NCBI GenBank assembly: GCA_012845835.1
Contig: JABAKD010000005.1
Location: forward strand, 1,027,075-1,091,074
Source: Undaria pinnatifida
Lineage: Eukaryota > Sar > Phaeophyceae > Laminariales > Alariaceae
DNA length: 64,000 nucleotides
Direction: 5' to 3'
Part shown: one piece after another, positions 1-64,000 of the stretch
How positions within the stretch are numbered: the stretch's first letter is position 1
Layout of the letters: every line of letters starts with the position of its first letter
Made by a program: the position numbers and the translations under genes
Notes under the pieces: generated by a model
Told to the model about the DNA's origin: nothing
The model's input: only the letters and a program-made list of their open reading frames with translations
The model's database searches: none

Positions 1-412
1 GTGTACTCTTTTACTAACTCCGTGTACACAGCAAGCAGCAGCGCGTAATCGCAATCCTATTCAGCACACGTGTACTCTGTGGTGCATGATATTTAATGAA
101 TAATGTTCGAGGACGTCAGCCGTGAGTTCGACAAATTTCAGGTCAATACTCATCTTTTTTGCAAGCTGCGTTGTTGGTACTCGTAGTATACTACTTCGAA
201 GTATATGGGTGAGTTTTTATTGGGAGGTGTCCTCTTGTCTACGTACAGGTACCTGGTATCCTGGTATTGCTGTTCAACATACGTGCCATATTTCAAATCT
301 CGACCACATCATCGAAATGATCTGACTCGACTACTTGTACAACAGCAGCATTATTCCAGTCAACCGTATAATAGCAACCGTACACTCTGCAGTTGGCATT
401 GGCAGAACTCAC

Positions 413-708
413 ACAGCCTTGTCTTCTTCCACGAGCCCCGCCTCGATCTCGTACGGGTCCACCCTAGCCTCCTCAGCCAATACACCCGACTTTGAAACCA
501 TCATCAGAGGAGCTCGGCACCTTCCCTGCTCCTTCGGACAGCGCGGCCTCCCAGCTCTGAGACGCGTTGCAGCAGCATTGCCATTGCTGTTTTTGCTGCC
601 GACGGGAACGCCTGCTCGTTGCACGGCCGCTGGTGCGAGCCCTGTGAAGCCCTGGGTGGTCGGCAGGCACAAGCCAGCCACCAGGAGCGGCACGAGAACT
701 CTACGCAT
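413..708 (-). CDS. First exon of a plastid-targeted protein (partial; rest lies left of the window)
   Basis: Read on the minus strand from an ATG at 708. The first 20 residues form a short hydrophobic signal peptide (MRRVLVPLLVAGLCLPTTQG), followed at once by Phe and a basic, Ser/Ala-rich stretch (FTGLAPAAVQRAG). This is the ASAFAP-type signal that routes proteins into plastids of red-algal secondary origin. The mature part starts around residue 60 and ends acidic (EARVDPYEIEAGLVEEDKA). The donor reads GT/GTGAGT, so the exon would end at 413 in phase 2. An alternative ATG nine codons upstream (735) would put charged residues before the signal peptide and is less likely. No following exon is convincing in 1-412, so the intron probably runs off the left edge. 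The enzyme or complex is not recognisable from this N-terminus. It is divergent with the next gene, 177 bases away. Confidence 0.66.
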
Positions 709-885
709 GTCTTTTGTGAGTCCTGTGAGCAACAAACCCGGTCCCTCGTAGTCATGCCATCATAAACATGTCAGGGAGTTATAGAGATAAAGTGCTGGTT
801 TTCGACCAAGGGGCCATGTCGACCCAGCCTGATCATGAACCCAGCCTCTGGGTGGGCCACCTTGCAACACACATAGACGGTAATC
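709..885. promoter_or_regulatory. Shared intergenic promoter between two divergent plastid-protein genes
   Basis: These 177 bases separate the start codons of two head-to-head genes whose products both carry plastid-targeting presequences. The region must hold both 5' UTRs and core promoters. No clear TATA box or named operator was seen. Co-regulation is inferred from the arrangement. Confidence 0.45.
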
Positions 886-3800
886 ATGAGGCTGTTGGTA
901 TGCGTACTGGGCGTTTTCGCGGGTGGCCTTGCAAAATTCTCGACAGCCTTCCTCGTACCGACGTGCTCGCCTAGTGCATTGCGGCCCGGCACGGGCAGAG
1001 CTTCGCTGCGAGCGGAGGCGACAGGGTCAGCCTCGCCAGGGTCAAGCGATGACCAATGTCCGGGCTACCCTCGGTGCAGTGGGGAGTACCGCGAGAAGGG
1101 GTGCGATGGTACAGGGAGGTAAGGTGTATTCTGCCTGAAAATGAACCAGTCTCTATCCCCCCTCGGCTTTTCAAGCAATGAGGAGCATGCTCTCGGTGTT
1201 CATTCATGATTGAACTTGCACCCACATCTATATTTAGTGGATAAACTACTTGAAATTTGACTGGGATAACTAACTGCTCGCATCGCTGTGATTGTAGGAA
1301 AAGAGAGTGCAGCGTTGGGCAGCGTTGTGCCAATACAGCAGTACACGAGTACGGTCGTACCGGTTCTACTCTAATAATACATCGTCATGGTGCGGGGGAG
1401 TCGCACGCCGTACAAATGGTATATTGCGAGTACCAACAACGCAGCTTGCAAAGATGAGTATTGACCTGAAATTCGTCAAACTCACGGCTGACGTCCTTGA
1501 AAATTAGTTATAAAATGGTATGCTATCATGATCATACTTTGCCCCGACAACCCTGGCTGCTATCCTGTATCTACTTGTAGCCGATGCAGGAGTGGGCATT
1601 GAGGTTTCGACGGGCTTTCCCTCCGAAGTCCCGACTTGGGGTCAAACACAAGCGCAACACGCGCCCCAGGTTCAATTATCCAACCAATTGGACGACGTGA
1701 CGTACAGTATTTTTTATAGTCAAATTCACAATGGAGCAGTGCGGCAGCAGTAAAGTACACATAAAGCGGTGCAGCAGCGGTGTTCGGTTACGATCGTGTT
1801 TTGGTACACCCTTGGCAGGCGGTAGCGCTGGGTTGCACAGGTGCTGCGTGCCTGTAATGACTGCGTAGTGCGCCTATCCACTATAAGCCGGCATTGTCGT
1901 AACAGACTAAACTATCAACTCGCTTGGGCTATGAATAGTTACTTGCCCCGTTGCTTGCGCGGAGGCTGGATGCTGGGGGCTATACTGGTAGTTAGCTTCC
2001 AAGAGTGTTTCCCCCTTTCAACTGGCGACGCCTCCGAGATTTGAAGCCAACCATATCGCGAAGGGGGCGCTTGGGCTTGGACTGAATAGGGACTCTGTAG
2101 CGCTTGTGTGCGGTTGCCACTGAACGTTGATCACGACAATAGGCTTACGTTGCCTGCCGGTATACCTTAACAACAAGCGGTATCGTACCGCCGTGTCTGT
2201 ACCGGAAACCCAGAGGGAATGTACCAGGTTACCAGGTGTACGCAGTCCGTACGGGCGTACAGCAGTAGTGTACCGGTAGTGCTGGCCTGTCATCAAAGGT
2301 CTCTTCATCAGTCTGATATCAAGTAGTGACAAATGTGTCGCCTCCTAAAATATTACCAGGTGCACAGCAGTAGCATTCTTGTAAGGTATGGAGCGGTAAC
2401 GGCGTGGCCCGATTTTGTTTTTTCTCTGGCGGTGCAGGATTTCGGGGGGCGTCGGCGCGTTGCTACCGTGGTTACCGGTCAAGGCTTACCGGCCTTGTCC
2501 GTCGTTCGTCGAGGCAAAGTATAAGTACACCCGCCAAGGACAGAGCTTAAACGAGGTGAGCATTGATCCTTTTTTGTTGTTTTGCTCATCCCGTATATTA
2601 CCTGCGCGCATTTTTTCATTATATTGCTCCCTCCCTAGACGTAACTCAGGCCCGCAGTCACTTAGCAGGCTCTTCTCCTTCCTCCCCACTACGGTACGCG
2701 CCTTCTTGTTGTATCACGAGAATAATGTAGCGCTTTCTTCCCTCGTCGACTCGCGTCGACTTGTCCCTCACACATGCCTAATTTTTGGTGCTGCTGTTCT
2801 CACGTGAACCCATGGCCATAGTCTAGTCCGTGGTCACAGGACAGAAGCTCCAATATGTCTGGGGCTATACGTGGAAGTGTGGTGAGCTAAAGCTTTATTT
2901 TTCCCCATCCGCCGGAGGATGAAAAAAAACAAAAAAAAAAACAAACGGAAGTTCCTTGCAAGGATCGGCTTTTTTCAGCTTGTTTTGTTTATTCGTCGTT
3001 TTACTTTCCAGCTCAACTCACGAGAGATTTGTCGTTTTGTAACCAGTACGACTTCCAATACTAATTTTCAATGCTCAAATGATCTTCTGGACAAACCGTG
3101 ATCACAGGTGTCAACTCTTCTCCCCGCTGATGGTTGTCTTCAGTTTTGAAACGCATAGGGTTCAGCAGTCCTATTGCCCGTCGATTTTCACTGGCCTTTG
3201 CCACAAACTCGCGCTCTCGCGCTTTCGGCGAATGAAGAACACTCATACATAAATGTTATGCGCAGTAAATACACCAGCCAAGAGTCGATCCTCGGCGCTA
3301 TCACCAGCAGGTGGCCGTGTACCGCCCGACCAAATATGCTTGCTGCTCCCTACATACAGCCCACTGCCTGTAACCACGAGTGAGTACCGCTTTAGATTAA
3401 CACAGGTACGGTTCGTGTGCAAGCTCCTTTCAGTGCGTTGGCAATAGGAACAGATCAATACGATATCGCATGATATGCCCAGGCGGTCCTTTCAGGGAGG
3501 TGCTGCGAGCAAGACACAAGTAGCGCACCCTTACACGTACAGCGGCAGGTAGAGATCAAGTTTATATCGAACACAGAAAGACATTGTCATGCATTATCAT
3601 GAGGCACAGATCTCGGACAGGCCATGATCTACTACACTGTAGATTTTCTACAGCAGTAGTAGATGGTCCTGTATCTTCCGAAATGATATGCTGTGCAGGA
3701 TCTGTATACGATGGAGTACGGTGATTCCTGCCATCTTTTGTGTTCGTTAGGGATGATCGTCGGAAGGTTGCCCCGCAGCGTCCCTTAAGGATCTGACGGT

Positions 3801-4407
3801 CGGCACTATTCCTTACTGGAAGCTTAGGACTTTCTGTTGGACGTAGGCTCGTACTGGTATCAATTGCTTTCTCTATGCTAGGTGTGCTTCTTTTGCTAGA
3901 TAAATCGCATTAAATGGATGTGCTACGTACGTACCATGTTTCCCACCGGGTTTGCTCGTTGTTCTTTAAAAAGAAACTTGACGTGTTGTGTGCCGTGGTA
4001 GTTTTGAATGGCGTACTTTATTTTTTCTTGTGGTTATTTTTTTGCCCTCCGATAATATAGCGTAGATGCAGTGCCGATGTGAATTATAATGACACTCAGT
4101 TGTGCCAGATCGTGATCCAATGACCGGCATTGTGTGATACGGTAGACGTGGTTAGGGTGTGTCGGCCTCGTCGCCACAAACTAAGCTGTTCTCGTTCCCC
4201 CCCCCGGAAAAATGTGTTGGTGCACAGGTCGTTTTCGCGCGCCGGGAGGGGACGATGGGTGACATCACAATGGAAGACTCGTTCGGTGCAATGAAGCAGG
4301 ACACAGAGGAGGGTGGAGAGGGCGGGGGGGGAAGCGCCTCCGAGCCGGCGGCGGCAGCAAAACAGGAAGCAATGCCGGATGCGGGGCAAGAGGGCGCTAA
4401 GGAGTGA
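886..4407 (+). CDS. Plastid-targeted Cys-motif protein, 176 residues, three exons
   Basis: The exons are 886-1118, 2438-2555 and 4228-4407 (TGA). Junction 1 is AG/GTAAGG to GCAG/G and rebuilds an Arg codon (phase 2). Junction 2 is GAG/GTGAGC to ACAG/GTC (phase 0). Residues 1-21 are a signal peptide (MRLLVCVLGVFAGGLAKFSTA) cut before Phe22 (FLVP), and a Ser/Arg-rich transit peptide follows to about residue 45. The mature part has Cys at 58, 64 and 73 in the segment CPGYPRCSGEYREKGCDGTG, a Gly-rich turn (ISGGVGA), Trp-Leu-Pro, and a fourth Cys in AYRPCPSFVEAKYKY before TRQGQSLNE. The C-terminus is a low-complexity acidic tail rich in Glu, Gly and Ala. Four Cys in Gly/Pro turns suggest metal binding or redox activity in the stroma, which is inference. 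I do not recognise the family by name. An AATAAA lies at 4645. The two introns (about 1.3 and 1.7 kb) hold repeat fragments at 2580 and 3088. Confidence 0.82.
2580..2790 (-). repeat. Fragment of a second SINE-like family (intron 2 of the Cys-motif gene)
   Basis: The stretch from TCATCCCGTATATTACCTGC to CCTCGTCGACTCGCGTCGAC matches the region 59270-59430 over most of its length, including the shared block TTTCTTCCCTCGTCGACTCG. The copy at 59270 continues into a tRNA-like head on the minus strand; this one lacks the head. Confidence 0.5.
3088..3246 (-). repeat. 5'-truncated, diverged tRNA-derived SINE
   Basis: Contains the SINE tail in reverse: CTGGACAAACCGTGATCACA, then GCATAGGGTTCAGCAGTCC and CTCGCGCTCTCGCGCTTTC. 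These match the full copies at 37208, 43948 and 55017. The tRNA-like head is missing. Confidence 0.6.
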
Positions 4408-5611
4408 GGGGGGGTTGTAGATGGAGAGCGGAGGGGCGGGGGGGCACTCGTTATTTTTCAAGGTCGTAGTCTTGAGAACATAGACCCTCGCATCTGGGCG
4501 GAAATGGAGGGGGGTAGGGTCACTGGTGACAAGTGCATTGCCGTGCTTGGTTTGGCTATGGAAGGATATCAAAAGATCGAAGATCGCAATCTCGATCTCG
4601 ATCCTCGCTCTTCGATGTCGACTTAAAGTCGAGAGATCGGAGAAAATAAATATTGATGTCGATTCCGGGAAAGTCGACAACGTATACTTTAATAGGTCTA
4701 GACTTATTGCCCTTTTGCACTTTTCATGCGGAGAGCTAATGATTAGTACATGCACGCGTCTTGAAAAATGCATGGACCGAAGAGGGAGAATGCTTGAAAA
4801 ACCTTGCCCAGATAGATCAGTCAGACGTGGCTGCCCCAAAAGTACATGTCTGCGCGCGGCCATAGGAGAACGATTTGCGGGAATGTTGTGGACTGTGTCG
4901 GCGTTGTCGAGAGAGAGGCGTATGACTGCTGTAGTTACCATGGGATTTTTACAGGCGGCTATGTCACGCGTATTTCGGGCAGGGTGCGATGGACAGTTCC
5001 TTGTGGTGTGGTAACACTTTCTGGGGCGCTGTTATGTTAATAGCGCTGCTACTGCTACCCGCGGGGATTCGCGTGCCCCGAATACCGAGGATAAGCGCTC
5101 ACAGAACACAATCAAAACATTTCTTGTTATGGTCTAGTACGTGGGAGAAAGGTTCGCGGCAGTGATGCTTGCTCCAAATTTCTAGACGTATAGAAGCTGG
5201 AAAATGCTTGCCCGTAGAAAGGGAGAAGAAGGGTCCGGGCATCGGTTCCAGCCCGTCTACACACCGCGGGACAACTTTGTGTGCGGTTAATTTTCGTTGC
5301 ATGCATCGTCTTCCTGAATCATGGAATATAGTGAACGTCTTGCATTGGTATGAACTCGTTGACATACACTCCCCCTTATCTAATTTTGGATGGTTTTGTC
5401 GCTTAACAATCTAGCGAAGGGTGGTCTTGACTATTTCTCAACTCCCTTGGAACTCCAGCCACGTTTTGGGGGACAGCACACTTTGAATTTTTGTGTGATC
5501 ATGCTTTGCAGTAGTAGTCGTTGTTACCAGAGGTAACATTTTCCAGCTGCACGCACTTTTGTTGGACAGAACTACGTCAAATTTGTGGGGGTAATCTTAC
5601 GCTTAGAAAAA

Positions 5612-5800
5612 AAAGCGAATTCGGCGTCCGCTTCACGAGAGCTAGACAGACAGCTTCTTCACCTGACGGCCTTCATCCGATCGCGTGTCGCTACGAAAAC
5701 TGAAACGGAAAGAAGAAACGCCTACGCACGTTGGATCGGAGATCAACTCGAAGCGCGACACGGCGGTGGGCCCGATCCGCATCCCCTCGAAAACGGCGGT
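5612..5800 (+). CDS. Candidate coding fragment, unknown product
   Basis: An open plus-strand frame gives a charged helical stretch, SASASRELDRQLLHLTAFIR then RSRVATKTETERRNAYARW and IGDQLEARHGGG. Its composition resembles the coding exons elsewhere in the window and not the surrounding DNA. No clear acceptor, donor or start was found, and no family is recognised. It could be a leftover piece of a mobile element or an isolated exon. TATAAA occurs just downstream at about 5850 and may be chance. Confidence 0.25.
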
Positions 5801-6623
5801 ATTTTTCGGGAATCCCTACATCGTAACGGTTTTCCTTTTAGTTGCGAGGGTATAAAATGCGCACATACATTCAATGGTCCCTTTTGAGACTTGAGGGGAG
5901 GACTTGAAAAAAAAAAAATTAACATTTCCGTATCGGCCCCGCGAAGCAGCCCGAGCTGATGGCTTGGATAGGGTGTGTGTCCGAAGGGCGTGTTATCAAA
6001 AATTGAAAAATGGCAGCTGTGAGGACGACCGATAGAATGGTTGAAACTCAACTTTTCAAGCTGCGTGGTACATCTAGTCTATATGTTTTCGTTTATGATT
6101 AGTCTATGGTGTTCGTGACTTAAACCTACGATATTGTAGGTAGATGCACAACCTGCACCCATTAAGCATGTACATTAAATGTTAATTTAGAACTGTTTTT
6201 AGACCCCATTCGATTGTGGCGCTTTAGGTTGCCATAACATCAAAGTATCTGGGCCCCTATTAATAGTCTGCTAATAACGACCGCGGGCTGTCTCTCAAGA
6301 GCTAGCTGCTGATTTTTTTCTATATGACATGATATAAAGCTCGCACCGATATCCCCGAGTGGGACTAGACGATACGGCGAGGGTCTATGGCCGTCATGGC
6401 CGCGGGTACGGCACGAGCGAAGGCTGTTGTTATTTGGGCACCAAAAAGGTTCATAAGTAGGCTCATACTATGCACTATATATATCACCCGCTGACGTCAA
6501 AAGCCTGTGAAAAAATAATAACGTTTGCCGCCGCTCGTCCATCCTGTGTCCTAAAAGCCCCACCCACGAAGCAAAAACGAGTTACTGCATGCAACTCTCC
6601 GGGGCATCAAAATCCAGGGCCAG

Positions 6624-6754
<131 letters not shown>

Positions 6755-7498
6755 TTAACAGGAGACTACGCACGGTAGTGGAAGGTCAACACGACATTAT
6801 ACTGAAATGGGGCGAGATTCAGCTAAAATCATCGTAGTCGGGACATGGTTATCAAGAACCCTCGATGCCCTCGGAAGAAGGATTCCGTGACGCCTCTGTT
6901 ATCTATGTGACGGCTGGGACAAGATTTTCGAAAAACATAGACTAGAAGCCCAACCCTGGTCCTAACCCTGCCTGACCCTAACCTCGACCGACCTGGAAAC
7001 ATGTCGGCATTAAGCGGTATTGGGATGTGACAGTGCGGATTGTTAGTCGACCACTGTGTAGACGCTGTGGACCCACAGTCCTCAACACTAGACTATACTT
7101 ACTTCGACTAACGCATGCGGTGCTACTGTTTTTTTTTTGTCGTCACCAGGACGGTTTCGTTGTGAGATCCGGTCTCGTCCTCGATTGCAGCATGCAAAGT
7201 TGCTGAAGCGACGTCTCCTGGTCACCGCGGACACCACGTGGCGTCGGTTACGTCGTCGCTGTCTTTTGCCGTCAAATGACCGCACGCCCCTCTCCCTCTC
7301 TCCGTGAAAGGCTTTTCGCGCGAATGAGCTTCGAATCCCGTAGGGTTTCAACTGCACCTGGTGGGTCCTACCTAACGTTTTAGGAGAGAAACTGCTTCGA
7401 ATTTGAGTGAACTGGATGTTATGCACCACATCGCAGACCTCGAAACATGGCAAAAACAACAGATGCAACGATTTTATTGCAAGCGATCTGAAAACAAT

Positions 7499-7549
7499 TA
7501 GTCTAGTCTAGACCCTCAGTTACTTATTACTATAGACTAGACTAGACTA
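7499..7549. repeat. TAGTCTA inverted repeat
   Basis: TAGTCTAGTCTA (7499-7510) is followed 22 bases later by TAGACTAGACTA (7533-7544), giving a potential hairpin. Related TAGTCTAG words recur near 8255 and 25325. Confidence 0.6.
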
Positions 7550-8690
7550 TGCATCGACGACTGACTGATGCTATTATATCGTTTTTAAAATAAACAAGCA
7601 ACAAAAAAATACCAGGTATATTATTAATAGGCCATTTTTCGGCTATGTTTTGGTAAATCAGGGACAACTCGTTCGTGTCCCCGGATTCATTTAGTTGTCG
7701 CTCGTGTCACTTGCCGTCACGTCCCGCAATGAATCGTCCCATATTTAATTGCGGTCACGTCACGCGCTAAACTCTGCGGGCACCCACTTACTTACCGTAT
7801 TTGATAGCAGGCGTGGTCTACGGGCTACGAGCCCGAGCCACGACTACGAGCTACGAGTACACCGCATGAATGTATCCCTATAGATCTATCCACAACGTCG
7901 CAACAGGCTGTACAGCTTACAGCCGCAACGCCACACAGGCGGTACGCCATTCGCTAGCGATTCGCTATAGACTATATTACGTGTTCGCAGGATTTATGCG
8001 GATGAAAAGCGAAAGGCAACGAACTTCCCAAACGGCACGGAAACCACCGCGTCCGAGTTGTTACGAGTACGCCTCCCGCTACGACAACGTGCACGACTTC
8101 GAGTGCACACGAATACACGAGTACGATTAGGAGCGCTATACATTGTGCAGCATGCAGTTGCTACAAGAGGCTAGCTTATCTATTCGCAGAATTATTGTGG
8201 GCGAAAAGCAACACAACACCCAAACGGCACTGAAACCGTTATTTTCCATTAGACTAGTCTAGACTACCGCATGCACCCAGTTGCGCCGCTTTTGGCCGCT
8301 ATCGTACTGGCGTACTGCTGTCGTAATTAGCGGGCAAGAAGCAGACAAGCACCACCATCCGTAGTCCGTGCACGAGCATGCTGTTGCTGTGCTCCTACTG
8401 CATGGGACACGAAGCGTGAGATCAAGCACATGCGGTGCGCCGTGTGATACGGAATACCCCTCGGGTACAATTTTTTATTGGTTCAGGGGAACATCAGCAG
8501 CCGACGCCAAGTCAACTTACTACATGTAGTACTTTGCCCAGGCTTCGTCATCGAGCTGATACAAGCAGCAGTCGTTCTAGTTCTGGAAGGCCTGCCGACA
8601 ACTACGTAACAGGCTACGAACGTCGCGAGTAAAGCTTCAAGTGTCCTCAATCAGTGATCGAATTGACAAGTTTATCTCGTTAACATATAA

Positions 8691-8780
8691 ATGTCTTCGA
8701 CCTCGTGTCGGTGCTATGAGGGTGCGGCATGCCCGGCGTCGGCGTCGGGGGCTGAAGACTTCTTCCGAAGCATTCACCCG
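8691..8780 (+). CDS. Exon 1 of the giant gene (start codon exon)
   Basis: Thirty codons from ATG: MSSTSCRCYEGAACPASASG then AEDFFRSIHP, ending CCG/GTGAGC in phase 0. The frame beyond the donor runs into a TGTATG microsatellite that reads as Val-Cys repeats, so coding must stop at the donor. Joining to 9574 in phase 0 gives a smooth continuation (SIHP-GDLSCAITDAV). The start is chosen as the only ATG in this block. Confidence 0.55.
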
Positions 8781-8849
8781 GTGAGCTTCGTTCGTTTTCA
8801 TGGTGTTATTGTATGCGCATGTGCATGTGTATGTGTATGTGTATGCGTA

Positions 8850-8910
<61 letters not shown>

Positions 8911-11900
8911 GTGTAGACTATGTGTATGTGTATTTGTATGTGCGTGTGTATGTATGTGTATGTGTATTTGAATGAGGTTGTATGTGTATGTGTATGTGTA
9001 TTTGAATGTGTCTGTGTATATGTCTTTGTATGTGCGTGTGTATGTGTATGTATACGTGTATTTGTCTACTATGTGTGTCTACAACCTTTTAGCCAATGAC
9101 CCGAAATATATTGGACACCGCCAGATCCCGGCAGTTAGCATATAGAGTTACGTTGCGCTGCGGAATTGCCTTGACTGGACCCACCGCGTGGCAAGCCGCT
9201 GTCCTTCTACTCGCACCACAGGCGCAACCTCGATCGCAATGGTGATCGTTCGTACCATGGGGGGAAAATAAACACTGCTGCATTATTTCAACACTAGTAG
9301 TCTACTCGTATTCATAACAACTGCTGTGAACAAAATGGAAGCTGGAAGACAATACGCAGAGCAGAGACCCTGGAACACCAACCCGGTTTGGCCATCCTCA
9401 TACAGTGGTGATGCTCGTTTGTCTCGGGCGGTAAAAAACGAATACCCGCCACACATTTCTATGCTATTTAAAACGTCCATTCGTGCCGAAATAACTGCAA
9501 ACAAGAGCGTATTTCGGCATGCACCTAGCGCCTCCCCCTACCCCCAACGGAACTGTGTTTGCTTGCTATGAAGGGTGACCTGTCCTGCGCAATCACCGAC
9601 GCCGTCAGCGACTACGTCCGTCTCCGGGGACTAAACAACCTATGCCCGGACGTAAAAAAATGGAGCCCTCCCCCCGGACCGGCAGCCTACCTCGACGCGG
9701 GTCTCCCCAAAATAAGCGGGGATGCTTCTGTCCCTCGTGGGCTGCTTCTGGCCTCTTACCCCCCTGCAACCTCCAAAGGTAATCATGGCGGAGGATTCGG
9801 AAGCACGGCTGGGACGCGTCCCTCCGGCGCCGCTTCCAAGGACAACGATTGTGGGATAAGCGGAAGCGGAAACGAGATGCACTGCTCTGGAACCTCCGAG
9901 AACTATCCTTGCGGGGAAAATAGACGCGGCGGCGGCGGAGGAGGGGGCGGGACGCAAAAGGGGGTGGGAATGGGCCTCAAGCGTTCGAACAGTATTCCCT
10001 CTCCCACGTGGGAGATGAAGGGGCCGGAGGGGTTCAATAGCCAGGTTTTGTCGTTCGACGACGATGCTGCGGCGGAGATGGTGACGGTGTCGGCGGATGC
10101 TGGTACTCGTGAAGACGGGGGGAATCTGGGCAGCGGAAGCGGCTTGGTCAGCCTAGGTGGGTCTTCCCCCAAGAGGTGGTCGTAATGTTGCTGTGCTAAG
10201 GGTCATGCCTAACGAACGCCCCAAAAAAATCAGGAATTGTGGCAAAAAAAACGTGATATTATCACGAATAGTGACGTACGTTTTTGTCCAGAATCCTGAC
10301 TTTGAACAGTAGTGTCGAAAAAATCCATGAAAAGTCTATATTGTCAGGATTGCTGACAAAACGACCGTGGTTTTTTTGTTTGAAAACGGGACGTTTCCGA
10401 ACTTCAAAAATTGATAGAAATCGTGCTTTTTTGGCGTTCGTCAGGAACGACCCTAGCTTTTGGCAAACAGTTCATCGCCAAAAGACCACGATTGGAAAAT
10501 GTTTCATCGCGCAATAGCTCCTGTGCAGTACTCGAGGAGTCCCGAACAATTTGTTCGACAATCGTTGGACAAAAGCATAGTGGCTGAGGAGGAGTCACAA
10601 GCAAACATGGACTGCGGCAGCTGCTTGCTTGCTCTCGACCTCGGCGAGCCCTCTGAAGGGGTGTCGGCCGGTGTTGTGCAAGATTAGATTTACAAGAACG
10701 CGGAGTGTTTGATTGGTATCCGTCGGGAACCTATCCAAAGAAAGCATTAACAAAGTTTTCACTGCTGTAAAGGGAGTTGATGTCGGCCGACAAATTCAAT
10801 ACTACAGCAAAGGCAGTTGGAGTGTGCTGATATATCTGTTGGGAAATGTTTTTGGGCATCTCTCCTGCGATCCTAACACCGGCGCTTGCTGCTAACCGTT
10901 GGAAAAAACTAAAATGACCAGTCTCTACCGCAAATCAAAGACGAAGTAAGTGTCTTTGTGAACCGTCGGCAAAAATGGTTTAGTTATCTACGCTATGCAC
11001 CAAAGTCGACACCCTCTGGAAAATATTGTTTTTGTTAGCTACCCCTAAACGAACCTGGCTGGCGCCCGTCGATTTGAAGCCCTTAACGTACACCTTGGGG
11101 GGAGGTGCGCCGCTACGGTTTGCTGTAGGTGCACAAAAGAAGAAAAAAGCCAGTTAGGATGGCAGTGGGAACAGTCCGTCTCTCGTAGCAATATTAACCT
11201 AGTCTACAAAAAAAGGATTCATGATCGTACTAATATCAATAAGGTGTCACGTACTCTAGTGCCAAGAAACTGATAGTACTGTTCAGAAGATTGGCGTTTT
11301 CGTGCTCGGGTAGGATTTGTTTTCACTGTAAACAAAAAACCGGAAGAATTTCGCCATAACCCCCCCCCCACACACCTTCTCAGCCCATATCACCATTTTC
11401 CTGAGGCAGACGACGACAACAGACAAAATATTGGCAAGTGGTTGGGTACTGAAGTTTTGACGCCAAGCATATAACCAAGATAATTTCACCCACCTCCCCC
11501 CCGCCCCCACTTCCCCCCCCGCCCGTACTCCCCTCTTCCCTCCCCCCAGCACCAACATTCTCTTATTGTAGATAAAAACAACATACAGCAGTTTGACGCA
11601 CATGCTGCACGTAAGAAACATTTTATGCCAAACTTTACCAGAGCATTTTTGCCACAAGCCCCCCCCCCCTCGGCCTTCCGTCATCCCCGCCCCCCCACGT
11701 CCCTCCCCCCCCTTTGGACGTTTTGCTTTCTAAGACAACGTCAACAAACAACACTTTGGCACAAGTCGTGGGGAACTACTGGGATCCCAGTCTTCTCCGG
11801 AGCTGTGCGGAAGAAACGGACGTGATAGCCATACGGGGCAGGTGATCGGGGAGCTCCCCTCGGTAGGCGCGAAGGAGGTAAGGCTGAGAGTGATCCGAGG

Positions 11901-14900
11901 TATTCGTAGGGGTTATGACTTGGCTGATTATATCTTGCCAACTAGGTTTTTTTAGTTGGGTCGTCGAGTAAACCACATATAACGCTCAATTCCAAAACGA
12001 TGACGGGCGTAGCCATTGTCGAGAAACAAATATGTGGTCCGAAATGTGGAGTCCTACCTCTTCGGGCTGCGGGTGGGGTGAATGAACGTCGCGGCTAGCT
12101 TCTGGCTAGGTGGCAAGCATACCAACTACCTGCCTTACCGGACGTTGTTCTTGAACATCGCACGTCACGTCGAGTCGAAAAAAAAAAAAGTTGGACACAC
12201 AGCCGTCAACGGCAGGGGAATCTACCCTCAGTAGGTGCAAAAGAGGTAGTGCTGCTCTATCTCTGTCCGACCAAAATGTCCACCAAACCAATACCCTGAC
12301 AGTACCCCGAGGGTTTCAAACAGCGACTCAACTACTATAGCAAGAGTCGCTCGGGCGAGGGAAGTGCCGGAAGTGCACGTAGGCTTGCTGACGTGAAGAC
12401 ATTCACCTGGTAAGTCGTTAGGTTTGTCAGAATATCCCCGCTAAGCGCTGCAGCCCTTGCCAGCCACCTCCAGATGGTGTACGATAACATTTGCAGTCAC
12501 AAAGGCGTGGACTCTTCTGGAATCCACTTGGAGGCTGTGTTCTTCGGAGATAATGGCACCGGCTTTGGGTGGGTAGGAAGAGTGGGGATGAAAACACACA
12601 CAGTGCTTAGCATTGACACCGTCGACATCGCCATCTCCAGCCCAACACATCCCACCAAAAGTCGCCCAAAAAATAGGTTAGGGACATCTCTTCCTGTCCT
12701 TTTTTGCAATTTTCATTTCGGACCTTTTTTTTCCGTGTGGGTTGGTAGGCGTTAGGTCAAAAATGGTCGTCGGTTCCAGTACCACTTCGACGTATTGTTA
12801 CCCTACCCGTATGTTTTGTCTGAACCCAAGCGATTTTGGCGGTCGCAAAACACCGTGGACCAAAAAAACATGAGAATAGCGGTTTTGTCGACTGTCTATA
12901 ATAGGAACAAACAGCGTGCAAGAATACGTACACATATCACCGTGCCGCGCGCTCGTCTTCCACCTCTCGTCAAAATGCTACAGTTGCGGCACGTTTCAAA
13001 CCCCAGCAGCCACGGTTGCGTCATACAGCCAAGCCAAACCTGTAATCAAGCCATTTTCTTTCCACTTTTTTCGTCACCTCTTTTTCACCTCTTATTTTTT
13101 TCGATTGGAACTCCCGAAGGGGTTAGTTCGGTCGGTCTAGCCCCTTCACAACTGCTCCCGTGATTTAGAGGACAGACAACTTGAAGTTAGAGGCGGTTCC
13201 ATGATTCTCGTTGCAAAGAGCGCTAACCCCTTTACAACTGGAAACCCGTTTTTGGAGACAAAGTTACTTGGATTTAGTATGGAGAGGGTTCGGGGGCTCT
13301 AAAACCCCTTTACAACTGGAAACCCGTTTTTGGGGACAAAGTTACTTGGATTTAGTATAGAGAGCGGTTCGGGGGCTCTAAAACCCCTTTACAACTGGAA
13401 ACCCGTTCTTGGGGACAAAATTACTTGGATTTAGTATAGAGAGGGATTCGGGGGCTCTAAAGGGGTTAATCTCCTCCGACCCCCAAAACCCCGCAGCTTG
13501 TTGGTTCTCTGGGAGCTGCACATTCATATTTTTCGCTCCTTCCCGCGCAAAATGTTCGCCATTCTTCTACCCTCTTGGGACTATCTCCCGCTTCACCCTA
13601 CCTTCTCCACGTTCAACCTCACAGCGTATGGGCCTCTCTGTCTACCGCTACACACCTTCGCCGTTGTCTCACCCCTTCCCATAGTATCACGCCATATTTT
13701 TTCTCGATTTAGGAAAGAAAGCCCTCCCCTTTTGTCTCCCCCTTTCTACACGAGCGGTTGCAACCTTCTGCGCTCTCTGAGGCTAGAGGAAACGACTTCT
13801 CTTCACCGCCCGTTGTAACCACGGTGGACAAAAAACACGTAAAACATCGCTCTACCCATGCCTTCAGAGATAAACTACTTGGAATTAGAGTAATATCGTT
13901 GCCTTTTTGAAGCGGTGAAAGGGTTACCCCGGCGTCTTGGGGACTAAACTACTTGAAATTGGAGTAGGATCAGTCTTTGGCAGCAGCGACAGGGCTACGA
14001 CCACAACCTTGTATTCGGGGGTATGTTACTTGAAATTAGAGCTGAAATTAGAACGCCTGCTACGATCGAGGCAGTGTTTTTTTTGTGGAAAAAATATTTC
14101 CTGAACTTCGGGAGTCCTTAACCCAATTTATGATTTATACGTACCTAGGCCATGGGATGCGTGTTGCACTTTCAGTTCAACTCAAGGTCCGGTTGTGGGT
14201 GGGGTATAGCGTAGTTTATCAAGTAACCGCCGCCCCGACAAGGGAAAGGGTGTACCTCCGCAGTAAGCCACAGTACATCAAGGCTACGGTGTTGTCGGTG
14301 TTACGTCATACCCGCATGTTGTTCACTGGCAGGTTGACGCTGCATTAAAAGTGGCATTAAAAGTAGCATTAAAAATAACAATAAAATCAGCATTAAAAGC
14401 AACATTTATTGCGACACTAGAAGTAACAGTACTCGTACGAGTGACTTTGTTCCTCAACGACGAAAATGCTTTATTCAGGCGGTCGGCTTGGCGAATCGCA
14501 GCTTGCCAGTCTCATTGGGGATATAATGTCGCAACGTTCAAACCAACAGCGACCCCTTTAGAGCCCCCAAATCCCTCCCTATACTAAATTCAAATAAAAT
14601 TGTCCCCAAAAAGGGGTTCCAGTTGTGAAGGCGTTAATGCCGCAAGAAAATACGGGGGTCATTCGCGCGCGAGTGCGCCCCGAGCCTCCGCAGAAACGGC
14701 CTCTAAACAACGTAACCCCACCCCCCCCCACCGTCTTTCGCGAGGTTTCCTCATGCTTGGAGGTCTCCTCAATTTGGGAGAGCTTGGAGGTTTCCTCAAT
14801 TTGGGAGAGCTTGGAGGTTTCCTCTGCCGAAAACTGATTCGGAGAAGAACAAAACTGTTGCCTACCGGATGAAAATTCCCATGTACTAGGGCTAGAACAC

Positions 14901-17900
14901 GACGAAAAAATCATGCAAACAAAAAAAAATGGCACTTTTTTTCCCACGACTTCGGGGTTAAGAAGTCCCGTCGTTCAGAAAATATTTTCACCAAAAAAAG
15001 GTACACCTCTATCGCAGCACCCGTGGAAAAAAAACTACCGCCTACCGCCTACCGCCTACCGCCTGCCGTAGCTTTGGCTCGTACCACGTGTTCTCGGACA
15101 TAAGCTGCTTGCAAATAGATTAAGAGTGATTATCGCAATATGTAGTCGGAGTATTCAGCCGCGGCAACGACAGCGCTCTACCTACGTTGCCGGAGAGAAA
15201 CTACGCCAAAATAGATCAAGATTTTGTTTTTGCAGTATAAACAGTCGGGTTGTTGGCCCGCAGCAACGACAGCGCTCTGTCCACATTGCCGGAGGTAGGC
15301 CTCCTAAAACTCATTGGACGGATGCTTAAAAAAACACATGTATTCGGGTTATTCAACCACGGCAGCGACAGCGCTTGACCCACATTGCTGGAGTAAAATC
15401 ACTTGGACATTGGCGAAATTCTACTTTCTGCAGTAGTAGTCGAATCCTTCAACTTTGGCAACGGCTGCGCACTATGTACCCACATGTTCGCGGATGAACT
15501 ACTTGAGCTTTCACCAGGAATGTGTTTTTTTTTGCGGCGCGAGGTCAAATGTTTAACCCCACTCTCTTCCCCCCCCCAAAAAAAAAAAAAAAAAACGCAT
15601 CTTCTTCGCCTTCAGAGAGACCACCTCAACCAATTTTTAACCTTCCTTACAGAATCTCTATTAGCAGGCGTTTTTGCTACCTACAAGGCTACCTTCCCCA
15701 CTGGCCACCTACTTCCCGAGTTAAAACGTCCCAGCTTTTTCTCTCTCTGACGCTACCTCCATCTTTATACCCCACCCCATTCACTAGACTTCCCATATCT
15801 TTTCGTTCACCGACAGGCTACCCTCGCTTTGCTAGTCTACCCTTCCCACACGAAACATCCCAAGTTTAGTGTCTGCCGAAGACTAATTCCATAATTCCTT
15901 CCCAACTTCCGTGCTCTCTGAGACTTTAGAGCGACTAGCTTCTCGCCACCGCGGGCGTACATAGGGTCTAGATAATCTCTATGATTTAGACGATCTATGT
16001 GATCTGTCTGATCTAGACCTTCATCTGCCCGATGTGTCGCAAATATCTTCCTTCTCCCTACTGGTGCCCTTCTCCTTTGCCCCACCCCTTCCCACGATAA
16101 ACGTCGCAGCTTTTGCGCTCCCTGAGACTAGAGCGAGCAGCATCTCGCCACCGCCACCGCAACAACAGCGCTGGCTCCAGCAGGCGCGCGGGGGGATCCT
16201 CCATACAAAGCATCGGAAGCGACGGCCGCCCGTTCTCCCCCCCTGACGAATGGGATGACACCGGAATATTTTCGGCATCTTTAAGGCCAAAAACCGTCCC
16301 TTCCAGAGCAATTTCTCCGAAAAAGGTTATTGCCGGGCCACCAGCCGGCCGGCAGCGGCTGCGACAGCGGCAGCAACAACAACAGCAGCACGCGTTTGTG
16401 GCACCTGCGATCTCTGGATCTTCATCTTCCTTCCCCGTCGGGCAGGCGACGTTGATTGCCCGCCCTGTCACGTCCGCCGGTGGAGATGACACGGGGTCAA
16501 GTAACGCGGCGGGTCAGGATAAAGGGTGCGCTAGTACGGACGGGTTTGATCTGTGGAACAAGAGGAGGCGCAAGGTAAGTGGGGGGAGGGGGGGGAAGCG
16601 GCCATTCCGAGGGAGGGCCTCTTCCATTTGACCAAGACTACGGTTTGGGATGAGTGCTACTATAAATAATAGCGCTATAGTCTAGAGGTATGCCTTTTTT
16701 TGGCTAGTGGCTATGATTCCGTTTTGTGAATGACGGGCCTTTGCCTTTTTTTTGGCTAGTGGCTATGATTCCGTTTTGTGAATGACGGGCCTTTGCCTTT
16801 TTTTTGGCTAGTGGCTATGATTCCGTTTTGTGAATGACGGGCCTTTGCCTTTTTTTTTTTTTTTTGCCTCCTTGACCCAAAATCGTCGGAACGTTTCGTT
16901 GAATACCTGTTAATAGGTTAGTAGTGTAGGCCATGGACCTTTTTCACCGACTGGCGCTTTTATTTCCCGAAAAAAATGTTTTTTTTCCCTTCTCAGAGGT
17001 GTATTATAGTATGATACCGTAGCATTGTAGTGTTAGTATAGTATTATAGGGTATTGTAGGGTATTGTAGGGTATTTTAGGGTATTGTAGGGTATTGTAGA
17101 GTATTAAAGGGTATTAAAGGGTATTGTAGGGTATTATAGGGTATTATAGGGTATTATAGGGTATTGTAGGGTATTATAGGGTATTGTAGGGTATTATGGG
17201 GTATTATAGGGTATGATGGTATTATCATAGTATTATTATATAGTATTATAATATGTTGTAGGGTATTATAGCATTATAGTATTATAGTATTATAGTATTA
17301 TAGTATTATAGTATTAGTATAGTATCTTTAGTATAGAGATCCTCAGGCGAGGAGGAGTAATACGAAAAAAAAAATGGTTGATTCACCTCTATCGCAGCCT
17401 GCGGCAATTTCAACCATTGTACCGTACCGTACCAGTTAATTTGAAATGTTTTATTTGGCGGGGGGGGGGGGGGGGGGACGTACTCAGTTGTTGCGTTTCT
17501 TAGCCATTTGACCATACCATACCATACCATCGACCACGCACCCCTTTCACACCCTTTTATAACCTTTCACACCCTCTCACACCCTTTCACACCCTTTCAC
17601 ACCGTTTCACACCCATTCACACTCTTTCACACCCTTTCACACCCTTTCACAACCTTTCACACCTTGGATCTCTCGTACGCTAGTGGGGGCCCTGTGTTGG
17701 AGCCTGTTATTCCCGCCGCCCAGAGTCTCTAACGCGCACGTCCATGTTATCGAGGACCAGGGCAATTTTTCTTCTTTTGATTAACGGCATGTACCGATAT
17801 CGAATTATTTCATGTACGCTCTCGCGTTTGACTCTGTTACAGGGCCATTGGCGCTATTGAGGAGTGGGATAAACTCGGTACCGAAAAATAGTGTGCAACC

Positions 17901-20900
17901 ATTGCTAAACATGGTCGTAGTCTGTAAGTCGGGTTTTCACCGACCAGGCAGGGGGGGGGGGAGAGGGTGAAATCATCGTGCCATGCATAGCGGTAACCCC
18001 ATCGACCGTAGACCCTCGCATTCGTATACTGTCGGGACGGAGCACGCCGGTTTTCGGCGACCGGACATGCGTTGCTGCGGGGGAAGCGGTCATCGATCAT
18101 TCACGGGATTTACAACAAAAAATACGAAAATGCCTCAGCTGTGATATCGAAACTTCTATCTAAACTCATCACGTTCGCAAGCTGCGTGTGAAACTTCGAT
18201 CGCGCGTGTTGCAGGGTACACAGCGTATATGTAATCATGAAGAAAGTAGGTTGGTGGACCCCCCTCAGTGCTTGCAATAGCAAATTCGTGGGGCTAGCCT
18301 TCGCCCTCGCCGGCAAGGTTAGCGTGGCGACCTCGGCACATGCTACTAATACTACGTACGAGGGTAGATTTGCACCTTTTTCTTTCTGGAGTTCCTGAGT
18401 TGAGGAGGCCTATACCTTCTGAGTGAGGCACAAGCTGATTTTGGGAAAACTGGAGGTTCAATCCGACGAAACACACCCCCGGCCCAGGTATCAGAACTTT
18501 TTTTGTTTTTTCGCAAAAAAACAAGAATCGCATTTTACTATTAGTAATAGTAACAATTTGGGGTTAATGAAAATCGTCATAAAAAAAAATATATATATGG
18601 CCGAAAAGTGGTATACCTTAGTACCTCTGAAGGTGGCGTTCAACGCGTCCCTTGCCGATTTGTCCACTTCAGAGGCGGAACCGGAGATGGTGCCGTTGAG
18701 TTCCAATACTACACTAAAGTACTGTTGTTATCACTCTATTGCCGCTACTTTTGTTCCTAACATCGCTGGATATGACCTTCCCACCTATAACATACTATAT
18801 GCAGGCATAGAAAACGAAAGTTGGTGGCAGTTCACAAAAAAAATACGATCCTCGTGTATGCGTTTTGCCAAAATGCCCGGTGTGGAGGAGGGACGGGAGA
18901 TGATGCCGTGGAGTCCCTAGACATTACTGTACGTAGGTGGAGTTGGTTACTGGGTTAACCCCTTTAGAGCCCCCAAATCTCTCACTATACTAACTTTACT
19001 GGGTTAACCCCTTCAGAGCCCCCAAAATCCCCCACTATACTAACTTTACTGGGTTAACCCCTTCAGAGCCCCCAACTCCCTCACTATACTAACTTCAAGT
19101 AAATTTGTCCCCCAAAAGGGTTTCCAGTTGTAAAGGCGTTAAGGGTTCAACCTGCTACGAGAATGTTGATACTATTGGTAGGCTAAAACATTACACCTGC
19201 GGGGAGGTCACAAAAGTTACTCTCGTGTGTTTCGTTAAATTGCCCAGTTTGGTGGAGGGACTGGGGACGATGCCGTGGAGTTCCCAGACATCAGGGAGGC
19301 GGTGCAACTGCTATAACAATACAACTATCACTGCTCTTAGAAATAGAATGTTGATGCTATCTTTAGTTCGAAACGTGATCGCCGGAGGATCGTAACGAAA
19401 CTGACCCTCGTGGATACTATTGAAGTGCCCAGTTTGCTGGAGGAACTGGGGACGATGCCGTGGAGTTCCCAGACATTGGGGGGACGGTACAAGTACTAGT
19501 ATACTACTATTACCTTTAATTATACTACTAACAGCTTACCATAAGCCCTTCTATTCATATCACTTTGGCATTGAAAATGAAAGGTGGTGGCATGTCAAGA
19601 AAGAATTTTCCCCTCGTACATTAGGCTGTTTAAATACAAATACCCAATTTGAGGAGGACGGGAGGTGATGCCGTGGAGCTCCTAGACATTTTGGAGGCGG
19701 CGTTGGTTGCTATTGTGAATGCTGCCATTGTTACTACTACGACCACTAGTACTACTACCGCTGCTACTACTATTAGTACTACGACTATTGTCACTGCTAC
19801 CACTACTGCAGCTAAGTTAGTATACGATATGTTCCGACACCGAAATAAAAATCTCCGCCGGGCATAAGCATGAAAGCCAGCGGCAGCTCATAAAAACCTG
19901 TCCCATGTGCAATTTGTTGAATTGCCCAGTTTGGAGGAGGAACTGGGGACGACGCCGTGGAGTTCCTAGACATCAGGGAGGCGGCGTTGGTAAGCGTCGC
20001 CGAGGCATTCGCAAGGAGAGCTTTGCCATGGCAGGCGCAGCTGTGTCCGAGAGCGCTTCAGGACATGGAGATAGCCCGAGTCAGGGTAAGGATTGTGCTT
20101 TACCTCGCTTGTGATATAATTTCCTTTTCTTCGGCGTGAAAACTACGAAATCTGCGTGACGTCGTCACGCCAACCGCTGACGTAAGGTCAGCTATCCCCA
20201 GAGGTTTATCGCCTGCGATAAGAGCACCAGACACCTGGAAAGATAGAGGTACGTACCACTTTCTGGCTAAAGCGTTTTTTCCGAGAGACGGGGGTACTTG
20301 ACCTACTAAGACTATCTTAAAATGCAATATTCGTTTTTCTTGTTTAGCAAAACTTTTGTTTTTGGTATACCTAGGCCATGGGGCTGTTCTTCCGGGTTGC
20401 ATTTTCAGTTCACTCATAATAAGCTTTCGCCTCAGACGGCATAATGATGTAGAGAGATACTCACGTGAGGAGCCTATCTGAACAAAATGATGATGTCGCC
20501 TCTACCTACCATTAGATGCACGTGTCACCAACATCTTTTGGCTCCAGCAGGGGGTTTTGCGACCTCCAACCTCTGTTATTAATAGGTTGAAATAAAAGTA
20601 GATAAAGTATTGAGACCGGCGAATTCATAATAATATCCCAAGGCCAACCGACCCACGATAGGAAATCGGTCCGAAAACAAAAACAAAATGGTAGGAAAAC
20701 TTATTTACGAACGTTTGTCTTCGCTGTTTTTTCCCCGAGTTGGGTAGGCCTCGGACTGTGACGTTCGTCGGTTTCAATATTTTAGATCAAGGCTGATGTA
20801 CGGGGGTACCCCCCATTTTTCACTACCCGGCCTGAGGCACTTTTCACTACGAGGGACTCTGTAGCTCACCTGACAAAAACAAGTTAGGCGATACGTTTCG

Positions 20901-23900
20901 CACAGCGTAGTAAACCACGAGGAAGGCCTACGACCGCATGGAACAGGGGGTCACTATCGAGAGTGACCCCGAGCCAATGAAAAACAAAGGCCCCGAAAAC
21001 AACATAACCCCCCTATCGCAGCATTGGTCAATACTATTAATGGTATCAATATTATTGATAGTAGTATTTGTTTTCCTACCGAACTCTTACCGAAATAAGG
21101 CTGGTACATAATAACACATCGCAAACACCCTCGTGAAGGAAATCCCCGCGGGAATAACCCAAAGCTAAGGGGATAAAGAAGATTTTTATGACGTTCCTCG
21201 CTGGGTTGTAGATTGCCCTTTGCTCGACGATACATCCGAGCAAACCGGTAACTGTATGAGAAGCGTTCCTTAGGTCAGGATGGTGGCTCGTCGCTTGCTT
21301 GCTACCTTAACTTTGTTCGACGATATGTCACTGCGCAAGCAACATTTACGACGTGCATCACTCTCTTGTTTCTGTCTTGACGCTTTCTCCATGACGTATC
21401 TGATAACGCCCGTAGTAGCTGGATGAAGGCCGTCATGATCTGACCACCAAATGAAATTTGCAATAACATGCTGTTTCTGCGAACTAAACTTTGGCGAGAC
21501 TATTCTAAACGCATTTTGAAACCTTCCGAAGAGTAATGGAGTGGTGGTTTTCGCTTAGCTGTTACCTTGCTTCTCATTCGGTAAAAAGTCCGAGAAGAAC
21601 ACCCGTAACTGGATAGTAAAAGTTGTTTAGGACAGGGTGGTGTTTTATGCCCGTGCGTGGCAGCTTGACGCGTGCTAGCATAGAGGTACATACCACCTTT
21701 TTGGCAAATATAAAAATGGTCTCAGGTAAACGGGTCTCCTCAACCAAAAATTTGCTGATTGTTGTTGGAATACCCAGGCCATGAGGGTTTCCTTGGGTTG
21801 GTCTTTTTACTCAAAAACAGATTTTGAGGGAGGTATGGAGCTCTTCAAGTGGGATGCCTTCCAAAAAAATGGGTGCATCTCCACCGTACTAGTATTATTG
21901 TAGTGCCATTAGTAACATGTGTCGCTTGTGCATTAGCTTCACATTGACCGAGCCATTTTTCAGCTGACCGTCTGCCACCGTACGGTGCGCATAATAACTC
22001 CGCTGCTTCCTGGCTGCTGCTTGCAAAGGCTTTTCAGGCCGCTGAGATGGGCAGTAATTTTCGTCAGATCATACACGAGTTGTAGAAAAGGGTGCGTGAA
22101 ATAGCAGCTACCACAGATATACCAGATATATTGGTAAAACGCAAGATAACCCCCCCCTTGGGCGATATTCGAAGCTGATCTCGTCGACAACGGGGGGGAA
22201 TGCAGGAATGCCAAAAGCCGAGGACGCATGCTACGGTAGAGGTGAACCAACCACTTTTTTTTTACGTAGACTCTCCTAGCTTGATAAACCACTCTATGCC
22301 TTCTGAGGCAACATCTGGTTTTGACTAAACTGAAAGTGCAACCCGATGATGACAAAAAACATGTGCTGCAGAAAACATGGCGAAATTCCGATGATATTGG
22401 GCTAGGGATCCCTGCTGTCCAGAAAAAAGTCTGGTCGAAAAGGGCATCGTCTACCGTAGCACGCGTCCGAGCGACGCATCTACCATGGTTAGGGCAGACA
22501 CCGGCGTGTTCTTCCACTCGAGAGTGATTGGAACCTGTCCTGTGAAGACGGTGCGATGATCATGACTTAGATAAGAACACGACAATAACAATGGGTAATA
22601 CCCATTGGCCTATGGTACATCGAATTTGCACGACTACTTTTTCCCGGTTCCGGCTGAGGATGCGTATCATAACGCGGCTGATTTCCTGACATGCTCGCAA
22701 GTGCTTCATGCCACTGAAGTGGTCCACACTGTATGTTGTTGGACCGTACATCAGTTACGGTTGACGCGGCGTTATCTGTTGCTATGCTCAACTGCTTGCA
22801 GGTGTTTCATGCTGCTGAGGGGGGTCGACAAGCCAAGGCAAAGGCTCGCCAGGAGGCCCTGTTGCGGGGTCTGCTGATTCGCGAGGAACGGTCTCGGGAA
22901 ATGTTCGCAAGGGGGCAGGGCGGGCTGTTTGAGGGTGCTCTTATCGAGGTAGGTCTCAAGTGTTGACCTCTTAACCATGTTCAATCTTAGTCAGCATTTT
23001 CGGGGGGACATAGCGTAGATTTTGTGCGAGATCGTTTTTGCAGTTCGAAAAGCTAGACCTGCATCCGCGCTTTAGGCACAAAATGCTCGAACTTAGTGTG
23101 GGATGGTGTTTCTAACGGTTGATGGGTCAGTCCTGTTAAAACTGACCCCATGTATTTGGTGATAAAATGCTTCGAATTGCTACAATGCATAGTGCAGTAG
23201 GCTGCTTTTTTCGAATCGGGGAAAGGTCATAGAGGCTGCGCCTCGGTCTAAACTACATTCATTTTATTTTTGAGGTGATGTATGCGAACATAAATTCCTA
23301 GAACACGGAGATGAGGAAATAGATAGTTGATGCACTCCAGAAGGCCGAGGCTACGGTAATATAGTAGTATGCCAGTATGCATAGTATTATACATGTTATC
23401 ATACTCCCTTTTTCACTGCCGAGTACTGGGCACTCGACATGAGAATGGCTTCGTACCTTGCGTAAAAACGGAGTTTAGCACATTTGGTTGACTCAGCGAA
23501 AATACCACTTCGATGATTTGGGGGTTAAGGAGCCCAGTCATTCAGAAAAAAACATTTCGGACCAAAAGCGCTACCTCAATCGTAGCAGGCGCCGGATGGC
23601 GACAGTGCATATCGTCAACGCGAGCGGCACCATCAATAAGCATGTAGATTTCAAGTAACCAGGGTTTCGCCACTAAAGCCTGAGGTTTAGCGCCCTTCTT
23701 CGAGACCCCGCTGCCGTAGTAATCGTGACTCCTCCACCTCCACAGTGCCGTACAGTGTAGCCTTGACACCGTACCGTCCTAAACATGACCTCCCTTCTAC
23801 CGTTAGTAAACGTGAACTCCCTGCCATACAGTATTCCATGCGCCCTTTCGTCCTTGTCCAGAGCAACCATTCGTCCTGAACAGGTTCTCCCGCTTGGGCT

Positions 23901-26900
23901 CTTTACGCTATCGAATCCAGAAACAAACCACTTGTCTGTGTGCCTATAGTTGGCGATACGCGATGCATCTGGTCTGTTCCGACAAGCCGTAGACACTGAT
24001 GTGACTTTCGCCGAAACCACATTTATTTTGCACACCTTTTCACGGTGCTTTTCGCGCTTTGGGTTCAAGCTTGAGCTTCAACGAAGGCTTGAAGAGAAAA
24101 GACCTCTGTCAACTAAATGTTTCCATGCACGGTGCGAGCAGCGTAAAAAAAGGTGCGACTATGGTTGACGACACGCGATACATCCGGTCTATCCGATAGG
24201 TCGTTAGCGTCGAACGGACTGGACGTATAGCGTGCCGCTAGCCATGGTCGCACACTCTTCACCATTGCGTTTGTACTTTGCGTTAAATATTTTGCTGAGC
24301 AGGTCCTCCTCTCGCTTCGCGTCGTTTAGCCGCAGAATCTAGGAACAAAGCCTTTGCTCGAAAGAAGCTAAATAGGGGCACCTGTCTAGATACTGCATCG
24401 GGTAGGCAGAGCGAAGAGCGTGCGATACACGGTTGGCGATACGCGATAAGTCCGGTCTGTTCGATAGCTCGTTCGTGTCGAACAGAATGGACGTATAGCA
24501 TGTCGCTAGCCATGGTCGCACACTCTTCGCCCTGCGTTTACACTTTTCGCTTAACATTTAGCTGCACAAGTCTTCCTCTTGCTTCGAGCCTTTTGTATGT
24601 AGAATCTACAAACAAAGCGTGTGTCCGAAGGAAGCCAGAACCGAGAACCTGCGCAGACAATATAAAGTGCGTCGTGTAGGCAGGGCGACGATACGTCCGG
24701 TCTTCATGTGTGACTCGGCAGTAGAAATGTGAATGGAAAATACGACAGCGCAATCAGCTCTTGTCCGGCTGTGCTTGTCGTATTTCTCACAGCCAAGTCA
24801 CACAGGGTCCGTGATCTGTCGAACAGGCTGGATGTACCACGAATCGCCAACCATAGTTGCACACGCTTCACAAAGCTTGCACCATCACTTAAATTTCAGC
24901 CGCAAATGTACGTAAAAGCTGCAATCCCTTTTTCGACTGCGATTTTTTTTATTTCCCGTTGCTGCTGAGAGTTATACCTTGTCCGCGAACTATCGAACAA
25001 ACTGGAGGTATCACAGTGCCAACCATCGTTGTCGAATACTCTTCGCCCTGCTCTGAGGTTTGCTTAAGCATCGTCTGGACGGGTTTGCCCGCCTCGAACG
25101 TCGTTAAGGTATTCAGTGGTTTCTCCTTTGGTGGTAGAGCAAGCGTGCCAATTAACTTTATTGCAGTATTTCTCGATGTGTCACATAGTCTATATAATAC
25201 GGACCATAATCCCACAATGTTCTGGAAATTTCGGCTAGGACCTTATACTTACTTAAACAAAACTAATCCAAAGTCGGCAATTTGCTATGTTTTTATACCT
25301 GGTACCCTAAGTAGCTATTAGTATAGTCTAGTCTAATACTAATTAAAATTAGTATTCCATCATTTGTTACTATTAAAATACTACCTTTGTCTACTACGCC
25401 TGGTATTATTGTACCATTAGTTACTATTACTTACTTACTGTTCGTATAGTCAGCCGACTCACAACCACCGTAGATATCGTTGAACTCGTGCACATACTTA
25501 CTCATTTTGGCCGCCGATGTTGCCGTGTGGATCAACTAATTGGCAGATCAAAGGCTTTATAAAGAGGTCGGAGGCTGCCCACGCCAAGGAGCTTTCTTCT
25601 TGGATGGGGGAAAGGCGTTCGCGATTGCAACGGGCGGAGGTAGGTAATGCAGGTGGGGGTGGGGGCGGCGGGCTGGGGGCGGGGGGGGGGGGGTGCTGGA
25701 GAGAGAGAGGGTGTTAGACCAGTGGCCTTGCGAAGAGATCGGAGGCTGCCCACGCCGCGGAGCTTTCTACTCGGGTAGAGACAATGCATTCGCGCTTGCA
25801 ACGAGCTGAGGTAGGTTGCGGAGTGTGTGTGGGGAGGGGAGAAGGGGGCCAAGGGGGAGCGGGGGGGGTTGCTATTCAGATCAGGCACTTTGTAAGGAGA
25901 TTTTAGGCCCCTTTTATACGCTGCAGAACATTTTCCTTCGGTGGAGGAAATTTTTTCGCGGTTGCAACGGGCGGAGGTAGGTTAGCCCCCTCAGAACTTC
26001 ACCCGCTTTTATAGGGACAGTAAAGAGCGCTGCGATAAGGATATCACGCTAGTTGGCTAGGTATGCTGGAGGAGTCAGAGTTACTGCAGCTGTGTGCGAT
26101 AGCATGCGGCGTGTTTGTGGTTCGACGTATGGTTTTCACCAGTAAATATTACGCCAGTTGTAGCCAGTCACGGTGGGGGTACCCTGTTTAAGAGCCTGTC
26201 GGACCGGGTCTGTGGCATCGCTCTTATCTCTCTATCGCTCTTATGTGCATATCATATTGGGCATCATGCAGGGTTTAGCATAGGATTCGCAAGATGTGAC
26301 AAAGCCAATTTCACCGCTCTTAAGTCCGTTTACTCTTGTCGTGGACGCTCTTAAAACCGGGTACCACGCTGCAGCTGGCTTTTACTCCCCCACCTGACGA
26401 GTAACTACCGGTGAGGCCCAAACAACCCATGGGCCAGCATATTATGAGGGTGTCGACATTTTGCAGGCTAACGTTCTTGACTTTGACGCTGACTTTCTGA
26501 CTGTGTTGATCATGCTGACATCGAATTACCCGTCGACATCGATTGCGCCGCATGATTACGGGTGTCTGTTCAGGCGCTTGGCCGTTACAATATCAACAGT
26601 TTCGAGGACAGCCAAGCTGAAAACTCGCGGCGGTACTGGCAATCTGTCCTTGTGGATTCACTGTGGGACTCGGAAACGAGGGCTGCAAACAGAAAGGCGA
26701 GGGGTAACAAGCTCATTACTAGGGTCTTATAAGGTGACAGGTCGTAAGTCTCCAACTGGTAAACAGTTGACGAAACGTAAAATGACCAAGGCTGTGGGTT
26801 GGCTGACTTGAAGTCGCCGACTAATACGAGAAAACGTGATAACAGTCAGGGCCAAATATATATCGTTAATAAGAGTGGGGGAACAAATGTGTTTTTGCTT

Positions 26901-29900
26901 CATCGCGTGTTCTGATTACAGTACTACGGTGGCGGCCATTAAGAGTCATTTATAGTCATTATAAATTCTTAGGCTAGGTATGATACTAGTTGGTTAGGCA
27001 CTGGAGTGCCATGGTTATGTGTAGGGCTGTAGTCTTGCCGACAATACGACACGTATCGGCAGGTGATTGGCTACGTACTTCGACGTATTCCTTTGAAAAA
27101 CTAGCTATTCCGATAGTAGATCGCCAACCAATTATGTGTTGGCTGGGCAGTACAGCAATCAGGTGCATGTCTTAGCGTTGTTGTCACTGGGGCTGTCAAT
27201 TGGCTTACTCTATCTGTTTGCGTTGTTGTTTTCCGCTTGTTGTCTTCGGGTCTTCTTCTTCTTCTTCTTCTTTCTCTTCTACTTCCTGGGATTTTTTATG
27301 GGTAATAAACATTCAAGCTGTTAGTATCGTAGTCCTTAATAGCCCGCGCTGCCTGCATATTGTCGGACGGTAACAAAAAAGCTATTGTTAATAGGGCTCC
27401 CCCTAGATATTGGCTGGTCTGGTACTCTCACGGCTAGTTGCATTGCTTGTAGTGTTTTGGCACAGTTCTGCCTTGTTCAGTCTTACTGAGGTGTTCGCGA
27501 GTTGACGTACGTGTGGTTCTTCTGAAAAATTCGAAGAAATACAGCTATTCGGCTTGCTACGCCACCCAAGTAGAAACTAGCCACGGACTTCATTCAGCCA
27601 ACTCCCAGCCATAATCGTGACCGGTTGGATTATGGAAATCAGGGTTGTGGCGCGGTTACGATATCGCTTTGGCAAGCGCGATGATAATGCGCACTACTCC
27701 AAGACAATTCCGAAATTAAACCTCAAGGGAGGCGATAAATGTACATGCTTTGGAGTTTATACATGACGGAGATCTATCGTGAGTAGGACGAAATTGGCCA
27801 CAACCTAGCGAAAACGATCTACCCCGTAGGCAGCGCTCTGTTAGATAAATACGACTGTATTCGCGTGATGTTGAATATGTCGTGTAGACCAGAAAACACA
27901 ATGCTCACGTGCGAAAGGCTAAAACAAACAAACGGGAACATCTCCCCTTCGCCCTAATGTTTGGTCTGCATCTCGTCCTAATGTGGATACCAGGTTCCTT
28001 TCCCCTAGATAGTACCGCCTCATTACACACAAGTTCAACGTCACTAGAGGTCCCAGACCCAGTTCCGCGCTGACCCGAGGTACCGAGTCACCTTGGCGTG
28101 TCCTCCACACCAAACCCGCACAAGAAATTACCTGCTACGGGCACAGCCCCACATTGACGTCACCGGCAGGATCCTTGTAACACTGTATTAGTAGTGCGGG
28201 GGTGAAAAATTTGGTTAATTTCCATCTTCGAGGGGGACGATACAGCACCTTTTTTTGCAGCCCGCGTTTCCAATGCTTGCCATGTCTCCTGACCATCGGC
28301 GGTGACAACAAGTTGCCATTTTTTGCTTGTTTTTCGTAGGCGTCAATCAACATCTTCTCCCTTCACCACCCGAAGAAATGAATGCTTCGTTAAAACAGTA
28401 GTACGAGTCCATGAAATTTGATCACCCATCATGATATTTCTATCTATCTTGTATAGCACCTGGCAATTCCCATTGTTGTACCACATCATTGTGTCACTGC
28501 AAACACCCGCCCCTCGATCGATACATTCGAAACCCTCTTCATATTAATTTAATTAATTCATTCATAGGGAATCAAGGAATTTGATACTTTCCGTTGTCAA
28601 AGCAGACGCTATGATAGTGCCCTCGAGCGACTCAGCCCCCTTAGGTTAGTTGTCGTGGCGCCTACGGCTGGCGTGATGCCTGTACCGTACGAATGTGTCC
28701 AGCATTTGGAAAAAAACAATCCGATAAAAAACGAAACACATGTACCTATCCCTATCCCTAACTCTAACCCGACCCCTGCCCATGGGCGACCGGCATGAGC
28801 GTTGTTCGGAATATTCCAGCACTCAGAAACCAACAATGTACACGTTAAAACGTACCTGATTCACGTGCACCACAACAACATTCGTAGGCGGAAGAGGAGA
28901 GAACCAAGACAGCTCTAGACAGATGGATTCAGATATTCAATGGGAGCAGAGCTCGATTCGACGCTTTTGATTCGTTGGAAGCGGCTGGTCGAAGGGTTCT
29001 GTCTTCTGAGGAAAATGCCAGGTGAGCCCACTTTATCACCGCCGTCTAGTGGTCCCTCCATAGTGCCGATTTGATAGTACTGGTTGCCCACTATAATAGT
29101 TACTACCTGGTGTGAAGTTGGAGGAAATTGGTGTGAACAACCAGTAGTGGAAGTATGCGGCATACTGACAGTAACCGCTTCAGTGCCGGTATTGTGCGGT
29201 TGACACACTGATTGCAAGATTTTCTCCTATGAGGAGAACACTAGGTGAGTCTGCTTTATCGCTGCAGAAATGGGCCTTCTATAGTGCCGGCTGCTTGCTC
29301 TAGTGCCTGTGAAGTTGGTTGGCAGAGTGAGAACAACCAGTGGTGGCAGTAGGCGGAGCACTCCCGGTTGTCGCCATTGTGCCGGTAGTTCTGGTTGGCA
29401 AGCTGGTTGCAGGACTTTCTCTTCCGAGGAGAATGCCGGGCGAGCCCGCTTTGCTGCCACAGTATAGTGACCCCTCTATTGTGCCGGTTGAGTAGTGCCG
29501 GTTGCCCGTTGCGGTGCCTGTCGAATTGGTTGGTACAGGTGGGAACAACTAGTCATGGCAAATTACAGAGTAATGCCGATTTTCCGTTGCAGTGCCGCTA
29601 TTTTCTGGTGGGTACACTTGTTTCAGCGCTTTCTCGACCGAGGAGAACGCCAGGTGAGCCAACTCTACATCTGCGCTGCTCTTGTTCGATCATGTTAATC
29701 CCCAAGTCCGTGACAGTGAAAAACGTGTGACATGCATAAGCTGAATGTGTGACGTTTCTCTCGAAACATGAAACAATGGGGGTGCAACAATGCCGTCCTC
29801 TTTGGCTCTCCGTTTGAGCACCTCTCTACCTTACCCCCGAAATTACCTTGGGCAGCTGAAATGACCTTGGACAGTTGAAACGACCTTCGACAGTTGAAAC

Positions 29901-32900
29901 GACCTTCGACAGTTGAAATGACATTCGACAGTTGAAATGACCTTCGACAGTTGAAATGACCTTCGACAGTTGAAATGACCTTCGACAATTGAAATGACCT
30001 TCGACAGTTGAAATGACATTCGACAATTGAAATGACCTTCAACACCTGAAATGACCTTCGACACTTGAAACGACCTTCGACACTTGAAATGACCTTCGAC
30101 AGTTGAAATGACCTTCGACAGTTGAAATGACATTCGACAATTGAAATGACCTTCAACACCTGAAATGACCTTCGACACTTGAAATGACTGGACGTGACCT
30201 TCGACACCTGAAATGACCTTCGATACTTACAATGACCTCGGGCAATTGAGATGACCTTCGACACTTGCTACGACAGCAGAGGTTCACCAACCATCGTGTG
30301 TTTCTGAGGGTCCTCCTCACTTGAAGAGCTCTATACCTATACCACATGTACCTCACCACCTCACACATACAAAAAAACTGACGTATTAATGGAATAAACT
30401 GAAAGGGAAGCCATTCCGATAAACAACCTCATGACCAGGTTATACATGAAAAACATATCCATATTTGCAAAACAAGAGTGACGTTCCGGCATTTTTTGCC
30501 TGGCCTCGTTAGAGCCCCAAAATCCCTCTCTAAGTAACGTTAAGTAAATCTGTCGCCAAAAAGGGTTTCCAATTGTTAAGGCGTTAAGGAGATTCGTCGC
30601 GCAGAAAACGTTCTCGCCAAAGAGTGCCGCCCCTATCGCAACCTTCTTTGCAATCCCATGGGAGCCATCCCGCGCTAGGGGTGCAGCGGATTCTAAGAAG
30701 TTTCTGAGCTCACGAAAAAGGAGCCCAATATCTCAGCCGATCCATGAATTGGAAGACATTCGTTCCCTCAACCCGACCAGTATTTGCTATTAATATGCGC
30801 TAGTCCCGAAACGAATACACTCGTAAAAAATAACGTACCATAACCGATAGGTCCACACGCTGAAAAGCTCAACTGGTCAGAAGGTGGGAAGGGCAGAAAA
30901 AGGTCAGAAACGTGTTGGCCCGAAACTTGCAACGCCTACCGCACTATTGAGAGACGACGCATGGCCTTGATTTGAGTCGAATACTACTCACAACGCGATA
31001 GCATTCCAACAGTATAGCGTAGGTGGTTTCCGAGTTGGAAAGCCATGTCAGTCACGGATGTGCAGGTCAAATATTTCTACCCCTGTCGTAGCAGAGGCCT
31101 GTTTTCGCCGAACGCTTTCGCCGACGAACTTGGGTTGCGTAGCCAATATTTTGCTAGTTGAATGTCATCCTTTTAAAGGAGTCAGAATCTATCTGCACGA
31201 AGCAATCGTGTTCTACCCGCCCCTGGGGTCTGTCCTCCCGCCGGGCCGTGGCAGGGCGTTCGTTGGCGAATCGAGTGCCCTTCTAGTTGCTAGGTTTAGC
31301 CTAGGATCGCGGGATGGCCTGCGTTTGCGAACCAAAACATTTCTCGCCGTTCTATTTGTCACGAGGTATAGCTCATAGCCGTTACATAGCCTGTAGTTGC
31401 AAGAAGTTGTGCTGTTGATGTTCTGTTCTTCGACAAGCGCAACCTACATTAAGAGCGTCGCTTACAGTAGAACATTGAACGGTAACCTTCCGGAGGAGCT
31501 CAGCTTGCAAAAGCAACGTATTTTGCACGTCCCTAGGACTTTTTGCGCCGATGAATCAAGACCGACCCCAAAGACCATAAGCGGGGGGGGGATCCGAACA
31601 TTTGATATTGTATTTTGGAAAAAACTTATAAGGACTGGCATCAAACGACGTCGCGAATAGATTCGCCTTGGCTCTTCGCGTTCCTTCCCCGAAATGTTCG
31701 GGTAGAGGCATGGTTATCATTTCCATTGCCCGCATTTGGTTTCTGCAACGAATACCTATGTATCTGTATCGAATAGTGACCTCCTATTCATCCGAACTGT
31801 ATTCGATACAGATACATAGGTGGTTAGGCGCGACTGTATGCGCACGTTTGTGGATAACAAAAGAGTTGGGTGCCATCGTAACTCCGGGAGGTTCGTTATC
31901 GAGCTTCGATCCAAGTACAGCAGCGCCGTAAAGCCTTCCAAGAGTTTCTTTCCTGCCTCGACTCTACGTATGTCATGTTTATGTTCGGAGTATTGACCAT
32001 CTCCGGACGCTTGCATCCTCGATTAAGATCAACCAGGGTGCGGAGATTAGACGCGACTATATGCGCATATTGTGGGGTGCCGGATAAATTTAACACAGCC
32101 ACGGGACAAGGCATTTCGTTGTTCAACTTTGACCGGGTACAGAATAGCGTTACCGCCTTGTGAAAGCCGGCTACGTCGGCAATCTGGCCCTGCAAAACAC
32201 CAAGCAACCTAAATCACTGAGAGTATGCGTTGGTCGAAGTTGACGGCTACATATTATCCTGTATCAGTATACATTTATTTACAATAGGTAATAGGGTTGG
32301 CTCCTCCGCCCCAATGACGGTGGGACCGTATTTCGGAAGCAAGAGATAAGCGGCATAGGGGGCAGCTAATACCATACGACGTGCAAGGTCTTCCCTTGGG
32401 ATGGGGTCGACTTCATATCCCGGGGGGCACTCCCGGGGGGCGTACTGGCATAGATTTATGGCAAGGAATCCAGCAAACTGAATAATCAGATAGACTTGCC
32501 CTTCAAACCCACACGTCCAGCCAGAACGCGCCAGTCGGGTGCAAATAAGCAAAGCCCCGCAAAACATCGAACACCACAAACTAACCGAAGAGAAATACCA
32601 CCCTACGGGCGAAGAAGATTCTAAGACGTTTATCAGCTCCTAGCATGAGGAGCTAGCTCAGTACCATCATCATCAACATCATCAACATCATCAATATCAT
32701 CAATATCATCATCGGCCGAAACATGACTTCAAACACGTTCGTTCGCGCAACCCAATTACCATTTCGATACATTACAGTTGCCCTGAAGCAACTATGATGG
32801 AAACATTATCTTAACGATCGATAGGTCCATGCTTGATGAAACGTTCGGCCCCAAAAGTGCAGCCCCGGCCGAGGGACGAATCTGAAGTAAGCTAAGCGAC

Positions 32901-35900
32901 TACTAAGCGACTACTGTACCGTGGCAGTATGTCAAATGATTGTCCTCATACTTCGCATCAGACAGTCCAACCCGCAGCTCTCTCTACCATGAATGTATGC
33001 TACTCTTGGACGGAACGCATCAAAACCAGGTGTGAATGCATCGCGGCGCAGATAGCGGAGGATGACGGGCTCCGAGCGGTGGAGGATCGATCGGAAGAAT
33101 GTACACGAAGCAGAGAGAGGTAAGGACATGATAAGTCGACCTACGGGGCGGGAGTATGAGGTGTCGGACGTCGACCAATCAGAGAGAAGTAAGAACACGG
33201 GAAAGGTACGATCACAAAGAGCTTCCCAACAGCGCAGGACTAGGAGGGGTGGGCTGTAGACTCGTGCCCGGGTCTACGATGACGCGATAAAACGACCCAC
33301 CATTACGCCCAAGCGGCAAGATAGTAGACAGATTTTCGCGGGGGGGGGGAAGGTTCGGTCAGAGAGAAAGTCAAAGCAGCAGGGAGAGGTAAATACAGCA
33401 GCACAAGGGGTCGTCAAATTATGTGGGGGAAAGCGAGAAGGGGTGTCGCCTCGTGCTAGAACTTACGACGAGGCGGTATAATGACGTGCAACATGCGAGA
33501 GCACCATGATAGTAGAGAGTTTCGGGCGGGAGGGGGGACGGTTAAAAACGGAGTGTGGCTGGTCATGGGCTGTCGAAGTCTCGCCGCCGCAAATCAGCTG
33601 GTGATGGTTCTGTATATTTACGCTTTGCAGTGAGCTTGCCCGTGGTGGGGCCACGGAAATTGACACCAAACCCTGATCAAGAACATGTGATGGTTCTGTG
33701 GTGGTAGAACAGAGCACAGGCGGTACAACGGTGCCTGCACCGTCATTAGAGCGTGTTGCAGATGTCAATTCGGTAGCCTATTCACAGGATAGGGAGGGTA
33801 TACCCTAAAACGGCCCCTTCATGGTTGAAGAAGTAGATGCACTGTTGTGCCGGGGTATTCAATACTTTCCCCTTCCTCTCACAAATGCACCACCGGAAGT
33901 GAAAGTATCTGAGCATATAGCAGACGAAAAAGTAGCATTGTTTTGCGGGGATGTTCAAGGATCACCCCCTTTCTTCCCACAAAATCCCCACTGTACGCAA
34001 TACGTGAAGCTTCTTGAGCATAATGCAGACGAAGAAGTATATCCACTTTGCGGATACGTGGAAGCATCGTCCCCTGCCTCTCACCAAGCCTCCGCGTACG
34101 TTAAGCTACTTTATCACGCTGCAGAGGCCCTGGGGGTCTGATCAGAAGGAGAGACAGGGATATCAGAAAGTTATGGACGTGAACAAACGCCAGATTTATG
34201 TAAGTGCGCTGTGCACTTTGTGGGTAATTTCGAGTACAGTACGTGTAAAGAGTCGTTCCGCGGTAGGGGTGCAGCATATTCTAACAATTTTCTGAGCTCC
34301 CAACATGAGCAGGGGTGCAGCATATTCCAAGAATTTTCTGAGCTCCCAACATGAGGAGCTAAATATCATCAACATCATCACCATCGCCCGAAACATGAAT
34401 TCGAAGGCATTTTCTCGCGAAATCCGACCAACACTTCCATGCGCTAGTCCTTATTAGTATTATACTCGAAACATAACCAGAACAATCCGTAGTTCCTCAC
34501 TTGAGGGGATCAACCGCACTATAGAGGCCAGAAACCTATAGTAACCCGAAAGGTCCAACCCCTACCGCACTATAGAGGGATGACTCGCCCCTCCTCTTAC
34601 AAATTGACCACCGCACATGGAGGTACTTCAGCATACCGCAGACAAAGAAGTTGATGCACATTGGGGGGGTGTTTAAACACACACCCTGCCTCTCACAAGC
34701 ACCCTTTACGTACGTGAAGAGTGCTTGGCTATTCTGCAGAACAAAGAGTAGATGCATGTTGAAGGCGTATTCTAGTACCATGTCTTTCTCTTGCAAATGC
34801 CTCACCCGTTGGTAATTGTACTTGGAGATGTTGCACGACATAGAACTATTTTGCAGGGGTTTTCAAGTAGCGTCCCCTGCCCCTCACAAACGCCTCGCTG
34901 TTCGCGGTTGAAAGGGCGTAGGCATACTGCAGACGGCCCGGAAGGCAGACAAGGACGAGAAGGGGATGTAGGAAGTTTTCATGGAACCTGAAAGGCTTGT
35001 TTGAAATAACTAAACGCGCTTTGCGGCGGTTTTCAAGCATCCTCTCCTTCCTATCGCAAATGCCCCACTGTACATACGTCAATGTACACGAGCGTACTGC
35101 AGACGATCTGCGAGTTTGACAAGGACGAGCGAGAGGTGTCCTAAGAGCTGTGGAACCTGTAAAATCGGTTTTGAATACATACGTAGACACATTTTGGCGG
35201 AGACACTTACATGCCAACCCACTCCTCTCACACAAGCCCCACTATCTCTATTATCTGTATATGCGTGAAGGTACTTGAGCATACTGCAGACAGTCTGGGA
35301 GGCAGACAAAAACGAGAGGGAAGTGTCGGAAGAGTTGTGGAACCTGCAAGGCTGGTTGTCCGTGGGTTCGCACAAGCTTGTGCAGCAAACTCTGCGGGCT
35401 TTTGTCCGAAGGTGCAGCCATCCCCTCGAGGTGAGAAAAATCGGCCCGTTTCGGACCCATGTGGATCCGCCAAAAGGACCACACCACCGCATGCTACCAA
35501 TATTATACTGTTAGGACGGTAAAGGTGCACCACGTGTGTGTTCTGAGGCTCCTAACCACTTGAGGAGGTATATCACCTATTCCTGACATTCGACTAGAAA
35601 ACTGATATTCGACTAGAGAACTGAAAAAGCAACCCGATGAACTCGATGAACAAACCCACGGTCTAGGTACACGGAAGCAACACAGTATCATCGTACAACG
35701 AATATTGGCACTACGGTTGTTTTGGGTTCATAAGGAGCGCCTTTCTACAAGAAAACAATTCAGCCAAAAAGCGAAAGGTTCTACGTACCCGCTACCACCG
35801 TCGCGCGCGTCTACAGACGATAGCACGATACTGTAGCTCATACAACACAGATGTCATGGCAGTGGTTATGACGACGGATTTTTGGTGTCTAGTGCTCGCA

Positions 35901-38900
35901 AGTGGCACCCCAACGATACGTTTACCTCGCCCCCACCCCTATCTACCACACGTACGTAAAACATCAATGGAAATGTGATTAGTCTACTATAAGGTGCTCG
36001 CATGTGAGACCCTGCTCTCGGCCCGTATGCAAAACGTGCGTTCTATTGTCATTTTAAGGCGACGAGTCTGCTTTGGGAGGCCCGCAATGCAGCAGAATTT
36101 GCTGGTGCGGCAAGGGCTACAGCCGCGACGCAGCGAGCCACCGAAGCTCGGAGCATAGCTAGCACCCGCCGTGATCGCAGGATCGTCGTGCGCAAGCACA
36201 AGGAAGAGCTTCTTCACGTGGGTGGAAGCATTAATGTTTTCTTATCTCTTGTATTGTGGCATTAAATTCCTGCTCTTGTGGCATAGTTGGGGTGTTTCAA
36301 TATAACAAAAGCTAGCACTAGCGGGGCATGTTGTCGATCACAACGAGCATAGTCGAGGCGAAGCGCGTAGTTGGCCGTATATTTAATGCTCATTAAGTAG
36401 AAAAAAGCGTAAACAACACGAAAAAAACAGCAGAATGCGGTGGATGGCGATGACGCCGGCGATGGTCGGTAGCGGCTTGAATGGGCAAGCCTATCAACCA
36501 AAAGGAAAATATTATTGCTCTTTTTGCCTGTCAGGTCAGCAGTGGGCAGGTAGTGGGCCGTGGTTCCAGCAGAATCGGTATCGGCGGGATCGGAGCAAGG
36601 GGATTCTTTTATAACAAGTGCTTGTATATCTCTAGAAACGTATGTAAGAAGAGGGATGGTGGGTTAATCAGGAAACAGCACGAAAAAAAGCCGCCCTCGC
36701 TTCGTAGAACTCCTTGTTGCCTCGGCTCACTTCCTTACGTCGGAAATAACAACAAGTTGAAGTGTCATGTTACCTGCCGTCTAGGAAGGGCATGCGGCGG
36801 CACTAGTATCAGCGTGCTGTGCGGACGCGTGCTGCGGTAAACGTATTAAGGTATACCTCTTTTTGTCGACTTGACCCTGAATCGTGGGTGTGTCGCTCTT
36901 GTATTACGACATGTATACCTGGTACTTTTTTACACCAAGGCCAAAACATTTGGTCATCGGGTACAGAGAGCAGCATAGAAAATTGACCTGATACTTCGAA
37001 GTAGACCTTCACGGCAGCATGCGCCTCCACATCCCCTATAAAGTGTTGCGCGGTTTCGAACGTTGCGAGTCGGACGCATCCCTTACCCTCGCAGCAGTCC
37101 TGGCTGAAACGCCCGTATGATCGATGACTGACGTATGACTGACGTATTCGGCTTTTATAGTCGGGCAGCTTTTCTTTCTGGTGCCCCAAGGACGGTGGTG
37201 TCTACACTTTTTTTTTTCGCACTTCTACTTTTCCAGATTCTGGACAAGCCATGGTCGCAAGTGTCGTCCCTTCTCTCCCTCTGTTCTTGCCTTCAATTTT
37301 TATCGCGCATAGGGTTCAGCAATCCCACTGCTCGTCAATTTTTCATCGAGTGTTGCTAGCCCACGCTCTCGCGCTTTCTGCAAGTCATTTTGTGGGCAAG
37401 AAAAAGACCCTACGAATTTATACGAGTATGCACTCGGGGGGATTCGAACTCACGAAACTGACCTATACCAGGATCAAGGATATCCTGATACGCCACCGGG
37501 CGACCGATACATATCATAGACTGGGGGGGGTGCACTCATTTCAGGCATACCCGTGGTCATAGAGACCTCCGCATCCCAACACTGACGGGACGGAGCGCGT
37601 CGGGATTTTTACCGACCAGGCAGGCATCGTTTGCGCAAGCGCGAAGCGACGCGTGAGGTGTTCGGCGGGTCGCCTGAAGGGTGGTGTGCGTCCTACTATA
37701 AGAACCGCTCGTGAGGCAAAACTTCGATAGCAGCTAAGGGCAGAAAATTTTACATTTGACGAGCGCTTTGCAGACGGACTAATCCCAGACAAAAAAAATA
37801 TGGTCCGTCCGCCTCCATTGACACTCCATTGACACTACCACAGTTTGGGTGTATCGGGTGGACTTGAAGCCCGGGGTGTGCTCTGATTTGGCACATAAGT
37901 TTTTTTTTGTTTATCGACTAAATAGTCGTCGTCACGAGGGCGTAACCCCTTTATCGTCGCCACCATCGTACAACGGACAACCAACTAGTTGGAGTTAACC
38001 AACTGTTATGATATTCGGATGCTGTGTCTTTTTTTGGGGGCGAACTATTTGGAATTGAAGTATGGTAAGATCATCTCTTTCAGCTAGCTGCACCTGCCTA
38101 TTAAGGATAAACCGCGTCGATTATGAGGCGGGATCATTTGTGCCGTGATGGAAAGGTTAAGCATTGATGTTCGGTTACTGTAAGCAGGCGGAAGAAGAGC
38201 GAGCGACGTCGGAAGACGCAGCGAGGTCACGCGCATTTGGCCAGGCGATCAAGGAGCTGAAGGCTTCGAACGTTAGCAGGAGAGAGGATATCGAAGCCCA
38301 ACTCCGTCGCGAAAGGTTTGAGGGGTGCTCTTGAGAACAACGATATACTTTTCTTTCGCGTGGTTGGCTGTGTTGCTGCACAGCGTGACGTGAGAGGTCA
38401 GACATGTCCTACGATAGGGGTAGCAAATGGAGCCCAACACATTCCTGCCTCGCGGGGCTTCTTCTTAACTGGGAAACCAAATAATATCGTCGGGATCGCT
38501 TTTGCGTTTGAAAATTTTAGCTGTTACTGTGTTGTCCATCGGAGTCCACTTCGAGTATTTCAGGGTTTCTGAAATGCTGTCCATCGGAGTCCACTTTGAG
38601 TATTTCAGTGTTTTTGAAATGCTGGTTTTTGGGTGGACTATCGCGTTCCTCACGTGCGAAGCTTCAGGAAATGCAGGCTCTACCCCTACAAGGTACACGG
38701 TATCGCGGCACGCATCATCATCACGAGCATTAGGAAAGGTGGTAAAGACGTAAAGACGGCCAAGGCTTCCAATGCTAGCAGGAGAGACTTGGTCGAACCC
38801 CAACTCCGTTTCAAAAGGTTAGATAGATACTTGGTGCTGTAGGGTTGACCAGACGTACGTGCGCTACGACAGAGGTAGGATTTTTTCTTGCCGTTTTGTG

Positions 38901-39332
38901 TTCTGGATGGCGGGGCATTTAACACGTTAGTAGGATTGTCGGAACGATAAATTAGGGGTGATTATCGCGGTAGAAACGGCAGGAGAAAACGGTTGTTAAC
39001 TGCTCGAGGTATTTTGGGGGATTGTTTGTACCAGGTATTTGATAGTAGAAAGCGCGAAGAGGGAAGCGCAATAAAACGAGTGTGTTGACAGCGTGACTGG
39101 CCGACAGCGGGTTATCTAGCGGTAACGGCTACGTGGGGCATGTTTCCGTCTCACTTAGACTCCGCGACACAAAGCAATTTTGGTCGACGGGGCTCCGCTG
39201 GGGAAAAACCAGCCGAGGTCGTCGCACGTTTACAATATGTATCGTTATATGCATAGAGGCATGTCACACTAGGGGTGAAGCAGACTACGGGAATTTTCCG
39301 AGCTCCTGACATAAGGATATCAACATCATCAA

Positions 39333-39383
<51 letters not shown>

Positions 39384-42300
39384 TATCGTCATCATCATCA
39401 TCGTCACCATCATCATCATCATCCTCATTATCACCGTCATCATCATCACCCGCCACATGACTTCGAAGGCACTCGCTGGTGAAACCCGACCAACATTCCA
39501 TTCGCTAGTCCTAAAACAAGCGCGTTCGTAGAAGGATGATACTCTACCCGATACTTCCACACATGAGGAGCTCAACCGCACTATGTAGGTCGTAAGGTAT
39601 TTTTTTCCCAAAGGCTTCAACTCCTACCGCACTATAGAGGGATGACTCCCTAGGCTGTGGATTTTTCACGAGTTTGCCTTTACGTAGTGCTCCGCAATTC
39701 GGTGTCGGCGGTGTGGACGGTGTGGGGTGGGTGTGGATCCACTCAAACACAGTCTCAGAAAAATGGGGTGCACCTCTATCTATAACTGAAATGAAGAAGA
39801 ACGCGTGCACTGCCGTCAGTGAATCCTTTGAAGCATGAACAAGTTGGGGGGATACCCCCACTTTTACTACCACCTTTAAGCCACTTAGGCGAGTGACACA
39901 CATAAGTACCTCATTCGTAGCTGGACTTGAGATGCCGTTCTTTGATGGCACAACACAGTGAGAGCATTTTGCTACGACGGAGCTGTGCGGTATATATCGC
40001 GCAAATATGAAGGAAAAAGGCTAAGACCGCATAAAGTATTATACTGGTATTGTACAGTAGTCACTCGGCCGAGTGGCTCTGAGAGTCCTGCAAGAAGGGA
40101 ACTAGAGGTGACAAGATTGTCGCAGACTCGTCTACATAGCCACGATATTAGCCACAAACCTTTTCACCAGATAGGTTTTCCTGGTATTGGCTGGTCATGA
40201 TTCGGAGATCCTGTAGAAGTCCTGCAATAGTTTGCTGCCGTTGGAGGTCTTGATTGTCCCGCGTTGCTGGCATGAAGGATAGCAGACGATCATGTAGTGA
40301 CCGCTGTCCAGACTCTACTACAATTCCAGTGGAATCCTTCCTTACGAGTAGCATCGCGGAAAACAACAATAAGTTGATGTTTCGAAGAACTTACAACGCA
40401 GGGGTACAGTACGGCGACGCGGTAGGCTATCCGATAACCCGGTGTATGGATTGATATTTCAAGGCCGTTGTTGGTACATTATTATAGTGACGAGGTAGAT
40501 TTTTGCGACCAACAATCGTGAGGATTGATACCGCCTTCTTAGCCGGTTGATACCGCCTTCTTAACCGGTTGGCTGCAGATGATGGTAGTGTCTTACATCC
40601 AATGAGTGTACCCGGGCGAGTATACAATAATACTGCCCAAGTATAGACATACTGCAGTATGAGCGCGCCGACAAGATTTTAACGTCGCTATGACACCAAC
40701 CAACCTTATGCCACGCTGATCATGAACTGCCAAGTGTAGACATACTGCAGTATAAGCGCGCCAGCAAGACTTCAACGTCGCTATGAAGCCAACCAACCTT
40801 ATGTCACACTGATCATAGGGATTTAATGCAGCGCTCGCCGCTGAGCACAGGTTCTGTGTCCAAACTTCTTGGCGTGCCTCCCTGTAGGTTTGCCTGGAGT
40901 TCATACTATTAACAGTATATTTCTTGTTCACGTGCCTCCACTGTATGCGCTGCAGAACCGCATCACTAACAACGCCCGCCCCGCTCCCCCAACCAACACC
41001 TCACCCCGCGCCAACGCTAACACCTAACCGAAGGGACAGCATGTTCGCTGCTCGTCAGGAAGAGACCGATCGCTGTGCGCTCTTTCGAAAGGAGATCGCA
41101 GCTCTCGCAGCCGATTTGGATGTCGAGATGGAGAGGCTGGCGTCTGCTCTGCAGGCCAGGAGGCTAGAAGAGGAGGAGCTCAGCGAGGCAGAGGTAAGGA
41201 ACAAAACCCGCCGAGCCATGGGAATGCTGAAATCATCATCGCGACAAAAACGAAGGCACATGTGGGGTGGGAGATGGGATGACGCCTGTGACCACGTCTT
41301 GTTCAGAAGATAGGATGTAAAAGGGAGACCAAGCCAATAAAATCGCATACGAAAGTCCTCTCCTTGTAACTACTGTAAGTATATAATGTAAGTTTATAAT
41401 TTGTTTTACACTTGTTGGCTCTGAGTAGATGTTTTCTGCTCATGATAGCACCCGGTTGCTTGCTTTATCTATTTTGTACAGGTTTTCGGGCTCATCATGT
41501 TGGCAATCCGTTGCCTGCTTAAACGTTTTGGCAAAGGGGTCTGCGTCGGTGTTGTTGCTTCTCTCGTACGAACATTCATTTCTTTTCGCATCAAGGCAAC
41601 ACACTCGACGTTGCATCAAGTATTACAAGCGGGCGAAGGTCTCGAATCCATATCGCTACTTCCCGACAGACTCTCTCACTCGGTTGTTTAGGTCCGTGGA
41701 AGCAGGCCCACAGGTCAGCCGCGTAACTCCCCAATCCAGCTCCGATTTCCAGTATTCCAGTTGTTATAGCGAGCAACGAGGTTGGTCAACGACAGGCGAT
41801 ACGTGTCACGTGTATAGATCGTTTGACTTAGAGTTCTCTTTTGTTCACTGGTGGGGCTCAGAAGCCCCAGGCGGCACGTTTATTCCCGAAAGGGTTTCCG
41901 CACACAATGGAGAGTGTTCTTTGCCGGAACACTCCTCCACATCCCTATCTCTTTACGGCGGCAGCTTCTTCGACAGCTAGATATTCGCACTTTTATTCAT
42001 ATAGACCCTCCCCGCGGTATTGGTGTGTACGAGTGCCCCGCTTCGCAGTGCACCCTGGCCACCCCTGACAACCCCGCTGCAGCACCCCCCCCTGCTCGAC
42101 GCATAGCTATCATCAGCGCCAAGCGTGTTCCCAGTTACAGCCGTGCAACAGCATAAGTTCCTTGCGGAGGACTGCTTCTGCGTGCTTTTTCCGGCGCCCA
42201 AGCGCTGCAGCACAACATGCTAGTATCCAGCTGCCTGTTTTAGTTGTTCGGTATGGGCGTCTACGGCAGCTTTATAGGAGGAGGAAGAAGCACGGGCATA

Positions 42301-45300
42301 CGGAGATGTATTATTTAAAGTTAGTCATCTGACAAGGTACAGCATAAGCTTCAACGGATATCACCTCTAAACATTCTCACTAGCACTTATCACATCAAGG
42401 CAACAATCGACGTTACAACGCGCTAGCATGTAGATGCCTGTTTTGACTATTTCGCACAGGTGTCTTCGGCCTCACCTTCCCTATCGGAGCAAAAAGCACA
42501 ATCATGTACACCTCGTCACACCACGGCAACAACTTTCACTACACCAACATGCTAGCATTCAGTTACCTGTTTTCAGTCTTCAACATAGGTACCTGCGCTG
42601 GTACCACACCTTCTCTATAGGACGACAAAAGCACGAGCATGCGAACATCATCCCACCAGGGCAACAATCGACCCAACACCAACGTGCTAGCGCTGGACGG
42701 CCGGATTTGACCGTTTGGTATAGGTGTCTGCAGCGTTATGCTCACTCAACAAGGAACAAACACGAGCACGCTACACATATTGTCAGATCAATATCAACAA
42801 CCGTCGGTGTGCAAACAGCCACACGCATACGTCCTCGCTAGTACTCGCCTACCTGATCTAGCTGTTCGATATAGGTGTTCGCGGTGATGTGTTCTCTCAA
42901 GGGGGAAGAAGCACGTACACACGAACGTTACACGTCTTTTTCTTTGTCGGGCGTATACTCGATAATGGGTACCTGGCTACATACCTGATTATCGCCAATA
43001 GCAACCAGATGCGGTACCCGGCTACCCTCGGGTGCATACCCTATTTCCCCATCAACGCAACAACCGACGTAACGCCAACATGCTAGTATCCAGTGGCTTG
43101 TTGTTACTTGTTGTTGTAGATGTCCACGACGCCAATTTCTCTAATTGATGAAGAAGCATGAACATGCGAATATTAGTACATCAAAGTAATAACCGTCTGC
43201 TGTTTTCCTGATTTAATTGTGTGCGATATAGGTGTCTGCGGCGGTAGCTTCTCTCCAAGAGGAAGAAACAAGAGCGTACGACCGTGAGGCGCTGCTGGGC
43301 GAAACGATGCTTGCAGAGAGAGACAACGAAGACAGGTGCATAGTCGAAGCAGACCGTTCGCTCGCACCCTCCACCCCCCCCCCCCCCCCCTATCCCATCT
43401 ATTATCGTTCCACCGCTCTCGCCAGCTCCCTCCCTTTTGTAAATCAGATCCGAGATCACATAGGAAGCCGCACCCAATAACTGGGCAAACGGTTGCGGCC
43501 GCCATCGTAAGACGCGTCCCGGTGTTGAAATAAGACAAAGCCGATCAAGACAGAGGTCCATGTTGTTTGCGAGTTTTAGAGCGGCACACCTGTGACTCTG
43601 GTTACGACGAGGTTCCTCTCATATCCACCGCCCAGACGCTTCACTCGCGGAGTTCAATATCTAGGCCCGAAAATGACTTTGGCATAGTACGCAAGATGGC
43701 CATCGCACGACCTGCGTACGGTTAGGTGCTATTAGGTAGTACCATGCACTATTAAATGGTACGAGGTAGTAGTAGGTAGTACGAGATTCTATTAGGTAAT
43801 ATTAGGTATTGTTAGGTAGTGTTGGTACTATTTGGTACCATTGGGTACTATCAGGTACTGTTTGGTACTGGCAGGTGCTATTAGGTTTTACTGGGTGCTA
43901 TCCGGTTCTACTTGGGTATTTTCAAGTACCAATAGGTACTAGCCGATCGCCCCGGTGGCGTATCAGGTTATTCTCGACCCTGGTATAGATCAGTTTCGTG
44001 AGTTCGAGCCCCGCCGAGTGCATACTCGTATAAATTTGTGGGGACTTTTTCTTGCGCACAAATTGACGTGCGGAAAACGCGAGAGCGTGAGTTAGCAACA
44101 CTCGATGAAAAATCGACGAGCAGTGGGATTGCTGAACCCTATGCGCGATAAAAATTGAAGGCAAGAACCGGGGGGAAGAAGGGACGACACCTGTGACCAC
44201 GGCTTGTCCGGAAGCTGGAAAGTAGAAGTGTGCGAAAAAAAAAAGGTACTGATAGCTACAGGTACTATTTAATAGGTATACAAGAAATGGTATCGTGGAA
44301 ATGTAGCGACACTGGCTACTTCCTCGGTTGAGGATCGTAGTCAGCCATCAACAGACCATCAACAGACCATCAACAGGCCGTCAACAGGAGAAATAGCTGG
44401 GCCTCAAAGTGCTACGTACCTCTATCATCTTAGCGCGTGCATCCAACGGAGCGTGACCACTAAACAAAATTGCATGCCGTCTGCTTCGACCACGGAAAAT
44501 ATTTTTTGTCTTGAAATAGCATTGATCAATTACACATAGCCTGAGGGGGTTGCGAAAATTAGTTAGTTTATGTTGTACACTGCATGACAACAATTGAATA
44601 TCTTGATTAATGTCCATATTGGAGGGAGATGATACACCCCAGTGACTAAACATATGATGACTATGATAAGGATATAAGATGATAACATCGCGGTATTGAC
44701 CCTCAACAAGGAAGCATCCGCGCGTTGACGGTGAGGACCGGCTGCGACTTGACAACATATCTACGATTGTATACAGCGGGGGTGGGGTGTACGCGCTTCG
44801 CGCGTAGCCGTAGGCTCAAGACCATTGATCCTCGCCTCCTTTTAATGCTGGGACGGAGCACGTGGGGTTTTAACCGGCCAGGCACACATCGTGTACACCA
44901 AGCGCATATGGAGGGGGGGGGGTGGAATATAATTAGTCAATACTATGGTAATTCAAGACACGACTTCGTGTCCATTCCTAGTTTCCATGTCCGCACTAAA
45001 CCGTAAGACGCGTCATCCATGTACTTGTGTCGCGTCGCAGTCATCTGGAAGCATGGATTCAGCAGCAAGAGCGAGAAGGGGCCGCCGCCTTTGCTCAAGG
45101 CATTGCCGATGCAAGTAGGCAACTCCTGGAGGATAGGAAACGGTGAGGTTCCGAGCTACTACTATTGGGATGCTATTGCCTTGGAAGTCCAGTAATTACC
45201 CGAGAATACCGGTAGCTACCTGAGAATAGGTGATTGGAAGGTTCCCGTAGGAGTAGAAAAAGGGGAATCTTATGAGGGGAACAACAGATGGGCATTTGGT

Positions 45301-48300
45301 AGTCCACGAGTGTGTTGTCTTTCATCGGAGCATGGACATGGAATATGGTGCAGTCTTCAAGCTCTACGCAACTAAACTCGTGATTAACAAGAACTACACA
45401 ATAGCGTACCTGGCAAGGAAATAGTCAGTCTCCCCCTTACTACCTAATATTTAAACACTACGGTGCTTGGATTTGCGCTACTGGGGCCGAACATATCAAT
45501 GCCGTATTAATGATAGCGTACATGCTCTAGGGTACCTGGGCACATACCCGGGCATATACCCGAGTATACCAATAGCAATCAGTTGTGGTACCCAAGTACC
45601 CTAGTATACCCGAGTATACCAAAAACAATCAGTTGTGGTACCCAAGTACCCTAGAATACACGCCCTTGAAACATTTCTCAGCTGACAGTTATCCAATGTC
45701 TTCGGATCTGATATACATTGAGATTAATGACAATTTTAGTATTCGTGTGTTGTCGTCCTCCGACAATGTCGCGCAGATGCCGTTCCGACAGAAACATATT
45801 GTTCTTCCATTAAGTAGTAGTACCTATTCTACGACTGTGTTTTACGCTGTCACTTGTTCAATACCTAGCCCTTGGGGCTGTGACATTGGGCATAACAGCT
45901 ACAACTCATTTTCATAGTTACTCGGTAGATTATTGAGATGTTCACGAAAAAAAACTCACCAAATCGAAGTGCTACAATCGCTACCATAGCATGGCACGAG
46001 GTTATACTATAAAGTAAAGTCCACGCGCCTTTAGTCGCGTATCTTGATGTAAACAATCGGATCGAGCGTCACTTCTTGAGGTATTATGGCGGCGCGCATA
46101 GGGAACGAACGGCAAGATATCATATGGTATAAAGTATTCGCGTCTTTGTCCACGTCGTTGGACGTGACATTCCGATCGATCGAATCCCTCTTCTACGCTT
46201 AGAGGTGTCAACGTGGCACGCTCTCGACCAAGCTCTGCCATGTTTTATTGATGCTACGACGGTGGCAAAACGGCGCAAATAAATGTAGAGCGTAAACAGC
46301 AGAACAAAGGTATCACCAGTAAATCTTCGGCGGCCGATTCCTCGTCAATCGAACAGTATTCGCTGATATCACCAAGGCCTGGTGGCTTTAGCTTTACCAG
46401 AGACAATTCTGAATATGCGGGAAGAGGTCTAGCAATGTTGTTGACGGTTCTGCTGCAGTCACTCACCATCTAGACCCAGAGCAAAGGTTCGACATCTAAA
46501 CTCAGCAGAGCTAATAACTACTACCATATAATAGCAACGAACGTTCAGTCGCATCCCTCAACAGCCGGAAGAAAAGAAGCCTATGCTATTCACTACCCCC
46601 GACTGATTAACCGCCCAAACGAAGAACGAACTTCAGCTGGCTATTTTTCCCTCCGCGTTTTGATTGTCCAAATGCTGATCTCGTACAGATGGGTTGCTGT
46701 CACAAACGGATCAACCTCGGACACCTCCCAAGCTGGCGTGTCGTTCCTATTTGGATGGAGCCCTTGTGCAAGGAGCTCCACACCACCTTCCAATGACAAC
46801 CTCGATTGTTTAATCATCGTCGACGTTTTAACCGCCCAAACGTCGCTCACCGCTCGTGCAGGTGGGTCGACGACGTAAACGATTCAACATCAATAATCTC
46901 CCACGCGGACGCCTCCTTCTTGCGAAGCCCTCTCGCCTGGAGCACCGCACTATCTCCGACAACCCAACCGTCTGAAGACTGTTGCACAACCCAATCATCA
47001 GACGATCCCGCAACCCAAACACCAGACGACCCTTCAATAACAGCACCACACGAAGACCCTTCTACACTCGAAACATCAGAAAAAGACCCACACGGCACGT
47101 TTACACAACATCCCCGTCCGCTGGAACAACACAACAACGTGGAAGCATCTCAAGCGCCGGAAGAAACCTCGAAAGGCACTTTTACACAACACCCCCCCGC
47201 GTTGGGACAACCTAAAAAATTGGAGGCAATTTGGGCGGGAGTGCAAGCCCGCGAAACCGCAGCTCAAGTCGAACAACAAGCTTCTCTCGCGGCGCAAGGC
47301 GATCCTCAACCCCATGGGGTGCAGCAGTTAACCGCCGCGGCTAAAATTGAGATGTGTGCCGCCCAAAAACGAATAAATCGCGCGGAGTCTTTGGCCGTGC
47401 TGGCTCAAGAAGAATCAGAGGCTCGTTGGAAAGCATTTTTCCACAATGAGGTCGAGAAAACGAGATTGACGGCAGAGGCGGATGAGGCCGCCGCTAAACG
47501 GTGGGCCGCGCAACAGAGCGGCTCGGCCGATACGTTGTTCGCGGTGTGGCGCAGCAGAGAATGGAAAGTAAAGCATTGCCCAGCAGTGCCGGCTACGGTA
47601 ATAGGTAATGCTGTGGGGCTTGTACCGGGAGAGGGTGGTGATGGGGCAGCGACAAAAGCAGCTTCAGGATTAACAGCAACCGAAGCGCCAGCAGGGGTAG
47701 GGCATGGCGCTGGGTTTTCACTCATATCGGACGTAGCACGGTCTGTTGAACGGTCGATTGTTGAAGGAAGAGAAGACGATAGCCCCTCGGCAGCAGCGTT
47801 GGCAACCGCAACCGTGGTCGGAGTTGACGGGGGCGACCCCCTCCCAGGGAGAGGGGTAAACGGTTTGAGCGATACCTTGCCAACGGCTGAGCATTCGGTG
47901 GAGAATGAATCGGAGTTCCTCCTTTGTATCAACGATGGCAAGGAGGTTTCGATTGATGATCAAGAATTGACCGCGCAGCATATCGGTCCCGCTATTGAGG
48001 AATGTAACGAAGCGGGCAGTGGCCTTGATATCGACGCGGCGGAGCTAACGATCCCAGCGAGCGAGATGGAGGACGAGATGATAACGCAACCGGCATCCCA
48101 CAAGATCAACGGAATGAAATATTGCGCTCTCAGTGGAGGGGGACCCGATTCTGGTCCCATCTGCTTTCCAGAAACCAGAGAAGCTGATGAAACATTCCCC
48201 CACGACGGGAGTAACACTCCTCCGCCAGACGGTACACCCGCCGCAGTTGCTAAGGAGCTTGTTGTGTTCGTCGGGGAAACGATGTCCTTGCACTTATCGA

Positions 48301-51300
48301 CCGTACGACCTTCCTACATGGAGAACTTTGGTGTGGTCGAGCGCCGACGATGCTCGATTTTTACCTCGGATGAAGGGTCGGCGAGAGTGAACCGCTTTCC
48401 CGGCAAGGGGGACACTGATCGAGACATTGAAGAAGAATGGTTGAAAGCGCTGCAAAATATCGTCGAGGAGAACGAGGTGAATTATTGTTGTATGATCGGC
48501 TGCGAAGCAAACATATTGGTTTAAGGCGCTTTCGTTTTATTTAGTATCGCTCGTTCTTTCCATCATCTGAACGAGCCATGGTCACCGGTGTCATCCCTTT
48601 CCCCCCCCGGCATGTGCCTTCATTTCCACTGCGCGGAAGGCTCAGCATTACTTTTTCCCTAGGTGTTTCACGGCTCATGACCCGATCCGAGGATCGGGTC
48701 AGGAGGCTTTCGTATCCTCGTGGATCGAGCCGGGTCGGGTCAGGAAGTGCTCACAATCTCATTTGATTGGGTCGGGTCAAGAGGTGTTGAAATATCACGG
48801 GTCGGGTCGGGTAGCCTTGGCCCGACCCAACCCACGACAAGTGATTCGACCCGTAAAAAGTCTTGTTTGTTTTCTGTTCTTGCCCTTTGACGGACAGCTG
48901 TCATGGATCTCGCCGAAAACCAAATATCCCCATGCTAGACACAATGCTAGTACAGGGGCGGTCTCCATATCGTACCGATATATGCCAGTCAACAATACCG
49001 GCGCAGTAATCCGGACACCGGCATTATCGGGTATACTCCCGATACTGGCACTGGTATAACGGGTTCTCATCGTGCCAAGCAATTTCACCGGCACTATACC
49101 GGTAGTAGGCACTATTCAACCGGCACTATAGAGAGCCCCCCATCGCATATATATGCCACTATGTCAAGGCCTTCACATCGGGAAACCCCCACTGTATGCA
49201 AATAATGTGAAGGCCTTGACAGGACGAAATTACACCATCAAGACAGCCGTCAAAGACCTCCTTGTATTGTAACTAGTACTTTAAATCTAGAAGTGTCTTG
49301 ACGGGAAAAAGCCCAGACCGTCAACACGGCCGCTGAGGACCTGACCCCATTAAAACCAGTAGAACAACTCTGAAGAGGCCATGACGGCACAAACCTAACC
49401 CGTCAAAATAGTCGTCAAGCGCCTCCCCACATTAACCCTAGTACAACAGATCTAAAGGTGTGTTGAGGGGACAACAAGAAAGACCGTCACACGACGTGTT
49501 TCCGTGGAGTGGAAGTCAGCAGCTGTAGGCGCAGTGCCTTGGTAACATGAGGCGACAGATGGCAACGTTTTCGGGAAATCGAACTAGCGTGCTCTGTCCT
49601 CGCAGTAACTTGTTGAGGAAATGTAGTCCGTGGTCACAGGACAGACACTAAAAGAACTCCGGAGCCAGAGAATACCTCTGAGTGACATGAAAACAAAACA
49701 TTTTTCTAGCGCCGACGGATAAGGTTTTACCACAAAACCCTCCGTCAAATAGACGCAAGCCTAATACTCGTATAGTCGCTTTTTTGTCGTTAAATTTGTT
49801 TTCGGTCCAATGTTCCCAGCCTGCGTTTGTGAAGCCCAAGCTTAGAATAGGGTTCGAATAATTTATTTTCCTTCCCCCGGGCTCTGCGTTGTCCTTACAA
49901 CGTGACCGTCGCGCCGTCCATCAAGTTCCATTCGATGGTACTTCAAACTGGGTGCTGTCGTGCTGTGTTATTTTCGCGTGTATCGTAGAGCTAGGCTGGC
50001 GTACGCTGTGTCCCCAACGGGGCAGCTACGGACGCGACTTGGACCAAGAGCCGAATACGTTCATAATCGGGGAAAAGGCTACTGTAGAGTGTGTAGAGTG
50101 TGTACTCTCGTCTTTACTACGGAGTTTGAGCCACTCCCGCGAATGGCTCTGCACGAACTCCTAAAATCTTTGTTGGGTCAGTATAACAACCACTTCCATG
50201 GCGTTGCACATCGTGAAACCCCGAAAGGCGCAAGATCTTACCGCGCCAAGAGAGAGGGTAGGCAATCGCACGCGTGGCTTTTAGGTAGGGGAATGAACGT
50301 AACAGCCTAAATATAACTCTCTTACCGTGACACGTGGTCCGTGATGTTTTGTTAGTCGATGGAAGGCGTATAGAGCATTCTCTGCACGGCTTCATAGTTG
50401 GTGAAACGCGCATAGAGCACTCTTTGGAAGGTTTCGGGGGCCCCGCGAGCTGATTTCGACCCTACCCCTAACCCTATCCTCACTCCTAGCACGTAATATG
50501 TACAATGGCAAAGGTGATCCACTTGACGGAGCTAGGAAAAGTCACCGGATGGTGTAGACTATGCATTAAATGCTTATCTCAGAACCACACCGCTACTTGC
50601 CTGGTACTGTGGACGCTCGTCCCCTTAAACAAATCGATGAACAGATTGTTTTACCGATTTAATTCGTATAGTCTAGCCCTTACCATGTTTTTTTACTTCA
50701 TTACTCATCACGGCGAAGGTAATCGACTTAGCGGAGCTCGGAAAAACCATCGGAGTTCTTCCACGAGGAGCCGCTGTATTGTGCCTTGCCCACGACTGCC
50801 TCGTTCAAGACGCGGGGGGACTAGAAGGGTTCGTCAGATCCGAAGTTCTGCACTCTGCTACCATGGCGTTGGTAGCACTACGTCGAGGAATCCGAGCACA
50901 AGGAAAAAAACGCGTTTCATCGGCCGATGCATGCCTAGATAGAGACATACAATCGTCACCTATCTCCGCGAGGGGGGGAATATGCTCACGAGTGGGTTAT
51001 CCTGCGAGAACCGGCTCCATGATCGTCTCGACAATCGCCGAATTGGAAACGAAAGCAGAACTGGATGCTTATGGAGAAGAAGTGTGCGATGATCTCTCCA
51101 TGATTTTTTCACGCCCCGTTGGTGGCAATGCATCAGCTGACAAATCTCAGACTCCACGTATCCGGGCCGCACTACAGAAGCATGAGGCACTGCTGTCGCC
51201 TCAGAGTATCTGCGCTCTGACAGCGTTGCTTTCGTTCCGTGGAGGGCAATTTCTCATCTCCAGTAGCAACGGCAAAAGCGCTGGTGGTTTTCGCGACGAT

Positions 51301-54300
51301 TCTCCATCTACTGGAAACCCCGCGGATTGGGTACCGTTGTTGTCGGACGCTCTACTCGCGGTGCGTATGGCCTCGCTTGAACATGTGGCGATGTGGGCGA
51401 ACGCGTGCGATCCCGGGACAGTTGAGTCGGCGTGCAATGCACATGGTTCGGCTTTGGCAGCAGCAAGAACTGCGCCGGGGTGCAACCACACACATATGCC
51501 TGGGGTAGTAACAGCAGTAGGTGAGCCAGCGTGCAACCCACACGCATCGGCTGTACCTGCGGCAGGAGCTGAGCCAGCGTGCAGCACACAAGCATCGGCT
51601 GTAGCAGCAGCAGACGCTGAGTCAGCGTGCAGCACACAGGCGTCGGCTGTATCAGGACAAGCTGAATCAGCGTCCAACACACACGCGTCGGCTGTAGCAG
51701 CAGGAGGAGCTGAGTCAACGTGCAGCGCACGAGTATCGACTGTAGCAGGAGGAGCTGAATCAGCGTCCAACACACACGTGTCGACTGTACCAGCAGAAGA
51801 AGCAGCAGCAGTTTCCAGCGTCGAGGGGGCGGGTGATGACGGCATCGGTGCCATTTGGGCAGGGCTACACAGGACGTCGGGGCTGGGACTATCCCCACTG
51901 ATGCTGCTAACGGCCACCTTGTGCCCGTTCGATAATACACCACAGTTCGATACTAACCAAAATTACGGAGAAGGTCAAAATTTTACCCCTGAAGGCAGCA
52001 AAGGTGTCAACAATGCCCCACCTGTTGGCGTCGCCTGCTCCGCGTCAAGCTTAGCGCGAACACTGCTACGGCTTCTTTCATCTCAGTTTCTCGGAAACCT
52101 GTTCTCCCATCTGTCGAAGCGATGCCAGACCGCGGCCACTGCCAAAAGAAAGTCCGAGGCTGGGAGCGACGACCACCACCTAGATAGGCACGAGATCGAT
52201 GCCACAGGAAACAGTGAGGCCGGGAGGTCCGGTGATTATCCAGATGGCCGCAAGATCGGTGCGACCGAGGTGGAATTTTCTGATCTTCCAGGGCACCCAG
52301 CCTTGGACGAGTTCTCGCGCCTCGACGGGGAGACGGTCAAGAGTGAAGCGCGCGGGGTGATCGCGTTGTTGGACGCTAGGGATACAGGGGCATTGCCTCC
52401 TGCTGCGCTTATGGCTGCTTTGCAGTGCGGGAAAGCGGGGTTCCGCCTGGAGTCTCGTCAGGCGCAGGTTGTGCTTCATCTTGCCGGTGGGTTCTGCGCC
52501 TCCCCTTTATGAGCGACATCTCATGCTTGAAAGGAACTTTGAAACGCATGCTTCCGGCGGTCAGTATTGTTTTTCTTGCATAGAATGGCTACAAATGGCT
52601 TCTATCTGACAATACCCAGCATGAGCCTCAACATCGAGCACTCGTGAATACATTCCTAGAGACGAGAAAAACAGGAGACGCCCAGAAACGAAGGCTGACT
52701 CACTTCCCTACCTACTTCCGGTTCTCTTTCAGGGTGCCTTGGTGAGCGTGCTGGCCAATCTAGGCCTTCTAAAGCAGATGTCCACACTGCGGTTATCGAA
52801 CGAGAAGGTGCATACTGCTACCTCGGGCACCCACCAAAAACCCACTCAGCGAGTTACGCGTGCCTGATGGACAAACTCCCCGGTCTGCTAAGGTTGGTTC
52901 AAGCTGCTCATCGGGTAGGGCAAACGTCTGAGACAAATTTAAGGAGCAAGCCTCGATACTTGGGATGGGACGCGCTGGAGATGGCACGAAAAAACAGGCT
53001 TCGATTGGCGGTGGAAAGCTCAATGGCCACGTTTGCGACGGCACTCGAAGCCGTAAACCAGCGAATGGGTGAGCTAGAAGATTATGACGGTCGTTTGGTG
53101 TTCTGTGATTCGACACCAAGGCTTCACGCTGTCGGGTGGAAATTCACTATATAACAGGTAGCAGTTGATATCGCTTGGGCACCATCTAACACCACGAATG
53201 ATTCGGAAAACCTAGGAACCTTAACGTAACTCGTCTCTTAAAGTCAAACATGTGTCAAGTGGCCGTTCGCACGCGTACGACGTTCCCTTTTTCAACGCCC
53301 AGAACCCAGGATTCTTCCCACCGCAGCATATGTCGCAGTCCTGTAAAGCTCCAATCACCTATTTTCCCTGAGACACCGCCCCCCCCCCCCCCCCCCCCCG
53401 CCCGCCCTCCAACCTCTATTGCCCCCGGCTACCCAAAACTCCCCTGTGACAGCCTACGGACGGCTCGAAAGACGGTCCTTGACACTGGAACAACGCCGAC
53501 TCGAAGCAGCGCGTCTTTTGTCTGCACAAGCTCACCAGAACGCTTCCACTGCCCAAAATTCACGTTCGAGGGAAAACAATCGCCGAACAGAGCTTAGAGA
53601 AAAGTTCACCGCTGCTAATTTGGAGCGAGTCCTATCCGTGAGTGCTAGTAGTCCGCCAATAGTGGCGGCGACTGCTGCTAGGATATCGGCGACGACTGAA
53701 CTGTGGGACGCGGGAGGGCGGGCTATGGTGCAGGTGGGTGGGACGGGGGGAGGTGGAGGGGGGTGGAGGGCCGCCAAACGTTCGAGATAGAATATCTGGA
53801 GAGTATTTTTCATTTTTCGTTTGTATCTGGTTATGCTGACTGTGAGAGAACTATGGTTTATATCAAGAATGATTATATCACTATTTCCGGGAATGTTATT
53901 GACTGACCGACTTTCAAGTCCGGTCCAGATTTTGAGCTTTAAAGTTTTGACAAGGTCAGATTTTTTTTGTAGTTGGGTGAGCTTGCGTCCAAAAATTGAA
54001 GGGAACGCCAACCGAATGTTGTAGTCTGGCGCCGCGAAGAGATGCGCCGATTGTGCTGCACTGGGCGCCGGACCCAAGCGTCCGAGCCCACGGTGGCGGC
54101 CTCTAGTCTGGCAGAAAAGGAGCGCGCCGAGTGCACTCAATCTGTCTTGGAAGAGTGCATTTTGACGCAATGAAGCGTCCAAGCCCAACACGCTGATTGA
54201 TCAACTGCTGCTGTCGTGTACGAGTACGTATCGAATGAATGGCGCGCGCTGAGAGCGCTTTTCTTGGGCGCTAGATGCGAGTTCGCGCCAGCCGACTGCA

Positions 54301-55693
54301 GTCTGGCCGCGGAGTGACGCGCCGATCGCATGCGCAGGGCAATGTCGCTGTGTCACCATCTAAGTCACCGAACGTTTTTCTGCTGCATCTGACGAGTTGG
54401 ACCATCGCATTATCATAAATATCGAACAATGCCATGGTCCGAGTTTACCCATTCCAACTGAGGAATCAAGTGCTTTCTTTTATGCGGCCAAAAACCATAC
54501 CTGAAGCTCCAAACCGGATCGCATCGGAAACAGCCTCATGCTGCACATTGCCGGAAGGTAAACGTGACAACAACAGAAGGAGGATCTTCTCGCAACATTT
54601 CTTGTTATTTTTACATGCACGGATCGCTTGATATCTTTCGATCAGGTGCGTGAAACGTTGGCGACGGCAGGGAAAGGGGCGGTCAAAAGAAAGTCGGTCA
54701 ACAAACTTTAGAGATCAAATGTGTCCAGGGCGTTAATCGGTCGGGGTTGGAGGCGTTACGTCTGCTAGTTTAGTCGATGCAAGATGTGACTCAGAAAGAC
54801 GATGCGCCTCTTACGGCATTTCATATCGCACCCCCCCTCCACGAAATGAATTACCTCCCACCCCCCCCCAGAAAATATTAACTAATTTAATTACCTTACC
54901 CCCCCCCCCCCCCCCGCTGAAAAATTGCCTACTTACTAAACCCCCCTCAAAAAGTAAAACTTACGTGATGAATTTCAAAATGGCATCTCCCCCGCATATG
55001 TGATAACACCAACCGGTCGCCCCGGTGGCGTATCAGGTTATCTTCGACCCTGGTATAGGTCAGTTTCGTGAGTTCGAATCCCCCCGAGGGCATACTCGTA
55101 TAAATTCGTGGGGACTTTTTCTTGTGCACAAATTGACTTGCGGAAAGCGCGAGAGCGTGAGTTAGCAACACTCGATAAACAATCGACGAGCAATGGGATT
55201 GATGAACCCTATGCGCGATAAAAGTTGAAGGCAAGAGCCGGGGGGGAGAAGGGACGACACCTGTGCCCACGGCTTGTCCAGAAGCTGGAAAGTAAATGTG
55301 TGTGAAAAAAAAACAAAAAAGTTACAACACCATATCGCCTCTCTCGAAAGTAGAAATTGCACAATTGTCCCTTCCCCCCCCATATACTCCAAATAGTATA
55401 GGGTTATCAATGAGTGAAAAAAATCAATGTAATACTGTGAAATTTACCTTCGTACCGTATTTCTGTTGTGACCAACGGATCGTCCAATTTTGTTTCCCGA
55501 CCAGGCTCGCGAAATTCTGACGACAACGGTGAGAAGGCTGGGCGAAGCACTGGTGGAGGCAGAAGAACAGCTCAGGGAAGACGAACACCACATGTGCGGA
55601 AGCTACCTTAAGCCACCCCGTCCAAGATTTGATCAATTATGGACGGAGTTCCGAAAAATCACGACAAGTCCGAAAAATCACGAGAAGAACTAG
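8691..55693 (+). CDS. Giant multi-exon coiled-coil protein gene, about 2,200 residues
   Basis: Proposed exons with phase in/out: 8691-8780 (start/0), 9574-about 10150 (0/?), 16110-16574 (0/0), 19930-20085 (0/0), 22802-22948 (0/0), 25547-25639 (0/0), 25718-25810 (0/0), 28888-29021 (0/2), 33030-33119 (2/2), 35271-35361 (2/0), 36059-36217 (0/0), 38188-38315 (0/2), 41040-41193 (2/0), 43232-43335 (0/2), 45041-45142 (2/2), 46862-48476 (2/0), 50719-52486 (0/1), 52733-53068 (1/1), 53453-53733 (1/0) and 55505-55693 (stop). Each exon is open, bordered by AG and GT, and rich in Glu, Arg, Ala and Gln as expected of coiled coils. Phases match at every junction from 16110 on, but I picked between alternative donors at 35361 and 48476. 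The 3' border of exon 2 is unresolved, and early exons could belong to a separate gene. The family is not recognised. A cytoskeletal or flagellar scaffold is possible, on composition only. Confidence 0.62.
8807..9075 (+). repeat. TGTATG microsatellite in intron 1
   Basis: A nearly pure TGTATG hexanucleotide array at 8821-8910, followed by a degraded TGTATTTG/TGTATG mix to about 9075. Confidence 0.95.
9574..10185 (+). CDS. Exon 2, Gly/Ser-rich N-terminal region
   Basis: The frame enters after TATGAAG as GDLSCAITDAVSDYVRLRGL, then NNLCPDVKKWSPPPG, and continues as a Gly/Ser/Asn-rich, probably disordered region with an eight-Gly run and phospho-like sites (KRSNSIPSPTWEM). An acceptor at 9528/9529 would add 15 residues in the same frame. 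The right border is uncertain. The frame stays open to TAA at 10185. The best-looking donor is CTAG/GTGGGT after 10156 (phase 1), which would need an unseen exon before 16110. Weaker phase-0 donors follow 10044, 10080 and 10146. If none is used, 8691-10185 would be a separate two-exon gene of roughly 235 residues. Confidence 0.6.
   Translation, partial: GDLSCAITDAVSDYVRLRGLNNLCPDVKKWSPPPGPAAYLDAGLPKISGDASVPRGLLLASYPPATSKGNHGGGFGSTAGTRPSGAASKDNDCGISGSGNEMHCSGTSENYPCGENRRGGGGGGGGTQKGVGMGLKRSNSIPSPTWEMKGPEGFNSQVLSFDDDAAAEMVTVSADAGTREDGGNLGSGSGLVSLGGSSPKRWS
10186..13225. other. Intron or intergenic stretch with no recognised gene
   Basis: Low-complexity C-rich tracts (11480-11540, 11660-11710), homopolymer A/T runs and otherwise unique sequence. 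The block 12441-12755 is open in several frames on both strands without splice signals and is not called. Confidence 0.45.
13226..13466 (+). repeat. Tandem array of a dispersed 78-79 bp repeat (three copies)
   Basis: The unit starts CCCCTTTACAACTGGAAACC, contains AAGTTACTTGGATTTAGTAT and ends CGGGGGCTCTAAAA. Starts are at 13226, 13305 and 13384. Inverted copies lie at 14552-14640, 18958-19145 and 30505-30590. Confidence 0.85.
13600..15955 (+). pseudogene. Array of decayed copies of exon 3 (exon at 16110)
   Basis: The best copy, 13760-13812, reads CTTCTGCGCTCTCTGAGGCT and still encodes NLLRSLRLE, compared with LLRSLRLERAASR at the intact exon; its acceptor AG is lost. Further copies are near 13602-13648, 15711-15755 (ACGTCCCAGCTTTTTCTCTC), 15838-15870 (intron flank only) and 15895-15952 (GTGCTCTCTGAGACTTTAGA, with in-frame stops). 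The upstream C/T-rich acceptor tract (CCCTTCCCACGATAAACGTC at the intact exon) is duplicated with each copy, so exon plus flanking intron was copied. A second, unrelated tandem repeat occupies parts of 13850-14060 and 15050-15520. Confidence 0.65.
15085..15510 (+). repeat. Degraded tandem repeat of about 100 bp
   Basis: Four units share GCGGCAACGACAGCGCTC-like and ACATTGCCGGAG-like words followed by an AAACTACTTG-like word. The same AAACTACTTGAAATTAGAGT word recurs near 13876, 13947, 14025 and 38042, linking this array to the 79 bp family. Confidence 0.6.
16110..16574 (+). CDS. Exon 3, basic Ser/Gln-rich region
   Basis: The acceptor GTCGCAG/CTT and donor AAG/GTAAGT are both strong. There are 155 codons, phase 0 on both sides. 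It begins LLRSLRLERAASRHRHRNNS and continues through SIGSDGRPFSPPDEWDDTGI, SLRPKTVPSRAISPKK, a Gln run, and ends GFDLWNKRRRK. It is rich in Ser, Arg and Gln and probably disordered, with a basic C-terminal patch that could act as a nuclear-localisation or binding motif. Its 5' part is repeated as fossils upstream. Confidence 0.72.
16693..16860 (+). repeat. 52 bp tandem repeat, three copies
   Basis: Three near-identical units of GGCTAGTGGCTATGATTCCG followed by TTTTGTGAATGACGGGCCTT and a T run, ending in a 16-base poly-T. Confidence 0.95.
17020..17325 (+). repeat. GGTATTRTAG decanucleotide satellite
   Basis: About 20 units of GGGTATTGTA/GGGTATTATA, grading into shorter GTATTATA units at the right end. 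Confidence 0.95.
17460..17478 (+). repeat. Poly-G tract
   Basis: A run of 19 G. Its length is likely to be unreliable in assembly. Confidence 0.9.
17541..17665 (+). repeat. CACACCCTTT decanucleotide satellite
   Basis: About 12 units of TTTCACACCC with few substitutions. It is pyrimidine-rich, so it could act as a decoy splice acceptor tract inside the intron. Confidence 0.9.
18395..18640 (+). mobile_element. Dispersed non-autonomous repeat, copy 1
   Basis: Shares in order the words CTTCTGAGTGAGGCACAAGC, AGGTTCAATCCGAC, GGCCCAGGTATCAGAA, AAAACAAGAATCGCATTTTA, GGGGTTAATG and GCCGAAAAGTGGTAT with copies at 20235, 21690, 22225, 23500, 30275, 35515, 56335 and 62920. No coding sequence. Ends and target duplications were not resolved. 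Confidence 0.5.
18870..19710 (+). pseudogene. Four decayed copies of exon 4 (exon at 19930)
   Basis: Copies begin near 18878, 19246, 19430 and 19640. Copy 2 reads FGGGTGDDAVEFPDIREA, against FGGGTGDDAVEFLDIREA in the intact exon, then hits a stop. Copy 3 reads FAGGTGDDAVEFPDI. Copy 4 is frameshifted and copy 1 is more diverged. None keeps the sequence GTTGGTAAGC that continues the intact exon. The segment upstream of the acceptor (CTCGTG...ATTGCCCAG) is copied too, so the unit is exon plus intron flank. Inverted copies of the 79 bp repeat lie at 18958-19145. Confidence 0.72.
19930..20085 (+). CDS. Exon 4, acidic then Ala/Arg-rich helix
   Basis: Acceptor TTGCCCAG/TTT, donor AGG/GTAAGG, 52 codons, phase 0/0. 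It reads FGGGTGDDAVEFLDIREAAL then VSVAEAFARRALPWQAQLCP and RALQDMEIARVR. An internal TTG/GTAAGC after 19989 is an alternative donor, also phase 0, giving a 20-codon version. It is the most downstream and only intact member of a five-copy array. Confidence 0.7.
20235..20430 (-). mobile_element. Dispersed non-autonomous repeat, inverted copy
   Basis: Contains TAGAGGTACGTACCACTTTC, TCTTGTTTAGCAAAAC, GGTATACCTAGGCCATGGGG and GTTGCATTTTCAGTTCACTC, the reverse of the element at 18395 and 30275. Confidence 0.5.
21690..21900 (-). mobile_element. Dispersed non-autonomous repeat, diverged inverted copy
   Basis: Contains GAGGTACATACCACCTTTTT, TTGTTGGAATACCCAGGCCATG and the CTCTTCAAGTGGGATGCCTTC region, matching the family at 20235 and 14130. 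No coding sequence. Confidence 0.45.
22225..22400 (+). mobile_element. Dispersed non-autonomous repeat, partial copy
   Basis: The words ACCAACCACTTTTTTTTTAC, TATGCCTTCTGAGGCAACAT and AAACTGAAAGTGCAACCCGA match the left half of the copies at 30275 and 35515. Confidence 0.45.
22695..22740 (+). pseudogene. Decayed copy of the start of exon 5
   Basis: GCAAGTGCTTCATGCCACTG matches GCAGGTGTTTCATGCTGCTG at the acceptor of the intact exon 100 bases downstream. The copy has lost CAG (now CAAG) and decays after about 35 bases. Confidence 0.55.
22802..22948 (+). CDS. Exon 5, coiled-coil segment
   Basis: Acceptor CTTGCAG/GTG, donor GAG/GTAGGT, 49 codons, phase 0/0. It reads VFHAAEGGRQAKAKARQEAL, LRGLLIREERSREMFARGQG, then GLFEGALIE: a basic/acidic amphipathic helix followed by a Gly-rich loop. 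Confidence 0.75.
23500..23605 (+). mobile_element. Dispersed non-autonomous repeat, right-end copy
   Basis: GATGATTTGGGGGTTAAGGA, CCCAGTCATTCAGAAAA, CCAAAAGCGCTACCTC and ATCGTAGCA match 62980-63050, 14949-15020 and 30585-30650. Confidence 0.5.
23925..25060 (+). repeat. Degraded tandem repeat, unit about 250 bp
   Basis: Units near 23945, 24170, 24425, 24690 and 25000 share GGCGATACGCGATACATCCG-like, TCTGTTCGATAG-like, GACGTATAGC-like and AGCCATGGTCGCACACTCTT-like words in the same order. The centre copies (24170 and 24425) are the most alike. The array lies in the intron between exons 5 and 6. No coding sequence is apparent. Confidence 0.65.
25547..25639 (+). CDS. Exon 6, 31-residue coiled-coil repeat unit a
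   Basis: Acceptor TTGGCAG/ATC, donor GAG/GTAGGT, exactly 31 codons, phase 0/0. It reads IKGFIKRSEAAHAKELSSWM then GERRSRLQRAE. It is the first of three tandem copies, and the next copy has the same length and borders. Confidence 0.78.
25718..25810 (+). CDS. Exon 7, 31-residue coiled-coil repeat unit b
   Basis: Acceptor GTGTTAG/ACC, donor GAG/GTAGGT, 31 codons, phase 0/0. It reads TSGLAKRSEAAHAAELSTRV then ETMHSRLQRAE, about 65 percent identical to exon 6 at the protein level. The equal length and symmetric phase show a clean tandem exon duplication. The intron between the two contains long G tracts. Confidence 0.78.
25880..25976 (+). pseudogene. Third, broken copy of the exon 6/7 unit
   Basis: Acceptor TATTCAG/ATC and donor GCGGAG/GTAGGT are kept and the end GGTTGCAACGGGCGGAG matches exon 6. 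The body is 97 bases, so the frame is shifted, and it has an in-frame TAG nine codons in. Splicing it in would truncate the protein. Confidence 0.72.
25977..28887. other. Intron 7, no recognised exon
   Basis: Mostly unique sequence. It has a TCT microsatellite at 27250-27280 and short TAACCCT-like words at 28750. An open frame at 26461-26811 has an acceptor-like TTTGCAG but no donor or family similarity, and is not called. Confidence 0.4.
28888..29021 (+). CDS. Exon 8, coiled-coil segment
   Basis: Acceptor TTCGTAG/GCG, donor CCAG/GTGAGC, 134 bases, phase 0/2. It reads AEEERTKTALDRWIQIFNGS, RARFDAFDSLEAAGRRVLSS, then EENAR (split codon). The last 40 bases and the donor are repeated three times downstream in decayed form. 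Confidence 0.75.
29170..29655 (+). pseudogene. Three decayed copies of the 3' end of exon 8
   Basis: Copies end at 29251 (CCTATGAGGAGAACACTAG/GTGAGT), 29446 (TTCCGAGGAGAATGCCGG/GCGAGC, donor lost) and 29655 (GACCGAGGAGAACGCCAG/GTGAGC). The intact exon ends TTCTGAGGAAAATGCCAG/GTGAGC. The following intron words (CCACTTTATCACCGCC, GTGCCGGTTG, AACAACCAGTGGTGG) are repeated with each unit of about 200 bp. Two relics keep usable donors but have no matching open acceptor half. Confidence 0.7.
29838..30268 (+). repeat. 19 bp minisatellite
   Basis: About 22 units of GACCTTCGACAGTTGAAAT with ACACTT and ACAATT variants. The unit length is not a multiple of 3, so three units make a 19-residue repeat and the minus strand looks like a long protein. 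That reading frame is an artefact. Confidence 0.95.
30275..30480 (+). mobile_element. Dispersed non-autonomous repeat, copy
   Basis: Contains AGGTTCACCAACCATCGTGT, TTCTGAGGGTCCTCCTCACT, AAACTGAAAGGGAAGC, GACCAGGTTATACATGAAAA and TTTGCAAAACAAGAGTG. It parallels the copy at 35515 and is followed at 30505 by a copy of the 79 bp repeat. Confidence 0.5.
31754..31821. repeat. Perfect 22 bp inverted repeat
   Basis: ACCTATGTATCTGTATCGAA-TA at 31754-31775 and its exact reverse complement at 31800-31821, with a 24-base loop. The next 30 bases (GGCGCGACTGTATGCGCAC) have a direct copy near 32047 (GACGCGACTATATGCGCAT), so the hairpin sits at one edge of a 220 bp duplication. Confidence 0.85.
32247..32579 (-). 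CDS. Candidate antisense intronic coding fragment, possible small membrane protein
   Basis: A 110-codon minus-strand frame with two hydrophobic segments near the N-terminus (MFCGALLIC; VYLIIQFAGFLAINLC), then a soluble-looking stretch CPPGYEVDPIPREDLARRMV and a hydrophobic AAPYAAYLLLPKYGPTVIG. The composition is more protein-like than the other minus-strand frames. No splice sites or family were recognised. It lies inside the proposed intron between exons 8 and 9 and could be a nested gene, a mobile-element remnant or chance. Confidence 0.28.
   Translation of the reverse strand: MWCSMFCGALLICTRLARSGWTCGFEGQVYLIIQFAGFLAINLCQYAPRECPPGYEVDPIPREDLARRMVLAAPYAAYLLLPKYGPTVIGAEEPTLLPIVNKCILIQDNM
33030..33119 (+). 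CDS. Exon 9, coiled-coil segment
   Basis: Acceptor AAACCAG/G, donor GAGAG/GTAAGG, 90 bases, phase 2/2. It reads CECIAAQIAEDDGLRAVEDR then SEECTRSRER. The codon rebuilt with exon 8 is AGG (Arg). The acceptor tract is weak. The 3' end is repeated downstream. Confidence 0.6.
33120..33560 (+). pseudogene. Decayed copies of the end of exon 9 and its flank
   Basis: CAGAGAGAAGTAAGAACACG (about 33180) and CAGAGAGAAAGTCAAAGCAG followed by GGGAGAGGTAAAT (about 33360-33395) mirror the exon end AAGCAGAGAGAGGTAAGG. The following flanks (CTACGATGACGCGATAAAAC versus TTACGACGAGGCGGTATAAT) are also duplicated at about 190 bp spacing. Confidence 0.55.
33880..35270 (+). pseudogene. Array of decayed copies of the start of exon 10
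   Basis: At least eight units of roughly 105-220 bp carry a word like GAAGGTACTTGAGCATACTG-CAGAC: near 33896, 33998, 34100, 34615, 34705, 34805, 34920 and 35085. Between them is a C-rich segment (CCCCTGCCTCTCACAAATGC) that resembles an acceptor tract. The copy at 35085 is the closest relative of the intact exon, also matching GACAAGGACGAGCGAGAG and GAGCTGTGGAACCTG, but has an in-frame stop and frameshifts. Confidence 0.7.
35271..35411 (+). CDS. Exon 10, coiled-coil segment
   Basis: Acceptor GTGAAG/G, phase 2 in. It reads YLSILQTVWEADKNEREVSE, ELWNLQGWLS, then VGSHKLVQQTLRAFVR. Two donors are possible: TCC/GTGGGT after 35361 (phase 0, fits exon 11) and CGAAG/GTGCAG after 35411 (phase 2, would need another exon). 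Both could be used. It is the last and only intact member of the array that precedes it. Confidence 0.65.
35515..35785 (+). mobile_element. Dispersed non-autonomous repeat, copy
   Basis: Starts GTAAAGGTGCACCACGTGTG and contains TTCTGAGGCTCCTAACCACT, AACTGAAAAAGCAACCCGAT, TTTTGGGTTCATAAGG and CAGCCAAAAAGCGAAAGG, in the same order as at 30275 and 22225. Confidence 0.5.
36059..36217 (+). CDS. Exon 11, Ala/Arg-rich coiled coil
   Basis: Acceptor TTTTAAG/GCG, donor CAC/GTGGGT, 53 codons, phase 0/0. It reads ATSLLWEARNAAEFAGAARA, TAATQRATEARSIASTRRDR, then RIVVRKHKEELLH. No fossil copies were noticed around this exon. Confidence 0.72.
36218..38187. other. Intron 11
   Basis: Holds a full inverted SINE (37208-37505) and a segment at 37560-37650 (GGGACGGAGCGCGTCGGGAT, ACCGACCAGGCAGGCATC) whose relatives lie at 18030 and 44845, pointing to another dispersed repeat. 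No exon was seen. Confidence 0.5.
37208..37505 (-). mobile_element. Full-length tRNA-derived SINE, inverted
   Basis: Read on the minus strand: a head with an A-box-like GGTGGCGTATCAGGATATCC and a B-box-like GAGTTCGAATCCCCC, then a body (ATACTCGTATAAATTCGT, GAGAGCGTG, CCCTATGCGCGATAAAAATT, CCATGGCTTGTCCAGAATCT) and an A-rich tail. It matches the copies at 43948 and 55017 along its whole length. RNA polymerase III transcription and LINE-driven copying are inferred from the class. Confidence 0.85.
38188..38315 (+). CDS. Exon 12, coiled-coil segment
   Basis: Acceptor TAAGCAG/GCG (or three bases earlier), donor GAAAG/GTTTGA, 128 bases, phase 0/2. It reads AEEERATSEDAARSRAFGQA, IKELKASNVSRREDIEAQLR, then RER. 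The donor is weak. A second, diverged copy lies 500 bases downstream. Confidence 0.7.
38535..38632 (+). repeat. 48 bp direct repeat, two copies
   Basis: GTCCATCGGAGTCCACTTCG plus GAGTATTTCAGGGTTTCTGA, repeated once with few changes. Confidence 0.85.
38675..38817 (+). pseudogene. Second, diverged copy of exon 12
   Basis: AAGGCTTCCAATGCTAGCAG and CCCCAACTCCGTTTCAAAAG/GTTAGA align with the intact exon end. The frame is open (KASNASRRDLVEPQLRFKR), but the N-terminal half has lost its charged heptad character (RIIITSIRKGGKD). With an acceptor at GCAG/G it would be phase 2/2 and could be inserted without shifting the frame. It is more likely decayed than used. Confidence 0.5.
39319..39452 (+). repeat. 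ATC trinucleotide microsatellite
   Basis: ATCATC array with GTC and CTC interruptions. Smaller relatives are at 32664-32712 and 34366-34385. All three follow the same flank (GAGCTC, then a word like CAACATGAGGAGCTAAATAT), so the microsatellite is part of a dispersed repeat. Confidence 0.9.
41040..41193 (+). CDS. Exon 13, coiled-coil segment
   Basis: Acceptor GGACAG/C (or GAAG/G six bases earlier, same phase) after a C-rich tract, donor GAG/GTAAGG, phase 2/0. It reads MFAARQEETDRCALFRKEIA, ALAADLDVEMERLASALQAR, then RLEEEELSEAE, with clear heptads. Confidence 0.8.
41213..41345 (+). mobile_element. SINE 3' fragment just after exon 13
   Basis: CGAGCCATGGGAATGCTGAA, GACGCCTGTGACCACGTCTT and GTTCAGAAGATAGGATGTAA match the tail half of the SINE at 43948. 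The insertion sits 19 bases past the donor. Confidence 0.6.
41538..43170 (+). pseudogene. Seven decayed copies of exon 14
   Basis: Relics begin near 41538, 42251, 42459, 42588, 42723, 42870 and 43118, at a spacing of about 130-150 bp in the later part. Each keeps a word like GGTGTCTGCGGCGGTAGCTT then GAGGAAGAAGCACGAGCATG, seen in the intact exon as GTGTCTGCGGCGGTAGCTTC and GAGGAAGAAACAAGAGCGTA. Each is preceded by a relic of the same acceptor flank (CTAGCATGTAGATGCCTGTT) and followed by CATCAAGGCAACAATCGACG-like intron. Stops, frameshifts and lost acceptors break them. Confidence 0.75.
43232..43335 (+). CDS. Exon 14, coiled-coil segment
   Basis: Acceptor GATATAG/GTG, donor GACAG/GTGCAT, 104 bases, phase 0/2. 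It reads VSAAVASLQEEETRAYDREA then LLGETMLAERDNED. It is the most downstream and only intact copy of an eight-member array. Confidence 0.75.
43731..43936 (+). repeat. GGTACTATTA-type degenerate decamer repeat
   Basis: About 20 imprecise units of GGTA(G/C)TATTA/GTTTGGTACT. The SINE at 43948 is inserted at its right end. Confidence 0.8.
43948..44246 (+). mobile_element. Full-length tRNA-derived SINE
   Basis: The head CGCCCCGGTGGCGTATCAGG carries an A-box-like TGGCGTATCAGG, and the B-box-like GAGTTCGAGCCCC lies about 50 bases on. The body matches 37208 and 55017, with a poly-A tail at 44235-44246. AGGTACT just before the head and AGGTACT right after the tail look like a target-site duplication. 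Confidence 0.88.
45041..45142 (+). CDS. Exon 15, coiled-coil segment
   Basis: Acceptor GTCGCAG/T, donor AAACG/GTGAGG, 102 bases, phase 2/2. It reads HLEAWIQQQEREGAAAFAQG then IADASRQLLEDRK, with the last codon CG+G (Arg) completed by the next exon. Confidence 0.75.
45540..45662 (+). repeat. Tandem duplication of about 50 bp
   Basis: TACCCGAGTATACCAATAGC plus AATCAGTTGTGGTACCCAAG, repeated with two mismatches. Confidence 0.8.
46680..46861 (+). pseudogene. Upstream duplicate of the 5' end of exon 16
   Basis: CTCGTACAG/ATGGGTTGCTGTC aligns with CTCGTGCAG/GTGGGTCGACGAC 171 bases later. The copy reads WVAVTNGSTSDTSQAGVSFL against WVDDVNDSTSIISHADASFL. It keeps the acceptor and phase but runs to a stop at 46876. 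Used as the acceptor, it would truncate the protein. Confidence 0.65.
46862..48476 (+). CDS. Exon 16, large exon: Thr/Pro-rich region plus coiled coil
   Basis: Acceptor CTCGTGCAG/G, phase 2 in. After WVDDVNDSTSIIS comes a Thr/Pro/Asp-rich stretch, then two repeats (HGTFTQHPRPLEQHNNVEA and KGTFTQHPPALGQPKKLEA). A coiled coil follows (AQKRINRAESLAVLAQEESE, KTRLTAEADEAAAKRWAAQQ), then a long low-complexity acidic region and a C-terminal helix (IEEEWLKALQNIVEENE). GAG/GTGAAT after 48476 joins exon 17 in phase 0. If not spliced, the frame ends at TAA 48524 with a Cys-rich tail unlike the rest. A shorter isoform ending there is possible. Confidence 0.75.
48575..48660 (-). mobile_element. SINE tail fragment, inverted
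   Basis: GAGCCATGGTCACCGGTGTC, TGCCTTCATTTCCACTGCGC and GGCTCAGCATTACTTTTTC resemble the SINE tail at 37240-37330. No head is present. Confidence 0.5.
48675..48850 (+). repeat. GGGTC-rich segment related to 57970-58290
   Basis: Scattered GGGTCGGGTC words with AATATCACGGGTCGGGTCGG, matching the flanks of the pure GGGTC array at 58093. The end is mirrored (GACCCAACCC, GACCCG), giving partial inverted-repeat potential. Confidence 0.6.
49162..49221. repeat. Perfect 17 bp inverted repeat
   Basis: TGTCAAGGCCTTCACAT at 49162-49178 and its exact reverse complement at 49205-49221, with a 26-base loop. Confidence 0.85.
49205..49490 (+). repeat. Degraded tandem repeat, unit about 100 bp, three copies
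   Basis: Units share words like CTTGACAGGACGAAATTACA, CCGTCAAAGACCTCCTTG, AACTAGTAC and TCTAGAAGTG at about 49215, 49312 and 49400. The hairpin at 49162 abuts the left end. Confidence 0.65.
50505..50560 (+). pseudogene. Decayed upstream copy of the start of exon 17
   Basis: GGCAAAGGTGATCCACTTGA-CGGAGCTAGGAAAA aligns with GGCGAAGGTAATCGACTTAG-CGGAGCTCGGAAAA at the intact exon 200 bases on (AKVIHLTELGK against AKVIDLAELGK). After about 45 bases the copy loses similarity and its frame ends. Confidence 0.65.
50719..52486 (+). CDS. Exon 17, largest exon: repeat array and EF-hand-like segment
   Basis: Acceptor GGCGAAG/GTA, donor TTGCCG/GTGGGT, 589 codons plus one base, phase 0/1. It begins VIDLAELGKTIGVLPRGAAV with a compact Ala/Leu-rich domain and LETKAELDAYGEEVCDDLSM. 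At 51417-51800 a tandem protein repeat follows. The C-terminal part has TLLRLLSSQFLGNLFSHLSK and LDEFSRLDGETVKSEARGV, then LLDARDTGALPPAALMAALQ. The last resembles an EF-hand loop but lacks the final acidic residue, so calcium binding is doubtful. If the donor is skipped the frame ends at TGA 52512. Confidence 0.77.
51417..51800 (+). repeat. In-frame coding tandem repeat of 45/48 bp
   Basis: Six or seven units of 15-16 residues, consensus ESACSTQASAVAAAGA, with variants EPACNPHASAV, ESASNTHASAV, ESTCSARVSTV and ESASNTHVSTV. All unit lengths are multiples of three, so copy-number change keeps the frame. Confidence 0.9.
52733..53068 (+). CDS. Exon 18
   Basis: A strong acceptor (CGGTTCTCTTTCAG/GG) and the donor ATGG/GTGAGC give 336 bases, phase 1/1, open throughout. 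The end (MARKNRLRLAVESSMATFAT, ALEAVNQRM) is helical and clearly protein-like; the start is less so. A rival reading uses frame GALVSVLANLGLLKQMSTLR-LSNEK with a donor AAG/GTGCAT at about 52807, but its phase does not fit its neighbours. Because phases are 1/1, the exon can also be skipped in frame. Confidence 0.55.
53453..53733 (+). CDS. Exon 19, coiled-coil segment
   Basis: Acceptor CTGTGACAG/CC after a long C-rich tract, donor GTGCAG/GTGGGT, phase 1/0. It reads YGRLERRSLTLEQRRLEAAR, LLSAQAHQNASTAQNSRSRE, NNRRTELREKFTAANLERVL, then a less helical AATAARISATTELWDAGGRA. An internal TCC/GTGAGT after 53637 is an alternative donor, also phase 0. Confidence 0.75.
54026..54330 (+). pseudogene. Repeated exon-like fragments in the last intron
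   Basis: Three copies near 54026, 54100 and 54298 share a word like AGTCTGGCAGAAAAGGAGCG followed by CGCCGAGTGC. The middle one reads SLAEKERAECTQSVLEEC before a stop. GACCCAAGCGTCCGAGCCCA is also repeated as GCAATGAAGCGTCCAAGCCC. They look like fossils of a coiled-coil exon with no surviving intact copy nearby. Confidence 0.5.
55017..55320 (+). mobile_element. Full-length tRNA-derived SINE in the last intron
   Basis: Head CGCCCCGGTGGCGTATCAGG, B-box-like GAGTTCGAATCCCCC, body as at 43948, A-rich tail to about 55320. AACACCA occurs just before the head and again just after the tail, a likely 7 bp target-site duplication. Confidence 0.88.
55505..55693 (+). CDS. Exon 20, terminal coiled-coil exon with stop
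   Basis: Acceptor TTTCCCGACCAG/GCT, phase 0, 62 codons plus TAG. It reads AREILTTTVRRLGEALVEAE, EQLREDEHHMCGSYLKPPRP, RFDQLWTEFRKITTSPKNHE, KN. No GT in a donor context follows the helical part, so reading to the stop is the simplest model. Confidence 0.72.
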   Translation, partial: AREILTTTVRRLGEALVEAEEQLREDEHHMCGSYLKPPRPRFDQLWTEFRKITTSPKNHEKN

Positions 55694-55785
55694 AGAGCGC
55701 GCGCGGCCGACGTAGCACAGCACGCAGCTTACAAAGCTGAATGAATATTTACAAAGCTCAATCGGTCACACTCAGAGCTGACGTA

Positions 55786-55791
55786 AATAAA
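55786..55791 (+). terminator. Possible polyadenylation signal
   Basis: AATAAA, 93 bases after the stop of exon 20. It supports 55693 as the gene end, although stramenopile genes do not strictly need this hexamer. Confidence 0.4.
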
Positions 55792-57731
55792 ATATGTAGC
55801 TGCTTTTCAGTGATGAAGCCGCAAGAACTTTGACCCATTGCTCCCAACTTTGACTCGCCGCTATCCACTGGGCCCACCGCTGAGCAGACCAGTTTACAGG
55901 GCTCAGCTAATATTGAGAGCCCTTTTAGAAGTGCAACAAGAACAAATGCCCACTGATTCCAAGTAGTTTGTCTCCGAACCAAATGGGTGCGGTTGTAAGG
56001 CGCATTTTTAAAGCGTTCACTTGGTCGCTGCTCTCCATTGCAGTTTTTTTTGTTTTTTTTTATTACAGCGAAAAGGGATTGGCACGACGCCGAGCGCTTG
56101 GAACATAGGCTTGCGGTAGTTCCAACAATCGCAAAAAATATAACGGTGGGAGTGCTGCCTGCAGTGATTCTTCGTGGAGGTATGATACCCATCCGCAGAA
56201 ACGTGAACAAACATTGAGGGCGGTGATTTTGGCTGAGTACACATAGGCGATTGCAGCGGCGGTTGTAGCGGCGATTGCAGTTTTGTGGACGCGTGCCACG
56301 ATGGAGGTAGCAGTTTTGTGCCGAAAATTTTGTGAGTATGGCAGGGTGCCCCTTAACCCAAAATCGTCCGAAAAAAATATTTTTATTTTGCTTTACGATT
56401 TTCGTCGCGTATCTAGGCCATGTGATACCTGGCCCGTGTAACACGTTCCATTTTTTGTCGCAAAACAGCATTTTCGGGAGAGGCGTCATACAGATCCTTC
56501 TAAACGTGGGATTTCTCACGGCTCAGCGCTTTTATTTCTTCGCAAATTTGCCTTTTTTGCAAGTGGCGTCGTAGAGGTCCTCAGTGAGGTACCCTACTAA
56601 AGAACCGGTCGGATTCGCCGCTCGATTCTCCGTTCCGTCCGTATCTCCGATTGGGCATCGCCTAGGTTTTCGGTTCAGGAATCACAGGGCGTTTGACAAG
56701 AGCCCACTTGATTGCTCTTGACTCCGCCTTCTCTTGCTAGTAACGCTCATTAACCGGGTACCAATCCCGCTGTAGCTATTACTCGGCGAGGTGTTTTGCA
56801 GTAATAGACAGAGTGTGTTTGGAGCCGCAATCGCGCCCGTCAAGTTGAAAACGCACAAGTCTGCAAAAACGCCTAGTGCGGTACAGGTGCGCTCCTCGGT
56901 TCAAAAACCTTTTTCCTCACCCAAGAATTAATGTTGCGAAAAATCGAAACGAGCAACGCCATTCTACACTCCCAAGGCCTATGACCTTCTCTTTCTTTTT
57001 TTAATCGTCACTATTGTCTTCTCAAACTCGTAAGATGTAGGTTATCCTCATCAACCGTGTGGACAAGCCGTGGTCACGAGGTAAGTTATCCTCATCAACC
57101 ATATGGACAAGCCGTGGTCACAAGTGCCTTCCCTTCTCCCGCCAGAAATACACGTACCTTCGTTATTATCGCGCATAGGGTTCGGCATTCCCACTGTTTT
57201 ATCAGTTTTTTTTTTTCAAGATCGTCGATTTTTCGTCGATATTATTTTGTACTAAACGAATAAAAAGAGTAGTTTCCTTTGTGGAGGAGCACTGTTGATC
57301 AGAAATGCTGCGGTGGAAAATGCTACCACCATCGCCAAACGCGTTCACACTCAGCTAATGTTACCACCAGTAAGCGTAGTCCGTTGCTTGCTGTCAGCCA
57401 ACTATAATATTTAATAAATAGCTCTATCTATATCCCATTGAAAGGCACCTTGGGTGTTTGTTTCCCTTCAAAATCCAGTGTGTCCTTCATGTTTCCCTTG
57501 AAAAGTCTAGCCTATTTTCCATATTTCTCTTTGAGAAGGCGCCCTCATTATCTTGACTCCCTTACAAACATCTGCTTGTTTTGAGTTAGCATTAGTAATC
57601 ATCCGGTTTTCCATATGTCCCTTGAAAATTCAGTCTGTTTGTCAGTTAGTGTCAACATCCAGCCTCTTTTCCGTGTTTGCCTTGAAGAGTCGACTTGTTC
57701 TTCTTGGTTGTTCCCTGACTTACAACAGCAG
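55792..57731. other. Intergenic or intron stretch
   Basis: Contains an inverted copy of the dispersed repeat (about 56335-56470: CCCAAAATCGTCCGAAAAAA, GTATCTAGGCCATGTGATAC) and a SINE tail fragment (57100-57210: ATGGACAAGCCGTGGTCACA, ATCGCGCATAGGGTTCGGCA) whose first words are duplicated 50 bases upstream. No exon was recognised. Confidence 0.45.
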
Positions 57732-57901
57732 GTACCCTCTACTTTACGCCCGACCTCGTGCCCGAACACAACACAACCCATAACCTCAGGTTCGCAGAAG
57801 ATGACAATGACAAAGCTCGAGGGTTGTACGTACACGATGAGGAGCCAGAGTGGTGGGGTCGCGGGCTGACGTTGGAGGTGGAAGCTTCATACACAGAGCA
57901 G
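57732..57901 (+). CDS. Internal exon of a second, incomplete gene
   Basis: Acceptor ACAGCAG/GT (or CAG three bases earlier), donor GAGCAG/GTAAGC, phase 1/0. It reads TLYFTPDLVPEHNTTHNLRF, AEDDNDKARGLYVHDEEPEW, then WGRGLTLEVEASYTEQ. Strongly protein-like, with acidic and aromatic residues and no coiled coil. The phase does not fit exon 20 directly. It therefore belongs to a separate gene whose start was not found, or to an alternative extension of the giant gene. The family is not recognised. Confidence 0.65.
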
Positions 57902-58092
57902 GTAAGCCCCTTACGTCCCTTTGTGGGTGCTGTTGGTTGACGGTGCTGGGCTTGGCGAGGCTGTTATTAGTCGGCAGGGTAGTTCACGGGTCATCGCGCG
58001 ACCCGCAGGTTGGGCCAGAAGGTTTACAAATCTCGGGAGTCGAGTGAATTCGGCGGGTCAAGAGTTGTCCGAAGTCTCACGGGTCATATCAT

Positions 58093-58230
58093 GTCGGATC
58101 GCATCGCATCGCATCGCATCGCATCGGGTCGGGTCGGGTCGGGTCGGGTCGGGTCGGGTCGTGTCGGGTCGGGTCGGGTCGGGTCGGGTCGGGTCGGGTC
58201 GGGTCGGGTCGGGTCGGGTCGGGTCGGATC
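58093..58230 (+). repeat. GGGTC pentanucleotide microsatellite
   Basis: GCATC units grading into about 22 GGGTC units. Five-base units read in every frame as Gly-Ser-Gly-Arg-Val-type repeats, so the apparent proteins here are artefacts. Confidence 0.95.
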
Positions 58231-58439
58231 GGGTGGAAAAGTTTCGAGATATCATAGGTCGGGTCGGTGACCCTTGAGAACTTCTGGCTGTAGCATTTCA
58301 CTGTACTTCTTAGTACTTCTTAGTACTTCTTAGCACTTCTTTGTGCTTCTTAGCGCTACTTCTTAGCATTTCTTAGTACCGTGGCCAAGTGCTGAATTCA
58401 GTAAGGGGGTCAACTGAATTTAGTATATACAAGGGCTCC

Positions 58440-58471
58440 GCATGGGCGCCGGCATTCGCCGGCGCCCATGC
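58440..58471. repeat. Perfect GC-rich hairpin
   Basis: GCATGGGCGCCGGC, a four-base loop ATTC, then GCCGGCGCCCATGC. Fourteen perfect pairs with 12 G/C. No T run follows on either strand, so it is not a simple terminator. Confidence 0.9.
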
Positions 58472-58741
58472 TTCGGGTAGGGCAGGGCAGCACTTCGACC
58501 ACTTAAGGTGTAGCTGTCCGATTTGGCATGCATTGAACTTGAAAGTAATGCCAAGAGTTTCATACGAACATACATGGGATTCTGAAAGTCATGCTTTGAC
58601 AAAAGAAAAAACGTAATATTATACAATAAAAAAGGCAAGGATAGGCGAAACAAACTATTAAATGCGCCGTCAAGTAAAAGTTGGCGTCTATCAAACAAAA
58701 ATACCGAAAATAGTATTATTGAGAACCTGCGTCGCCTCTAG

Positions 58742-58876
58742 GCGAAACAAAAGAGGCCTTGGCATTAATGAAGAGACTGCACTGCTGTCCCCGTGGCAAT
58801 GGAGGTTCGAAGTCGACAGGATGCAAAGTCGGTTTGCATCAAACGTCGACATGAGGACATGTCAGCCGGCGAGGTT
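58742..58876 (+). CDS. Weak candidate exon
   Basis: Acceptor CGCCTCTAG/G and a possible donor CCGGCGAG/GTTTTG frame RNKRGLGINEETALLSPWQW and RFEVDRMQSRFASNVDMRT. The text looks protein-like, but the phase (2/2) does not link the exons at 57901 and 63237, and another frame is also open. Confidence 0.28.
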
Positions 58877-59269
58877 TTGGAAGAAGATTGCGTTGTTTGT
58901 TACGTGAAGGCTGTCGCATTGATTGGTCTGCGTGGTCGCGGGCGAGGAGGAAAACGTAGAAGAGGAGGGCGATCTCTCGTTGAGGCGGCGTTGTCTAAGA
59001 TTGGTGCGGGGGTGGCTTTGCTCGTACGGGAGGTTGGCGTAGCGCTTCTTCTCTGTTTTTTCTCGGGAAGGCGGGATATGTGTGTCTGCTGTCTTTTCTT
59101 CGTGGGGGCTTTCACGCTGTCGAAATTGGACGCGTCCTCTCAATGCATAATATCCGGAGTGTCTCTACCATGACGACTGCTGATAGTGCCGTGCGTATTT
59201 CCTAGAGACTGACATATTATTTACTGGTAGTAATAATAATATACCTTTGCAACATTTTTTTTCTTCATC

Positions 59270-59605
59270 CCATTTATTATCCCCGCACCACTCTCGCGCT
59301 CCCTCCCAGTAGTAACTCAGATCCGGGGTCAATAGCGGGCCCTCCTCCTCCCTCCCCACTTTGGCACGTGCTTTCATTTTTACCGCCAGGAGAATCCAGC
59401 ATTTTCTTCCCTCGTCGACTCGCGTCGAACCAACCCACGCTGCTGGGCGCTCTCAGCAGTTGATTGATGCCTGTTTTTTTTTTTGCATTTTTGCAAATAA
59501 AGTCAAATCTCATCATGGTGGGTGTCGAACTCAAGGACAACCAAGCGTTAGTAGTATTCGAGGGTAAAACCACTACTATTAATAGACCACCGGGGCGGCC
59601 GGCTG
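59270..59605 (-). mobile_element. Second SINE-like family, inverted copy with tRNA-like head
   Basis: On the minus strand the left end reads GCCGCCCCGGTGGTCTATTA and continues to a B-box-like GAGTTCGACACCC, similar in layout to the first SINE. The body (GAGTCGACGAGGGAAGAAAA) matches the headless fragment at 2580-2790. Confidence 0.55.
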
Positions 59606-60599
59606 ACAAATGATTGAAAAAAAACAGGATATTTGCATAGAGATTACATTCCCTCCCCCATATTGAGTGTATGATATTACGATGGTTGACGCGATATGTA
59701 TAGAATAAAGCGCCAAATACCTAAATATCAGCGTACGCGGAGTTGTAGACATCATGAATAACGAACGACCGCGATGGCAGAGCACGGCAAAGCATAGCGC
59801 GTCGCTCTGCTGAGCTAGCGGTGCGCTGCTGAGCTGAGCCGCAGGGCATCGCAGGGCACTGCACGGCGCTTCGTTGCTGTAAGCTATAGCGCTGCGATGG
59901 GGTGCTGGGCGGTGTCGAGCTGATGAGCCAAGCCCAGATCTCAGCCGCTGAAGCTTCGTCAAGTACAAAACAAATGGTGCGAATCAAAGAAAAGCTAAAG
60001 CTGGACCGTTCCGCAACTAATGCACAGCTGTCAGGCGGCAATTAGCGGCAGTAGAAAGTTCAACTTACTAGACAAAAAAGAAGAAAAAATCGCGAAAAAG
60101 TTCAAAATCGTGTTGGCAGAAAAACCAAGTTTGCAGGAAGCAGCTGAAAGGTCAAGAAACAGGCAATATTTCAGTTGTTGTTGTTGTCGTTCTCACATTA
60201 ACTCGCATAATCAAGTCCGTGGTCACAGGACAGGCTCCAGTCACTCTGGAGCTGAGGAATACCCTAGGGGAAAAACACAAACCAAAGGTGGTACACGCAT
60301 AAATCACAGCTGACGCAATTAATTCATGCCTCCACCAAAAACATATAAAAATGAAATCGGGAGTCAGTCTACGATGTGCCAGGTCCATACCGGTGCATAC
60401 GTCTCATTACTCGCGCCTGGGAAAACCGACTATACCGCTTGCCAACCAAGAAAAACTACAACGTATATATTACACGTGGTATCTATCACTACGCATGCGC
60501 ACAACAGACGCAAGTCAATTGGAAAAAAGAAACAAACAAAGAAGAGAATGGAAAGGAAATAAATGGGTGCATGGGGCCAAGAAAAAGAAAAGGTAAATA

Positions 60600-62530
60600 A
60601 ATTTTGGGGGGTCTACTGGCGAGTCTTGCCACCAGCACGATAGACGTATTTAAGCCTGACGATATGCCTATATTTTTGGCTCTAAACCAAATTAAGCCCT
60701 ATCGTGTTTCAAATTGTCTAAAAAATAGGTCTACTTTATCGACCTAACGACCACGGCAGACCACGGTGAGATGTGGCTTTTCCCAAAATATGCACTTGGG
60801 CACATTCTGGCCCAAGAGCATATTTGAAGCAATTTTCCGAGTATTTTCCAGCAAACAACAGCATTTCAGACGACAAAAGCTCGAGGCAACAACAGACATT
60901 CTGCAGCAGCAGCACAGCACAACACCCACGCAGTAATTGCAACGCTCAACCTAGCAAGCCGCTTGGTGTATCCCCAACCCGGGTTAATCAACCTACGCGT
61001 ACAACACCATCAGGAACGTTGGCGGTGGTCAGAGGCGTCCCACTCTCGTGGAGCGGCATGCCTCTACGAACTATTACTTGAAAAGGAGCCCTTGTTCATT
61101 CACGAGGATCGAGCGCACACACACAACACAACACACCACAAAACAAAAACAACACAGCACAACACACAGACAACCAGCACCCCAACAGCCGACCCAACTA
61201 CAGCACAACTAGCCGGTGGAAAACGCCCGCGAGACTCCTCCTACCCTGGCATTCTCTGCGGTCAGAGAGCTGAGACTCTGACATAGTTCGTCGCGCGCTC
61301 GCGCTCCTGCTCTCTCGTCCTGAGGCTTTAATTTTTCGATGACACATTTTTTTTTGTTCCCGACGTAGCGCATGGCCGGAGCTGCTGCAGTTTACAACCC
61401 TGTTGCCTCTTTCCCGCGAACGCCTACATTTCGAGGGTGGAAATTTGATCCGGGTTGAGGGCCAGTCCTGCTGTGCTGCTGTACTGACTGCCACACTGAG
61501 GCACACCGAAGGCGGCAGACGCCTGCGAGGTATCCTACATATGAAGCGAGTATGGAGTACGAAGCACGCAATGTTTTTGCCAGGCACCAGTTATTTGTTT
61601 TGGCCGTTTGTTCAAGCTCGCACAGTAGCATGGGCAGGGGAGGGTCTTTCTCGAAGTTTCCACCCACTCATGTGCTGACTGATGACATAAATCCTCGTCT
61701 TGCCATCTGCGTCTGGAGTACTGTAGTGCAGAAATATCATAGTCTATTTTCAAGTAGTTTGATCTTTCCTCGGCTTTCCTTTTTATGCGTACTGAAAGAG
61801 ACCACTATTTCGAGTTTTAGACACGTGTTTTTTTTTTTATGCGTTAGGTCGAAATATCGAATGGCCTAGCTCTTCCAGTTGGAAGTACTTAAGACCTAAC
61901 CTCGAGGCTTGAATACGTCTGATGCCACGTGGTTTTTCGACGATCTACAGCAGTACTACGAACGACTTCCGATACACCCACCGAAGCACGGACCACCGGA
62001 CAATTGCGCGACCGACAGCTGGCCGTGGTTGTCACGTGTCTCTGTGTTGGGGGCCCCTGTGCGCTGCCTCTTGTTGGCTCTTGTTTGGGTAAAACATGCG
62101 GTGTGCTCGATGGTCTCACGGCACCAGAATCAGAACGTCCGCTCGTACGACGTATCATTCTTACAGGAAATAAATGTAATACGACCCAAGTACGACCTGG
62201 TATTTTTTTCTCCATCAATATGAACATAAAACGGTTGTTATATATTGGACAGAGTGATGCGTGTACGACTAAACTTGCCAACGGCACTCGTACTGCACTT
62301 TTTGAGCTATCTGCTGTGGTTCTGGTTGCTACTAGTTGCTGCAGTATGTGCTAGAAGTTTCGCCCTTCGGCTACTGCTGCTGCATGCACCTGATGTTGTG
62401 TGTTTGCCAATCAATGCCGTCAGTTGGCGTTCATGCTCGCCGTACATACTGCTGTTCTCACCCGGTACGCAAAATTCCAAACAAACATGATCACGTACCG
62501 TTTGGAAATGATGCCAATTTTGTAAATCAT
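60600..62530. other. Stretch without a confident gene
   Basis: Contains an AC-rich tract at 61110-61190 and a stretch at 61900-62210 that is open in two plus frames without clear splice sites. The CAAGTCCGTGGTCACAGGAC word of another dispersed repeat lies just upstream at 60213. Confidence 0.35.
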
Positions 62531-62540
62531 TCAGGCGTTG

Positions 62541-62768
62541 CAGCCATTAAGATTCAACAATTTTTCCAAAATTCCTCCTCGACACTCGCTCGTCTCGCTC
62601 GGCGCCCGTCCGCGTTCACATCGATGTGCGGAACGGACACGGCAGGGCGAGGGGCGTTGGAGCCGCCCCTCGAAGGCGGCGCTCAAACCAAGCCATATTC
62701 GACCGAGAATTCCAGTTCCGCGAATCGCATACTTAGGCCGAGACAAAAAACTCCGGACCAAATTCCAT
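62541..62768 (+). CDS. Weak candidate exon with IQ-like start
   Basis: After the acceptor AATCATTCAG/GC the frame reads VAAIKIQQFFQNSSSTLARL ARRP and continues to a stop at 62768. AAIKIQ recalls the start of an IQ motif, but the expected basic residues at +5 and +10 are not both present. Two other frames are open as well. Confidence 0.25.
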
Positions 62769-62919
62769 GACACCAAGGAATGATTTTATATATGTTTATG
62801 ATTTAATGTAACTCGCACTGCGAGCAACAGTTGCACTTTATCGCATGGACAAAATCCGTTCTTTATCGCAAGGAATTCACCTTAAAACCCAGCCTAGCAC
62901 ATGATGACTCGAGAAACAT

Positions 62920-63060
62920 ACCCCATGGCCTGGTCTTGCAACACACTAATTTTGCAAAACAAGAATGGTAGCATTCTGACGATTTTGGATTAAGATGGCC
63001 CGTCATTCAGAAAGCTTTCGAGCCAAAAAAGGTACCGTAACTCTACCGTATAACGGGCCG
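62920..63060 (+). mobile_element. Dispersed non-autonomous repeat, right-half copy
   Basis: CCCATGGCCTGGTCTTGCAA, CAAAACAAGAATGGTAGC, CCCGTCATTCAGAAAGC and AGCCAAAAAAGGTACCGTAA match the right half of the elements at 20235 and 23500. Confidence 0.5.
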
Positions 63061-63236
63061 TGAGTCAACCGGGACAGTGGTTGACGTTGTCACCCAACCC
63101 ATCGTCATAATATAGTTTGTTGCCCCACGACAGGCTCCACAGGGCTAGGGTTGAGGTTAGTGTCATGGTCATAGGTTTGGCGTTAGGATTATCTCCAAAG
63201 TGTAATTAAGCGGTTGTCCGTGGCTCGCTGCTGCAG

Positions 63237-63338
63237 GTCGCATGGGCTCAAGGCAGGGCGAAGTCTCTTCTGGATGAGGTGTCCACATTTGCCGGAGACA
63301 TGACGACGGTGTGGGAGGATGAACAACGCAGATGCAAG
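63237..63338 (+). CDS. Coiled-coil exon of the second, incomplete gene
   Basis: Acceptor GCTGCTGCAG/GTC, donor TGCAAG/GTATGG, 34 codons, phase 0/0. It reads VAWAQGRAKSLLDEVSTFAG then DMTTVWEDEQRRCK. The phase is compatible with the exon at 57732-57901. The style is the same as the short exons of the giant gene, so it may be a continuation or a paralogue. The rest lies right of the window. Confidence 0.65.
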
Positions 63339-64000
63339 GTATGGAAAACCACTACTGGAGGCGCGTACTACGTTGCCATAGAGGTGTGTCGGCGAACCTG
63401 CCAGCGCTGCGGCAGCAAGGCATGCAATAGCTGGCGCTGGACAGAAGTTGGGTAGAGAAAAAAACGAGTAAATCGGTCTCTCACGGAACAGGCGTCAAAG
63501 GTGCCTGTACTGACGGTTTCATATATTAGTAGACCGCCCTTCCATAGAATACAAAACCCAATAATCTTCGGTCGTTCTTGCACTAAAAATGACCTGGCAG
63601 AGGGCGTCTAATAACAAGCAAGGCGGCATTTGTTTTTTAAAGACGACACTGCACGTCAGCCCATCGCTATCATCTACCAGGTAGTTTTTTCACTAGGAGG
63701 ATGTTTGCGAGACGCCAAGTTTAGTTGGGTAGAAGTTGGGTAGAGAAACCTATGAAGGTAATAATTGCGTTTTCTTGCATCGCGGCTTGAAGGTTCGAGC
63801 AATGATCACAAATATTTCCCAACACGTAGCGTGTCATCAGATCGTTCCCTCTCGTCAAACACGCCTTCAAGCTGTTACTCATTCCTATGACATCCCAAAC
63901 ATTTTTTCAACACATTGAGGTGTCATCCGGTCGTTCCCCCCTCGCTCAACAAGCTTTCAAACAATTTATCACGCCTTTGATCCCAAAACACTCCCGTACA
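63339..64000. other. Right-edge intron, no exon seen
   Basis: The word AGTTGGGTAGAGAAA occurs at about 63446 and 63730. A direct repeat of GGTCGTTCCC flanked by ACACATTGAGGTGTCATC and ACGTAGCGTGTCATCAGA lies at 63820-63945. No coding exon was recognised. Confidence 0.4.

Follow-up and report, generated by a model that had tools for sequence, protein, structure and literature searches.

Why should exon after exon of one gene stand beside decayed copies of its own edge? The question is raised by a 64,000-nt stretch of the Undaria pinnatifida genome (hereafter the window; 49% GC), in which the original prediction, made from the letters alone, had placed tandem copies of an exon border and its adjacent intron at eleven exons of a single gene. 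As suggested by our analysis, with a probability of about two in three (0.66), the introns in the central 40 kb of this gene grew via repeated local tandem duplication, and exons frozen by selection kept the old copies recognisable.

The gene and its relatives

One plus-strand gene is carried by the window and continues past its right end. The 24 exons lying inside the window (89 to 1768 nt in length) hold 2411 codons in consistent phase with no stop, and are separated by 23 introns with a mean length of 2062 bp. A first gene model (15 exons, start at 9568, acceptors at 16132 and 40956, stop at 53154) was replaced because orthologs revealed additional exons and other acceptors. Joined and used as a protein query, the first model retrieved eight proteins (six of Ectocarpus, one of Scytosiphon promiscuus and one EukProt entry), and tblastn of five ortholog proteins against the window added, among the matches listed, the exons at 8691, 11735, 26574, 36059, 45041, 53453, 55505, 57790 and 63237 and corrected two acceptors to 16110 and 41034. 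The Ectocarpus and Scytosiphon proteins match the gene nearly exon by exon, with uneven support, E7a, E21 and E22 being poorly covered in the aligned orthologs. Exon E8 (26574-26696) fits the orthologs; of the donors listed for it, the sole one in phase is a GC instead of a GT, and P0022 is without E8. The exon 50719-52486 alone as a query retrieved P0001 (96% identical) and eleven remoter relatives.

No Pfam family scored above the cutoff for the first model, P0015, P0018 or P0021, and P0022 carries PF04258 in its precomputed annotation. The PDB sequence search with P0021 as query found no relative, and no homologous DNA was found in the viral_contigs or genome_contigs searches. By eye, the middle of the protein looks coiled-coil-like. 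In the literature searched, as judged by titles and abstract openings, there was no paper on this gene or on kelp intron growth through tandem duplication. Two observations on the relatives stand by themselves. In P0022, a 41-residue stretch matching E20 is present twice, in tandem and identical; either the gene has undergone a further recent duplication there, or the assembly or the annotation is at fault. The 981-aa open reading frame of P0006 spans both E17 and E18, so that the 2242-bp intron between them (48477-50718) seems to be absent from P0006 or read through in frame.

Copies of the exon borders

Each border was represented by a segment of 60 bp of intron and up to 90 bp of exon, which was compared with 1.5 kb on either side under a sensitive scoring (match/mismatch 1/-1, direct score of at least 20 as a pass, short-period arrays masked). 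The 24 exons gave 48 such segments, 35 of them in the core of the gene (11-52.7 kb, bounds that were set after viewing the match positions) and 13 outside it. In the core 15 of 35 segments passed directly, against 0/35 as reverse complement and 0/35 reversed, and among all 48 segments neither type of control reached a score of 20; in introns, reverse-complement controls do pass (9 of 182 core tiles). The copies are restricted to the core, with 0/13 border segments outside it at score 20. The passing segments belong to 12 of the 24 exons (E3, E4, E5, E7a, E7b, E9, E10, E11, E13, E15, E17 and E18), and with 200 dinucleotide shuffles 13 of 24 exons, the same list and E6, had a border above all shuffles. 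No local border copy was detected at E1, E2, E8, E12, E14, E16 and E19-E23. Furthermore, where a border in the first model carried a relic, its own flanks outscored the flanks of other exons, and self-comparison at score 50 or more gave 28 direct and 6 inverted local matches (<1.5 kb).

Tandem copies of exon borders are thus confirmed as real and well above chance. Chance or low-complexity similarity does describe two border matches that were dropped, a G-run at the E4 donor and an intronic 13-mer at the E16 acceptor, and the matches of E6 and E10 are weak and may yet prove to be of this kind; for the main set this explanation is refuted by the 15 direct passes with short-period arrays masked and no control passing, which leaves it a probability close to nil. 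Ten of the eleven exon entries of the original prediction passed the sensitive test, 22802 (E6) being weak with a score of 19, and the background comparison that it had asked for, 28 direct against 6 inverted matches and no border control, came out in its favour. Exon E3, which was missing from that list, carries border copies as well. The claim that the exons of one gene are concerned applies to the core only, since the 5' end (E1-E2) and the 3' part (E19-E23) are without copies. The relics and their exons are collected in Table 1; an early E6 candidate at 22017 was dropped in favour of the one given there.

Table 1. Exons carrying local copies of their borders, and the copies, in window coordinates
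Feature	Position	Strand	Basis or remark
Brown-algal gene, 24 exons	8691..63338	+	exon model and orthologs P0015-P0022
Exon E3	11735..11877	+	gene model
E3 acceptor-border relic, upstream	11408..11450	+	score 32; 30 with sensitive test
E3 donor-border relic, downstream	12216..12254	+	score 33; 21 with sensitive test
Exon E4	16110..16574	+	gene model
E4 acceptor-border relic, distant	13721..13810	+	above 2000 shuffles, region picked post hoc
E4 acceptor-border relic, short	15724..15750	+	alignment
E4 acceptor-border relic, AG lost	15900..15952	+	82% identity
Exon E5	19930..20085	+	44/52 residues identical to P0018
E5 acceptor-border array, five relics (18657, 18871, 19231, 19420, 19643)	18657..19707	+	75-92% identity
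Exon E6	22802..22948	+	gene model
E6 acceptor-border relic, weak	22679..22728	+	above 2000 shuffles, region picked post hoc; sensitive score 19
Exon E7a, 93 nt, phase 0-0	25547..25639	+	gene model
Exon E7b, tandem duplicate of E7a, intact and in frame	25718..25810	+	82% over 84 bp
Third E7 copy, broken: in-frame stop and 4-bp indel	25884..25983	+	splice-like borders present
Exon E9	28888..29021	+	gene model
E9 donor-border relics, three (29230, 29402, 29640), and intron copies between	29230..29667	+	alignment
Exon E10	33030..33119	+	gene model
E10 donor-border relic, weak	33351..33392	+	narrow pass, score 22
Exon E11	35271..35430	+	37/54 residues identical to P0018
E11 degenerate acceptor-border array, at least four relics (34000, 34618, 34922, 35068)	33827..35162	+	alignment
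Exon E13	38188..38315	+	gene model
E13 donor-border relic	38762..38823	+	79% identity
Exon E15	43232..43335	+	gene model
E15 upstream degenerate array, with acceptor-border relics 42719 and 42863	42212..43112	+	alignment
Exon E17	46862..48476	+	gene model
E17 acceptor-border relic	46656..46788	+	passes sensitive test; earlier pass gave intronic 15-mer only
Exon E18	50719..52486	+	gene model
E18 acceptor-border relic	50507..50549	+	found also 5' of same exon in P0001

The position of the relics relative to their exons is regular. Outside the E7 array, each of the seven acceptor relics is found upstream of its exon and each of the four donor relics downstream (11/11). A partial tandem duplication must leave such a pattern as long as an intact exon survives; hence machinery recognising splice sites is not needed. 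Under the reading that we favour, a duplication that starts and ends within an intron would only lengthen it, while one with an end in an exon would leave an intact exon at one side and, in the intron, a truncated copy of its border; this copy would lie upstream when the acceptor end is copied and downstream when the donor end is copied. Unequal exchange or slippage would then multiply some relics, giving arrays with as many as five copies. In each of the five E5 relics between 37 and 60 nt of the 156-nt exon are represented, and this shared truncation suggests one founding event followed by growth of the array. At the DNA level, we infer break repair or slippage as the mechanism.

The relics were said to carry stops, frameshifts or lost splice sites. 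A stop in frame is found in the E11 relic 35068-35162, and both a stop and an indel in the third E7 copy, but the loss of splice sites is partial: 13 of 19 scored splice dinucleotides are still AG or GT, counted without two sites that the alignments do not cover, without E3 and the E4 donor, and without E6, whose candidate had been replaced. This retention, along with the splice-like borders and in-frame stop of the third E7 copy, is what might be expected if the copies were working alternative or poison exons under selection. Such a role is nonetheless very unlikely for the set, as relics outside E7 hold just one exon border and therefore cannot be ordinary cassette exons, 13 of 19 is near the expectation from 75-85% identity, and in E5, E11 and E15, though not in E9, of the four truncated arrays compared, the relics average more unique changes than their exon.

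A complete exon with both splice sites and an open frame is represented by E7a and E7b only, all other relics being truncated or broken. Both are 93 nt long, in the same phase and with intact splice borders, and since 93 is a multiple of three they can be included together; the E7 unit is single in the orthologs P0016, P0018 and P0022, with P0020 and P0021 ambiguous at this place. Judged from its sequence, E7 was duplicated in frame with no sign of constraint: pN between E7a and E7b is 0.24 and pS 0.23, on just 31 codons, and because the two values are nearly equal the open frame may be due to chance. The third E7 copy could act as a poison exon if it were spliced in. As regards a mutually exclusive cluster, two intact in-phase copies occur at one exon of 24. 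On the preferred reading of tandem duplication, the unit would rarely span a whole exon, and in that case, as at 25547/25718, yield an extra in-frame exon. The proposal that the gene gains exons locally and discards most of them therefore stands in a reduced form, in that exon edges are copied locally and most of them decay, with E7b as the one in-frame duplicate.

Spacing of the copies and duplication inside introns

Many of the distances between neighbouring copies cluster near 190 bp, with 171 and 166 bp at E7, 187 and 170 at E11, 204 at E4, 205 at E18, 168 at E17, 185, 213 and 215 in the E5 array and 197 and 223 in the E9 array. Other spacings lie off this value (282 and 367 in the E5 array; E3, 325 and 368; E6, 101; E10, 268; E13, 502; E15, 357 and 508). 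The same distance emerges from pairs of identical 9-mers in the core: at lags of 150-175, 175-200 and 200-225 bp there were 31, 48 and 27 direct pairs against 5, 5 and 6 inverted ones, in total 106 direct and 16 inverted at 150-225 bp, and beyond 1 kb direct and inverted pairs occur at about equal rates. The profile was made with minisatellites (units of about 18-93 bp) masked, and as these are also frequent, the peak describes only what remains after masking. The proposed duplication units would thus often measure 165-225 bp, along with shorter minisatellite units.

Repeats of other kinds are present in the window. Minisatellites fall outside the exons, except for one at 51420-51803 inside E18, with a unit of about 48 bp that keeps the frame and a similar run in P0001. 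A dispersed repeat of about 300 bp is found in both orientations at 37207-37506 (-), 43943-44243 (+) and 55013-55313 (+), these long copies being 88-92% identical, with fragments at 3084-3229, 41203-41323, 48556-48647 and 57104-57196; it is probably a transposable element. A dispersed motif of about 80 bp, likewise in both orientations (13224-13469, 14552-14637, 18947-19144 and 30509-30589), is locally amplified into arrays of 49 and 79 bp.

Exon borders are not unique targets of duplication. When exons were masked, a local direct copy was found for 45 of 192 intron-only tiles in the core, where 9 had an inverted one, and for 3 of 65 tiles in the remainder of the gene (Fisher p 2.5e-4 for core against remainder, tiles that are not independent). 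Borders are enriched over these core tiles (15/35 against 45/192; odds ratio 2.45, p 0.017). The suggestion of a mechanism that keeps copying splice-site regions is therefore not required, introns being duplicated likewise, and what it retains is the enrichment of borders.

The enrichment might indicate that exon borders are preferred duplication sites, for example because nucleosomes on exons, or R-loops or breaks at splice junctions, cause units of about 190 bp to begin or end there. In favour of this reading stands, beside the lag peak at 150-225 bp, a rotation test in which 16 exons were rotated within the core (with approximate starts for E8, E12 and E14) and exons with a border inside a duplicated stretch were counted: at w=4, 10 of 16 exons were hit versus a mean of 3.04, and 0/5000 rotations reached 10. 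The count was 9 at w=5 and w=6, and the excess dropped at w=10 to 5 versus 2.67 (p 0.10). A part of the excess is to be expected from decay alone, since pairs inside introns decay on both sides and exon-relic pairs mainly on one, so that the latter stay recognisable longer. In simulations of this survivorship, in which exons do not decay, constant-rate models (five settings with 16 runs each) gave means of 1.4-2.9 border-hit exons with a maximum of 6 and no excess. Old-burst models matched in coverage (four settings, 64 runs) gave means of 5.2-6.3 of 16 exons (range 2-9) against 2.6-3.4 on rotation, an excess of 2.3-3.0 versus the observed 7.0 exons (about 40%). Such a match requires duplicated sequence to make up about 28-30 kb of the 39.7-kb core. 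Simulated coverage was 0.10-0.14 at score 30 or more, the observed value being 0.124 at 32 or more, and there were 70 observed matches of at least 30 versus 47-60 simulated ones. At higher-coverage settings (0.175-0.83) some runs reach 10, but rotations rise too.

Survivorship thus does contribute to the exon preference; detection bias as its sole cause was rejected, as the simulated excess falls short: over half of the exon excess is unexplained by survivorship bias alone in these simple models. A true preference for exon edges on top of general duplication is accordingly possible. Preferred borders as the main explanation seem to us rather unlikely nevertheless, in view of the 45 intron-only tiles that are duplicated too, of the 0/13 border segments outside the core, of the loss of significance at w=10 and of the simplicity of the simulations. 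A more specific version, in which the lineage duplicates in nucleosome-sized steps (about 165-225 bp), biased to exon edges by exon-positioned nucleosomes that site breaks or nicks, is less likely still and is offered as a speculation. If it were true, introns would extend away from their exons, with truncated splice borders as a regular by-product that now and then gives rise to a new exon.

Age of the relics and length of the introns

The relic-bearing exons have counterparts in the Ectocarpales, in the same order in Ectocarpus or Scytosiphon proteins, and hence the exons are older than the relics. In general repeated local duplication would leave relics that decay as intron, with selection holding the exon nearer to the original sequence. 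Unique changes in the exon part of the E11 array number 5 for the exon versus 15 and 16 for two relics, and in the intron part 7 versus 9 and 6. The exon has 1 unique change in the E5 array (relics 7, 0, 1 and 5) and 7 in the E15 array (relics 12 and 9); in the E9 array it has 6 (relics 5, 1 and 4) and is not the most conserved copy. Moreover, the E9 relics mostly resemble one another more (27-30 of 40) than they do the exon (24, 29 and 24 of 40), as would be seen if exons had arisen by exonization from older intronic repeats and the relics were the parents. The same-order counterparts of the relic-bearing exons argue against such an origin, which we regard as highly improbable. The stretch of the E18 relic matches P0001 at 47 of 56 residues and a mostly exonic stretch at 583 of 613; being shared with P0001 and less alike than the exon, this relic predates the split and changes faster.

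Longer introns in the window are also apparent from the relatives. The Ectocarpus protein P0019 (1968 aa, partial) is encoded on a contig of 16,027 bp versus about 30 kb for the matching window stretch, and P0017 (1309 aa, partial) on one of 6,880 bp versus about 14.7 kb. Published mean intron sizes agree in direction, with 1,057 bp in Saccharina japonica versus 703 bp in Ectocarpus siliculosus (PMC4421812), while a newer assembly of S. japonica gives 1,816 bp (PMC11836290). We infer that the introns here grew mainly through tandem duplication.

How introns lengthen without the help of transposons mostly escapes view, because after a piece of intron is duplicated the two copies decay alike. 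Exons frozen by selection act as clocks and landmarks, by which duplications at one locus become countable, datable and sizable. If the genes of this lineage are generally alike, tandem duplication would rank among the main causes of intron lengthening and would provide raw material for exons in measurable amounts. The confinement of the copies to the middle of the gene raises the question of what made this stretch prone to duplication.

Comparison with known systems

Tandem gain of exons within a gene is also described for the brown-algal ROCO genes, whose LRR exons are shuffled (PMC11378527, citing Zambounis et al. 2012). As characterized in that source, the exons of ROCO genes are uniform LRR modules of 72 bp in phase 2, on which diversifying selection acts, whereas the exons of the window differ widely in length and none is a 72-bp exon coding for one LRR, as judged by exon lengths and Pfam. 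Unlike the ROCO modules, the relics match only their own neighbouring exon, in a gene for which no Pfam family passed the cutoff.

Small tandem duplications from break repair, as presented in PMC8355091, share with the window the local head-to-tail arrangement and the independence from a prior repeat. In contrast, they are recent and small insertions of less than 100 bp, while those of the window are old, often 165-225 bp, with junctions too old to type.

Tandem exon duplication in animal genes, in the cases considered from PMC9013439, concerns exon copies tied to alternative splicing, while here mostly truncated borders are found. The same paper reports copies at 80% identity or more for about 2% of exonic bases in human and 0.08% in fly, a measure unlike the border test used here. 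In both settings, copies of an exon and its adjacent intron lie locally within the gene, with a direct copy adjoining the exon, and some of the animal copies are, as here, unannotated and situated inside introns.
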